Shown: in pieces, positions 1 through 64,000 of the stretch
Layout of the letters: each line of letters opens with the position of its first letter
Numbering within the stretch: position 1 is the first letter of the stretch
Assembly (NCBI GenBank): GCA_038049695.1
Contig: CP142452.1
Location: forward strand, 32,228,501 to 32,292,500
Origin: Cinnamomum chago
Taxonomy: Eukaryota; Streptophyta; Magnoliopsida; Laurales; Lauraceae
Direction: 5' to 3'
Length of the DNA stretch: 64,000 bases
The notes under the pieces: model-generated
The model's database searches: none
What the model was told of the DNA's origin: nothing
What the model saw: only the letters and a program-made list of their open reading frames with translations
Made by a program: the position numbers and the translations under genes

Positions 1-1960
1 AAAAGTCCTAATGACTATTTATCAAAAGTAAACATAAACCATCAAAAGATATTAACTCCTAAGCATGATTTATCAAACCTAAGCATAGATAGTAAAAAGA
101 ATCTAAGATAGAAAATAAGCATGGAAGGTAGCACATTGCCATGAAGAAAAATCACATAAAAAAAGAGAATTAAGAGCATAAGCAAAATGAATAGTATTAA
201 CTTAGCTTCTTCTAGAAGATCCAATCAAAGTGATTAGCTACCAATTGGAGAAGACAAAGCTTTCATTATAAATCTTTAATTTTTACAAAGCTTTCCTCAC
301 TTTCTCTCTACAATTGTTCTCAATTACATGAATAGCTTTAGTAAAGAGGAGGAGGCTCTCATTGCTTGTGTGTCTAATGCCTATAGCCCCCTTCCTTATA
401 TAGAGACATTTGCCTTGCTCTTTTTGGTATTTTTCCAATGTGGGACTTTACAATAATGGAAATATAAACATATGAATGTGATTCCCCTGTTTGAAAACAG
501 TCCACAGATTGATGTGTGATTTTGACTCCCGAAACGTCCGAATTGGAAAAAAATGTTGTGAAATATGATTTGTATATCTTAGAACAAGCTTTCCAATGCA
601 TCTGAGATCACCTCAATCGGACACCCGAGTAAAAAGATATGGTCAAAATACCAACCCAGGTCTTTCATTTTTCTTCTTATTGTTGGCCTATCTTTGTCAT
701 TTCTTCATCCAATTGTCTTCCAAACTTATCCTTACTCTCTTTAACTCTTGAATCTCAACTTTAATCTTCAAATTAATCTTCAATTAACACCTACGAAGAG
801 AAATTAACATAATTGAGAGTATTTTCGAACATATTTTGTATGAAAGCTATTAGAACTCATATAAATGCATACAAGTGACCATCTATAATGAAAATATATG
901 AGCAAAGCATGATGTGGAGGAAATTTATGATTTTTATGCTAAAAATAGTGTTTTGAGTTATTTTATCTTTGAAACCTCATAAAATAATGGTATGAAAGTG
1001 TATCTTTTGTGAACTCACCAGCTTAGGCCCTATCCCTACCCTCTAGGGCTGGAGCATGCTAAGGGAGGGCTCAGGGCCTCAAAATAAGAAAATTATTATC
1101 TTTTTAATTTTTTTTATATTGTTATTACGAATCGAGTATCGATCGAGCATTATCTTATTTAACCTCAATTGTGAAGGAACCATTAAAAGATATTTTGAGA
1201 ATATAAGTTGTCATTGAAAACTTTCTTTTATCAGACAAAGTCATACGTGCTTTGATGACTTTAGTTCTAGACATAAGGTTTATTTATTTTGTCAAAAAAA
1301 GAGAATGGTTAAAGAGTCTTTAAGGGCCTACAAAAAAATTGTCCACTCCCAGCCCTAGGGCTTTTCCTTATGAACAAAAAGCCCTTAATGGCCGGGCGCC
1401 CCTTATCTCAGTGCTAGATTGACGGCCTACTTGTAATGTAGAGAACTAGGATTGGGCTAAAGAGTTCCCTCACGATCTTCATGTGTGGACCAGCTCTATG
1501 GGTCTTCTTGGGCCCACCTTTGATAAACTTTTCACGCTCTTATCTGGCCATGATTTGTGACCATTTTCATTTTTTTTTATTATCAAACCCTCTCGCCGGA
1601 TGAATTTAATTTATATAAAAAAAAAGCCTATTGTTAAAAAGACCATTAAACTTTACGGTTGTTAAATCAAGAGTGAAGATAATCAAATGAGATTGATTTC
1701 TTTTCATAGCCCTTATCCATAAGACCTTAAGATCCATCATATACCCTATCATAGAAAAGCATCCAAGTGGGCTCTACGAGTTGGAGCCCCGTAAGAATGT
1801 ATGCAATATGCTCGTAATCAGTGAAAATCATTCGGGCCAGGTGTCACCTGCATACTTGAGCCCAAGTTTCACATGTGCTAAAATAATTAGGCTTGGGCCC
1901 TAGCATGAGCCCAAGAATACCAAGTCAAACCATATGGGCTTTGGTTTGGCCAGCCCTAAG
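1..1960. other. AT-rich intergenic stretch, no gene seen
   Basis: No reading frame here resembles a known protein. On the minus strand, around positions 400-410, there is a TATA-like CTATATAAGG motif followed by a short transcribed-leader-like sequence, which could be a remnant of an LTR. No matching second LTR, target duplication or primer site was found, so it is not called as an element. Confidence 0.5.
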
Positions 1961-2156
1961 TCTAACCAAGCCCTTTGCTTGGCAAAACCCCATTTTGTTT
2001 CCTTCTTGAATAGTCTTGAGCAGCAGAGGGTTTTTGGCCCCTCCCAAGTCTTACCCATTCAGGGAATAGTCTTTAGTAGTGCGTATGGGCTGTGGTTGAA
2101 AGGATTTCTAATTCTCAAGTCTCAAGTTCAACCATCGTGCAAAGACTATAGCAACA

Positions 2157-2545
2157 TGAAAGAACTAGCTGGTCCAGATGGGTGTCGGAACTGAACTCGC
2201 CGAGAACCTTGTGCGTTCCGGTGTGAGGTAGACCTGCGAACTCGCTGCGAATGCTCTTTGATTTACTGGATAATCAAGCAAGGGTTCACATCTCCCTTAT
2301 ATAGAGCAATCCCTAGGAGTTACAACTCTATCCGGACCCTACCTCTCCTGGAATCCCACATCTCCTGACCAGCGTGAGAATTTTGTCAACTGAGAGTCTG
2401 AACTTAATCCAAACTCTACCACCAAGAGTTTGATCCTTATCTAACTCAACCAGATCAAGACTTATTGAGGGTTCATCCGCGGCACACTGCCGGGCTCGAT
2501 CTGGCGTGGGCCTAATGGCAGTCGGACCACACAATTTTCCTAACA
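2157..2545 (-). mobile_element. Solo LTR with 5-bp target site duplication
   Basis: A 389-bp segment is flanked by the direct repeat CAACA (2152-2156 and 2546-2550). Read on the minus strand it starts TGTTAGG and ends TTTCA, the usual TG...CA form, and it has a TATATAAG box near 2297-2304. There is no internal retrotransposon sequence, so this is an LTR left behind by recombination between the two LTRs of one element. The paralogous copy at about 3490-3510 reads straight across the site with a single CAACA, which confirms insertion here. The element family is unknown. Confidence 0.8.
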
Positions 2546-2714
2546 CAACAAACGTTAAAAGGTTGAAAGGTTTGAGAAGAACGAGACACATTCCATCTGA
2601 AACTAAAGAAAACTAACAATATATTCAAACACATGTTCAAAAGAAAACTAAAGAGCCGGAGACTTTTCTAGCATTGTTGCAACTTGCAGAGAGAAATTCC
2701 ATCTGAAAAAGCAG

Positions 2715-3065
2715 TGTTTTGGACCTCCATGATAACAACATGAGTGGTTGGAATTGGATACCTCTTGGAATAGGGAAGCTTAGAAATTTGTGTTCTTTGA
2801 ATTTATTAGACAACTCCTTCACTGGCTTCTCTAGGAAATTTGAGTAAGACTCGGCAACAGAATTTGTGGTCGTATTCCTCCACAGATAGGGAGTTCAACA
2901 AGTTTGATTTTTCTCCAAATGGGTGGCAACATAATCTCCAGTCGGATTCCTTTAACCATAATTGAGCAATCTCGCTGATCAAGATTTGATCAAAATCGGA
3001 TTTCTGGCTCAACTCCAGAGATGGGGAACCTTCGGCTTGTCAGGCACTCTACTAATAGAGTCAAG
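2715..3065 (+). pseudogene. Leucine-rich-repeat gene fragment (receptor-kinase or receptor-protein type)
   Basis: Two reading frames carry plant extracellular LRR motifs. One covers about 2716-2843 with the pattern LHDNNMSG...IPLGIGKLRNL...LNLLDNSFTG and ends at a stop. The other covers 2859-3065 with GRIPPQIGSSTSLIFLQMGGN and RISGSTPEMGNLRL and is broken by a TGA. The xxNxxSGxIPxxIGxLxxL spacing is diagnostic of LRR-RLK and LRR-RLP ectodomains. Frameshifts, stops and the lack of a signal peptide, membrane helix or kinase domain mark it as a dead fragment. It lies inside the local duplication. Confidence 0.65.
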
Positions 3066-3316
3066 TAAGATAAAACCCTCATTTCTAAAAAAAAGTCTCA
3101 TCAAAATCACTTTAATTCAAATTTCCCACCATATATTTAAAAAAAAAAGTAAAAAAGTAACATCATTTCTCCATTAAAAGACGAAAAAAATCCACAATCA
3201 AAGCAAAATGTCAAGAAAATTTCATAATAAACAACTAAAAATAAAATACTATCATAACCCTCTTATATTTTATTCTTTCTTCAAAATAATCTTTACTCCA
3301 CTCAACTCCATTAGTA
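3060..3316. mobile_element. Degraded MITE, related to the one at 55611-55906
   Basis: This AT-rich segment shares its internal sequence with 55611-55906, including the motif CCTCTTATATTTTATTCT (CCCCTTATATTTTATTCT in the other copy), and both end near TTAGTAAA or TAGTAAA. The terminal inverted repeats are eroded here, so boundaries are approximate and the superfamily is inferred only from the better copy. Confidence 0.4.
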
Positions 3317-3597
3317 AAATCTAACCAAGCCCTTTGCTTGGCGAAACCCTTTTTTATTTCCTTCTTGAATAGTCTTTAGCTGCATAGGGTTTTGGACCCT
3401 CCCAAGTCTAACCCATTCATTGGGAATAGTCTTTAGCAGTGCATATGGGGGTGTGGATGAAAGGTTTTCTAATTCTCAAGTCTCAAGTCTGTAGCAACAA
3501 ACGTCAAACACATGTTCAAAAGAAAAGAAAACTACAGAGCCGAAGACGACTTTTCCAGCACTGTTGCAACTTGCAAGGGAGAAAGTCAAGCTTATGG

Positions 3598-3896
3598 GGC
3601 CAGCTATCCTAAGTTCAAGGATAAGATAAGCTCAAGTGTGTGGTGGGTCCACCTGGGGACCCACATGAAAATAGGAGTGGGGGGATTTTAAGGACTCTCC
3701 TAAGCTTGAGTTTAGGAGAGCCTATATATATATATGTAGTCAGCTCTATATGGGCCAGCTATCCTAAGCTCAAGGATAAGATAAGCTCAAGTGTGTGGTG
3801 GGGCCCACTTGGGGACCCACATGAAAATAGGCGTGAGGGGATTTCAAGGACTCTCCCAAGCTTGAGTTTAGGAGAGCCTATATATATGTGTGTGTA
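3598..3896. repeat. Two tandem units of about 154 bp with fold-back potential
   Basis: The motif GGGCCAGCTATCCTAAG begins at 3598 and again at 3752. Each unit ends with an imperfect hairpin, CTCTCCTAA paired with TTAGGAGAG in the first, followed by a TA-rich run. They may be two head-to-tail copies of a small hairpin MITE. No target duplication was identified. Confidence 0.55.
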
Positions 3897-4008
3897 ATAT
3901 TCAAGTGATGGATTCTCTCACCATGTGATGATGAACACTCCCCTTTTTGAGAAGTTTCTTGTAGGAGTTTCCCTCACCACATGGTGAGGGAATCCCTCAC
4001 TTAAATAT
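3897..4008. mobile_element. 112-bp MITE with 31-bp terminal inverted repeats
   Basis: The left end (ATATTCAAGTGATGGATTCT and on to CACCATGTG) matches the reverse complement of the right end (ATATTTAAGTGAGGGATTCC and on to CACCATGTG) with three mismatches in 31 bases. The element would fold into an almost perfect hairpin with a loop of about 50 bases. It encodes nothing. The superfamily cannot be assigned because the target duplication is unclear in the TA-rich flank. Confidence 0.6.
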
Positions 4009-4016
4009 CCCCATAA

Positions 4017-4058
<42 letters not shown>
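4017..4058. repeat. Compound (AT)n(AC)n microsatellite
   Basis: About ten AT dinucleotides are followed by about eleven AC dinucleotides without interruption, directly after the MITE. Confidence 0.9.
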
Positions 4059-4059
4059 T

Positions 4060-5119
4060 AGCAACAAAGGCCCGGGCCAAAAGTGAGAATATATTTAAAA
4101 TTAAAGTAAAAGAAAAGATATTATTTAATTGAAATAGAGAGTATCATATAGACAATACTGGTGCATAAGTATAGTTGCACATAATTGTCATACCATGATA
4201 ATGTAATATGAAAGAATATATAAACTAAAAGTTTATGAAATAAGTATGTTTATGCAAAATAATAAATAATGAATTCTACTTCAAACATAAAGGTGAATAA
4301 TAAATAATGAGAGATGCTCCTATGAGAGATAAATTCCTACTAAACCATAACAACATTTCAAAAAATAAATTAAACATCAAACCCCAAAAAAATCTAAAAA
4401 AAAGCATAAAAAAGAAATAGGTGCTAATTCCCAAGAAAAGTCCTTCACTCTTTCCTCTCCGACTCTTTAACCAAAAATGAGAAAGTCGGGAATCAAAGCA
4501 GAAAGTAAATAATGAGTTCAATCAATTTTTGGGGATAAACTCAGATCTCTACCCATTCCCACTCCACATTAAATCGACAATGTTTAAAAATAAATTAGAA
4601 GAATTAAAGGAACTCTGAGAATATGGGTCCCCCAGGTAAAGTCAAGCTATATTAATAATGGATTTATGAATTCCATACCTTTTGAATTTTTGAAACACTA
4701 AAAACCCAACATCCTTTACTATTACAAAGGAACTATGTTGGCCTTTTTGGTTTACCCAACATGTAAGGTGATTCTTCCTATAAAATCTTCTCGGAGCAAC
4801 AATAATAATGATGGATGAATGTTAATATGAGTTATTAGACCTTTTGTTAATAGTTATCATGACACTACGGAGGCTAAGATTGTGGAAAGTTATAGCTTTA
4901 ATGCCTAAAAGGAAACAACGTATTTACTTTTCTAGCTGTATTAATTGAAAATCTTATCCCAAACAAGGATGATGTCTATTGGTTGTTGAGGTGAGGCAGC
5001 GAGGGAAAGTGTTGGATATGCAAATTGGACCTTAAATGGATTTGGGAGAATTCATGTCATCATGATATATATGTCCATCGCTTTTTTCAAATAAATCTAA
5101 TCGAATAAGATATATAAAC
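4060..5119. other. Intergenic, no gene seen
   Basis: AT-rich sequence with short frames only. I see no recognisable domain, RNA gene or transposon end in it. Confidence 0.5.
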
Positions 5120-5124
5120 ATGTC

Positions 5125-5805
5125 TGTAAGTGCCTAAAAATTACGGACTTAGTTAATGGAGGATCAAGCTCCCGATTTGTGGTTTTGAAGGGGATAAAGG
5201 GAAAGGATCGAGCCTCCAGTGACCTGAAAGGAAGAAAACGACGGTCAGAGACTCTGGCTATGGGTAGCCGAAGGCCCTCCGACGATCAAGTCAGTGTGGG
5301 AATTGATTGAATGAGAATGGAGAAAGAGAGCTTTTGGAGGGGAGGGTCGTGTGTACCTTGTAAGGCTTTCCTTCATGTAATAAATAGACGTGAGGGTCAT
5401 CATGGTACTGTCCACATGAAGGGATGGGAGTCCCATCAGCGTGTATTCGTACCTCTTGAGTGGGGGTAGGTGAAAAGGGGGTGTCCCATCGGATCATCAT
5501 CCCATACCTATGGCCCTGAGATAAGGCGTGCCTCTTATCTAGGTTTGGCGCCCACTCCGTCTGTCAGCTTGCCATCCCCGTCGTGGCAGCGCATTTATGG
5601 CCGCATTTATGACTGAGTGACAGGAGCCGAGGTCGGGCAGAGGCTGAGACCGAGATCGGAGCCTGTGACGTGGCCGCCGAGACTCGATTCATGATTCCTC
5701 CGAGATGGCGCTACGGCCGACCTCATGTGGTTTCCGAGACCAAGGTTAAACCGAGACTGGGGATGGGCCCCGTCCGAATTAGTGAGCACAAAACGACCCC
5801 ACACA
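5125..5805 (-). repeat. 3' LTR of the gypsy element (element orientation)
   Basis: This 681-bp copy is almost identical to 15529-16205. Both have TG...CA ends on either strand. It differs from the other copy by six substitutions and a 4-bp duplication (ATTG) near 5302-5310. Confidence 0.95.
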
Positions 5806-5820
5806 ATTGCCCCTATCTCT
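5806..5820 (-). other. Purine-rich tract (PPT) beside the 3' LTR
   Basis: On the minus strand the bases directly before the 3' LTR read AGATAGGGGCAAT, the purine-rich primer used for plus-strand DNA synthesis. Adjacency to the LTR is exact. Confidence 0.65.
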
Positions 5821-6128
5821 TGACCTCTTGGGGCTCACCCGAGGTCGGGAGATAAGACTCGGAAGTGATGGGGCTGTCTTTTCGTATCCTGCTCTTATGG
5901 GATCCTCATCATGATGCCCTTTCGCCTGCCCTAGGCAATGAATAGGGTGTCATAATTGCCCTGTTATGGTAGGCACGTGGGACGCCGTTTCGTATGACCG
6001 AGGTGATAAATATCGTACCAGAGGCGTGGTGAGAGACGAACCGTCGCTGCCACGTGGAGCTGTTCGAATGGCTGCTCACCGGGATCGAAGTAATGCGCTG
6101 GCAAGGTAATTAAGAAGGTGCGTCCCTC

Positions 6129-6135
6129 TATAAAA
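6129..6135 (+). promoter_or_regulatory. TATA box for the antisense gene of the gypsy element
   Basis: TATAAAA lies about 330 bases upstream of the first ATG of the antisense gene (6464), inside the element but outside the LTR. A CT-rich leader follows. This suggests the gene has its own promoter pointing opposite to the LTR promoter; transcription itself is inferred. Confidence 0.5.
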
Positions 6136-6463
6136 CGAAAACGCCCCTTGCTCCTTCCCCTTTTACCCTAACTGTTTGTCTGAGAAGGAGACCTTGCTGA
6201 AGTGCTGGAGAACGTATTGCTGAATACCTTGCTGCAACTTCGCCCAAGCCAGAGGACCACCGAACTTGGAGATCTCCTCCTCTGCTTCCTACTTCCTGTC
6301 TTCTCGTCTTCCGCAGTCCCTCTCGCCCTTTCTGTGAGTTCCTCTCTTTGTCTCTGCTACTCCTTCGCACCCCTCCTTTTCTTTGATTTTAGAGGGTTTT
6401 GGCCCTTTAGGGTTTTTCCAGTTTTTCGCCCCTTTTTTCTTGCTCCTTAACCTTCTAGGAAAG

Positions 6464-8878
6464 ATGGGGGTTTATAGCCATTGGCTAGAGAGTCCTGCGG
6501 CCCTGGAGGCTTTCAGGTCGTCGTTTAAGATCCCGGCCGACGTCTTGGTTAAACCTGACGATGTCGGGGACCTCCCAGGTGGCCTTTCCCGGTACAAGAA
6601 CGGGATGCCTTTCCCCTTGGTGTCAGTGTGCGAAGGCGGGGTCAGATTTCCCATTCATTCGCTCCTCCGTTCTTGCCTCCATGCATGGCACATCTGTCCC
6701 TTCCAGTTAATGCCAAACGGCTTCAAGATTATAATGGGTGTGGCGGAGCTGAACTGGATTCTCAACATCGGTCTCGGGGTGCATGACATAGAGGATGTCT
6801 ACGACATCTGCAGGGCTGCAGGGGGCGAAGACCTTTACTACCTCCGGGTGAAAGCCAGACGCCATCCCTTGGTGAACGCCCTGGAGGATTCCAGCAAATA
6901 CGCTGGGGATGAACGCATTTTGGTCTCGGGGAACTGGGAGTTCAAGGGGACCGAGACCGAGGAGGATCGGAGAATCCAGGTTCCGCGGAAGCCTGGGACC
7001 CCCCCCCCCCAGTAAATGCCCATCCCTCTAGGTTTTGTTTGTACCGCCCTTGCTTGTCCTTATGCCGAGCTGACGTCCTTGCCTTTTTCTTGTGCAGGCA
7101 TTCAGAAGAGGAGGAGGGAGGCCGACTTCGACAAGTGGAAGCGGAACGACGCGTGGTTAGAGAAAATCGACCGCTACCACGGCCATCACGACCGAGCTGC
7201 CTTTTCGCTGCTGGGGTACAAGCCGAGGTACCAGTCTTATACCAGAAAGACTGCCGAGATCCCCTCTCAGCCGATCGGGGAAATTGTTCTGGCCCTTGCT
7301 GAGACGAGCGGCCCAGCCCCGGACCCTCAAGACCCGATCGTGATTGCTGACAGCCCTCCCTCTCGAGGCCAGAGAGGAGGAGAAGGAGAAGAGATGGAAG
7401 GACAGCGCCCTTCTCTGAAGAACTTGGGGGCCGTGCTCTTCGTGGGCCGAGCCCCTCCTGCCTCCACACGTGCCCCCAGTGGGTCAGGCGCCTCCCAGGG
7501 CTCCGCAGCGGCTGCTTCCTCCGCCTTGTCGGGAGCAGCGTCAGGAGCGGCTGGGGCCGCTTCTGCCAAGGCCAAGAAGGGGAGATCGGCGGAACCCTCC
7601 AAGGAGGTCCGGCTGCCCAAGGAACCACGTCCGCTAAAGGACAGCAGGCCACGGGTGGTCGAGCCCCCGAAGGAGGTATTGCCGCCTCCGCCGCAGCAGC
7701 AGAAGGAGAGCCGGTCTCGGTCCGCAGAGGCCGGAAAGGGGGGTGAGGGGCCCCCTCCCGAGAAGAGGCCTCGCTTGGCGGGCCAAGAGGGGAGTCTCCA
7801 GGAGGCTGAGCAGCTAGCCGAGCCGTCCGTGCCGGCCCCATGGAGGCCCAACTTCGATCTCAACCCCAACGAACCCATGACCATGGGGGATCGGCTGGGC
7901 TCCAGCTGGGAGTCGGTCGTGGCTGTTGCTCGGGGTTGTGCCCTCCCCCTGGACATGGAGAAACATAAGAAGGTCGCGTCGGCTGGTCTACTCCACCAGA
8001 CGCTGAGGGCGTCGCTTGAGGTAGCTCCCCACCCCTTTGGTTTCAGATTTCGGCCTCTTGGCTGACAGGATCGATTCCCTTACTATCTTTTTACCCTTTT
8101 GCAGAATGCACAGAGGATTCAAGTGCTGGTGGACAGGCAGACAGAAAAGACTGCCTACCTCGCCGTTCTGGAGAAGGAGAAGAAGAAGATGGGGGGCGCG
8201 CTGGAGGCCAGCGCGGCCGAAATAAAGAAGGTGGAGGAGAAACTCGCCCAGTCCGTAACTGAGCAACAAGCGGCAAAGGCTGAAATTATCAAGTTGCGGG
8301 GCGAGAACAAGAACCTGAGGGGTGCCGTCGATGACAAGGCAAAGAGGGCGGTCCAACTGGAGGCCGAGCTTACTGAGAAGGGGGCCGAGCTCGTTAAGAA
8401 GGAGGCCGAGCTCGCCCAGAAGCAAAACGAACTGGCCTTAAAGGAGGCCGAGCTCGAGGCCTCCCGGAAGGAGAGGGTCGATGTCGAGTCCACCCTGCGC
8501 GATCAAGCCGCCAGGGCATACAAAGATGGGGTGGACTGGGCGTCTGGAGAGTACACGACTCAAATCCTGGATCTGAGCCCGGTACTGTTCGAGATGGGAT
8601 GTAAGGCGGCTCTTCGCAAATATGGGGTTTCTGAGGATGACCCCATATTCGCGGATCTTCCTGAGTTCCGGCCTGCAGCACTGGGTTCAGAATCAGAGCC
8701 TAACTCTGTCCCCCCGGGGACCCCTTCCGAAGCTCTGGACGTACCTACCCCTCCTCCGACCCCTGTCGAGGCCGAAGCAGCCCAGGCTCCCCCTCCTCCG
8801 GCTCCTTCGTCCGACGCCCCCGCGCCATCAGATCCTCCAGCCCCAGAAGATAAAGAAGCGGCGCCCGAGAAGCCATAG
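6464..8878 (+). CDS. Antisense extra gene of the Tat element (putative gypsy-type transposon protein family), three exons
   Basis: The gene runs opposite to gag-pol. Exon 1 starts at ATG 6464 and encodes a globular region (MPFPLVSVCEGGVRFP, then HICPFQLMPNGFKIIMG) resembling the Pfam family called putative gypsy type transposon (Transposase_28). Exon 2 (to 8020) is rich in Ala, Pro and charged residues. Exon 3 (8105-8878) begins with about 130 residues of Lys/Glu/Ala heptads, a probable coiled coil, and ends in a Pro-rich tail. Intron 2 (8021-8104) has clean GT-AG ends and keeps frame. Intron 1 is less certain: the best donor (7012) with acceptor 7097 needs a one-base length change in the preceding C run (about 6999-7010), while donor 6980 with acceptor 7105 is in frame and gives about 734 residues. 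Extra genes here are known in Tat elements; their function is unknown. The three-exon structure and strand choice rest on codon continuity and splice sites. Confidence 0.75.
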
Positions 8879-9363
8879 GCATATTTTTCTTTTTTCTTTG
8901 ATGTAATTTTCTCTTTCTTCTTCTGAATGTAGAGAAATCTTGTAATCACATTTTCTGATCAATGAAGAAAGTTTTTTCATCTTGCTGTTCTCCTCTCCTT
9001 ACTCTTTCTTCCTTTCTCTGTAATGGTGTGTGCAAATTTACAAGCCATGGTACGTGGATGCTCTGATGTGAAAATTTGCAAGTCCTGGAGGCCGGTAAAG
9101 CGTCTGACCTCTTAACCCACCTCTCTGCCCCGTGGTGATGAACCCCTTTGATGAGTCCACTAGGTTGCCCCAGACCAATGGCTAAGTTTTGAAGATGACG
9201 ATCCGGGAGGAATGCCTTAGGAAGGAATTTGCGATTAGTTTGGACTCATACCCCGAGACGCGGCCTATCCGCGGGGGAGCCGGGGTCGCGTCTTTATTTT
9301 TAGGGGGTACTCCATGGCGTTTCAAGGGGTTTGGACCAAACTTGTGAGCGGGCCGAACTCCGC

Positions 9364-9479
9364 GCCTTGGGGAGTTGGTCCTGCGACCGAACTCAAGCAG
9401 GCTGGCGCGAGGGCCGGAGCCTTGGGGAGTTGGTCCTGCGACCGAACTCAAGCAGGCTGGCGCGAGGGCCGGGGCCTTG
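9364..9479. repeat. Two tandem 55-bp repeats plus a partial third in the gypsy untranslated region
   Basis: The motif GCCTTGGGGAGTTGG begins at 9364 and 9419, and GCCTTG again at 9474, a period of 55 bases. The two full units are nearly identical. They lie between the end of pol and the antisense gene, the part of Tat elements known to carry tandem repeats that can seed satellites. Confidence 0.9.
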
Positions 9480-9557
9480 TTTGCAACAACTGGAAAGTCA
9501 TAAGGCAGATCTTTGTCAAAAGGTTCTTCTTTATTGATCACTCATTTTGAATACAAC

Positions 9558-9884
9558 TCAGAAGTAATATTTCTTTAGATGGGCAGCGTTCCACGGTCGT
9601 GGCAACTCCTTGCCATCCATCCCTTCAAGCTTGTAGGCGGACCTTCCTGAGACGGAGACCACCTTGTAGGGGCCGAGCCAGTTTGGCGCAAGTTTGCCTT
9701 CATTAGGATCTTTATCTGCTGGGAGTGCTTTTTTCAAGACCAACTCTCCAACCAAGAACCTTCTTTCTTTTACCCTCTGATTGTATCCTCGGGACAGCTG
9801 CCACTGGTAGGCGGCCAGACGCACGGATGCTGCTTCCCTTCATTCCTCGGCCAGGTCGAGCTCTCTGGCGAGGTTTATTTCGTT
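9558..9884 (-). pseudogene. Integrase C-terminal segment cut off from gag-pol by two in-frame stops
   Basis: The frame of gag-pol continues after the stop at 9885-9887 and is interrupted once more by TGA at 9840-9842. It then stays open to 9558 with the usual integrase C-terminal features: a GELVLKKA strand, the KLAPNWLGPYKV motif and the final AAHLKKYYF. Both stops are single transitions in the frame, so this is the natural end of the polyprotein and not a separate gene. The loss removes the integrase DNA-binding C-terminal domain. Confidence 0.85.
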
Positions 9885-12800
9885 CTACCCTTGATCGAAG
9901 AGATTTGTTCTTAAGGTCGGGAGGCCGACCTTGAGAGGGATTACAGCTTCCATCCCGTAGGCCAATGAAAAAGGGGTTGCCGAGGTGGATCGCCTCGGGG
10001 TGGTCCTGTATGCCCAGAGGACACTTGGCAATTCTTCCGTCCATCTGCCTTTAGCTTTATCAAGCCTTTTCTTCAGCCCTTCCAAAACCACTTTGTTCGA
10101 GATCTCTGCTTGCCCATTGCTCTGCGGATAGGCCGGAGTCGCATAGAGGTTTCTGATGCCGAGCTCTTGGCAGAAGTTTTTGAAGAATTTTGAATCGAAT
10201 TGGGTTCCGTTGTCCGAGACCAGAGCCCTGGGGATCCCAAATCGTGTAATGATGTTCTTCCATACAAAATTCTTTGTGTCGTGCTCGGTGATGGAGGATA
10301 AGGCCTCTGCCTCGATCCATTTTGTGAAGTAGTCGGTGCCCACCATCAGCCATCTCTTGTTTCCTGGAGTTCGGTGAAGAGGCCCCACGATGTCTAACCC
10401 CCATTGAGCGAAGGGCCAAGGACTGGAGATAGGGCTCAGATCCCGAGCTGGCTGGTGAAGGGAATGAGAGAACTTCTGACATTTTTCGCATTTCTTGGCG
10501 TAGATCTGGGCGTCCTTTTGCATGTAGGGCCACCAGTAGCCCTGGCTAATAGCTCTGTAGGCCAGTGATCTTCCCCCGATGTGGCTTCCACAGATTCCCT
10601 CGTGGATCTCATAGAGGAAGTCTTCCACCTTGCTCGGATGGACACATTGGAGGTATGGCCCTGAGTATGATTTTCTGTAGAGCTTTTCATCTGGAGATAG
10701 CCAAAAGTGTGCTGCCTTCATTCTGACCTTGTGAGCTTCAGTCTTGTCTTCGGGAAGCTTGTCCTCTTTCAAGAACGCCATGATTGGGTCCATCCAGCTC
10801 GGACCGAGGTCAGTAGATAGAACCTGCTGAACCGGGCAGAGCTCTATGCTCGGTTTTTCTAACGCCCCCACATCAACTGTCCTTCTCTTCCCAGCTTCTA
10901 CGGCCGAGGCCAAGCTTGCTAAGGTGTCTGCATGGCGATTGGACTCCCTGCCGATCTGCCTGACTTCAGCTTTTTCAAACTGGGAGAGGAGCTGCCTGGT
11001 GTGGGCTAGGTAGGCCATCATTCTTTCGTCTCTGGCTTGGTAGTCTCCGCTCAGCTGGCTCGTCACCAACTGGGAGTCACTGAAGACTACCACCCGACGT
11101 GCCCCCAGTACTCTAGCACTACTGAGACCAGCGATCAGTGCTTCGTATTCTGCTTCATTATTTGATGCCTTGAAGTTCAGGGTCAGTGCTTGCTCGATGA
11201 CTAGTCCTTCTGGAGATTGAAGGACGACGCCGGCACCTGCTCTCTTGGATGTCGACGATCCGTCAACGAAGACTTTCCAGGCCGATTCAAGGAATTTTTT
11301 CCAAGACTGGTCTTCCTCGGTCTCGGTGTTATCTTCTTCATTGCCCTTGGATTCCCCCAGTTCGGTATCGAGCGAGGTCGGTGCCGAACTAGGAGAGGTG
11401 AATTCGACGACAAAGTCTGCCATGACTTGTGCCTTGATTGCCGTTCTAGGCTGATACTGGATGTCGAACTGGCCCAATTCCACGGCCCACTTGGAGATTC
11501 GGCCAGAAAAGTTCGCCTTGCGGAAGAGGGATTTGAGTGGGAATTCCGTGATGACCATCATCGTGTGAGTCTGGAAGTAATGGGAGAGCTTGCGAGAGGC
11601 GCTGAGCAGTGCTAGTGCTAGCTTTTCAAGGGGCAGATATCTGGTCTCGGCATCGAGCAGGGTTTTGCTGGTGTAATAGATGGGATACTGTTGCTTGTCG
11701 CTTTCTCGAACTAGCACCGAGCTCACCGCATGGTCCGAGACTGCAAGGTAAAGATAGAGAAGATCGTCTTGCGACGGAGTGGACAATAGGGGCGGTGAGG
11801 AGAGGTACCTTTTGAGCGTTTCCAGTGCCACATCGCATTCTGGAGTCCACTGGAACTTGGAACTCTTCTTCAGGAGTTGAAAGAATGGACGGCGCTTGTC
11901 CGAGGCGCGGCTGATGAAGCGATTGAGTGCAGCAGCCATCCCTGTCAGTCTCTGGACCTGCTTGGCCGAGGTGGGGCTCTGGATAGCCTGTATGGCTGCG
12001 ATCTGCTCCGGATTGGCCTCGATCCCTCTCCGAGTAACCAGACTTCCCAGAAATTTGCCGGAGCCGACACCAAATGCGCACTTCGAGGCATTGAGTTTGA
12101 GCTGGAACTCTCGGAGGATGGCAAATGTTTGGCGTAGGTCTGTCAGGTGGCTCTGCGACTCCTTGGACTTGACCACCATGTCGTCAATATAGACCTCCAT
12201 CGTCTTCCCGAGTTGGTCCCGAAACATCCTCGTGACCAGCCTCTGATATGTCTCCCCGGCGTTCTTCAGCCCGAAGGGCATCACCTTGTAACAATAGATG
12301 CCTCGAGGTGTGATGAACGCAGTTTTTTCCTCATCAGATCTGTGCAGAGGGATCTGATGGTAACCTCGGTAGGCGTCCAAGAAGCTCATCCTGTCATGCC
12401 CCGAGGTGGCGTCGATCATTTGATCGATCTTTGGGAGGGGGAAGCTATCCTTGGGGCAAGCTTTGTTAAGGTCGGTGAAGTCTACACAGACCCTCCACTT
12501 GCCGCTCTTCTTCTTTACAACCACCGTGTTGGCTAGCCACCGGGGATAGTGCACCTCGCGGACTGCCCCAGCTTCGAGGAGCTTATCCACCTCTTCTACA
12601 ATCGCCTCTGTCTGTGGGATCCCCGTTCTGCGAGCCTTCTGCACTATGGGCTTGTGTCCGGGGTCCACATTTAGCTTGTGACATATGACATCGGGGTCAA
12701 TCCCTGGCATCTCATATGGAGTCCATGCGAAGACATCCTTATTCAGGAGTAGGAAGTCTAGCAATTCGGCCTTCTCAGTGTCAGGGAGCTGGCTACCCAG

Positions 12801-15476
12801 CAGGAAGTAGCGCTTCGGATCTTCAGGATTGATCCTGACCTCGGTGAGGTCTTCTATGCTTTTCTGCCCTGCTGTCCGCCCGACATCCTCGATCTCGGCT
12901 TCGAGCTCGGCCATATGCACTTGTCTCGGCTCCTCTTCTCCAGGTGTTACAGCCACGAGGCATTCTCGGGCCATCTGTTGATTTCCACACACAGTCACTA
13001 TTTCGACCGTTCCCCCAGGCTTCTCCAATGGAAACTTGAGTTTTTGATGAAGGGTGGATGGTACTGCCTCCATGGCATGCAGCCAACTTCGTCCCAATAT
13101 CACATTGTAGGGGGACGGCGCGTCTATTACCATAAAGTTTGCTATCTTCGATGCGCCTCCGACCCGGACTTCAAGTGAGATCCTGCCTTTGGGGTAAACT
13201 GGCTGGGCGCTAAACCCCACCAAAGGGACGTGGGCCTCCTGCAGGGCGGATTCGGGCAGGCCGAGCTGTTTAAAACAGCTATAGTAGACAACCTCGGCGG
13301 AGCTCCCTGGATCCACAAGGACGCGCTTGGTAGTGTAATTGTTCAGCCGCAGAGTGAGGATGAGGGCGTCATTGTGGGGGAGCTGGACTCCCTTTAGGTC
13401 TTCGTCTGAGAACCAAATCTTGGGCTTTTCCCTCTTAACCCTCTTCGGGGCGTTTTCCAACTCTACCGACATCACCTGCTTGCCATGGGCAGCTCTCCTG
13501 GCGTCTGACCGAGCTTGGGCACTTCCTCTGCCTGGAGTGGGGGCCAGGTGGATGACATTGATGGTACCCGCTGGTTCACTGCTCTCCTGGTCATCACTGG
13601 GTCGAGCGCGCTGCTGTGCTCGGTTGACCCTTTCCTCCTGTTTGATGTACTCCTGGAGGTGCCCATCATGGACGAGCTTTTCGAGGTGGGACTTCAGCGC
13701 AAAGCAGTCTTCGGTCATGTGCCCGTGCTGCTTGTGATAGGAGCAGTGTTTTTGCTGGTCTCTGATGGATGGATCGCTCATCATCGGCCGCGGCCACTGG
13801 AAGTACGGCTCCGCCTTGATCTTGTTCAGGATTCTGTAAATGGGCTCCCTGAATACCACACTGATGGCTCTGTAGGAATCGCCGGCAGGCTTGTGGGGCT
13901 GGGATTTTGGTCTCTTGCTGTTATCCGAGGAGATTGAGAGAGAGCGGGCGGGCTTCCTCTTATCCGACTTCGGTCTGGGGAATGTCCCTTCCCTGGTGGA
14001 GGCCTGGTGCTTCTTTGGGAGTCCGAACCGCTCTGTGCCATGGGCCTCGCCCTCCTCCTGTTCAATGTACTGTTTCACCCTTGCCATTAGTGCTTTTATC
14101 GTCGCCACAGGGTTCCGGACTAGGTCTCTGCGGAGTTCGTTTCCTGGGAGTAAGCCCTCCCTGAAGCACATGATGGCAATCTCGTCGTTGGCGTCGGTAA
14201 TCTGACTGTATATTGTCCAGAATCTCCTGGCGAAGGCAGTGATACTCTCGCCGTCTTTCATCCGGATCGCCATAAGATTGCTACCCGTCTTCGGGATGAC
14301 GCGGTGTGCTTGAAACTTTTCAAGAAAAGAGCTCCGAAGCTGCCGCAAGCTCGAGACCGAACCGGGGAGGAGCGCGCAGAACCACCGGAGGGGGAGGTCT
14401 CCCAGACTGGATGAGAAAACCCTGCAGTTCAAAAGACCGACGTCCCCCCAAACCGACATCCGCTGAGTGAAATGCCGTAGGTGCGCCTCTGGGTCCGAGG
14501 CTCCGTCATAAAGGACGAACCTCGGGACGTTAAATCTCTCAGGGAGAGAAAATTTTTTGATTTCCTGCGAAAAGGGGGACATGCCCTGATTGTCCTCTTC
14601 ATGCTCATCAGCTAGGTCTCGGGCGAATCCGATTTCGGCCAAGCGGGCCTGGACCTCCTGTTTGACGTAATGATCCAGCAACTCTTTGAAGTCCGCCCGG
14701 TCATCTGGTCTCTGTAGCTCTGGCTCGCGCCGCGATCCCCCGAGGCCACTGGGCAGACGACTGCTGCTGGAGCCCTCCTCCTCACAGTGGTATCCTCCTC
14801 TGCTGTTGAGGACCTGCCTCAGGTCTCGGTTGTCCGGGTGGGCTCGCTGTCGCCGGGGAGGTGGACTACGAGACTTTCTCTCATTTATCTCGAGTCGTTC
14901 CTCGAGGCGGCGAGTCACCTCGTCTTTATCTTGGAGGGCCCGGTGCTGGGCATTGAGCTCTTTGAGCAGGGGGTCGTCGCTCCTGGCTCCATGGGTTTGA
15001 TGGAAGGACTGGCCGTCGTTGAGGACGCGCTGGTGGGACTGTCGGGACCCCGTCCCGACGGGGGTTTTGCCTTGTCGTCGAAGACCCACCGTGGAGGCGT
15101 TTTGCTGAGGACCCTCGTGTGGCCGCTCACCAGTGTGGCGAGGAGTCTCACGATGGCTATCTTGGCGGAGGCGCGTGGTTATGGGCCGAGACGAAGAAGC
15201 CGACTGGATGATGCCCTCTACGTGCGCGGCACTCGACTTTATTCCTGACCTCCTCTGACGCGAGGTCCCCGAAGGCTCCTGCCCGACGGGGGGAATCCCG
15301 ATCGGCCCCAGAGGGGGAAGCAGCCCGGTCGGCCCCGGAGGGGGAGGCAAAGCAGAGTGAAGGCCAGGGGGTGGTTCCGGAAATGGTGGAAATGCAGGTT
15401 GCTCCTGTAGCGGGAAGGACGATGCTTTTTGGGACTTCGAAGGCCCTCCACCACCGTGTCTGGTCTTTGGAGGCAT
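9885..15476 (-). CDS. Gag-Pol polyprotein of the Tat-lineage gypsy element
   Basis: The open frame extends to 15527, but the first ATG is at 15476, giving 1863 residues; the stretch before it overlaps the primer site. In order there is a basic, Pro-rich Gag N-terminus, the retrotransposon Gag domain (LRWFCALLPGSVSSLRQL), a CX2HX4HX4C knuckle near residue 578, and a protease-like motif VDPGSSAEVV near 722, where the usual DSG or DTG is DPG. The reverse transcriptase has YIDD near 1096. A first RNase H follows, then a second one beginning VFVDGSS near 1405. Integrase has an HHCC finger and catalytic motifs LDIVGPL, VSDNGTQF near 1755, and a YPQSNGQAE motif carrying the glutamate. One frame covers gag and pol. 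It ends early at TAG 9885-9887, so this copy probably makes an integrase lacking its C-terminus. Confidence 0.92.
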   Translation of the reverse strand: MPPKTRHGGGGPSKSQKASSFPLQEQPAFPPFPEPPPGLHSALPPPPGPTGLLPPLGPIGIPPVGQEPSGTSRQRRSGIKSSAAHVEGIIQSASSSRPITTRLRQDSHRETPRHTGERPHEGPQQNASTVGLRRQGKTPVGTGSRQSHQRVLNDGQSFHQTHGARSDDPLLKELNAQHRALQDKDEVTRRLEERLEINERKSRSPPPRRQRAHPDNRDLRQVLNSRGGYHCEEEGSSSSRLPSGLGGSRREPELQRPDDRADFKELLDHYVKQEVQARLAEIGFARDLADEHEEDNQGMSPFSQEIKKFSLPERFNVPRFVLYDGASDPEAHLRHFTQRMSVWGDVGLLNCRVFSSSLGDLPLRWFCALLPGSVSSLRQLRSSFLEKFQAHRVIPKTGSNLMAIRMKDGESITAFARRFWTIYSQITDANDEIAIMCFREGLLPGNELRRDLVRNPVATIKALMARVKQYIEQEEGEAHGTERFGLPKKHQASTREGTFPRPKSDKRKPARSLSISSDNSKRPKSQPHKPAGDSYRAISVVFREPIYRILNKIKAEPYFQWPRPMMSDPSIRDQQKHCSYHKQHGHMTEDCFALKSHLEKLVHDGHLQEYIKQEERVNRAQQRARPSDDQESSEPAGTINVIHLAPTPGRGSAQARSDARRAAHGKQVMSVELENAPKRVKREKPKIWFSDEDLKGVQLPHNDALILTLRLNNYTTKRVLVDPGSSAEVVYYSCFKQLGLPESALQEAHVPLVGFSAQPVYPKGRISLEVRVGGASKIANFMVIDAPSPYNVILGRSWLHAMEAVPSTLHQKLKFPLEKPGGTVEIVTVCGNQQMARECLVAVTPGEEEPRQVHMAELEAEIEDVGRTAGQKSIEDLTEVRINPEDPKRYFLLGSQLPDTEKAELLDFLLLNKDVFAWTPYEMPGIDPDVICHKLNVDPGHKPIVQKARRTGIPQTEAIVEEVDKLLEAGAVREVHYPRWLANTVVVKKKSGKWRVCVDFTDLNKACPKDSFPLPKIDQMIDATSGHDRMSFLDAYRGYHQIPLHRSDEEKTAFITPRGIYCYKVMPFGLKNAGETYQRLVTRMFRDQLGKTMEVYIDDMVVKSKESQSHLTDLRQTFAILREFQLKLNASKCAFGVGSGKFLGSLVTRRGIEANPEQIAAIQAIQSPTSAKQVQRLTGMAAALNRFISRASDKRRPFFQLLKKSSKFQWTPECDVALETLKRYLSSPPLLSTPSQDDLLYLYLAVSDHAVSSVLVRESDKQQYPIYYTSKTLLDAETRYLPLEKLALALLSASRKLSHYFQTHTMMVITEFPLKSLFRKANFSGRISKWAVELGQFDIQYQPRTAIKAQVMADFVVEFTSPSSAPTSLDTELGESKGNEEDNTETEEDQSWKKFLESAWKVFVDGSSTSKRAGAGVVLQSPEGLVIEQALTLNFKASNNEAEYEALIAGLSSARVLGARRVVVFSDSQLVTSQLSGDYQARDERMMAYLAHTRQLLSQFEKAEVRQIGRESNRHADTLASLASAVEAGKRRTVDVGALEKPSIELCPVQQVLSTDLGPSWMDPIMAFLKEDKLPEDKTEAHKVRMKAAHFWLSPDEKLYRKSYSGPYLQCVHPSKVEDFLYEIHEGICGSHIGGRSLAYRAISQGYWWPYMQKDAQIYAKKCEKCQKFSHSLHQPARDLSPISSPWPFAQWGLDIVGPLHRTPGNKRWLMVGTDYFTKWIEAEALSSITEHDTKNFVWKNIITRFGIPRALVSDNGTQFDSKFFKNFCQELGIRNLYATPAYPQSNGQAEISNKVVLEGLKKRLDKAKGRWTEELPSVLWAYRTTPRRSTSATPFSLAYGMEAVIPLKVGLPTLRTNLFDQG

Positions 15477-15510
15477 GGCTTCAGTAGAGGTTTTGACAAA
15501 GATCCTAGTC

Positions 15511-15528
15511 CCCACAGACGGCGCCAAC
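15511..15528 (-). other. Primer binding site of the gypsy element (tRNA-Asp-like)
   Basis: On the minus strand the bases next to the 5' LTR read GTTGGCGCCGTCTGTGGG. TGGCGCCGT matches the complement of the 3' end of plant tRNA-Asp; the rest matches poorly. Position directly after the LTR supports the role. Confidence 0.7.
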
Positions 15529-16205
15529 TGTAAGTGCCTAAAAATTACAGACTTAGTTAATGGAGGATCAAGCTCCCGATTTGTGGTTTTGAAGGGGATA
15601 AAGGGAAAGGATCGAGCCTCCAGTGACCTGAAAGGAAGAAAACGACGGTCAGAGACCCTGGCTATGGGTAGCCGAAGGCCCTCCGACGATCAAGTCAGTG
15701 TGGGAATTGAATGAGAATGGAGAAAGAGAGCTTTTGGAGGGGAGGATCGTGTGTACCTTGTAAGGCTTTCCTTCATGTAATATATAGACGTGAGGGTCAT
15801 CATGGTACTGTCCACATGAAGGGATGGGAGTCCCATCAGCGTGTATTCGTACCTCTTGAGTGGGGGTAGGTGAAAAGGGGGTGTCCCATCGGATCATCAT
15901 CCCATACCTATGGCCCTGAGATAAGGCGTGCCTCTTATCTAGGTTTGGCGCCCACTCCGTCTGTCAGCTTGCCATCCCCGTCGTGGCAGCGCATTTATGG
16001 CCGCATTTATGACTGAGTGATAGGAGCCGAGGTCGGGCAGAGGCTGAGACCGAGATCGGAGCCTGTGACGTGGCCGCCGAGACTCGATTCATGATTCCTC
16101 CGAGATGGCGCTACGGCCGACCTCATGTGGTTTTCGAGACCAAGGTTAAACCGAGACTGGGGATGGGCCCCGTCCGAATTAGTGAGCACAAAACGACCCC
16201 ACACA
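15529..16205 (-). repeat. 5' LTR of the gypsy element (element orientation)
   Basis: This 677-bp copy pairs with 5125-5805. It carries the promoter for minus-strand gag-pol transcription. It is followed by the target duplication ATGTC at 16206-16210. Confidence 0.95.
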
Positions 16206-16210
16206 ATGTC

Positions 16211-17432
16211 TTACCAAATGGTGCATTTGTAAAAATGTCTATCTGAAACTCATTATGTATGAAAAAATAATACCATTAATCTGAAATATAATAAAATCAT
16301 ACCTGACTCCATAGCTTTTTGTGCTTCGAACACCAACAGTTGGCTGGATTCGAAGAGAGATTTACAACTTCCTTGAACCCTGTTACTTTCACTCTCGCAA
16401 AATAATGAAAGCCTAGAGAGTTCACCATAGGTAAGGAAAAGAAGATTACCAAAGCAGCCCTCAATCTTATCCTTTTCGCTGGACTAAGAAAAGTAGATTT
16501 CTGAATTCCATACCATATTAATGAGTAAACTAAGTTTTGGATATCTTCTCCTTACCAACAGTATTAACCGTAAACTTAAACTAAAAGTAGTAGCTGAGAA
16601 TGACATGTCTTCCTTTCATTTCAGGAGGAAGCCTTAAAAAGAAGAGCGTGTGTAGCACTGTACACTAACACTACATCATGGTTGTTCTCATCACGTAGCA
16701 ATCCTATCTCTTGACTTTTGTACTTTAACATGGGTGAGCTAGCACTGAAGAGAGGGCTGACAGTATGATATCAAGTGTTTAAACACTCATGGACAGAGTT
16801 GGTTTGGTCATATTCTTTTTTATCATTTTTTATTTTATTTTTAAGTCGAGCTAAATGGGCCTCACCACAGGGATGGTTGCAATTTGCTGTCCACGTGAAG
16901 ATTTGTGCGAATCATTTCATCATCACATAATTCCAAGAAGCTCTTGGACAATGAACTGCAATTTTACTGTACCATTTTATGTTGGTTCCTGCCCTTTCAA
17001 GGAATAACAAGATATCCACTTTCCAAAAAAACCTTACTGGTTGACCTTCTAAAAGATGCAGAGCCACTGGTGGCTCTCATAATGGATGGAAAAATGCCAC
17101 AGTAATCTCCATTAGATGTTGCAAGATCTTTTGCTTTCCATTTTCATGCTCACATGGGATCCAAATTAACTTTCTAAATGTGGATGACAGCCCCCAGTAT
17201 GGTTATCCAATCCAAACATCTGAAGTCTCGGTTTCTGAATAAAACAGCATGAAACCTATTTGATCCGGAACCATGCAAATAGTATCTAGAATATTTGGAT
17301 CCGGATCCTAGTATGTTTCGACCTGAGCTTATGGATACATGAAGATTATATTCACATATACAAATTCATTAGGTTTTAAGATCCTGCATGGTTTGATTGA
17401 TAGTCATATTTGAGTCCACTTTACTTTAGTCA
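16211..17432. other. Intergenic, no gene seen
   Basis: No domain-bearing frame, RNA gene or clear transposon terminus was recognised in this stretch. Confidence 0.5.
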
Positions 17433-17441
17433 TAAACCATT

Positions 17442-18060
17442 GGGACAATTACCATACGGACGGTCATAAACTTGACAATAGCCTCAGAACAGTCCAAAAA
17501 TGCATATTCACCGCAGAGCTATTCGATCCGTAGGATATCGCAGGCTGCGATATCCTAGGAATGTAGGATATCCCACAATCAGAAGCAGGAAGACTTGAAC
17601 TGTCCGTTTTTCTCATTTTTTTCCCTGACCGTGGGACCACCAAACCACCATCCAAACCATTGGATAACTGTATGAGTGTAAGAACTAATAACGCACCAAT
17701 TTTGAACTATTGATCTATCACGGTTATCGAGAAATTTGAAAGAAAGTCACGTTTTGCAAAAGTTGCTTATAATTAATTCTTATAATTTGCAAAACGTGAT
17801 TTTCTTGCAAATTTCTCGATAGCCGTGATAGATCAACAGTTCAAATTTAGTACAATAATAGTTTTTACACTCATACAATTATCCAACGGTTTGGAGGGTG
17901 GTTTGGTGGTCTCACAGTAAAGGAAAAAAAATAAATACACGAACTGTTCAAGTAATTGTGGGATATCATACGGATCGAACAACTCTGCGGTAAATATGTA
18001 TTTTTTGGGCTGTTCTGTGGTTATTGTTAAGTTTATGACTGTCCGTACGGTAATTTTCCC
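17442..18060. mobile_element. Fold-back Mutator-like element, 619 bp, 9-bp target duplication
   Basis: The left half is repeated in inverted orientation in the right half over nearly its full length. The ends are GGGACAATTACCATACGGAC and, inverted, GGGAAAATTACCGTACGGAC. The arms meet around 17765-17785 at an AT-rich loop. The element is flanked by the perfect 9-bp repeat TAAACCATT (17433-17441 and 18061-18069). Long inverted repeats plus 9-bp duplications identify non-autonomous Mutator-like elements. There is no transposase. The left arm is about 50 bp longer because of an extra GATATC-containing stretch near 17530-17570. Confidence 0.85.
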
Positions 18061-18069
18061 TAAACCATT

Positions 18070-18739
18070 TGTAAGTGCTGCTTTTTTTAAAAAAAATATA
18101 TTTTTAAAGCTCTTTCATCCGGTTATACTAATATGCGTCTTATTTTGGATCCGGATCAAGATCCATTTTTATTCCGGATTCAACTTGTCTCTGCCTGGGA
18201 TCCAACCCGTTTGCATCCTTAATTCCTAAAGCCTACTTAGTTTGCTGTATGACAGATTGGGTGCCATGCAGCGAAGGGACGATCCTGGCCACAAATCATG
18301 TGCAACGGAATGATCCTGCTCATCCACTTCATGGACTGTTTCTCATTCAATGTTGACCTTTGTCAACATTATTTTTGGTCCTCCATTTGCACATAAATAA
18401 TCAGATGGTACAGATGGTCCAACCAGTGAAAATTTTCAGTTGTGGCCAATGCCCAGTAGGACCCACCTGATGAGTGATCTGCACCGATGATAGCATGCCA
18501 TGACCTGCTCCCTTGAAACACAACTGAAAAATCATTACCTTTGCTTTTGCATTGCACCTGTGATTTCTCTCACTCGATTTCCCAGGTCATAGGAGGCGAG
18601 CATAGAAAAGTAATATGGTCAAAGAGAGACAGCCAGATAAAAGTTCATACCAAGGACGACAATTTTTCATTTATTTCGAGGGATTTTGGTGGTGTGGCTG
18701 CCCAAAGATTTGAGATTTGCCAAGTTAACTATTGAAGTT

Positions 18740-18773
<34 letters not shown>

Positions 18774-20316
18774 CCCAACAACGTGGAGTTGTTTGTATGA
18801 TAGTCTAGGGCCGTGAGACATCAATAGGATATTGCACAATTTCCACTTCGTTCGTAACTTTTTAGCCCCCTTCTGGCGTACGAACAACACTACAGAAAGT
18901 TTTTTAAACCTCAAACGTTGTCAGGCAAATGTCGGATCTTAGGGCAGCCATTCAGTCAAAATCCCTTATTTCAGTGGGAGCTCGAAGGACTCGGAGTGGA
19001 AAATTTAGAAATAATCCCACACTAATTACCTTTTCACAAGTATAAGAAACATACTTTGATAAGAAATTAATATTCAGGTAAAATTCTCCGACGATTGCAT
19101 ACTGTCCATTGGAGTATAGCTTGTCGGACCCACTTGGATGCATTCCTACCATTAATGGTAGGATAGATTGAAAGGCCTCTTCATGGATAAGGATCATGCG
19201 ACAAATCAGCCACATCAGATTGTCCCGACCCTTAATTCAATAGCCTTAATGTTTAATGTTCCATTAACCATTGGACGTTTTGAGACTTAATCCAAGGGAG
19301 GTAATCCAACTGCGAGTAAAGCTTCAATGAGCATAAAAATGGCCATGATGCCAGATCATGGGGATCAAAGGTGGGCTAAATGGTCCCCATAGAGCTGGAC
19401 TGCAAGTGCAGTCATAGGGAAATATTTTCCATTAATAAATAATCTCATGCTTTAGCCAATGTTACAGCGGACCATAAGACCAATTAGAGCAAATAATCTC
19501 TAATAGAATATGGTGGAAAGTGATTTTGAGTAGTTTAGCTTCCAAAGAGTCCCATTGATGGATTTAAGCATTGAAATAGAAATTGTTGGATCCGTTAAGG
19601 AACCCTGCTCTTTATGAGAAACTTTGAAGGATAATTTTTTTTCTAAATATGATACGCATCAATTGCCAAACAACTCAATTTCTCATCTATATGTACTCTT
19701 CAAAACCTTCCATATGCCAAAAATATTACAACATTTTGATATTACACTATTCTATTATATACTATTTTATTATTGCAGTACTTAATTATACAGAAATTTC
19801 CTTGGCCAAATATCCAACAGACCTCAACTTTTCACTTCCCCATTTCTGTTGGATGTCCCTTTATCAGAGACATTTAACTTTTTTTTTTTTGTTTTTCCCA
19901 TTCTCTGCTTTGATAGAACGGAAAGCTAATCATTGTAGAGGCAGAACCCTAAAGTTATTCAAGAAGAATAAGAGATATACCATACTAAATTCCATCCTTG
20001 GGTCCACTAAATTACGGCTTTCTCAGAGTGTGTGAGGGAAGTAATTTGATCCATAGGTGGGTCGATATTGCCCAAAAACGGCCACACCAATGTGTGGTCA
20101 TGTTCATCTTGAGTTCCAAGGCTCACAGGTCAATCAATTAGGTCATGTCATTTAAGATTGCAGTGCAGACCTAGCTCTCACCCTGATGATACAGCACTTG
20201 ACCAGCAATTTCCTAGACTAGTCAAGTTTAAGCTCTGTATTGCTTCCCTACACCTGAATGACAGCACAAAGGAAAAACAAGTGAGGAGGAGGATTATGAA
20301 TACACCATGGCAACAG
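18070..20316. other. Intergenic region downstream of the MRPL46 gene, no gene seen
   Basis: The most notable feature is a run of about 34 A residues at 18739-18772, possibly an old retrotransposon tail. Other frames are short and unrecognised. Confidence 0.5.
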
Positions 20317-20322
20317 TTTATT
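20317..20322 (-). terminator. Probable polyadenylation signal of the MRPL46 gene
   Basis: AATAAA on the minus strand lies about 180 bases beyond the MRPL46 stop codon, a reasonable 3' UTR length. It is the only perfect signal I noticed in that interval. Its use is inferred. Confidence 0.4.
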
Positions 20323-20503
20323 CCAAGGGGGGAAGAACTTTTTGACTAATTAGTCTATCAGCTCTTTTGATTGTCAAAAGTACAATAACGTTTCTACCAA
20401 TGATGTATCCAAATGAAAAAAAAAAAAATCTTGATTTTGAGAAAGTTGCACTGCTTTTGCAGACAATTTTTTCTTACAACAATCTAGAGCCCAAAAAAAT
20501 AAA

Positions 20504-20647
20504 TTAGCTGATAATCATCTGGTTGAGGAAGGCAGCCTGCTCCGGGAAATATTCCATTAGTTCATCCTTGGTAACCCAAACATGGTCTTCACATTTTCCA
20601 ACCATAAATTTGTTGGTACCAATCACTTGCGATTTGAAAAAGAATCG
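20504..20647 (-). CDS. MRPL46: MRPL46 last exon
   Basis: This 144-bp exon starts after the acceptor TTTTGCAG and encodes 47 residues from [14 protein letters not shown] to FLNQMIIS, then TAA. It joins in phase 0 to the exon ending at 43749, 23.1 kb away. The frame is closed immediately upstream by intron sequence, so the exon is invisible to a simple ORF scan. Confidence 0.9.
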   Translation of the reverse strand, partial: RFFFKSQVIGTNKFMVGKCEDHVWVTKDELMEYFPEQAAFLNQMIIS

Positions 20648-23600
20648 CTGCAAAATTCAGCAAAGAAAAATGAGAAATTTCAATTGAGAGAAAACCTATT
20701 TTGGGTACCTGTTTGGGTACCTGCATAAAAAGAATATCTTTACGAAGAACATAGAAGCAATTTATATATATATATATATACACATTTATGAAAGAGAGTT
20801 TTTAATCTCCAATTGATTTTGACCACCTCCAGATTATTTTGACCATCCGTCTGACTCATAAAAAATGTACCCATACCGTGTGTAACATGACAACTCCATT
20901 CAGTTTCCCCAACTTTCACATGTCACGTTCTCTATTATGCAAAAGAAACACCTCCACTCAGTTTCGGTAACTCCTCACAAACGTATGCTGCAAAACCCAC
21001 TCCATGGAGAGTATCGACTTTTCAATAAGGTCTCCCATCGCCCAAAGCCTAATCCTCCACATATAGTTCTTAGGGATGATGCCCAGATACAGATACGGAC
21101 ACGGGTATACACACGGACACGGGGAACGGCAATTCGACATGGCAACTTCAAAAAGTTAGGACACGGATACATGCACGACATCACTTAAAGATATAATTGA
21201 AATTATATTTATGAAAAATAACATATATAGAAAAAATAAAAAATAAACATAGTTAATATTTTAAAAATAAAGCTTGCCCTTGCCCTAAGCCCTGCGCTTT
21301 TATAAAATTTACCCCAGGCCCTAGTCTAATTTTATGAAACCTGCCCCAGGTATAAGGCTCAGCCCATTTAACAAAATATGCCCCAAGGACAGCCTAGGCC
21401 CAATCCCATGCTTGCCACTCTATATTTTTGTTCAATCCTGATTTTAATAGCCCCCTTTCTCGAGAGTCTCTCTTTTCTTTGCTTTTTTTGTTTTTTCTAT
21501 AAAGAGTATCTCTCTTTTCGAAAATTTAAAAGCCGTCCTTTATCCAAGACTCTCTCTCTCCCTCTCAAACGAAAAGGGGAAGAAAAAAGGAAGAATGAAA
21601 GAAAGAGAAAGAAGGAAAAAAGAAAGGAGGAGAAGAGGAGACGTAATGGAGAGAGGAGCGAGGTGAGCGGTGGAAGGAGGGATGAGCAACAAGTAGCTAG
21701 CAATTGACAAATTCAAGAACATATGAAAGATGAGAAGTTTCAGAATTGTATTCTCTTGTCGTGTCTCTCCTTTGGAGATCTACTCTTAATTTATAGGTAT
21801 ATACATCCCTTTAATCAAGGGCCTAAGATAGGAAGGAAAGCTAATTACATCAATTAGTATATCTAAGTTAGGAAAGCAACTAAAGAAAGAGATATGTACA
21901 ACTGTATACAACTGTCTAATATTGACCCAATCTAAATCCACGTGAGATGAATGGGCCTGGGCCTATAGATGAGTTGGGCCTTGGGCCTGTTTAACACCCC
22001 CCCTCAAATTGATGCGGGAGAATCAACAAGCATCAATTTGTCAACCAAGAACTGATGGCGTGGGCGCGGAAGACCTTTAGTGAGAATATCAGCAAGTTGA
22101 AGTTCAGTGGAGACATGCGGAAGGCTGATGACATCACGTTTAAGCTCATCACGTATGAAGTGACAATCAACCTCAATGTGTTTAGTGCGTTCATGAAAAA
22201 TCGGATTTTCAGTAATCCGAATGGCACTTGTATTATCTGCATAGAGGGGGGTAGCTCCTTCTGCTGGAAAGCCAATATCAGAGAGCAAACCGCGGAGCCA
22301 AAGAATTTCGGAGCAGGTAGCAGACATGGCTCTGTACTCGGCCTCGGTAGAGGATCTGGAAACTTTTTCTTGTTTCTTGCATTTCCAAGAAATAAGACTA
22401 TCACCCAAAAACATGCACCATCCTGTCGTCGATCTGTGAGTATCCGGACAACCAGCCCAATCAGCATCAGAATAAGCTATGAGAGAGAGGATTCTTGGAT
22501 GGAAAAAATAGCCCACGAGTCGGTGTGCGAATAAGGTACCGAATGATGCGACGAACAGCAGCCAGATGAAGGTGACGAGGAGCGGTCATGAACTGACTCA
22601 TCAGATTGACCGCATAAGAGATATCAGGACGAGTGATCGTGAGATAGATCAAGCTACCAACTAATTGGCGATATGCAGTAGGATCGAAAAGAAGATCACC
22701 CTCCTCTCGACTGAGTTTGACATTCATTTCGACCGGTGTATCTACTGGAGCAGAAGCAGTGAGGCCAGCCAAGTCAATGAGATCCACAATGTATTTGTGT
22801 TGATTGAGAACTACCTTTAGGCGATTGATGAACTTCAAGACCGAGGATATAGTGTAGAGGGCCGAGATCCTTCATGTGAAATGTCTCACTAAGAGAAGAT
22901 TGAATCTCCTGAATCATTTGGGCATTAGGACCAGTAATGACGATGTCATCAACATAGACAAGGAGTACAGTGATCCCGGATGGAGCATGATGTAAAAACA
23001 TAGAAGGATCATACGGGCTTGGATGAAAATCCAAGCGGAGAAGAGCAGCTTGAAATTTCTCAAACCAGGCGCGAAGAGCTTGTTTCAAACCATAGAGAGA
23101 GCGACGAAGTTTGGCAACCATACCTTTCCCGGATGAGCATCCCTGAGGCAGTCGCATATAAACATCTTCTTTGAGATCACCATGTAGAAACGCATTTTTG
23201 ACATCCATTTGATATAGAGGCCACGATTGAGATGCAGCAACAACAAGAATTGTGCGTACGGTAGTCATCTTCGCAACCGGAGCGAAAGTTTCATCATAAT
23301 CAATGCCATATTCCTGCCTATTGCCAAGAGCAACAAGACGTGCCTTATAGCGATCTAAAGTACCATCAGATTTTAGCTTGAGAGAAAAAACCCACTTACA
23401 ACCAATAGGTTTGACGCCCACAGGAGACGGGACAACATCCAACGTATGATTTTGCTCAAATGCATCTAGTTCATCTTGCATAGCCTTATTCCAACATTGG
23501 TCCTGCACAGCCTGAGAATAGGATTGGGGAATGGAAGAGGAAGACAAAGTGGCCATTAAAGAAGTATGTGAAAACCCATAACGGGCTGGTGCTACCGAAA

Positions 23601-26600
23601 GATGAGTGGAGCGACGCAATGAAGGATGTCCAGAGGTATCAAGTGCCGGGGGTGGAGCAGATGCCGGAGGAAGATCAGGAGGGGGATCCCTGGTAGGCGC
23701 TTCTTTGTTCCGTCTCTGATACACAAAATTTTGATTAAATCGAACAACTGATGGGTTGTCAGAAAAACCAGGTAAAGACACGAAAGAGGAGGAGGCAGGA
23801 GGATCAAGATGTTTTTGAAAAAAATATTGTTGTTCAAAGAAAACGACATTCCTAGAGGTACGTAAACGACGAATGTGAGGATCATAACAAAGGAACCCTT
23901 TCTGGAAGGGTGCATAACCTAAAAAAACACACTGAGCTGATTGTTTGGTTAGTTTTGTTCTCTCAGAAGGAGGCAAATGCACAAAGCAAATGGAGCCAAA
24001 AACATGGAGATCATCATAGGATGGAGAGGTCTTGTACAATCGGTAATATGGGCTTTGATTCTCAATGGAGGTTGATGGCATACGATTGATCAGATAAGTC
24101 GCCGTAGCCAATGCCTCAACCCAAAAACGGGTAGGAACTGATGATTCAAGAAGAAGGGAACGAGTGACATCAAGGAGATGTCTATTTTTCCTTTCAGTGA
24201 TTCCATTCTGCTGGGGAGTATAAGGACAAGTTTTTTGAGAAATAATGCCTTTGTGTTGCAAAAAACGTTGAAAATCTGAGGATACATATTCCCCGCCGGA
24301 ATCAGAACGCAAGATTTTAATGCAAGTGGAAAATTGATTCTCAACATAAGCGAGAAAATTTTTAAAAACATTAAAAACATCAGATTTTGAATGTAGAAAG
24401 TAGACCCATGTGAACCGACTGAAATCATCAATGAAAGTCACAAAATATTTATAGTGAGCATGGGAAAGGGCTGGAGCAATTCCCCATACATCGCTATGAA
24501 TTAAATCAAAACATTGAATGGTGTGGGAAGTGGAGAGAGGAAACGGAAGAGTTTTGCTCTTTCTCATTTTACAAGTAGCACAATCAAAAGGCACACAAGA
24601 AGATAAACCAATAGATTTATTTAATAAACCAGAATTTAACATAAGGGATAAAGCCTTGGAATTAGGATGTCCGAGTCTATTATGCCACAAGCGGCAATTA
24701 TCTCTAAGAGAAAAACAAAACACATTATTGTCAAATTGAGTCCTAGAAAATTTAGAAAAATCCAGTGGAAACAAGCGTCCACACTTAGGCTCCCTCGCGA
24801 TCTCCTTCCCTGACATCTGGTCCTGCACAACACAACCAGAAGAAGAAAAAGAAATGTTACAATTATTTTCAACAAGCTGCCCGACTGACAAAAGGTTTGA
24901 AAGTTAAATTGGGACACAGATAAACATTTTTCAACGGAATGGGACCAGGAATGTCACCGACAACAGTGATGGGAACATGGTCCCCGTTAGCAGTTTGTAT
25001 TTGAAGATGGCCATTGTATTTGTGCACATTTGAGAGTGGGGCACGGGAAGACGTCATATGATTAGACGCCCCGGAATCAAGGAACCAAGTAGATGATGGA
25101 GAGGATGTACCTGATAGACCAAATGTAGAAAGAGCATTGACAATCATTTGTTGGACCAATTCCGGAGTGAGAGAAGATGAGGGCCTAGGCTGTGAAGATG
25201 CAGATGTAGGAGCAGGCATATCCGAAGAAGCAACATAGGCATGTGGAGTCTGATACTGCGGAGATGGACGTTGTGGGCGGCGGCGACATTCAGAGATGAT
25301 ATGTCCTGACTTTTTACAGTAACGGCAGACCTTCTGCTTGCATTGAGATGCAAGATGTCCAAATTTTTGACAGCTGTAGCATTGTGTTTTGCTCAAGTCA
25401 TGAGGCGGAGGCTGAGAAGCTTTGTTTGCCGAGAACGCGACTGAATAGGTCTCAGGTTTTTGTTGAGCAATGTGAGCCGAGGTCGTAAGGCGTTGTTCTT
25501 CGCGTAAGAGTTCATTCAAACAGACATCCAATGAAGGTAGGGGTGTCCGATTCATCAGGGCCGATCGGACACTTTCATATTCATTCCGCAGTTTCATCAA
25601 AAACTGATCGCGCTGACTAGAGGCCTGAAGGTCTTGGATCATTGTTAAAACATTGTCAGCCACATCCGCATACTTAATACTATCATATTCTGACCACAGT
25701 GTACGAAATCCAGAATAGTAGTCTTGTACCGACATTGTCCCTTGAGAGTACTCAGCAATCACACATTCAAGATGAAACTGACGTGCAGAGTTAGTTTGGT
25801 GGTATACTTTCTTCAGGTACCCCCACATGGCTTTAGAGGTAGAGTAAGGCTTGAGATTCATTATCAGATGAGGCTCGACAGATCCCAGAATCCAGGATTT
25901 GATTTTGGCATCTTTAGTATGCCAAGAGGAGATCTTCTCATCCTCAGTGGGTTTAAGGTCAGTTCCAGAAACAAATTCCCACAATTCCTTAGCTTCGAGA
26001 TATATTTGAAATTGGAAGGACCAGGCAGGATAATTTTGTCCCGTAAATTTAATCAAAGTAACCTCAGATTTTTCCATCTCAGTGTTAGATTGGAAAAAAT
26101 TGGATTGAAACAGTAAGAATAGTAATCAACTGAAGCAACAGTGGTAGGAAAAACTGTTTGTGAGTGCAGTAGGCAAGAGCCAACCAGGCAGTAAAGGAAA
26201 AAATCAAATCAGACAAAAAAACAGTAAAAAAACACCTCTGACGACCTTGGCTGGGGCTGCAGATAGTGTACGTGGATCCCACAGATGGATCAGACCCCTG
26301 ATCAGAGGTTTGATCTGAAAAGCCACAGTATTTTCGCACCTTTTGGAATAGATTTGAACATATTCCGCTGAAAATCCAAGATTCTGGATGGTCTTGATTG
26401 AAACTGTTGTAATATTTTGAAATAACACAAGAATGATCAGAAGAGCTACCTGGAGGTGCTGAAAAATCCTGAAAAAATCGCCAATAACCTTAGAAATATC
26501 AGGCGATCATGAATGGATGATTTCGAAGGTTGATCTGATTGATCAAGGGTGGGCCATCAACTGGATGTCACAGACGCAGTAAGAAGAGGTCGCTGAAATT

Positions 26601-29600
26601 TTCTTGAAACAGAAGAGAGAGATCTGTTTGTTGCATGAGAGAGACTTGTTTCTCTCTATCCCTAATCCCTTGATGCTATGGAAGATGTCTAAGATCAAGA
26701 CTTCCTTGAACCTTGCTCTGATACCATGACAAATTCAAGAACATATGAAAGATGAGAAGTTTCAGAATTGTATTCTCTTGTCGTGTCTCTCCTTTGGAGA
26801 TCTACTCTTAATTTATAGGTATATACATCCCTTTAATCAAGGGCCTAAGATAGGAAGGAAAGCTAATTACATCAATTAGTATATCTAAGTTAGGAAAGCA
26901 ACTAAAGAAAGAGATATGTACAACTGTATACAACTGTGTCTAATATTGACCCAATCTAAATCCACGTGAGATGAATGGGCCTGGGCCTATAGATGAGCTG
27001 GGCCTTGGGCCTGTTTAACAGCAATGACAATAGCAGTGGCAGAGGCGACGACATGCTAGTGTATAGGTAGATTTGTCTCATCTTCTTCTTGTTGTTGTTG
27101 TTCTTTTTCTTTCCCATCCTCCTCCCCCTTACAAGGCTTTTTTTTTCAAGGACAGAACCAATTTCTTTCTCTTTTAGTTGCACGAAAGGAAGAAAATGGT
27201 TAGGGTTTTTTTTGCATTTTTTTCCTTAAAATGAGAGAAAGTAGTATCCCAACCGTATCTTGTTGTATCCCATACTCATATCCGTATCGGTAGAAGTACC
27301 ATAGGTGAAATACCGTATTTGAGTATCATAGGTTCTTACTACTTTCTTTCCAACCTCACTTCCGAAGTCCTCTTTCGCTTTATTCTCCCCTCAATCACTT
27401 GGCTATTTAGGCAAGACTGAAATTGAGATACAAAGGCTTTCGATCTTTTGGGTTTCTTTGCATGCTTGGATTTTATTACACTATAGTGTACTTAAACTGC
27501 TTAATTTTTTTTATAAGAATTCTATTTTGCCAAGGTACCAGGTTTAATTTTGTGTTGTGTTTTTTCGTCTCAACCCTTTTGGGTTTTTTCACCCTTCGTT
27601 TCATGGGCTATTGTGATTTAAATATTTTAGGGTTACAGCTTTGTTCCATGAGTTGGGGGTTTTTTGGGTCATTGTCGTCGTCATCATCATCATCCTCATC
27701 AAAGCCTTGTCCCAACTATGTTGGGTTCCGCTAGAAGAATTTTGTTTCTCCATTCCGATCTATCTTGAGCCAATGCTCAGATAAGTTGCACTTCTTCAAA
27801 TCTATTTTTACAACCTCCATCCACGTCCTCTTCAGCCTACCCCCTTCCCCTAGGTGGACCATCAACCTGCGGAGCCAGTCTTTTTCTTACCAGCATCGTT
27901 GCCAGCTTGCATTGGACATGCCTAAACCATCTCAAACATGTTTCCCTAATTTTATCCCCTATTGATGATGCTACACCTAAATGCTCTTGAAAGCGCTCGT
28001 TTATAATTTTAATCTTCCTAGTTTTACTACACATCCACCTCAACATTCCTATCTGTACTACATCCATTTTGCGCATATGTTGCTTCTTGATTGGCCAACA
28101 TTCTACTCCATAAGTCATAGTTGGTCTAATCGCTATCCTGTAAAATTCTTCATTCAATCTTGTTGGCATTCGTCGGTCACAACGCACTTCAGAAGCAAGT
28201 CTCCACTTCAACCATCCTACTTTTATCCTATGTTTGACATCTTCACCAATCTCCCCATCCTTACTAATTATCAAGCCAAGGTAATGGAATGAATGTCTCT
28301 GTGGTATACCCTGGACTTTAATTCTCACAGTAGTTTCAGCTCTTTGTATATGCCCATTGAAGTTGTAGTTCATTTATTATGTCTTTGTACGACTAATTTT
28401 AAAGCCTTCGGATTCAAAAGCCTCTCGCCATCTCTCGATTCATCCACCAACAATATATCATTTGTAAACAACATACACCAAGGTGCCTCCTCTTGAATAT
28501 GAGCAGTTAACTCATCCATAATCAGTGCAAAGAGATAAGGGCTTAGGACTGAAGGAGTTTGATGGGTATTTACATATTATTCGTTTGGGAGCAGAGTAAC
28601 AATTATTTGGGGTGGATTGGAGGTTTCTTGTAGCCCATGCCAAAGACTCGGCATTGGAATTGAGGTCTTTTAAGGGGGCCTCGGCTTTCTATATTCTTGA
28701 TGGGCTGGTGAGTTCACTGTTACAGCTATTGTGAAAGATCAGTGGATTATCTCCTTAGTCTACAGGCCCAGTGACCGCAGCATGGTGAATTTTGGCATGC
28801 AATAGACTTAATTAGAAGGGAGGGCACTTGATGCATTGGTGATTGGAACGTCATCAAATTCCCAGGGGTATTGGGAAGTTTGGAGTTCTTCAGACATACG
28901 GGCTTTCTCAAATTGGATTCTCTCTCTTTGGTGGACTCACCATTGACTGGAGCATCTTTTACTTGGTCTAATCACCAGGCCTCCCCCTCCATTTCTAGAC
29001 TGGATAGATTTCTTGTCTCCATTGAGCAGTTGGGTCTTCTTCCTAAAACTTACCAGCTTACCTCCTAAAACCACCTCAGACCATCACCCGATTGCTTTAG
29101 ATTCTAACCCAAAAAGATGGGGTCGCTGTCCCTTTCATTTTGAGTTGATGTTGCTGGAAGAGAGATGCTTTCCTAACTTGATTCATAATCGGTGGGAGGA
29201 AATCCCAGTTGAAGTGTGGGCAGGGCAGGTTTAATAGTAGATTTATTTATATTACATAAAATATACAAGGGGATCTCCTTGGGAATATTGCCAAGGAAAG
29301 CAACATCTTTGTGGGTCCCCTCCTGAGCTCCTTGTAATTCCGACCCTCTTATGAAAGATCCAGCCTTGCATTAGCTCATGTGCCCAATTTAAGCCCCAAA
29401 CAAACTGTCTGACAACGAGGAGTTTTTGGCTGGCGATTTTGCATGGCCCATATCTGATCATGACTGATCCTGGGATCTGAAAAATACAAGTCTCTCACCC
29501 ACAGACAAAAAAGAAAGGCACGCTCATGGGCCCCTCGTAAAATATTAACACATTTCTACACATTATGAACTTTATTTACTAGGGTGAACAGGTATTTGGG

Positions 29601-32600
29601 TCCACAGTGGACTTGACCATAACTAATAGAAGTTCATTGAACATCTTATAACTGATATTATGTAATTAACACACAAACAGTGTTTAATCAAGTCATTTTC
29701 ATTTGATTATCTATGTTTTCATTTTCCATGAATTAGAAGATATGTAATAATCGTGTAGAAATAATGGCTTGCACGTGCTCACCACTGGCACCTTTTGCTA
29801 GTCTATGTGATATTAATCACAAGTACGCAAATAGCAAAAGGTTTCACCTACTGGAAAATCTGTGCTGTCCTGGTATGGACATTAAAGAGGTGGGGCCTCC
29901 ATCAAAAAACCGAGACGGCTACGTGAACGTCTGTATGCAGGAACGCATAGGAGAAAGTTCTGCTATGCAAATATAAGCATTAGTGCACATCTGTACAAAC
30001 ATAAAGCATGTTTACAAGTGTACATGCATGTTTACTTAAATACAAGTTTTCCTAATAAAAAGAAGTGAAAATATTATTAAAAAAACAGGGAAACAAGATT
30101 AAAGGTGTATCCAAATGGGAAAATCATAAAACATCACAAGATGAGCGACTTTAGCCCCACCCCCACATCTAATTTTTCATCCGGATGGGCTGTTTTATAA
30201 GACTATGTCTCTAATTATATTCATTACTTCTCATGGAATGCCATTTGAGATCATTTTGGTACGTACAAGATTTAAAAAAAAAAAAAAAAAAACCAGCCTC
30301 TTATGAAACACCTATTACAAATTTATGGAACTAGGTGAAGGAGACCGATAAAGACCGCATTACACTGTCAATGGTATGGATTTAGAGTGGACTTAAGTTG
30401 GCTGAATCCCGAGTATAAGGATTAACTTCGAATCCAGGTCTGAATAACGCCCAAGTCCACTTATAAGGATTAACTTTGAGTCCAGATCTGACTAGACCTA
30501 TTAGAGTAAAATTTGGCAAGAGCCCTACAGGAGGCAAACATTTTTTCTTCTTTTTTCTTATTTCTCTTTGCTTTATATTTTTTTCTTGTTTTTGGTGTGG
30601 ATTTTCAATTGACCAATTTGAGAGTGAGCTCATCTCTGTAAGATTAAAATTTGGTCAAGGGACTTAGAGGATTGGGGCAATTATTTTGAGCAACTTGGAT
30701 TTTTAAGAAAATATTGAGAAAAATCAAGTGTTGTATAGGTCAATTCAACAGTGTGCCCAAGTTCTATTGGAGTGAATAGGGGCTTGCCAAATCTCCATCT
30801 AAAATCATTAAGTAGACCATAAGCAAAGTTTCTATTTGACAGCCCAATTAATGATATTTGACCAGATAGCTAGCAACATTTGACGATCCTAATTTACTAC
30901 AGAAAGCTAGATCCCAAAGTCTCCATCTGATAGGCCAATGATTCTAATCATGCGTCATGGTCAATTCAACGTTGAGCCCAACTCCAACTAGAGTTAACTT
31001 TTTTCACAAAGCTAATAGAAGGAATGGTAGTTATTTTAAGTGGTTGGATTTTAGATATGGGCTACATTCTTGCAATTACAAATTATAAAGATAGCCCCAA
31101 AGATATAATTAGTTAAAGATTAAACAACGATGCGGGATATCATGACTTGAAGGGGCCGATATTTTGATTTATAGTGTACTCATGAAAAGAAAAAGATCTA
31201 GCATTTTTTATATTATGTATTTTTTTAGATCTTTTAGATCTTTTAAGGGTTGAGACTGATGTAGGCCAGACCCATGATCCATGGGTTGACAAAGCCCATA
31301 AAGAGAAGATCTCCTGATCTTGCAAGACTTTCCCTATTTTAGTAGTAGCTAAAATACATAAATTAGCACGCTTTCTTTCATTTAAATTAGAGCTTTATTT
31401 TCTACAGAGTTTTGTTCGCTTTAGACTTTTATTATTAAAACCGTTTCCAAAATAGACCGATTTCTAGTCTATATAAAGGGTTGTAAGCCCTCTAGTTTAA
31501 TATGCGTTGATTAATAAAAATCTCTCTTGTCGAGTTTGAGTTTGAGTTTGAGTGTGAGTTCTCACCGTCTTTGGTGTGAGACCAAGATTGCTAGGATACT
31601 ATGTGTCAATGATAAGAGATTTGGAGGAGAATTCCATTAAAATGGTGAATACTGTACCCTTTAAGGGACGACAACAGTGTTTCATGTATATGACAGTGTT
31701 CCATGTATATGGGCTGAATGCCCTCATTACAATCCATTAATATCTCAGATTCTATACTGTAGCTAACAACTATGTATTATCCTTTGACTTATTCTACAAT
31801 ACAATAACTGGGCCTAAATGGGCTTGCCTAGATTGGGCTTGGATTGACACCCCCCCTCAAATTGATGCTGGGGAGTCATAAAGCAGCAATTTGGAGACAA
31901 GAAATTGATGTCGAGGCCGAGAAAGTCCCTTTGTGAAGATATCCGCAAACTGAAACTCTGTAGGGACATAAGGGAGACTAATGACATCACGCTTATATTC
32001 ATCTCGAATAAAGTGGCAGTCAACTTCAATATGCTTGGTGCGTTCATGGAAGACTGGGTTTTCAGTGATTCGGATGGCCCCAGTATTGTCTGCATGCAAT
32101 GAAGTAGGAGAGGTTTGAGCAAACTCGAGTTCCGAAAGAAGTCCCCGTAGCTATAAGATCTCAGAACAAGCAGAAGACATTGCCCTATATTCAGCTTCTG
32201 TGGAAGATCTGGACACACGTTCTTGTTTCTTGCATTTCCAAGAAATGAGAGACTTTCCAAGGTACATGCACCAACCAGTAGTAGAACGACGTATGTCTTG
32301 ACAGCCTGCCCAATCAGCATCCGCATAAGTGGTCAGATGAAGAGGAATATCCTTTGCATAATATAAACCACGAGGGACAGTTCTCAGCAGATAGCGGATA
32401 TGCGCTTCACAGATGTCAAATGAAGGTGTCGAGGAGCTGTCATGAACTGGCTCATAAGATTAACAGCATAGCATATGTCAGGTCTAGTGATGGTGAGATA
32501 GACAAGACTTCCCACCAAGCGTCGGTAGGTATGAGGATCAGGAAGAAGATCGCCATCATCTTTACTCAACTTGAGATTCACCTCTACATGCGTATCAACA

Positions 32601-35600
32601 GGCGAGGAATCATGGAGGTCAGCTAACTCGATAAGATCAGATGTATATTTGTGTTGATTAACAAATGGACCTTTAGGAGATTGATGCACCTCTAAGCCCA
32701 AAAAATAATGCAATGGGCCCAAATCCTTCATATGAAAGGAATCCCTGAGAGAGGCTTGGAGAGATTTGATCATACCATCATCCGTGCCAGTGATAATAAT
32801 ATCGTCAACATAGATGAGAAGCACGGTAACACCAGTAGATGTGTGGCAGAGAAAGAGAGATGGATCATAAGGGCTCTCAGTAAAGCCACTCTCGCATAAG
32901 CAACGCTCGAAGGTTTCGAACCATGCCCGAGGAACTTGCTTTAGACCATAGAGCGATTTTCGCAGGCGACAGATAGTCCTTCTTGAGGGAGAGGGGACGC
33001 CTTGTGGTATCCGCATATAGACTTCTTCTTGCAGATCCCCATGGAGAAAAGCATTTTTGACATCCATTTGGTATCATGGCAAGGATTTAGATGCAGCGAT
33101 GGCGAGAAGTAATCGAACCAATGTCATTTTTGCCACAGGTGCAAACGTTTCCTCATAGTCAATGCCATACTCTTGTCTGTTTCCAAGTGCCACAAGTCTA
33201 GCTTTGTGTCTATCCAAGGACCCATCAGATTTAAGTTTGATCGAGTAGATCCATTTGCAACCAATGGGTTTAACTATTGAAGGACACTCCACAATATCCC
33301 AGGTGTGATTCTGATCCAATGCATCTAATTCCTCCTTCATGGCTTGGTTCCAACAATCTTGTTGTACAGCCTGCAAATAAGAACTTGGGATAGGGATAGA
33401 AGACAGGGTTGTTATCAAAGAAGTATGGGTAAATCCATACCTCTCAGGCAGTCTAGAATTTCTGGAGGAGCGACGCAAGGCTTGAGTAGGCGCGGAACCA
33501 TTTGTCAGTGGAGGATCAGGAGGACGGCCATCTGCAGTGGTAGGTTTTTCCTGTCGGTGATACACAAAATCAGGATTAAACCTAGTAAAAGTTGTTTGAT
33601 CCGAGAAACCAGGTAAGAGAGCTGGTGAAGATGGTTGAGGACAGTCCATGTGAGTTTGAAAGAAATACTAATTTTCAAAGAAAATAACATTTCGAGAAAC
33701 TCTGATACGACGTCCAATGGGATCATAACAAACAAAACCTTTTTGATTAGTGACATAACCCAAAAACGCACACCTGCGAGATTGCGCGGTTAGTTTTGTT
33801 CGTTCTGTGAGAGGTAGATGAAGAAAACAAATACATCCAAATGTATGAAGGTGATCAAACACAGGTTGATGACCAAACATTTTAAAATGAGGTGTGAAAT
33901 GAGCAATGGTAGGTGATGGAAGGCGATTTATGAGATAAACTGTTGTGGTGAGAGCTTCAGTCCAAAAACGTGGGGGAACGGATGATTCAATAAGAAGTGT
34001 TCTAGTTACATCAAGTAGATGTCTGCTTTTCCGTTCTGCGACTCCATTTTGTTGTGGAGTATATGGACAGGTACGTTGAGAAATGATTCCTTTATCATTT
34101 AGAAAAGATTGAAAATCATTGGACACATACTCTCCCCCCGAGTCTGAGCGCAAATTCTTAATGCATTTGGAGAATTGGGTTTCAACATATCTAACAAAAA
34201 TTTTAAATGCCTTTAGAAGATCAGACTTCGAATGTAATAAATAAATCCAAGTAAATCTGCTGTAGTCATCAATGAAGGTGACAAAGTACTTGAAACGACT
34301 ATGAGAAAGAGTCAAAGCAATGCCCCAAACATCACTGTGAATTACGTCAAAACATGCAGTGCTCCGAGTTGTAGAGTGTGGAAAAGGTAAAGTTTTACTC
34401 TTCCCTAATTTACAAGCATCACATTCAAAAGAAGCAGAATCAATAGGTTTATTTAATAATCCAGATTGAAATAAAGTAGACATTGTAGAGGCATTCGAAT
34501 GACCAATCTATTATTCCACAACCGAGAATTATTCTAAATGAAAAAACAAAATAACTTATGGAAAGTTTTATTTTGAATAAATGATGGTAAGGGAAAATCT
34601 TCTACACTTAGGCCCCCTCGCGATCACTTCCCCCGACTCCTGGTCCTGCACAACACAACCAGAAGAGGAAAAGGAGACATTGTAGTTATTTTCAACAAGT
34701 TGACCCACATAAACTAAATTGGTAGCAAGATGAGGAGAAACTAAAACGCTGGTTAATGGTAAGGGGCCAGGGATATCACCAACAGAGGTGATGGGAAGAT
34801 AATCTCCATTGGCAGCTTGGACAGTAAGAGGACCAGTGTAAGGAACGACATTTTGTAATTTTATGGGTGAAGAGGTCATATGGTTACTTGCACCAAAATC
34901 TAAGTACCATGTATTGGAAAGAGATGAATCAGTACCTGCGATGTTCATGGATGCTAAGGCATTGATGTTCATTTGGTTGACCATCTCAGGGGTGAGAGGA
35001 GCTGGTGACAGATTGGGAGGAGGAACCAGGTTGGGAGGAAGAATCATACTGCAGAGAACCGCTGAAGTCAGACGATGCATATGGTGGAGTGGTCATTGTG
35101 TAAGCACTAGGAGTTGACGGCACTGTGTATGTACGAGGGGCAGACTGCACATAGTTGCGGGAAGTAGAATTGCGAGTCTTCTTCCGGCATTCTTCAATAA
35201 CATGACCCGTGGCCTTACAATATCTGCAGATTTTTGCCTTGCATTGATTTGCATAGTGACCATATTTCTTGCAGTTATGGCACTGAACTTTATTGATGTC
35301 CTGAGGAGGTGGTCTGGTTCTAGCAACATAGGCAAGCGGAGCCTCAATAGACCTCTGTTGTTCCAGAGTAGTTTTAGTGACTAGACGTTGTTCTTCCTGT
35401 AGAAGCTCCTGAAGACAGTCATCCAAGCTAGGAAGAGAAGCCCTGCTCATCAAGTTAGATCTGTCTCAAACTCCAGACGAAGTTTCATAAGAAACTGATC
35501 CCGATGACTACTTTGCTGTAATGGAAGTAGTTCAGGTAGGAGAGCTTCAGAGACCGTGGCAAACTTAATCTCATCATATTCGGACCACAGTCTGCGAAAG

Positions 35601-38600
35601 CCATTGTAATACTCCTGAACAGACTGGGTGCCTTGAGTAAATTGAGAAATGTCAAGTTCTAATTGAAATTGACGAGCAACATTGCCTTGTTGATAGATCT
35701 TTTTAAGATAGTCCCACATTTCACGGGCAGTTTTGCAAGGTCTGAGGTTGAGGTTAAAATATGGGTCAATTGAGCCCAGTAACCAGGATTTTATTTTAGC
35801 ATCCTTAGTTTTCCAAGCTAAAATCTTCTTGGCATCGTCCTCGGGTTTAGGTTCAGATCCATCAACGTGTGCCCAGAGTTCCTTTCCTTCTAAGTAAATT
35901 TGAAATTGGAAGGCCCATGCCATGAGGTATAATTTTTGCCACCAAACTTAACCAGGGTAATAATTTCAGATTTGTCCATGACTACCCAGAACAAGCAATC
36001 AATTTAGAAAGCAGTAAACAACCAGAATGAGGAATTACTAGCAGAACAGCAGAAGGATGATCAATCAGCAGTAATAGCAGTAACTAGCAAATAGCAACAG
36101 CAGCAAGAATCAGCAGGAATTAGTTTAGATATGGCAGCAGCACTGTTGCAGACCAATAGCAGACTGATCAGACCACAATCAGTGGTTAGGAACACAATCA
36201 GACGGTTCAGATTGGTGATGTAGTGCAGCAGACAGCAACCGGCAGAGATGCAGAGATCCACAAAATGATGAACAAGCAATCAAACCAACAGTGAACAAGC
36301 AGCAGTAACTAGCAGCAGTAATTACAGTAACGAGCAGAACTAGCAGCAAAATGAAATCTGACTAGCAGTAGTAACTAGCAGAAAGATGAATTACTGCATT
36401 CACTCTGATGACCAATAATTGTTGGAAAAATCTTCATAAATAAGAGAATATTCAGGCGACCAAGAAGGAGGAAGCCGCTGAGATGGTGATGATGATCACA
36501 GGTGGGCCACGCCTGATCTGAGATGATCAGGGATGATCAGAGAGGATCCGGCAGAAGAAGATGATCACAGATGATCACATATTGGCTTCCAAGGCTTGGA
36601 AGATGACTGAGACAATCACAGATGATTGATTTGGCTCTGATACCATGTCAATGATAAGAGATTTGGAGGAGAATTCCATTAAAATGGTGAATACTGTACC
36701 CTTTAAGGGACGACTACAGTGTTCCATATATAGGGGCTGAATGCCCTCATTACAATCCATTAATATCTTAGATCCTATACTGTAGCTAACAACTATGTAT
36801 TATCCTTTGACTTATTCTATGATACAATAACTGGGCCTAAATGGGCCTGCCTAGATTGGGCTTGGATTGACACTATGGATCCCTATCCAGCTTCGGCTTG
36901 GAGAGTAGTGCTTGGCTAAAGAATATTAAAGTTAAGTCAGCCCTTTCTTTTGATGTTGGGTGTTTCTAAAGAGACTAGTCTTTTGTCTGAGCAAACTTTT
37001 GAGAGGGCACCACATCATGCCAAGCATGTTTATAAAACGAAAGTGTCGTCAAAATATCAGTGATAAGATTTATTTATTTTTTGCTCTTATCTGAAGATCA
37101 CAGGTGTTAGAAAGCATGTACATCAACACTAGTGACCTATGATGCACGGATACTTCAAAATGGGCAACGTATCGTGTCGTATCGTATCCGATACTTCACG
37201 TTTTATGTGTAAAATCCGTATCCCTGCCATGTCTACGACGTGTCCTTGCCGTATATGTGCATCATAGCTAGTGACATCATTTACAGCATCATCAGGTGGT
37301 TTAGCTGCCCTAACGGTTTCCCATAGCTACATCTTCTGGTCTCTTATGGTTTGTTGATTTAGGCGCGACAAAAGCTATCACAGGTGGGAGGTCACAACTT
37401 TACTCGTATAAACCTTCATTTCACGAGAGTGTTTGTATTGCTAATGGGGCAGATCCATAGTTGTCAATTCCGTTTCAGTTTAAAAAATATGCATAAAGTC
37501 AAAAGGCTACAGGACTATTTTGAAAAAGAAAAGCTGGAAGGGCTCTCTGAGAGAGAGAGAGAGAGAGAGAGGGACAACATGGCATTTGACCCTTTTATTT
37601 AAAAAGGAGTATCCTTTTTCGTTGCCCAAGGTTAGAATCATCAAGAAAGAGGGCAAAACGCCATTTTTGTCTTCCATTATAGAGGCGATAACCACAGAGA
37701 GAGAGAGAGGAGTACAGTGCTTGACGACGGTGGGCAGCGACGAGCGGTCGACAATGCAAATCCAAGATTTCACACACCCGCCCCCCACCCCCCCAAACTG
37801 TAATCGGTGATTTTCCCTTTCGTTCATACTAGCGAAATTTCCATTTTCGGATAAGAATCCCACATTTCCACCGGAAGAGGACCAAAAGTTTGGTGGCCTT
37901 TTTCGTTTCGATTGAATGGCCAAAATGAAACGGTAATGACAGCATGCTTTAGTAGCAGACTTACAATGTTTCTGGCATTTGGAAGTCTATTCTTTTTGTT
38001 AAGAAAGAGTTTGATGTGTGGATTCGTTATAGGGTTCATGATGGTAGTTAGGTGAGGTTTTGGGATGATGAATGGTGCGGGCAATCCAATTTGCATAATC
38101 AGTTTCCTTCTTTGTACTATTTGGATTTGAGGCAGCAAGCTCTAGTAGCAGATTATTTTTAATCAACGGAGAAGGGACTTGGTTTGGACTTTTCTTTTCG
38201 AAGAAATTTTGCGGATATTGAAATTGCTGATTTTGTTCAATTACTTGGTTGTCTTGATAAGTTTTATTTGTCAAGCGGCAAATCTGATGTTAGGCTCTAG
38301 AAACCAGATGTTAGAGATCTTTTTTCAGTTAAATCCTTTTTACAAGATTTTGTTTGCATCGGATGTTAGAATGCAAGGTTGGCATGGCTTTTGGGTTTCC
38401 TATGTTCCACCTAGAGTTTTCGCTTTCTATTGGGTCACTAAGCAGCAAAAAATCCCAACTATTGATCATCTGCGAAAAAGGAATCATGTTATAATTAATG
38501 GTTGTCCTTTATGTTTGAGAGATGAAGAATCGGTGCATCATTTGATCATCCATTGTCCTTTTGCTTACAGAGTTTGGTTTGTTATTATTAATCTGTTTGA

Positions 38601-41600
38601 TGTAATTTGGGTTATGCCAAAGACAGTTGAAGATCTTTTTCTTCAATGGCATTTAGGTACCAAGTTGGTTTGTGGAAATATTTTATGCGAGGCAGTTGTT
38701 TATGCTACTTGTTGGAAGCTTTGGAGGGAAAGGAATAACAGAGGCTTCTGCAATCAAACTAAATCAGTAAAGGAGATCTCTCAATCTATTACTTGGACAG
38801 TGTCTGAATGGGTTAGTAAGTGCAAGGAGTTTGTTGGCGTCTCTCTTGATGATCTTAATAGATCTCGGGATCCTTTCCTTTCCTGAAGGGATGTTGGCGT
38901 GATAAAGTAGTTCGAAAATTTCTTTGGTTGAGCCCCCTACTGGTGTCCTTAAGCTGAATTTTGATGTAGTTATTTTCATGATATTCGACAAGGTGGAATT
39001 GGTGGAGTAATTCGGGACTGTGAGGGCAAGGTGATTAGAAACTATTCTGGGCCAATGGACTCTTTGAATGCTAATGCAACTGAAGTCAATGCTCTATTGA
39101 TTGGTTGTCGTGAGTTGCTTGGCTTGGGTGGTTACAATGCAACTATCGAAGGTGATTCTTTTTCAGCTATTCAGTGGGGTTCTAGAAAGGCTTCTCATCC
39201 TTCGAGATTGACCAAGGATCAAAATAGCAATTGAGGCGGGCGTAGCAGATAGTGGTCAAAATGCTACGTAGCGGGTGATACATAGTAGTTGCGGTGATAC
39301 ATAGTAGCGGTGTGAATTTTTTAAGTGGTCAAAAAAATTTGAATCTTGTCAATCTCGTGTTTTTTTAGCAATGTGGAATCATATAAGGGTAGAGACAACT
39401 TTAGGAAAGACTATTGAGGTGAAGAAATAGGAAAAACAATATTTAGAATTAAAACCGATTGGCTCTATTAGGTTTTAGACCATAGCGCCACTATTTTCAA
39501 AATAGCGTAGCAGCCTCGACCTCTACGGCCGATTATGCGGCCGCTACACTATTTTGAACCATGAGATTGACAGATTTGGTGGAGGAAGTACAGGATATTG
39601 CTAAATAGCTTGGAGCCTCATTTCATCATGTTCATAGGGAGGCAAATGTCATGGCAGATGCTCTTGCTAAGGAGGGAGTTTTATGCTCTTCTATTCTTTT
39701 TGATGTCTGGTGTTTTCCTTTCCTTCATTTTCTCTTTTCGTTCGAGTTTTGCCTAAGTTTCGTTGGCTTCTCTGCTTGTAATCTTTGTTGTTCTTTCTTG
39801 TTGAAATAGAATTTACTGTTATAAAAAAATAAAAAAAAAACGAAACGGTTATGACAACTATGGACAGATCTCAAATTGTGGTAGAAGGTTCCGTTAACGT
39901 CTCATCTTCTCTTTCCCCTCTGTTCTTCACATTCATCAGTTTCTCCACAATCTTGTTTTAGTTAGTAAATAAACTATAAGCACACAATTGTGGTGTCACA
40001 TTATTTGCTTCTTATTGTGTTTTTAATGATTTAAGGACAGAGCAGACGATTGGTGTGGGCATTTAGTTCCTTTAGTTAGCAAACAAAGGAGAATCCTACA
40101 CTGCTTCCATCATCAACTACCAATGATGACCTGGGCATATTCCATTTCAAAAATTAAAGATATTCTTCCTAAATTGGTATGCGTAAAAATATAAAGGATG
40201 TACACTGTAAGACTTGTCAGTTTGCTAAAAGGCATAGAAACATTTATCCTAACAGTCTGAATAACAGAAGTTCTCCTTTTTGCTTTAATACACCCCCACA
40301 AACTCATCTGGCAGACAAGAAACTGAATCACAAGCATCATGCACCTATATACCAGAATAAAAAGGGGTTGCAAGAGGGAAAACAAGCATTTATAATAAGT
40401 CAGTCATTCCCTTCTGTTTGATATGAATGTTACTAAACAATTTCGGGCAAAGGCAGTCCTGAAAATTTGTTATCTCATGAACTATATGCCATTAAAAGCG
40501 AAAGATGGAAAATGCTCTATTCAGTTGCTGTGTCCAGATACCAGATTAAAACACTGCTTCCTATCCAGCCAAAGGTGTTTGGGTGTGTACACTAGGTTCA
40601 TACTCCAAAGCAACAGAGAGATGATCCTGAGGCTCTGAAGTGTTTCTTTTTGGGACATCCAAGTACACTAAAAGGGTATAAGTGTTTTGTTAAAAGGACC
40701 GGCAACAAAACAATTTGTTACCACAGAGGCATTTTCTTTGAAAAAGTTGCATATTTTTCTACTTAAGTAATAAGGCTACTTTGTTAGATCAGCATCGCAG
40801 TGTTTACCTTTTACCTCTAGTTTCATGTGTGCCATCATCACAAAATAAGCAAGATTCAGAAAGTGATAAGACTCCACCAAAGTCTTCAGAGAAAGCTCCC
40901 TTACAGTTCTTTTTTTTTTTTTTTTTTCCTCAGAGAAAAGAGAAAGCAAACCATTATTTTCAACAGTTGAACCATCAACAGACGACCCGGCCTTGAATTC
41001 TTAATATGCCTGGTGATGAATCTATTGATTCTAGTCTTGATCTTCCTATTTCTCTTTGCAAGGGGGCGAGTTCTCGTGGAACTAAACATCCAATGCAGAA
41101 TTTTGTTTCTTATCATTTGTTGTCTCCTACAGATCCTGCTTTTGTTTAACATATCTCATATGAATCTATACCTGCATGTCTTACTGATGCTATATCTCAA
41201 CCAAAATGGGAAGCAGCCATGATAGATTAAATGGAGGGATTAGAAAAGAATGGCACATTCATATTAACGGAACTTGAACATCCTCTTAGAAAGAAAGTTG
41301 GATGCAAAACTATTTATGCAGTCCCATAGTGTTGACTATCAGGAAACTTCTTAATCACTCAGCCACACATCCAAAAAATAAAAGCACCCCTATTTAAAGA
41401 CAGGAGTGGGCACCAGTCAAGAAAGCCTTCCTCAAACCCTAGATGACTTCCACTTATTAACTCTACTCAGTATGCATCCTTCAAACTTATAATGCTCAGA
41501 TACGGATACAAAAGTGGACACAGGAATCAAGGACTCTTGACTGTGCACTTTTGGGAATCCGAGATATGGATACTACTACCCTATTCCTAACATGATACTT

Positions 41601-44600
41601 CGTACTTTACTTAAGGACATGTTTGTGCAGCAGGACTTCCAAAAGTTCAGTACTGAAGTCCCACAGAAAATCAGCCTGCAATCTGCTGCTCTCATTTTTT
41701 CTGTGTTGGGTGTGATCATCTACACCAAAGAAAAACCCCAAAAAGATCATCTTCACCGAAGAAAAGTGCCGAAAAAGTGGTAAGTTTCTTCATCAGCGAG
41801 GACGTCATTTTCCTATTAGGGAAGTGAGAGGCATTGCCGCATAAGAGGAAATGCAGCTTCTTCTGCAGCAGCTGCACAAACGTATCCGAAGATTTTTTTT
41901 AATCCTTTTCTAGGTAAATACTCATGCATGCATTCACACACTACACAAGTCCCTCACCAAGAAGGCAATAACTGGGGATTCATCCCCGATCATCCCTTTG
42001 GAATGGGAGATGCCTTACCACTGAACAACCACCAGTGGATTGGCTCTATATTAAGATCTTTATACAAAGTAATAATTTCTTCTTTAGGACATGTCTAAAT
42101 TAATGAAATTAGCATTTTTTATGTTCCTTTCTAATATTTTTTTATGTTAGAAAGTATGGAGACTACTATAACTAACTAAAATTATGGACTCGATATAGTA
42201 GGATATGCAAAACTTGCTCCCTAAACCTATCAATGTTGCATGCATTCACACACTACACAAGTCCCTCACCAAGAAGGCAATAACTGGGGATTCATCCCCG
42301 GTCATCCCTTTGGAATGGGAGATGCCTTAGCACTGAACCACCACCAGTGGATTGGCTTTATATTAAGATTTTTATACAAAGTAATAATTTCTTCTTTAGG
42401 ACATGTATAAATTAATGAAATTAGCATTTTTTATGTTCCTTTCTAATATTTTTTTATGCTAGAAAGTATGAAAACTACTATAACTAAATAAAATTATGGA
42501 CTCGATATCGTAGGATATGCAAAACTTGTGCCCTAAACATATCAATGTAGCATTGAGTACCAGTACAGCGTATCAGTCCAAAATGGGTATGCTTGGCATG
42601 TCGAGCATCAGGGTTTTATCTTCTATAATATAGGTAAGTATCAAGGTATCATAGCTCCAAACCCCTCCATATATTTTTTCTCCATCACTTTGTTCACAAA
42701 ACTTCTCTCTTTGCCATGAACCTCCATGACCTTTCACTTAGTAGGCACCTCTGCAAGCTGTCAAATCACTTAACCTTTTACCTCCATACATGCATCCCGA
42801 GGATCTAACAGATATATTCATCAATGCCTCCTTATTGACATACCAATCTCTCTTTTTTGACAAATTCTCTCCTAGCAAGAGCCGTCAAGGACCACCTTTA
42901 CCATTCCAGCTCAATCTGAATGAACCCAGACTGCAACTCCCTTCAGATCTAGATTCAAACCAATCTCTAGAAAAAATGCAACCTTTAGCAAACAATCTGA
43001 ATGTATGGTGCTAAAAAGTCCACGCGAAAAACCCTCCCAAGTCTTCTGTCACCCAAACTATTTTTCAAAGACAAACATGTCCCTCAAGGCAACTTGTGCA
43101 AGTTTTGGATTATTTGCTTCGAAAGGCTGGGCACAAAAACCATATTCATTGGTTTTTATTCATTAGGGCTTCTAATACAAGTATATACTTCAATTTCAGC
43201 CTCTAATTGGGCTTATTTACTAGATACTAGTATCATAGCATAGTATGATTAAAATTAAGATTTCAATTCTTTTTTTATCAAAGGTTGCATAAGGAACATC
43301 TGCCACTATGCCATGGGCTCATGTTAAAATAAGATATAACTTACTGATAAAAAAATAAAATAAAATAAAATAAAAATGCCAAAATGGGTCCTTCAACTTA
43401 AGTTACTTACAACCAATAAATAAGCAAAACTCATCATGAGCCCACCATAGAACATGTTAATCGCTTGCACCACTTTCTGAGCATGGATGGCAACAAACCC
43501 TTCTATGGAGAAAGTAGCAATCATGTCGTTCTTTTATTTGTACACCGATAAGAAACCCCAACCTCTGGATTGATTGGAGTTATCTAACCCATCCAAATAA
43601 ATAAGTGCCAAAGTTCTGGTCCTCATCAATGACAGCTTCACCGTCCCCCCATCTAATTTTTTGAGGGATTACACTGTTTATTAAATGGTTTCAATAGATA
43701 AAAGATCTGGCCTAAAATATCAACAGCAAAATGGTTAAAAGTACGTACCTTAAAGGATGGAAGCACAGGATTTTCTTCAGTTGCTTGTATAGGCAAATGA
43801 GCAAAGGGAGCATTTCCCACAAAGTATGTGTGGGAAAGGTCTCCAATAACAGACTGCAGTGCTGACTCTGCACACTGCAAATGAAAAGGGTTTGAAATCA
43901 AGTGTGCAAGATTTACCCAAAAAAAAAAAAAAAATTTGACTTTATGGCCTATTACCTTTCGCAATGTCTCTTCACTCTCATAAACCTTTTCTGGAAAATG
44001 CCATACAGGCTTATTGGAAGGAGCCCCATATGCACTAGTACCATATAAAAGAAGATAAAGCCTTCTATCAAGTGCTCTCTGTAATGACCTTGAAGAAATG
44101 AAATAGACCAACAGTCAGTTACAGTCGAAAACTCAATAAAAATCTAGGAACAATTTAGCATGAAACATAAGAACTCTGAGAATGCAGCAGTTTGATTTCT
44201 TTTGCAAAAGAAAGTTCCCAAGTTACTGTTTTCGGTCACATGGGGTTAACCCACTTAACCAGTATGACTTTCCAAGCATCCACTGCTGCGCATTTGATGG
44301 ATTGGATTGTGAGAAAGGCTTAAGAATAGGGCAGATCTTAAGCTTTTCTTCTCAACCCTCTTTGCTCCTATATCATGCTACTTGCAGAAAATGCAGGAAG
44401 GAGGGGTTTCGTGATGCAGTCCTACCCAAAATTCAGTATGCTACCATTAAGTTCTGTGACGGAAGAAACTACTTGACTGCTCCTTCGTTGAACTTGAAAT
44501 AGGCAAGAAAACTAGGATGTTATTTGCTAGGGCTCAAGCACAACGCCACAATTAATTGGGAATAGATGAAGAAGAAGCAACGCAATATGAAAATGAGGCC

Positions 44601-47600
44601 AACTCAACAGTTATTCAAAATGGAAATGGTCCACTGTGTCAAATGCAACTACATGAATATAAAGCCACAAAAATAAAAAATTAAAGCAAAAAAATCCGAA
44701 GTCTATCCCTCTAATGCCTGATGGCTGTTCTCTCTCTTAGCCTGTTCTTTTTGGCTTTTGGATGTATTCTTTTTTGGGGGGCTGATTTTTGTATGCCCCC
44801 TTTCCTCTATAGAATTCTTTGGCAATTTAGTAAAATAAAATAAAATCATTACTATCTAATGACACTCTAAAGAAAATCAAATGATTTGGAGGAAATCAAT
44901 GAACATTAGGCAATCTCTAAAATTTTGGTCATCTCAGGCCTCTTGCACGAGAAAGCTTGTGGGGCCCAAATGGGCCACATTTTGATAAATCAGCTCCCAC
45001 GATCATAAAGGGAAGCCTTGGGTGACCTTGATGGTATATTTACTTGTTGGATTGGGCCTCTTTTGGCCCACTGAACTGTTGGTCCGAGTTACTGCATGTC
45101 CAGCACGCTTCATGTTTCAGAATTTCTGAAAAATTCAAAAAAGGACCCTGTTGTTCATCGTTACAGCATAACAGCCCTTGCCATGCAATCAAAATTATAT
45201 TTGAGGCTATTGATGCAGTGAGATCCAAGAAGTGGGCCACTAATGGGCCCCACCAAGAATGATTTACTTGTTAACATAAGCCCATATAAGTTTGGCCCAT
45301 TCATGACCCACCTGCAAAGCCCATCATATTATAGACTTGTACAGCAATACATACTAAAATAGGAAGATTTGATTGACTGTAATTGTAGCCCAAGATTGGG
45401 GATTTCTGATCTCATATTATAGACTTGTACAGCAATACATACTAAAATAGGAAGATTTGATTGACTGTAATTGTAGCCCAAGATTGGGCATTTCTGATCT
45501 ATATAATACAAGGATGAATCCTCAAGGAGATCATCGAATCCAATTCCATTCTGTCTTGTTTATGAGTTATAACTCTTTGGCTTATTTCTGACATGGTATC
45601 AGAGCCAACCTTGGTGCAATAGAGGGATTAAGAGTCATCTAATCTCTCTTGCTTAAAGATCTCAAGAAGAGTTCCTTTGTCTATTGTTTTGAACAAGAGT
45701 TCCACGACGACAAGGTGTGGAGATCAACAAAGGGCCATCATCTGCATATCAGATCTGCTCAGAAGGAAACCATTGTCCTGGTCGCCTGACTTTCTAGGAG
45801 TTTTTGGCTATTTTTTCAGAATTTTTGAAGAATCAGAGGTAGGGTTTTTTATCACATGTTGGTTTTTCCAGTTTCTGCAATATAATTTCATCAGATCCGT
45901 CCATCTTTGTGCACAAATATCCGATTGCTGCAATCTCTGCTGTGTTGGTTCGATATTTTTTTGAAGTATCTATCTGATCACTCTGATCTGGTAGATTGAA
46001 TCATCAGTGGGCCCCACCTACTGTTTTCTGCAAGAACTTTTGGTCGCCTGGACCAAAATTGTGTTTTTTTTTATACAGATCTGAGATCTGTTGTGATCTG
46101 TTGCTTCAGAACAGTTTCTGGGCTGTTCCTTGGTTCTCTGGTATTGCTGCCTCTGTTTCATCTGCACTTTCTGCATGATCTAAAGTTTCTCTGGGCTGTT
46201 TTGGTTGCTGTCTGGTTACTACTCTTCTTGTTTGTGGTTTTTTACTACTGTCTGTCTATTACTATTGTCATCTGTGGGTTGGAAATGGACAAGAATGAAA
46301 TGCAATTGATCAAATTCAATGGGAAAAACTATTCTGCTTGGGCCTATCAACTTGAGTTATATTTGAAAGGCAAAAAATTATGGGGCCACATTTCTGGTAC
46401 TATGGAAAAACCAACGGAAGAAGAAAAATTGGAAGATTGGGAAACCAAAGAAGCACAAATTATGAGCTGGATGTTGGGTGCAGTGGAACCTCAATTTTTC
46501 CTACATCTTAAGCCATATAAAAATGCTCAAGATATGTGGGGATATCTGAAACGCATATATCACCAAGAGAATTCAGCCCGTCGGTTCCAATTAGAACATG
46601 AAATTGCTCAATATTCTCAAGGACAGATGGCTGTCCAAGAGTATTACTCTGGCTTTCTTGTCCTTTGGACTGAATACATGGATATTGCCTATGCCACTAT
46701 CACCGGAGACGCTCTATCTGGGGTTCAGGAAGTTCATAAAATTACTCAACGAGATCAATTCTTAATGAAACTTCGGTCTGAATTTGAAAACGTTCGATCC
46801 AATCTTATGAGTCGACATCCATCTCCATCTTTGGATGCATGTCTCAACGAAGTGCTCCGCGAAGAACAACGGATAGTCACTCAGCATCAACTATCCCAAC
46901 AATCATCCACTGGTCCGGCTGAAGTTGCCTATGTGGCAAAAGGGAAACCTCCAAGACGTGACACTTCGACCCATGATTTGAGCAAAATTCAATGCTTCAC
47001 TTGTAAGGAGTATGGACATTATTCTTCTCAGTGCAAGAGAAAAGTTTGTAACTACTGCAAAGCTAGCGGGCATATCATTTCTGAATGCAGGAAACGACCA
47101 GAAAATCGAAATTCACGTGCTTATTCTGCTATTGCTTCTTCAGATTCTCACTCTGTGGCACCTGCTTCTCCATCTTCATCTATGTCTTCACAGCAATTTG
47201 CACCCAGCCCTCTTATCAACCCTGAAATGATTCAACAAATGATTCTCCAAGCATTCTCCACCTTGGGCCTTTCAGGTAAAACCTTTCATTCTCCTTCAAT
47301 GTGGTATTTTGATTCTGGAGCATCAAATCATATGACTTCCTCTTCCAGACTAATGTCTAATATTCAATCATATGATGGAAAGCTCCAAGTTCAAACCGCC
47401 AATGGGGGTCATTTACCTATCACTGCCATAGGCGATATTCCACACAAATTGCCTTTGAATCATGTTTTTCTTTCCCCTGGCCTATCTACAAACTTGTTAT
47501 CTGTTGGACAACTCGTAGATAATCATTGTAATGTGTCATTCTCTTCTTCTGGTTGTGTTGTACAGGATCAGGGGACGGGACAGGTGATCGCGAAGGGGCC

Positions 47601-50600
47601 TAAGTGCGGCCGGTTGTTTCCGCTTAGTCTGCCTATACAACCTAGGGATGAATCTACTTTAGCTTTTTCGAGTGTTCTTCAAAATAATGTGCATCTGTGG
47701 CACAAAAAATTAGGACATCCTAATTCGAACATATTGTTATCTTTGAAAAATTCTGGTTTGATTAATAAAATGCAGTTTTCTACTTCTGATGTCAATATTG
47801 ATTGTTCTGTTTGCAAATTAGGAAAAAGCAAAGCCCTTCCATTTTCTATGCATACCTCTATATCAGAAAAATGTTTTGATTTAATTCATAGTGACGTTTG
47901 GGGTATAACACCTGTTATTTCTCATTCTCACTTCAAATACTTTGTCACATTCATCGATGATCATAGCAGATTCACTTGGGTTTATTTTTTAAGGGCTAAA
48001 TCAGAGGTGTTTGAGGTTTTTAAAACATTTCTGGCCTATGTTGAAACACAATTCTCCACCTGCATAAAGGTTCTCCGCTCTGATTCAGGTGGAGAATATG
48101 TGTCACACAGTTTTCAAAAATTCCTCCAATCTAAGGGGATTATCTCCCAACGAACATGTCCGCATACTCCACAACAAAATGGCATTGCTGAACGGAAGAA
48201 TCGTCATTTGCTGGACATGGTTCGTTGCTTGCTACTTGAATCATCTGTTCCCCCTAGATTCTGGCCGGAAGCTCTATCCACTTCCGTTCACCTTATTAAT
48301 CGGCTTCCGTCTTCCAAACTTCACAATCAGTCTCCATATTTCCGTCTCTTTAACTCTCATCCTACATATACACATCTTCGTCCTTTTGGATGTGTTTGTT
48401 TTGTTCATCTTCCTCCTTCTGAAAGGACAAAATTGTCTGCGCAAGCTACCAAATGCGTTTTTCTTGGTTATGGAACTCATCAAAAAGGATTTGTTTGTTA
48501 TGATCCATCTCTCAAAAGAATTCGTGTTTCTCGAAATGTTGTGTTTTTTGAAAATTTATATTTTTTTTCTCACACAACTGATTCTTTCACTTCACCTCCC
48601 ATGGCTATATTACCACCTTTCTCATCCGATACTCCTTCGTCTTCTGTTGAAAGGTTCAAACCTGGAATTGTATATCGGCGACGCACGGAACCAATCACTG
48701 CTACGATACAGCCCCTTCCAGATCCACCTGATCCGGCACCTGATCCACCTCCCCTAGCCACTACATCAGAACAAGCTATCATGCCCACTCTTCGACGCAC
48801 CACGCGTGTTTCTCGGCCTCCTGATAGATATGGGTATTCTCATTCAGCCTTTCTTGCCACTCTCGCTTCTGTTAACATTCCCACTTCCTACTCTCAAGCT
48901 GTGAAACATGAATGTTGGCGGCAAGCTATGTCCGAAGAATTAGAAGCTCTACAGACTAATCATACATGGGATGTGGTTACCTGCCCCCCTACAGTTCGAC
49001 CTATCGGGTGTAAATGGGTTTACTCGGTCAAACTGAAATCTGATGGCTCTCTCGACAGATACAAGGCTCGCCTGGTCGCTCTTGGTAATCGCCAAGAATA
49101 TGGCATTGACTATGATGAAACATTTGCTCCAGTTGCAAAGATGACTACTGTCCGGATGATTATTGCCATTGCAGCATCTCAAGCTTGGCCCATTCTTCAG
49201 TTCGATGTAAAGAATGCATTTCTTCATGGTGATCTTAAAGAAGAGGTTTATATGCGTCTTCCTCACGGGTATTCCCCTTCCAGTAGTTCAGATGTGGCTA
49301 AACTAAAGCGTTCTCTCTATGGCCTTAAACAGGCTCCTCGCGCTTGGTTTGAAAAATTTCGAGACGCTTTGCTTCTGTTGGCTTTCCAGCAAAGTCCGTA
49401 TGATCCATCGTTGTTTTTACATAAGTCTCCCAGCGGTATCACTATCCTTCTTGTTTATGTTGATGACATCATTATTACTGGAACTGATTCCTCAATGATA
49501 TCTAAGCTTCAATCCTCGTTGCATCAATCATTCCATATGAAAGACTTGGGTCCCTTAACCTACTTCTTAGGTCTTGAAGTTCATCAAACAGAAAAAGGAA
49601 TCATCTTGCACCAACACAAATATGCTCTAGACCTCATTGAACTAGCAGGACTCCAGCAATCAACTCCGGTTGATACTCCTCTTGAAGTGAATTTGAAGCT
49701 CTCAAAGGATAGTGGGGATCTTCTTCCCGATGCCACGCTTTATCGGCAATTGGTTGGTAGCTTGATCTACTTGACTCATACCCGCCCCGACATTTCCTTT
49801 GCGGTTAACCTGGTCAGCCAGTATATGACTCAACCAAGGCATCTTCATTTGACGGCTGTTCGACGAATTATTCGCTACCTTCTTGGTACGACTACTCGTG
49901 GTCTATTTTTTCCGGCAGGCTCCTCACTAAATCTCATTGCTTTCTCCGATGCTGATTGGGCAGGTTGTACAGACACCCGTCGGTCCACAACTGGGTGGTG
50001 TATGTATCTTGGTGATGCGTTGATATCCTGGAAATGTAAGAAACAAGATAAAGTTTCAAGATCTTCCACAGAAGCCGAATATCGCGCCATGTCTGCTGCC
50101 TGTTCTGAAATTCTTTGGCTTCGTGGGCTACTCTCCGATCTCGGTTTTCCACAAAGCTCACCTATACCTCTCCATGCTGACAACACTAGTGCTATTCGTA
50201 TTACAGAAAATCCAGTTTTTCATGAACGAACCAAGCACATTGAAGTTGATTGTCATTTCATTCGTGATGAGTATCTACGGAACGTCATTTCCCTACCGTT
50301 CATTTCCTCTGGGCTCCAGATTGCAGACATCTTCACAAAGGGTCTCCCTCGCCCACGTCATCAATTCTTATCCAGCAAATTGATGCTTACTGATTCCACC
50401 GCATCAATTTGAGGGGGGGTGTTAACATAAGCCCATATAAGTTTGGCCCATTCATGACCCACCTGCAAAGCCCATCATATTATAGACTTGTACAGCAATA
50501 CATACTAAAATAGGAAGATTTGATTGACTGTAATTGTAGCCCAAGATTGGGGATTTCTGATCTCATATTATAGACTTGTACAGCAATACATACTAAAATA

Positions 50601-53600
50601 GGAAGATTTGATTGACTGTAATTGTAGCCCAAGATTGGGCATTTCTGATCTATATAATACAAGGATGAATCCTCAAGGAGATCATCGAATCCAATTCCAT
50701 TCTGTCTTGTTTATGAGTTATAACTCTTTGGCTTATTTCTGACATTACTTTCTTTAAATAGTTTAGTAATTTTAGTAATTTGAGATTTTAGTGATTTGAT
50801 TTATTTAGAGATTTTAGTGAGAGATTTTAAGGAGTGATTTTAGGAATCACTGAATAATAGTAGTTTCTTTATTCAGACCATTCCTCTATTATAAATAGAG
50901 AGGGATGCTTGATTGTAATGCTTATGCTATATTTTTAATAAGATTTGAGAATTATTCTTGTGAGTTCCCCTTTGGGGTATTTCCCCCAAGTGATCTTAGG
51001 ATTTCTTAGGGCTCGATCTCACCGTTGGAGGTGTAGATCTTCTCCATCAGCTATCATTATTCCTACGCCCTCCCTCCCCTCCCAAATCCAACCCAAAACA
51101 AATATGTCAAATCAAACAATGTAGCTCAAGATTTGGGAAACATTAATGTTGACCTACATGCATAGTTACGAAATTCGTTTTCTTTCATCCAAAACGGAAA
51201 AATAATTTGGGTTCAAACAATGGTCCAAACCAAATACCCCCCTTGAAAAAGATTCGGTCTGGATTTCGGATCATTTAGGCCAAAATCTAGGGTTTTGTAT
51301 CGAAACGTTGGATTTTGGATAAAATGGCCCAAGATCCATGTGTTGCAAAAAAAATATGAGAGAGAGAGAGAGAGACCAGACTTGGTTCCCGGAAAAAAAG
51401 AACGAGAGAGAGAGAGGACTGCCTAGTGGGCTTGCTGTCTGCCAGAGCTTGAGTTGCTCTACTGAAGCTCAAGCTACTGCTGGCAACCCTCTTCTCCTTC
51501 TTCCATCTCCTCCTCCTCCTTCCATCTTCTTATTTTCCTCCCCTTTTCTCCCCTCCACTTCCTCTTCCCTCTCTCCTCTCCTTCTTTTCCCTCTCTTATC
51601 TTCCCACCTTTATTCACAAGGAATGTGCGAAATGTGCCCTAACCAAGGATGCAAATAGCGGCCACTATACGTCATCGGCCGTCGCAACTGTGGCGGGCCG
51701 TATCGGCCAATGCGCAAGTGCGGCGGCCGCTAGTAGACCCCCCACTACGTTGGAGGTGTAGATCTTCTCCATCAGCTATCATTATTCCTACTCCCACCCT
51801 CCCCTCCCAAATCCAACCCAAAACAAATATGTCAAATCAAACAAATGTAGCTCAAGATTTGGGAAACATTAATATTGACCTACAAGCATAGTTATGAAAT
51901 TCGTTTTCTTTCATCCAAAACGGCAAAATAATTTGGGTTCAAACAATGGTCCAAACCAAATCCCCCCCTTGAAAAAGATTTGGTCGGGATTTCGGACCAT
52001 TTAGGCCAAAATCTAGGGTTTCGTATCGAAACATTGGATTTTTGGATGGAATGGCCAAGATCCATGTGTTGCAGAAAAAATACAAGAGAGAGAGAGACAC
52101 CAGACTTGGTTCCCGGAAAAAAAGAACGAGAGAAAGAGAGAGAGGACTGCCAGAGCTTGAGTTGCTCTACCGAAGCTCAAGCTGTTGTTGGCAACCTTCT
52201 TCTCCTTCTTCCATCTCCTCCTCCTCCTTCCATCTTCTTATTCCTCTTCTTCTTTTCCTCCCCTCCACTTCCTCTTCCCTCTCCTTTTCTCCTCCCCTTT
52301 TCATCTTCCCTCTCTCTCCTCTCCTTCTTTTCCCTCCCTTTTCTCCCCACCTTCATTCACAAGGAATGTGCGAAATGTGCCCTGACCAAGGATGCAAATA
52401 GCGGCCGCTATGCTTCATCGGCCGTCACAACTGTGGCGGGCCGTATCAGCCAATACGCAAGTGCGGCAGCCACTACGTAGTGGGGGATTATAACCCCCCC
52501 CCCCCCCGATAAGTGCTTAATTGTTTACAATCTAAGCCCTAATATTTGATTGATCTAATGCTAGTTAGAGTTGTTTTATTTGATTTTACAGTCTTTGTTA
52601 ATTTTTTTTATTCAAAGGTAAAAAGGAGCAAAAGGAGAAGAATTAAATCATTAATAAAGAAAAAAAAGACAACTCCAAAGTGTGTCACACGCCCGAGGGG
52701 GGGTCCACATCCATTGCTAAAGGTAGAATTTCAGAATTCAGGGTGTCTTATTCAAGTTAAAAGAGGAGTTCAAGAATGGAGAAAAACAAGGAGAAAAAGA
52801 ATGAAAGTTAAAGGAAGATTTCAAGTTAAAATAGAAGTCCAAAAAGAGGGGTCCCACATTCATTGTGCACGCACCAAATATGGGCCCACTTTTATTCTCA
52901 AGTTTCAGATTTAATTCCTTGCAATTAAAATTCAGATTGGTGGGCCACATGTGAGGAATTGTCAAGAAGATGCAAGTAAGATCAGAATTAGAAAGTATTG
53001 CTAATTACGAAAAGAAGACTCCTATTCTAATCTAAATAGGAAGCATGCTTATAAAGAAAGATGGAGATCTAATCATACAAGGAGAGAAGCCTAAAAAGGA
53101 GGAGATTCTTCACAAAAGAGGGCTGTTGCAAGACTTATAAATAGAAGATACAACCTAGCCATGTCCAGCCATAATACCAGCCATAAAACATCACACAAAC
53201 CATCCACAAATCAGCTACAATATCCACAAACCCTAGCAGCCGTACAACACTATTGGGAGCACCTTTGGAGCATCTTTTGGAGAGCTTTCGGAGCGAGGAA
53301 AAGGGGAAAAAGCTGCTGGCAGAATTCTTCTTCTTCTTCAATATTCAGAGTTCTTCGTATGGCTCTATATTTTATTTTGTTTTCAATTCCAGACATGAGT
53401 AGCTAATTTTTTTAGGGCTAGGGTGTAGTTGAAACCCTAGCCTAATCTATGTAGTCTCTTTTGGCATCTTTTAATTCATATTTCAGTTTTATTACATTCT
53501 AAACCATGATTTAATTGATGAGTTGTGTATATGTCATGCCAACCATGTTATGTTCAATTAATTTTAAGAGTAATTAACTTAAATTTGATTGATCTTGATG

Positions 53601-56600
53601 TTAAGCGTCTAGGGTTTAGAACAATGAATAATCTAAGTATATGCCATGCTTAGACTCATGCATTTATCATTCCCATTGTTTTTATGCATTATGTGTGTTT
53701 TGACTAGGACATATGCCATGCTTAGTTTTTGCATCATAATGAATAATTCATGTAGTATACCACTCATTAATTGGGTTTAGGGGAATAGTAATCTAGACGC
53801 ATATGCCATAGTCTAGGTTGATAGATGTCACTAATAAAATCTGATTTTTTATTAAAAGATAATAAAGGACATGCATAGGATTTGTTAGGGGAGTAGATGA
53901 AACCCTAGTTCATTCATTCATGTCTTCAATTCTAATATTAGTTGTGTGTTTTAGATTAATTTCCATTTAGCTTTTGATAGTTTAATTTACTGTTTTTAGT
54001 AGTTTAATTCAACCTTTCATCATTCAATTGTTTCTTTTAATATTCTGATTTTTAGTTGCTTTTGACATTGTTTTATCACAAGTCTTCGTGGGATCGACCT
54101 CGTACTTACAATTCACTACACTACATAGTGATCTTGTGCGCTTGCGAGTTTTAATTGTGTGCATACTAGTAGCTTATTTCTAGGTTGCTTGGTGAATAAC
54201 CACACCCCCCCCCCCCCCCCCCCCCCACAAAAAAAAAAAAAAACGACTTTAGAGTTTTTTTTTCCCCCCCCACAAAAAAAAAAAAAAACGACTTTAGAGT
54301 TTTTTTTTTTAACTTTTCTTCCTCTTTTTTTTTTTCCACTTTCACTGCTGTAAAACCTCTCCCACTACCTCTAGTAGTCCGAACTCCAATTTTCAAGATT
54401 TTCTTACTACCAAATCAAAAGATTCAACTATTCTAAGGAATCTAAAGATTCTAAACAAGATTCTTCATCTAGGTATGCATTTCTTTGTGATTTTTTTTCA
54501 ACTTTTGAGATTATCACGCTCTAACTACTATGAATCACAACATAATGGCATCATTGTCTTGTTTTATTGTAGATCCATGCTTCCTTTTGATCTTGCATGC
54601 ATATCTTTTGGTTTTTAATTTATATTGTTATTTTTATTTTTGGATTTATGTTATTTAAAAAAAAACATTATTACTTATGGAAAACTCATGAAACAACTTG
54701 AAAATAGCTTCATATTGTTAGATCTAGGTTTCCCATAGATCATTCCAACATATAAAAGCCACCGCTAGTTTCTTCCTTCCCCCTAACTATTAAAGATCTA
54801 AACCAATTAAAATCAATCTCACTAATATATATGAGGCGCGGCCAAATTTTTAGTGTATAAGAAAATAGGGACCTAGCCAAATTCAAATTTTCAATTTGAC
54901 ATGAAACGGATCCTAGCCAAATTTTACTCTAATCGGAAACAGGCCCCAGCCAAGTTTCAATCTAATAAGAAATAGGACCCTAGTCAAATTTCAATCTAAG
55001 AAAAAATGGATATGAGTAAATTTCACTTTAACAGGAAACAAGGCCCTAGCAAAATTTCACTTTAATAGGAAATCGGCCCTAGATATATTTCACTCTAATA
55101 GAAACTGGCCCATCAAATACAATTATTTTATAACAAAACGTAAAAAAAAAAAATCCCTACGAATTTAGAAATTTTTTCAATCCTAAATCTCAGCCATGTA
55201 GAAATAACATATTGCCTGTTGCATTCTTGATTAAGAATAAATTAAATGTACCAATTTATAATTTATTTTTAAATTTTGATATTTTTTTATATACAATATA
55301 AAAATATGGATAAAGATAAGCTTCATTATACACACTGGGGGCAGAATAGGCACACTCGTGAATATTTTTGGGATTTGATTGGAAAGCCACCGCATAAATT
55401 CTGCAAATACAACTAAAACGGAAAAATCCAGTGATGATGCAAGTACAGATAAAATTGATATGAATATTATAGAAGAGCTTTCCACACATGTAAAAAGGGT
55501 ACAGGTGCTAGAAGGTTTTACTGCTTTATCCTCCACTCGTGTGGCTTCTGGAGTAGCTGCTTATACAAGATCTTCTACTTACATAGTGTACACATCTTCA
55601 TCTAACCCTGAGGGCCCGTTTGACAATTTACTAGGTTAGTAGAAGTAATGTAAAGCTTCCATTTTTCAAGGGGTCACATCAAAAGTTATCTTCAAAATTC
55701 CCTACTACTTTTTCAAAAATAAGTCAAAAAGCAACCTCCTTTCTCCGCTAAATAACAAAAAACACTCACTTACACAAAAAGGGAAAAAGATTCTCTATCA
55801 ATCCACTAAAAACAAAATATCATCATAACCCCCTTATATTTTATTCTCTCTTGATTAGATGTTTTACATCACTTTTACTTTAGTAGTAAATTGCCAAACT
55901 GGCCCCATGGATTTTCAATTTGGAAGCCATAAATTACATGATAGGTATGCATCTAATATTCAAAACTTATATATGCTCTATTTCTCATGGCAGCATTCGC
56001 GTTCTTTATGGGAACTGCACAACAGTTGTAGATGAGGGACCTGTTGATGTTTCTCAGTGTTTATCTTTTCCTTCTGTCTTGCATGTTCCCCAATCTTCCC
56101 ATAGTCTAGTTTCTATTATCACCCTAACAAAAACCCCAACTTTTATCATATTTATAAACCAGTCCAACTCCATAGTACCCTAATAATTACAAAAAGGTCC
56201 CCACCATCACTCCTAACAACTTGCACATATTATTTTACCAAAGAATAATGTGGTCAACAGCCCATGTCAAAACAATTATCTTTCCACAATAACATCAATC
56301 GCATCCAAAGATGTGTCCTCTCATGGATTCACATAAATCATAACCTATATCTCAAAATTGATATTTTCCGTATTCAAAACACATTAGAACTTTCTTTTAT
56401 TATTATTTTTTTTCTTTTCTGGCAAAACAGATTAGAATTTTACAAAAGTATGCATCGCAAATTCAGCCAACCCCAAATTGATGGGATAACTGATAAGGCA
56501 GCATTGATGATGATGATATGCATCACTGGATCACTAAGGAAAACAAAAATAATTCAACTAGCAGGACATAACCTATCAAGTCTACGTATTCTTATTCCAT

Positions 56601-56697
56601 TTTTTGTGCATGTCTTCTGTACCTTCTGTCATTAGTCTTGTCCGCTTCAGTGACCCGTGGAGCTGGCACATAATCAATTTGATAATCACCCTTTCCC
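20504..56697 (-). CDS. MRPL46: Mitochondrial large ribosomal subunit protein mL46 (MRPL46), 3' four exons with giant introns; 5' end beyond the window
   Basis: Four exons on one strand, join(56697-56623, 44088-43956, 43874-43749, 20647-20504), give 158 continuous residues ending at TAA 20504-20506. All introns inside are GT-AG; exon phases are 2, 0 and 0 and match exactly. Recognisable motifs in order are [64 protein letters not shown] and [19 protein letters not shown]. These match the conserved C-terminal part of plant mL46 (the Arabidopsis homologue is known as DECOY). The family has a Nudix-like fold in the mitochondrial 54S subunit. Here the Nudix box region ([18 protein letters not shown]) lacks the catalytic REUxEE pattern, as expected for a structural protein. 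There are no stops or frameshifts, so the gene looks functional. Missing are roughly the first 100 residues, including the targeting peptide. Introns are at least 7.3 kb (upstream), 12534, 81 and 23101 bp. Confidence 0.9.
20648..21699. other. Intron sequence of MRPL46 before the first copia element
   Basis: The stretch holds a short (TA)n run near 20762-20782 and a GA-rich, low-complexity region at about 21560-21670. No gene or element ends were recognised. Confidence 0.5.
21705..21996 (-). repeat. 3' LTR of copia element 1
   Basis: 292 bp, nearly identical to 26727-27020. The adjacent bases 21997-22006 carry the purine tract (TGAGGGGGGG on the minus strand), which overlaps the polyprotein stop codon. 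Confidence 0.95.
22004..26077 (-). pseudogene. Copia element 1 Gag-Pol polyprotein, three frameshifts
   Basis: The ATG at 26077 opens a Gag of the UBN2 type ([18 protein letters not shown]) with two CCHC knuckles ([28 protein letters not shown]). The protease motif [13 protein letters not shown] follows. Frame is lost near 24896 at an A run just after protease, near 22811-22816 after reverse transcriptase ([12 protein letters not shown]), and near 22480-22490 in a CT dinucleotide run before RNase H (ADWAGC...[10 protein letters not shown]). Between the breaks all motifs are intact, including integrase with [17 protein letters not shown] and the NGITERKN glutamate. Each break is a 1-2 base length change in simple sequence, so either recent mutation or sequencing error could explain them. 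The stop is TGA at 22004-22006. Confidence 0.9.
26715..26726 (-). other. Primer binding site of copia element 1 (tRNA-iMet)
   Basis: TGGTATCAGAGC on the minus strand, directly after the 5' LTR, is the complement of the plant initiator tRNA-Met 3' end. Confidence 0.95.
26727..27020 (-). repeat. 5' LTR of copia element 1
   Basis: 294 bp, beginning TGTTAAAC and ending TTGTCA on the minus strand. It matches 21705-21996. Confidence 0.95.
27026..27672. other. MRPL46 intron sequence, no gene seen
   Basis: CT- and GTT-rich simple sequence near 27080-27170, then AT-rich sequence. No coding potential recognised. Confidence 0.5.
27673..28556 (-). pseudogene. RTE-type LINE, 3' part only (reverse transcriptase end), inactive
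   Basis: On the minus strand the translation runs from a reverse transcriptase catalytic region ([14 protein letters not shown], then [12 protein letters not shown]) into a C-terminal part ([57 protein letters not shown]) typical of plant RTE LINEs. The usual FADD catalytic box reads FTND, so the first aspartate is lost. The 3' end has the family tail: AACATAGTTGGGACAAGG followed by ATGATGATGATG repeats at 27680-27696. The 5' part is missing; 5' truncation is usual for LINEs. Confidence 0.8.
28560..29232 (+). pseudogene. L1-type LINE endonuclease fragment
   Basis: Frames on the plus strand carry pieces of the L1 ORF2 endonuclease domain: [19 protein letters not shown] near 28740-28795, then [20 protein letters not shown] and [11 protein letters not shown] at about 28895-29020, and [21 protein letters not shown] at about 29075. 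Motifs are in the right order but spread over several frames. It ends at EVWAGQ near 29232. No reverse transcriptase or tail follows. Confidence 0.7.
29233..31139. other. MRPL46 intron sequence, no gene seen
   Basis: AT-rich with a run of 18 A at about 30273-30290. I recognised no domain or transposon terminus. Confidence 0.5.
31140..31603 (+). repeat. Possible LTR remnant, interrupted by copia element 2
   Basis: The sequence has LTR-like layout: a TCTATATAAAGGG box near 31470-31482, TTAATAAAAATCTCTC near 31510, and a tandem GAGTTT run before 31560. Similar flanking text resumes at 36873 after copia element 2. No second copy or target duplication of its own was found, so the call is tentative. 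Confidence 0.35.
31604..31849 (-). repeat. 3' LTR of copia element 2
   Basis: 246 bp. A roughly 19-bp segment (ACAGTGTTYCATGTATATG) is present twice near 31673-31710, which accounts for its extra length over the other LTR. The purine tract TGAGGGGGGG (minus strand) is at 31850-31859. Confidence 0.93.
31857..35979 (-). pseudogene. Copia element 2 Gag-Pol polyprotein, multiply broken
   Basis: The ATG at 35979 begins [14 protein letters not shown]. Frame shifts occur near 35930, 35460, 35040, 34505 and 32400. In-frame stops lie at 33668-33670 (TAG), 33074-33076 (TGA) and 32151-32153 (TAG). Domains still readable are two CCHC knuckles ([28 protein letters not shown]), a protease motif LDFGASNH in which the usual DSG is DFG, integrase ([17 protein letters not shown]), reverse transcriptase (YVDDIIITG) and RNase H ([16 protein letters not shown]). 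It cannot make a functional polyprotein. It ends at TGA 31857-31859. Confidence 0.9.
36634..36645 (-). other. Primer binding site of copia element 2 (tRNA-iMet)
   Basis: TGGTATCAGAGC on the minus strand, directly beside the 5' LTR. Confidence 0.95.
36646..36872 (-). repeat. 5' LTR of copia element 2
   Basis: 227 bp, TG...CA, pairs with 31604-31849. Confidence 0.93.
37137..37267. mobile_element. 131-bp hAT-like MITE with 8-bp target duplication
   Basis: The ends CTATGATGCAC and GTGCATCATAG are perfect 11-bp inverted repeats, extended by a looser CGGATAC / CCGTATA match. The direct repeat CTAGTGAC flanks it at 37129-37136 and 37268-37275. An 8-bp duplication is typical of hAT transposons. The interior is non-coding and rich in ATCGTATC-like words. 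No transposase source is present in this window. Confidence 0.8.
37990..39700 (+). pseudogene. L1 ORF2 C-terminal end: zinc-finger (zf-RVT) and RNase H domains
   Basis: From about 38370 the translation shows [50 protein letters not shown] and [10 protein letters not shown], the zinc-knuckle-like domain following reverse transcriptase in plant L1 elements. RNase H-like motifs follow, with GIGGVIRD near 39000, [25 protein letters not shown] and, after the insertion, [17 protein letters not shown] near 39630. Upstream pieces ([28 protein letters not shown]) are in other frames. Frameshifts and the insertion make it a pseudogene. Confidence 0.8.
39213..39562. mobile_element. 350-bp Mutator-like MITE nested in the L1 element, 9-bp target duplication
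   Basis: The perfect repeat GAGATTGAC flanks it (39204-39212 and 39563-39571) and lies inside the L1 RNase H reading frame, which resumes correctly on the far side. Ends are CAAGGATCAAAATAGC on the left and, inverted, ATGGTTCAAAATAGTG on the right. A second family member is at 56942-57792. The short inverted repeats and 9-bp duplication suggest a Mutator-like origin. It is non-coding. Confidence 0.8.
40170..41330 (+). pseudogene. Degraded copia fragment (integrase end and start of reverse transcriptase)
   Basis: Scattered frames read [15 protein letters not shown] near 40206 (pre-integrase finger), then a post-integrase stretch [28 protein letters not shown] and [11 protein letters not shown] near 40620-40763, and finally [16 protein letters not shown] and [30 protein letters not shown] near 41180-41330, the usual entry to copia reverse transcriptase. 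The fragment is out of frame in places and has no LTRs, so it is old. It is not from the same lineage as the other copia elements here. Confidence 0.7.
41926..42549. repeat. Tandem duplication, 2 x 312 bp
   Basis: GCATGCATTCACACACTACA begins at 41926 and again at 42238, and the two 312-bp units are nearly identical throughout. No coding content was recognised. Confidence 0.9.
42550..43748. other. MRPL46 intron sequence next to exon 43749-43874, no gene seen
   Basis: AT-rich sequence with a (AAAAT)n run near 43350-43375. The intron donor GTACGT is at 43748-43743 on the minus strand. Confidence 0.5.
43749..43874 (-). CDS. MRPL46: MRPL46 internal exon
   Basis: 126 bp, 42 residues from [15 protein letters not shown] to [10 protein letters not shown]. 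The acceptor is CATTTGCAG and the donor AAG|GTACGT. It is in phase 0 on both sides and contains the conserved [16 protein letters not shown] block of mL46. Confidence 0.92.
43956..44088 (-). CDS. MRPL46: MRPL46 internal exon
   Basis: 133 bp encoding 45 residues from (R)[16 protein letters not shown] to [10 protein letters not shown]. The acceptor is TTTCTTCAAG and the donor AAAG|GTAATA. It begins in phase 2, matching the exon that ends at 56623. An 81-bp intron separates it from the next exon, a normal plant intron size, in contrast to its neighbours. Confidence 0.92.
44089..45263. other. MRPL46 intron sequence, no gene seen
   Basis: A plus-strand frame of about 106 codons at 44182-44502 resembles nothing I know and is probably chance. 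No transposon ends were recognised. Confidence 0.5.
45269..45593 (+). repeat. 5' LTR of copia element 3, with internal 88-bp tandem duplication
   Basis: 325 bp, TGTTAAC...CTGACA. An 88-bp unit occurs twice in tandem (45325-45412 and 45413-45500), differing at one base. TATATAATAC near 45501-45510 is a likely TATA box, just after the duplication. Confidence 0.95.
45594..45606 (+). other. Primer binding site of copia element 3 (tRNA-iMet)
   Basis: TGGTATCAGAGCC follows the LTR with no gap; it is the complement of the initiator tRNA-Met 3' end. Confidence 0.96.
46285..50412 (+). CDS. Copia element 3 Gag-Pol polyprotein, intact, 1375 residues
   Basis: The frame is open from 46093, but ATG 46285 aligns with the MDK... 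start of the sister elements and is chosen. Domains in order are UBN2-type Gag (residues about 1-220), CCHC knuckles at 237 ([14 protein letters not shown]) and 255 ([14 protein letters not shown]), aspartic protease DSG at 343, pre-integrase finger near 470-515, integrase with D537, D600 and E636 (DD35E spacing), reverse transcriptase with YVDD at 1058-1061, and RNase H with D1224 and the STEAEYRA motif near 1260. All catalytic residues are present. The length is typical for plant copia. The stop TGA overlaps the purine tract. It is likely expressed from the 5' LTR; whether it is silenced cannot be seen. Confidence 0.96.
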   Translation: MDKNEMQLIKFNGKNYSAWAYQLELYLKGKKLWGHISGTMEKPTEEEKLEDWETKEAQIMSWMLGAVEPQFFLHLKPYKNAQDMWGYLKRIYHQENSARRFQLEHEIAQYSQGQMAVQEYYSGFLVLWTEYMDIAYATITGDALSGVQEVHKITQRDQFLMKLRSEFENVRSNLMSRHPSPSLDACLNEVLREEQRIVTQHQLSQQSSTGPAEVAYVAKGKPPRRDTSTHDLSKIQCFTCKEYGHYSSQCKRKVCNYCKASGHIISECRKRPENRNSRAYSAIASSDSHSVAPASPSSSMSSQQFAPSPLINPEMIQQMILQAFSTLGLSGKTFHSPSMWYFDSGASNHMTSSSRLMSNIQSYDGKLQVQTANGGHLPITAIGDIPHKLPLNHVFLSPGLSTNLLSVGQLVDNHCNVSFSSSGCVVQDQGTGQVIAKGPKCGRLFPLSLPIQPRDESTLAFSSVLQNNVHLWHKKLGHPNSNILLSLKNSGLINKMQFSTSDVNIDCSVCKLGKSKALPFSMHTSISEKCFDLIHSDVWGITPVISHSHFKYFVTFIDDHSRFTWVYFLRAKSEVFEVFKTFLAYVETQFSTCIKVLRSDSGGEYVSHSFQKFLQSKGIISQRTCPHTPQQNGIAERKNRHLLDMVRCLLLESSVPPRFWPEALSTSVHLINRLPSSKLHNQSPYFRLFNSHPTYTHLRPFGCVCFVHLPPSERTKLSAQATKCVFLGYGTHQKGFVCYDPSLKRIRVSRNVVFFENLYFFSHTTDSFTSPPMAILPPFSSDTPSSSVERFKPGIVYRRRTEPITATIQPLPDPPDPAPDPPPLATTSEQAIMPTLRRTTRVSRPPDRYGYSHSAFLATLASVNIPTSYSQAVKHECWRQAMSEELEALQTNHTWDVVTCPPTVRPIGCKWVYSVKLKSDGSLDRYKARLVALGNRQEYGIDYDETFAPVAKMTTVRMIIAIAASQAWPILQFDVKNAFLHGDLKEEVYMRLPHGYSPSSSSDVAKLKRSLYGLKQAPRAWFEKFRDALLLLAFQQSPYDPSLFLHKSPSGITILLVYVDDIIITGTDSSMISKLQSSLHQSFHMKDLGPLTYFLGLEVHQTEKGIILHQHKYALDLIELAGLQQSTPVDTPLEVNLKLSKDSGDLLPDATLYRQLVGSLIYLTHTRPDISFAVNLVSQYMTQPRHLHLTAVRRIIRYLLGTTTRGLFFPAGSSLNLIAFSDADWAGCTDTRRSTTGWCMYLGDALISWKCKKQDKVSRSSTEAEYRAMSAACSEILWLRGLLSDLGFPQSSPIPLHADNTSAIRITENPVFHERTKHIEVDCHFIRDEYLRNVISLPFISSGLQIADIFTKGLPRPRHQFLSSKLMLTDSTASI
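50411..50419 (+). other. Polypurine tract of copia element 3
   Basis: GAGGGGGGG lies directly before the 3' LTR and overlaps the polyprotein stop. The same tract is found in copia elements 1 and 2. Confidence 0.9.
50420..50744 (+). repeat. 3' LTR of copia element 3
   Basis: 325 bp, identical to 45269-45593, including the 88-bp duplication (50476-50563 and 50564-50651). Confidence 0.96.
50750..51022 (+). repeat. Possible LTR remnant beside copia element 3
   Basis: It has an LTR-like layout: TATAAATAGAG near 50890-50900, then ATAAGATTTGAG and TCTTGTGAGTTCCCC. Its other half was not found, so this is tentative. Confidence 0.3.
51023..52487. repeat. Tandem duplication, two units of about 725-740 bp
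   Basis: CGTTGGAGGTGTAGATCTTC begins at 51023 and again at 51748. The units share CCCAAATCCAACCCAAAACA, a GAGAGA run, a CT-rich tract, and a block near their ends rich in GGCCG (51655-51735 and 52395-52475). There are scattered substitutions and indels. The GAGA and CT tracts create spurious reading frames. No gene is supported. Confidence 0.85.
52508..54165 (+). mobile_element. Possible solo LTR of a gypsy-type element, about 1.66 kb
   Basis: The left end (GATAAGTGCTTAATTG) and the right end (CGCTTGCGAGTTTTAATTGT) resemble the ends of long LTRs of plant gypsy elements. CTTATAAATAGAAG near 53135-53148 is a candidate TATA box. No target duplication, primer site or internal gene was seen, and the left end follows a run of C. 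The call depends on remembered similarity only. Confidence 0.4.
54203..54312. repeat. Homopolymer-rich tandem duplication (poly-C, poly-A, ACGACTTTAGAG)
   Basis: A run of C, then CACAAAA..., then CGACTTTAGAGTTTTTTTTT occurs twice in tandem with a period of about 53 bp. The region is highly prone to slippage and sequencing error. Confidence 0.8.
54313..54834. other. MRPL46 intron sequence, no gene seen
   Basis: AT-rich with CT tracts. Nothing recognisable. Confidence 0.5.
54835..55112. repeat. Degenerate minisatellite, about six units of about 42 bp
   Basis: Variants of CTAGCCAAATTTCAATCTAA followed by AGGAAATAGGGCC-like text repeat about every 40-45 bases, with many substitutions. The array is old and non-coding. 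Confidence 0.7.
55113..55610. other. MRPL46 intron sequence, no gene seen
   Basis: One plus-strand frame at about 55380-55640 (containing [16 protein letters not shown] and [17 protein letters not shown]) looks protein-like in composition but matches nothing I know. No start context or splice structure supports it. Confidence 0.4.
55611..55906. mobile_element. MITE with GGGCCCGTTTGACAATTTAC-type inverted termini
   Basis: The left end GGGCCCGTTTGACAATTTAC pairs with the inverted right end GGGGCCAGTTTGGCAATTTA. This terminus type is common among plant hAT MITEs. No convincing 8-bp duplication is left. The interior matches 3060-3316. Confidence 0.6.
55907..56622. other. MRPL46 intron sequence near exon 56623-56697, no gene seen
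   Basis: A plus-strand frame at about 55925-56180 includes [17 protein letters not shown] and [20 protein letters not shown], faintly like a copia protease flank. It is too short and eroded to call. Confidence 0.4.
56623..56697 (-). CDS. MRPL46: MRPL46 internal exon, most 5' one in the window
   Basis: This 75-bp exon lies between the acceptor TTGTATTCAG and the donor AGAAG|GTACAG. It encodes [20 protein letters not shown] then TNDR, a signature of plant mL46, with two bases left over that combine with the exon at 44088. The acceptor phase shows that another coding exon lies upstream, beyond 64000 or unrecognised. Confidence 0.9.
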
Positions 56698-56941
56698 CTG
56701 AATACAATTGCAACAGCCACATTACTAGAAAAGTCTCCATCTAGAATAGCCATAAAAATGATAGTAACAAGAAGAACAAAAAGCAACATTAGAGGCAGAA
56801 CACAAACAAAGAATACAGATAAACTTACACTCTTACAGACCTTTTTGTCACAGAACAATCAATCATGCAAGCGACAAACAGCCACATTAAGAAGGAAAAG
56901 CTAATAATATACAAAATATCATGTGCAAGTGCAAACATAAT

Positions 56942-57792
56942 CAAGGAGCAAAATAGCGGTTGAGGCAGGCCTAGCGGCCGGAGGCCAAAATCTACATAGG
57001 CTGTAGCAGTGTAGTGGTGTGAGTCAAACATGTGGGAAAAAAATCTGAAAAAAAAATATATCCAAGAAACCCAGAATATTGGAAAAAGGTAGAATTTAAT
57101 GGGTTTTTTTCATTAGTAACTAAGAAAAGGGGTGTAGTGGTCCCTCATTACACAGAAGTCCTATATCATTGTATGGCTGGTCCACAAGATTGAAAAATTC
57201 TCTGATCTATAGGATTGAGAAATCCCCGAGAATCCAAAAATAAATAAGGAAAAATTTATAGAAACTTCAACCATTTGGGATTGATCTATGGGAAACATAG
57301 ATCTACATGTTAGAATGCACTAGAATGTGATTGGGTTTGCCCTTTAAGGAAAGAAAATCTTGAAAAATCCATAAACAAACAGAAAAAAATTAGAAAAAAT
57401 CAAACCATTTGGGACTGATTGGTGACAATATAGATCTATAAGTTAGCATGCATCAAAATGTGATTCCTTGGCACGCTTTGAGTAAAAGACCTTTTAAAAA
57501 AAAAATCTAACAATAAATAGGAAAAAAAAAAACAAGAAGGCTCAAACCATTTGTCATTGATCTATGGAAAACATGGATCTAAAAGTTATAAGGTATTTTC
57601 AAGTGGTTCATAAAAAATAAAAAATAAAAAGGGAGAGAAATAAGCAAAAAAGAAAAAAGAAAATTTTTGAAAATTCGCTACATAGAGCGACTTCAGGCCA
57701 CTACAACAAAATAGTGGCACCCCTCAATTAGTATGGCCACTAATGCGGCTACTACGTAGCTACGCTATATAGCGCCTGCTATTTTGAACCAT
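56942..57792. mobile_element. Longer relative of the 39213-39562 Mutator-like MITE
   Basis: It begins CAAGGAGCAAAATAGCGG and ends GCTATTTTGAACCAT, matching both ends of the nested element in the L1. At 851 bp it is more than twice as long. The flanks share only ACATAA (left 56935-56940, right 57795-57800), so the duplication has decayed or boundaries are slightly off. The interior is AT-rich and non-coding. Confidence 0.65.
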
Positions 57793-57839
57793 GTACATAA
57801 CACACTCATCAATTCCAAACCAAATGAGAAGTGCAGCAA

Positions 57840-58211
57840 TAGGGATGTAAACTGGTCGGTTCCGGTTCCAAGTGGACCCTGACCCGGAACCAGTTCGGCT
57901 TCTTGGTTCCGGAACCGAAACCGTTAATGAGAATATGGAACCGGAACCATATATGGGGTGGGTCCGGTTCCGAGTCTAGGTAGATAATGATAAGGAAAAA
58001 AGGCAAATAAAAAGGGTAGCTTTTCAAAATTTGAGGTAACATGTTGAGTCCACGGGTCGGAACTATGGTGGAACCAGACCCGGACCCGTTTCGATTACAG
58101 GTCCAAAAAAGGGCCCGGACCCATTTACTTATCAGGGCCTAAATAAGGACCCAAACCCGGTTTTTAACGGGTCGGGACCTCCGGATAATCGGGGACCCAT
58201 TTACATCCATA
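57840..58211. mobile_element. 372-bp hAT-like non-autonomous element, 8-bp target duplication
   Basis: TAGGGATGTAAA at the left and, inverted, TATGGATGTAAA at the right are its termini. The perfect repeat TGCAGCAA flanks it (57832-57839 and 58212-58219). The 8-bp duplication and TAGGG-type ends are typical of hAT. The interior is full of GGTTCCGG / CCGGAACC words able to form hairpins and carries no transposase. Confidence 0.85.
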
Positions 58212-58219
58212 TGCAGCAA

Positions 58220-58945
58220 TCATAATTAAGTCTAGAGTCATTAATGAGCTGATCTTTACTTCACGCAAGCTTGGCTCGCACTCGCACTATATTGTCAAGT
58301 CCAACCTCATTTTAATTTACACAACTTGAGCTGAAGCTCAGCTCATAAGCATTTAATCGAGCTCAGCCTCAAAAAAATATACAACTGAGCTTAGGTTAGC
58401 TCAAAGATCGACTCATTGAAAAATTGCATACCTGATTTAGAACATAGACCAAGCTGACGCTCAAGCCCTAGCTTGAGCCCAATCAACTCAATTTCACCTT
58501 AATGCATTATAATATGCATTGGTATGTGGAGCAAAATTCTCAAATCCCTATTAAGTATTAATAATGGCTAAAATCAAACTTCAATAGTCTCAATTCATAT
58601 AAAAACTCTAAATAATAAACTAATAAATAGAAAATGCTAGCCCTTTTATCAGTTGATAATATCACACACCGCACATAAATATGATATGCGAAGAAGTTTG
58701 TTTGAAGGGACAGGGCTAAGATTACATATATAAATGTGTGTGACGATCCAAGCTCCAGCTCAGTTTGCACCAGTTAGCAACTTTATGAGCCGATCCCAAG
58801 CTAAGACAAGCTCAGCAGGGCTTTGCTCAACCAATTTCATTCTTTAAACGAGATGGGACGAGCTAGCCCACTCACTGAGAGCCACAATTGAGTCTTCATG
58901 GTGTCATTGCAAAGAATAATGATTTTGATTTTTAGGCAGTGTAAT
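58220..58945. other. No gene seen
   Basis: Text rich in AGCTCAAGC and CTCAGCTC words. No element ends or coding features recognised. Confidence 0.5.
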
Positions 58946-58949
58946 GTGG

Positions 58950-59010
58950 ATCGTCATCATCATCAAGGCCTTGTCCCGACAATGTTGAGGTTAGCTACTC
59001 AGAATTCATG
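58950..59010 (+). mobile_element. RTE LINE tail fragment
   Basis: TCATCATCATCAAGGCCTTG followed by TCCCGACAATGTTGAGGTTA matches the 3' tail of the RTE copy at 27680-27725, so this is a tiny 3' remnant in the same orientation (minus in LINE sense). It stops after about 60 bases. Confidence 0.6.
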
Positions 59011-59099
59011 TTGGGGATGTGACAAAAATTCTACGCTGGCTGTCAACCTTCCTCCCTCATCAGGGTTGAGAGTGGCAGTTAAAAAAGTGGTGGAGTAAT

Positions 59100-59464
59100 A
59101 TTAGGAGTATTGATGTAATGTGGATATGGAGTCGTAACTAATATATTCATATTGGGAGTATTAATGTAATGGTGCCGATTTGGTTTTTTAGCTATTAATA
59201 TAAACTTTGTGGGGAAATGCTTGTATTTATTTAACAAGGGGGCATATTTGAAATTTTACTGCTAGGAAATTGATATAAAAATATAGGGAATCACGTGCCC
59301 GAATCAGACGCATAAATCCCTCTTTTTCTCCACTTCTCTTCCATCTTCTCTCCTTTTCTATCACTTCACTTCTGCTTTGTTTCCCCCCTTTTTTCTCTTC
59401 CTTTCCCTTATCTTTCTAGTATGAATAGACAGACTACCTGCAATTTCTAATTTGGTATCAGAGC
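59100..59464 (+). repeat. LTR remnant ending at a tRNA-iMet primer site
   Basis: TGGTATCAGAGC at 59453-59464 is a perfect copia primer site. The sequence before it, with a CT-rich leader from 59310, looks like the 3' part of an LTR. Its start and partner LTR are not identified, and what follows (59465-59880) shows no Gag. Confidence 0.5.
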
Positions 59465-59879
59465 AAGTCAATCAAAAGGATTTTTCTGAACCTGTTCAAC
59501 CTCTGTATGTGAAGGAATTCGGCTAGGATTTGTTTTCTTCTTAAGGGAACTTTGGAGTGCTAATTGGTTACAAGTCTCCATGCTGTCCTGCCGACTGCTG
59601 CAGAGGACCATTTGATGTACTGCATCTGTTCTAAGTTGATGTTCACCACTCACAATACCAAGGTGATGGTTTTCCGTTTAGACATAAAGCAGATATAGTA
59701 CAGCAGTAATGCTGTATCCAGAAAGAGCTCAGACCTGTTTAAGTGTATAGTGCTGTAGACAGAAATCAGTCAATGGGCTGGTTTTGTTTTTGGCTGCTGG
59801 GCTGAAGATTGAGTAACAGTAAACATCTTCTAACACTAACAGCAAGTAAATGATCAATTTTGACCGCTATTCAGAGGTT
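59465..59879. other. Untranslated or degraded retroelement sequence
   Basis: It follows a copia primer site but no domain can be read. It may be a decayed leader. Confidence 0.35.
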
Positions 59880-61453
59880 GTATATGTATAAGATAACAGG
59901 CCCAGCAGGCCCGGCCCATGTACAAAGCCCACACGTGGGATATACTCAAATCTGTATAGGATACGATTTAGTCCCTAATTTCTCTCCTTCTATGTATAGG
60001 ATATGATTTATTCTTTCCATTCTTTTGTTGTTCTGAGTTGTATCTAATTTGTCATCTTTACTTAATTAGAGCCTTGATTAAGGCATCATATCAATATAAA
60101 TAGAACTGTCGATGCTCTGTGTAGGCACGACCTTCTCCCACTGTTCTACATGGTTTTTAAATTTAGGAGCCTCCAATTACATGACATCTGTAGAACATAG
60201 CTTTACAGAGTCCCACCCGTACCTTAGAAAAGAGAAAATAACCACTGCTAATGGTGATCAACTACTCATTTCGGGAGTTGGTACCATTACTTCATCTAGT
60301 GTGTATGGCCAGTCCATCACCCTTCCCAATGTTTACTTTGTTCCCAAATTATCAGACAATCTTCTTTTTGTAGGACAACTTATTGATGATGACTATCTTG
60401 TTCACTTTTCTTCCTTTGGTTGTGTTATACAGGGGCGATAAACTGGGAAGGTGATCGCGACGGGGAGTAAACACGGGCGCCTATTCTTGCTGGACATTGG
60501 ACATCATTCCTTCTTTGCTTCTTCTTCTAATGTCAATAAATTGTGGACTGTTTGGCATAAACGTCTCGGTCATGTGAACAATGCACGTTTACTTTCCTTG
60601 TTTAAATTTAGTTGTCTGGATTCTACTATGGATAATAAAATGATGTCTTCTTTATCTCAATCTAAGTGTAAAACTTGTTACATAAGTAAAAGTCATATTT
60701 TGCCTTTTTGTATTCATAATGCTCATGCTTTGGCATCATTTGACATTATTCATTCAAATGTTTGGGGAATTGCTCCTACCTTGAGTAGGATAGGATTTAA
60801 ATACTAAGTGACCTTTATTGATGACCATCTTGTCATACTTGGATTTACTTTATGCGCATGAAATCTGAAGTCTTCTCCATTTTTTAAAAATTTTATAACA
60901 TGGTCCAAACCCAATTTCAGAAAGCAATCAAAATTCTTAGAACAGATTCCAGTGGATAATACATGTCTCATGAATTCTCTAACTTCTTTTCTGATAAAGG
61001 AATTCTTCACCAAAAATCTTGACCGCATACTCCTCAGCAAAATGGGATTGCGGAAAGAAAGAACAAACATATTCTTGAAACTGTTCGTACTTTGTTGATT
61101 GCATCCTTAGTCCCTCCCAAATTTTGGTGTGATGCTACACAAACTGCTGTGTATCTTATCAACCGTCTTCCTAGCACTGTTCTAGGCAAGACTACTTCTT
61201 ACAGAGTTCTCTTTGTTCAAACCCCTTCATACTCTCACTTACGTGTTTTTGGTTGCCTGTGTTTTGTTCATCTTCCTCCTACTGAGCGCACAAAGTTATC
61301 TCCACGGGCTACTAAATGCATCTTTTTGGGTTACAGTAATGAACACAAAGGGTTTTTGTATTATGATCAATTGGAAAAACGCATGTGCATCTCTCGTATA
61401 GAACATATTCCCTTCTTTTCTTTACATTTGGATAGTCATCCTATTGCTATATC
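59880..61453 (+). pseudogene. Copia element 4, internally deleted and broken (LTR remnant joined to protease and integrase)
   Basis: About 59885-60140 resembles the LTR of element 5 (CCCATGTAC, a CACGTG-containing palindrome, CTTCTATGTATAG). It runs straight into a protease motif (STWFLNLGASNYMTS, with the catalytic DSG reading NLG). The leader and all of Gag are missing. A TAA at 60439-60441 falls where element 5 has CAA; a further stop at 60808-60810 and frameshifts near 60830-61020 follow. The integrase tail ([40 protein letters not shown]) ends at 61453, where the LTR of element 5 begins. Confidence 0.8.
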
Positions 61454-61771
61454 TGTAGGAGATAACTAATGAACTAAATAGGCCCATGTACACTAATCTT
61501 GGCCCATCTAGGCCCATGTAGAATATCCCACGTGTGGGACTGGGATAAACCTCATACAGCTTGTATTATGGATATACTTCTATGTATAGAGATTAAGATT
61601 CTTTTATTCCTTAATTTCTGATTGTAATTAGATTGTAATTGCTGCTGATTAATAGCTTGTAATTGGGGTAAATACTATTATAAAATGGTTGGTCGATCCT
61701 CTGTTGAGGTATCAACTTTTCCTCCAAGCTCTTCTCTTCTATCTCTCTGCATGATCATTCATAATCTATCA
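61454..61771 (+). repeat. 5' LTR of copia element 5
   Basis: About 318 bp, TGTAGG...CTATCA. It holds a CACGTG palindrome near 61540 and ends exactly at the primer site. The start is less certain than the end. Confidence 0.7.
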
Positions 61772-61784
61772 TGGTATCGGAGCG
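61772..61784 (+). other. Primer binding site of copia element 5 (tRNA-iMet, one mismatch)
   Basis: TGGTATCGGAGCG differs from the usual TGGTATCAGAGC at one base, and follows the LTR directly. Confidence 0.85.
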
Positions 61785-62451
61785 AAGGTTATGAGGAGAT
61801 TTTCCTTCATTCAGTCTGAGAGATTCTCCAAAAACATCATCGAGTGCTTCTCCCTGGTGTATCGTCTCTTCCTTCTCTCTGCTGACTCTGCCTGGAGTTC
61901 TCTGATCAACGTGGCCCACCTCTGATCAATCACTGGTCACCAGCAACACCCATTATTCTGATCGACTAGTCTTCAGGGATTTTTGAAGATTGTTCTGGAT
62001 TTTTTACTCATCGATTAAGGTACTTATCAACCCCTTCTTCATCTGACGGTTTTGGGTCCTTCTTCTCAAAAGGATTTCATCACCACCGTCCAGATTTGTG
62101 GATCTTCATCCAAATCTGCTCAAACTTGGACTGGAGGACATACTTTTGATCCTTTCTAGGATTATATACTTTGATCTGAGATTGGACACCATTGTGGGCC
62201 CCACGCACCACTTCTGCCTTGAAAATCCAGTTCGTCTGGCTCCTGTTTTGGGTGTTTTCTGTGGTGATTTCTCCTGCTTTCACATATCATCAAATCTGAT
62301 CGCATCTTTCATGCTTGGTTAGTGAAAATCATAGCATATTACTTCGTTCTTTACATTATGCTTTGCTGTGATCTGCTCCTATACTGCTATTGTTCTTCTC
62401 TGCTACTGTTCACTGCTACTGTCTGTGTGGTCTCTGCTGCATTCAGTAACA
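61785..62451. other. Untranslated leader of copia element 5
   Basis: Between primer site and Gag start; comparable in length to the leader of copia element 3. No coding feature is expected or seen. Confidence 0.6.
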
Positions 62452-64000
62452 ATGGACAAATATGATGTTATTCCAATTAAATTTAATGGGAATAATTATA
62501 TGGCCTGGTCTTTTCATCTCAAGAATTTTGTGGAAGGCGAAGGACTGTTTGGTTATCTTGATGGATCGATAACTAAACCTACTACTATAAGTGCTACTGA
62601 CACAAAAGCATTATCCACCTGGTCCAAAGAAAATGCTAAGGTGGTCACATGGATTCTTAACTCCATTGATCCTCCTCTTGCCATTGCTCTTCAAGCATAT
62701 AATGCTGCCGCTGATATGTGGGCACATCTCAAGAAAATTTATCATCAAACGAATAAAGCACGCAAATTTCACTTGGATAGTGAAATTGCTAAATTCAATC
62801 AAGGAGATAAATCTGTGCAAGAGTACTTTAATGGGTTTCTCACCTTATGGACTGAGCGGGATGCCATGATCATTCAATCTGTTTCTTCTGGATTTCTGTC
62901 TGAGGCTCTCAAATTACAAGAGGAAACTCACATCAGTCAGTTCCTTATGAACCTCAAACCCGAATTCGAATCGGTTCGGTCTGCTCTCATGAATAGAGAA
63001 GTATCTGCGAACCTGGATACCTACTTCCAAAAGGTCCTTCGAGAAGAACTTCGCCTGAACTCACAGTGTGCCATTGTTGAAGACCCAAAGGCATTTCTAG
63101 CTCCTCTTCCGGCTGATTTTGCTCTCTTGGCAGCCCCCAATCAGAAGCCTACTCAATGCTATGAATGCAAAGGTTTCGGTCATATTGCCAAGAACTGTCG
63201 TAAGAAACTGGTGTGCAGGTATTGCAAACGCTCTGGTCATCTTATTGATGACTGTCGGAGCTTACAGCGAAAGAATGGGCCCCAGCAGAAGCAGAATCCT
63301 TCCAACTTGCCCAGACAAAATACTCCAGCTGCATTCCAAGTTCAAGCATCTTTTCCTGATATAGGAAGCACCTCTTTTGGGTCCGTCTCCATGACTCCTG
63401 CCCAGATTCAAGATTTGATTCAGAATACAGTTACTTCGGCATACGCATTTATGGGCTTTACTGGTGGTCGGTATCAACCTCATTCTCCTCTAGCATTTCC
63501 TGCATTTCATTCTTCACTCTCTGAGTCTTCATCTATCACCACATCCACATGGTTTCTAGATTCAGGAGCATCAAACCACATGACTTCTGTCAACAGTAGC
63601 TTTACAAACTCTCAACCTTACCTTGGAAAAGACAAAATCACCACTGCTAATGGCGACCAATTACCCATTTCTGGTATTGGTACCATTACTTTATCCAGTA
63701 TTTCTAGCTAGTCTATCAGCCTTCCCAATGTCTACTTTGTTTCCAAATTATCAGCCAATTTACTTTCTGTAGGACAACTTATTGATGATGAGTACAGTGT
63801 TAACTTTTCTTCTACTGGTTGTGTCATACAGGAGTGGCAAACTGGGAAGGTGATCGCGACGGAGAGTAAACATGGTCAACTGTTTCTGCTGGACATTGGA
63901 CTTCATTCTCTATTTTCTTCTTCTCCTCCTAATTTCAATAAAATGTGGAATGTGTGGCATAGTCGTCTTGGTCATGTGAACAATGCTTCTTTACTTTCTT
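62452..64000 (+). CDS. Copia element 5 Gag-Pol polyprotein, partial, one in-frame stop
   Basis: The ATG at 62452 begins MDKYDVIPIKFNGNNYMAWS, a UBN2-type Gag. CCHC knuckles CYECKGFGHIAKNC and CRYCKRSGHLIDDC and the protease motif [13 protein letters not shown] follow. TAG at 63709-63711 interrupts the frame in protease where the related element 4 has CAG. Beyond it the same frame is open to the window edge ([20 protein letters not shown], and VWHSRLGHVNNASLLS of the pre-integrase finger). Integrase, reverse transcriptase and RNase H would lie outside. As read, a Gag plus partial protease of 419 residues is made. Confidence 0.88.

Follow-up and report, generated by a model that had tools for sequence, protein, structure and literature searches.

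Four short exons resembling parts of a gene for the mitochondrial large-subunit ribosomal protein mL46 lie scattered over 36 kb of transposon-rich DNA in a 64-kb stretch of the Cinnamomum genome (bases 32228501–32292500 of a 110.475-Mb contig; the window, i.e., the whole stretch analysed), raising the question of whether they form one intact, spliced gene and, if so, what enlarged its introns. All four exons were found on the minus strand as originally predicted, with GT-AG sites and compatible phases joining them to 158 residues followed by TAA, and the lengths given for the three introns between them (12,534, 81, and 23,101 bp) were correct (Table 1). While the rest of the 64-kb window contained no 5′ exons, extension of the hunt into 80 kb of DNA adjoining the window identified, beyond position 64000, two exons completing the 232-aa frame; exons 1 and 2 begin 7.8 and 6.7 kb past the window end, respectively, and their junctions were read from the sequence after tblastn with an annotated Persea americana protein (P0001). 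The complete gene thus consists of six exons with 699 coding nt (232 aa plus stop, ATG included) in an uninterrupted frame, and spans 51,408 bp from start to stop (genome 32249004–32300411), of which 1.36% is coding. A single spliced gene is therefore supported, but the earlier model was incomplete, as it lacked exons 1 and 2; similarly, both giant introns that it contained are real, but a third one, intron 2, reaches beyond the window.

Table 1. Exons, introns, and transposable elements of the mL46 gene. Positions are window coordinates, continued past 64000 for features that extend outside the window.
Feature	Coordinates	Strand	Basis and properties
Exon 1 with ATG	71757-71911 (continued) = genome 32300257-32300411	-	Outside window; tblastn with P0001 residues 1-51
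Exon 2	70660-70725 (continued) = genome 32299160-32299225	-	Outside window; tblastn with P0001 residues 52-73
Exon 3	56623..56697	-	Read from sequence and mL46 match
Exon 4	43956..44088	-	Read from sequence and mL46 match
Exon 5	43749..43874	-	Read from sequence and mL46 match
Exon 6 with stop codon TAA	20504..20647	-	Read from sequence and mL46 match
Intron 1			1,031 bp, phase 2
Intron 2, window part	56698..64000	-	13,962 bp total, phase 2; runs on to 70659 (continued)
Intron 3	44089..56622	-	12,534 bp, phase 2
Intron 4	43875..43955	-	81 bp, phase 0; length divisible by three, in-frame stop absent
Intron 5	20648..43748	-	23,101 bp, phase 0
Older copia, intron 2	~59906-69009 (continued; window part 59906..64000)	+ (antisense)	10 LTR differences in 237 aligned sites; limits approximate
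Younger nested copia, intron 2	61454-66970 (continued; window part 61454..64000)	+ (antisense)	Target duplication ATATC; 5 LTR differences in 318
Young copia, intron 3	45269..50744	+ (antisense to gene)	Target duplication TTACT; LTRs identical over 326 bp
Older decayed copia, intron 5	31604..36872	- (gene sense)	Target duplication CTATG; 8 LTR differences in 228; several short ORFs
Young copia, intron 5	21705..27020	- (gene sense)	Target duplication GCAAT; 1 LTR difference in 292 sites; two main ORFs
LINE fragment, zf-RVT domain, intron 5	38149..38886	+ (antisense to gene)	Pfam zf-RVT E 1e-17

All six exons presented AG/GT flanks, with GT-AG introns throughout. Donor sites agree with AGGTAAGT at 5–7 of 8 positions, those of introns 1 and 3 being weak (5/8 each), and the pyrimidine content of the acceptors is 71–82% for introns 3–5, 59% for intron 2, and 41% (weak) for intron 1. 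The last exon has no usable open reading frame of its own (the open frame there is 50 aa), as had been claimed. Retention of intron 4 would add 27 residues and keep the frame, since the intron length is a multiple of three and contains no in-frame stop.

The identity of the protein is supported by comparisons with both solved and annotated proteins. The C-terminal 158 aa, previously assigned to the conserved C-terminal region of plant mL46, matched PDB 6xyw chain AI (mL46, labelled At1g14620) with an E value of 3.9e-77; this alignment covers residues 2–158 with one single-residue indel, which excludes a chance match. Weaker matches were to other chains named mL46, 39S L46, or 54S L17. Over the full 232 aa, the protein presented 98.7% identity (three mismatches, no gap) to P0002 (Persea americana MRB53_009880) and 97.8% identity (four mismatches, one gap) to P0001. 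These two annotated Persea proteins were the only ones with >90% identity among the 120 matches listed (314 at E 1e-80 or better, from 790 candidates); the P0002 cluster also includes a EukProt source (RNA or genome). Comparison with the solved chain covered the C-terminal 158 aa, and the N-terminal 74 residues were set against annotated proteins; together, the whole-protein match to annotated plant mL46 proteins and the C-terminal match to solved mL46 place this protein within the mL46 family. Lengths are also similar, at 232 aa here, 232 aa for MRB53_009880, and 233 aa in the 6xyw chain. A Pfam scan of the 158-aa fragment reported no domain; the MRP-L46 model (PF11788) reached 16.7 bits against a gathering cut-off of 21.9 in a partial match (24–66), this protein being the one plant mL46 scanned. 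The sequence evidence thus supports a gene for mitochondrial mL46 of a Lauraceae plant near Persea.

With regard to copy number, a genome search (1.06 Gb, 14 contigs) with the C-terminal 158 aa, in which the five best candidates were scored, yielded four matches at E 0.001, all of which represent these exons. No second mL46 copy was thus found genome-wide with this query among the best candidates scored, and the search for another MRPL46 locus, which would have cast doubt on this one, came back empty for the C-terminal part. By sequence search, mL46 is apparently single-copy, as shown for its C-terminal part only. Exon DNA had no match among plasmids, a search that was uninformative.

Self-comparison and boundary inspection identified five LTR elements of copia type within the gene, four of them flanked by exact 5-bp target duplications, marking the giant introns as expanded by transposable elements (TEs). 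Copia-type Pfam domains were found in the ORFs of four elements. All three elements in introns 3 and 5 carried RVT_2 and integrase domains, and two of them gag as well, while the nested element in intron 2, for which the gag ORF alone was scanned, contained a gag domain. The copia element in intron 3 contains one uninterrupted 1470-aa gag-pol ORF (46000–50412). The outer element in intron 2 is interrupted by its younger relative and apparently lacks gag; it was assigned to copia because its interior, read in the direction of the nested element, matches that element at 81–83%. The original prediction of three full-length copia elements in 36 kb holds with regard to LTR structure and exact target duplications, but only one of the three has kept its coding capacity. 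Copia sequence makes up 65% of intron 2, 44% of intron 3, and 46% of intron 5 (leaving 4.9, 7.1, and 12.5 kb, respectively); in total, 25,165 of the 50,709 intron bases, about half, belong to copia elements. The giant introns thus carry copia elements while intron 4 stays at 81 bp, in agreement with the intron-specific expansion proposed earlier; if introns grew by chance insertions, an 81-bp intron beside giant ones would be expected. Each LTR of the copia element in intron 3 also carries an 88-bp tandem duplication with 96% matching (45324–45508 and 50475–50659).

Kimura two-parameter (K2P) divergences between LTRs were 0, 0.003, 0.016, and 0.036 for four of the elements and 0.044 for the interrupted outer element, which suggests that the copia insertions occurred at different times and that the newest is too recent to date. 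The order of close insertions is uncertain, with 228–326 aligned LTR sites per element; the nested copia in intron 2 is younger than its host element by position alone. At the grass rate of 1.3e-8 substitutions per site per year, these divergences correspond to a soft range of 0 to 1.7 million years. The magnoliid rate of 1.51e-9 per site per year (PMC8626473) converts the same divergences to 0 to 14.4 million years, and absolute insertion dates are soft because the two rates differ to this extent.

The intron remainders stay long after removal of copia and contain at least the LINE fragment and a weak pol remnant (Pol_BBD at 55890–56183, intron 3, below the Pfam cut-off). LINEs had been claimed in the plural; one fragment was found, and the plural is unsupported. 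The intronic MITEs that had also been proposed could not be confirmed, as an inverted-repeat scan of 20500–56800 yielded 17 pairs with short (16–47 nt) or low-complexity arms, none of them convincing. Among the 14 ORFs of at least 200 aa in the window, 11 were scanned with Pfam, and retroelement domains above cut-off were found in eight of these; the three left out were the ORF at 48068–48757, which overlaps the 1470-aa copia ORF in another frame, and two ORFs outside the gene. Nested host genes in the introns were considered and rejected, since all seven scanned in-gene ORFs of at least 200 aa were retroelement ORFs. Eighteen shorter ORFs showed no Pfam domain above cut-off; sub-cut-off matches included CFA20_dom at 56249–56635 (opposite strand, overlapping exon 3), UQ_con, RWD, and Prok-E2_B at 37484–37810, and YagK_YfjJ_C at 27981–28292. 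Intron 5 also contains a 312-bp tandem duplication (41925–42553, 95% identical) some 1.2 kb past exon 5, and intron 2 contains, at 59453, an isolated motif that we take to be initiator-methionine primer-binding-site-like and that may mark another LTR remnant.

We hold with high confidence that these observations describe an intact mL46 gene, a 51-kb unit whose introns were enlarged by successive copia insertions and older repeats. RNA polymerase II would transcribe approximately 51 kb from the minus strand as one unit, and the spliceosome would remove five introns, three of them of 12.5 to 23.1 kb, to give the 699-nt coding sequence; the three big introns grew through successive copia insertions added to older repeats. 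In line with this gene model, an AATAAA starts 181 nt after the stop codon. The intactness of the gene and its near-identity to the Persea proteins indicate that it is very probably functional.

The same exons could also belong to a recently dead copy, in which transcripts stop in a TE-filled intron and another locus, or nothing, supplies mL46. Both copia elements in intron 5 are in gene sense, so their LTRs could terminate transcripts, and the variant ATTAAA occurs on the gene strand in both LTRs of the 21705–27020 element; the canonical AATAAA, however, is absent from all four LTRs of the two sense-oriented elements (21705–27020 and 31604–36872). Plant polyadenylation signals are loose, and this argument from motifs is weak because of that looseness, the ATTAAA in the LTRs, and the 19 gene-strand AATAAA in intron 5. 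The 232 codons are uninterrupted although two elements have LTR K2P values of about 0.04, and no second mL46 was found with the C-terminal query, making a dead copy very unlikely. Less probable again is a split gene, in which an alternative last exon within intron 5, after exon 5, would yield a shorter mL46. Intron 5, with its 23.1 kb and 19 gene-strand AATAAA, offers room for such an exon, but its AATAAA density (0.82 per kb) is no higher than those of introns 1–3 (0.97, 0.86, and 1.20 per kb, respectively), and exon 6 encodes, in an open frame, the last 47 residues, which the two Persea proteins and the solved plant mL46 also have. Misjoining of transposons into the introns during assembly, which a region rich in repeats might invite, is scarcely credible, as exact 5-bp target duplications bound four elements as in real insertions and the gene lies within one 110 Mb sequence, with zero N in the 144 kb examined.

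An intact gene with TE-filled introns has clear precedents. According to two genome reports, long TE-rich introns are prevalent in magnoliids and Chloranthales, and in Chloranthus spicatus 876 of the 2,184 orthologs identified with high confidence are longer than 20 kb (PMC8626473, PMC8626421). The same sources put the mean intron at approximately 1.66 kb for Lauraceae and at 2.87 kb for Magnoliaceae (PMC8626473, PMC8626421); the giant introns of mL46 are longer than this Lauraceae mean by factors of approximately 7.6, 8.4, and 13.9. In one of these reports, TEs have accumulated in the introns of C. sessilifolius, where 8,187 genes are longer than 20 kb, and TE content correlates modestly with intron length (R2 0.18) (PMC8626421). 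The mL46 gene resembles the long-intron genes of these reports in being a conserved gene of normal coding length lengthened largely by LTR elements (PMC8626473, PMC8626421). An avocado annotation lists genes whose lengths range between 39 and 83,886 (N50, 1,515 bp) (PMC9531333), so that a 51-kb gene would rank as long there, yet would have equals. No literature on the introns of the mL46 gene was found among open-licence papers. Because TE-filled long introns have already been described for magnoliids, the general view is unchanged, and the mL46 locus illustrates a known phenomenon well. It represents a clean case of intron growth in a conserved gene for which no second copy was seen, with five copia elements, one of them nested in its relative and another with identical LTRs, beside an 81-bp intron that stayed short. 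The locus also carries an annotation warning, as 23 kb separate exon 6 from exon 5 and 14 kb separate exon 2 from exon 3.

In Arabidopsis, transcripts are kept from being polyadenylated within intronic TEs by the heterochromatic marks that these TEs carry and by the IBM2/EDM2/AIPP1 pathway (PMC4417168, PMC10241880), and genes with heterochromatic intronic TEs, such as RPP7, need IBM2/EDM2 (PMC4417168, PMC10241880, PMC7529245). By analogy with the Arabidopsis genes so described, the intronic elements of mL46 are most likely heterochromatic and read through, as in both cases a TE lies within the gene and full-length mRNA must cross it. Unlike those Arabidopsis genes, Cinnamomum mL46 is a housekeeping-type gene with five copia elements in three introns. 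It is conceivable, but unlikely, that mL46, for which no back-up copy was seen, would depend on heterochromatin masking of copia for its full 51-kb transcript; if this were true, mitoribosome output would fall when TE silencing, or a pathway resembling IBM2/EDM2, is lost. The locus is a useful test of plant gene transcription across silenced elements, and its interest is modest unless expression depends on TE masking.

Downstream of the gene, we identified an LTR-gypsy-like element (5124–16207) whose LTRs show 6 differences in 680 aligned sites. This element contains a 1934-aa ORF on the minus strand with RVT_1, RNase H, and integrase domains, as well as three plus-strand ORFs (225, 349, and 270 aa) without Pfam domains above cut-off. 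Between this element and the gene, a fold-back at 17442–18060 presents 168-nt arms that are 85% complementary and 25 nt apart, within a longer self-complementary stretch; this fold-back, which lies outside the gene, could be MITE-like.
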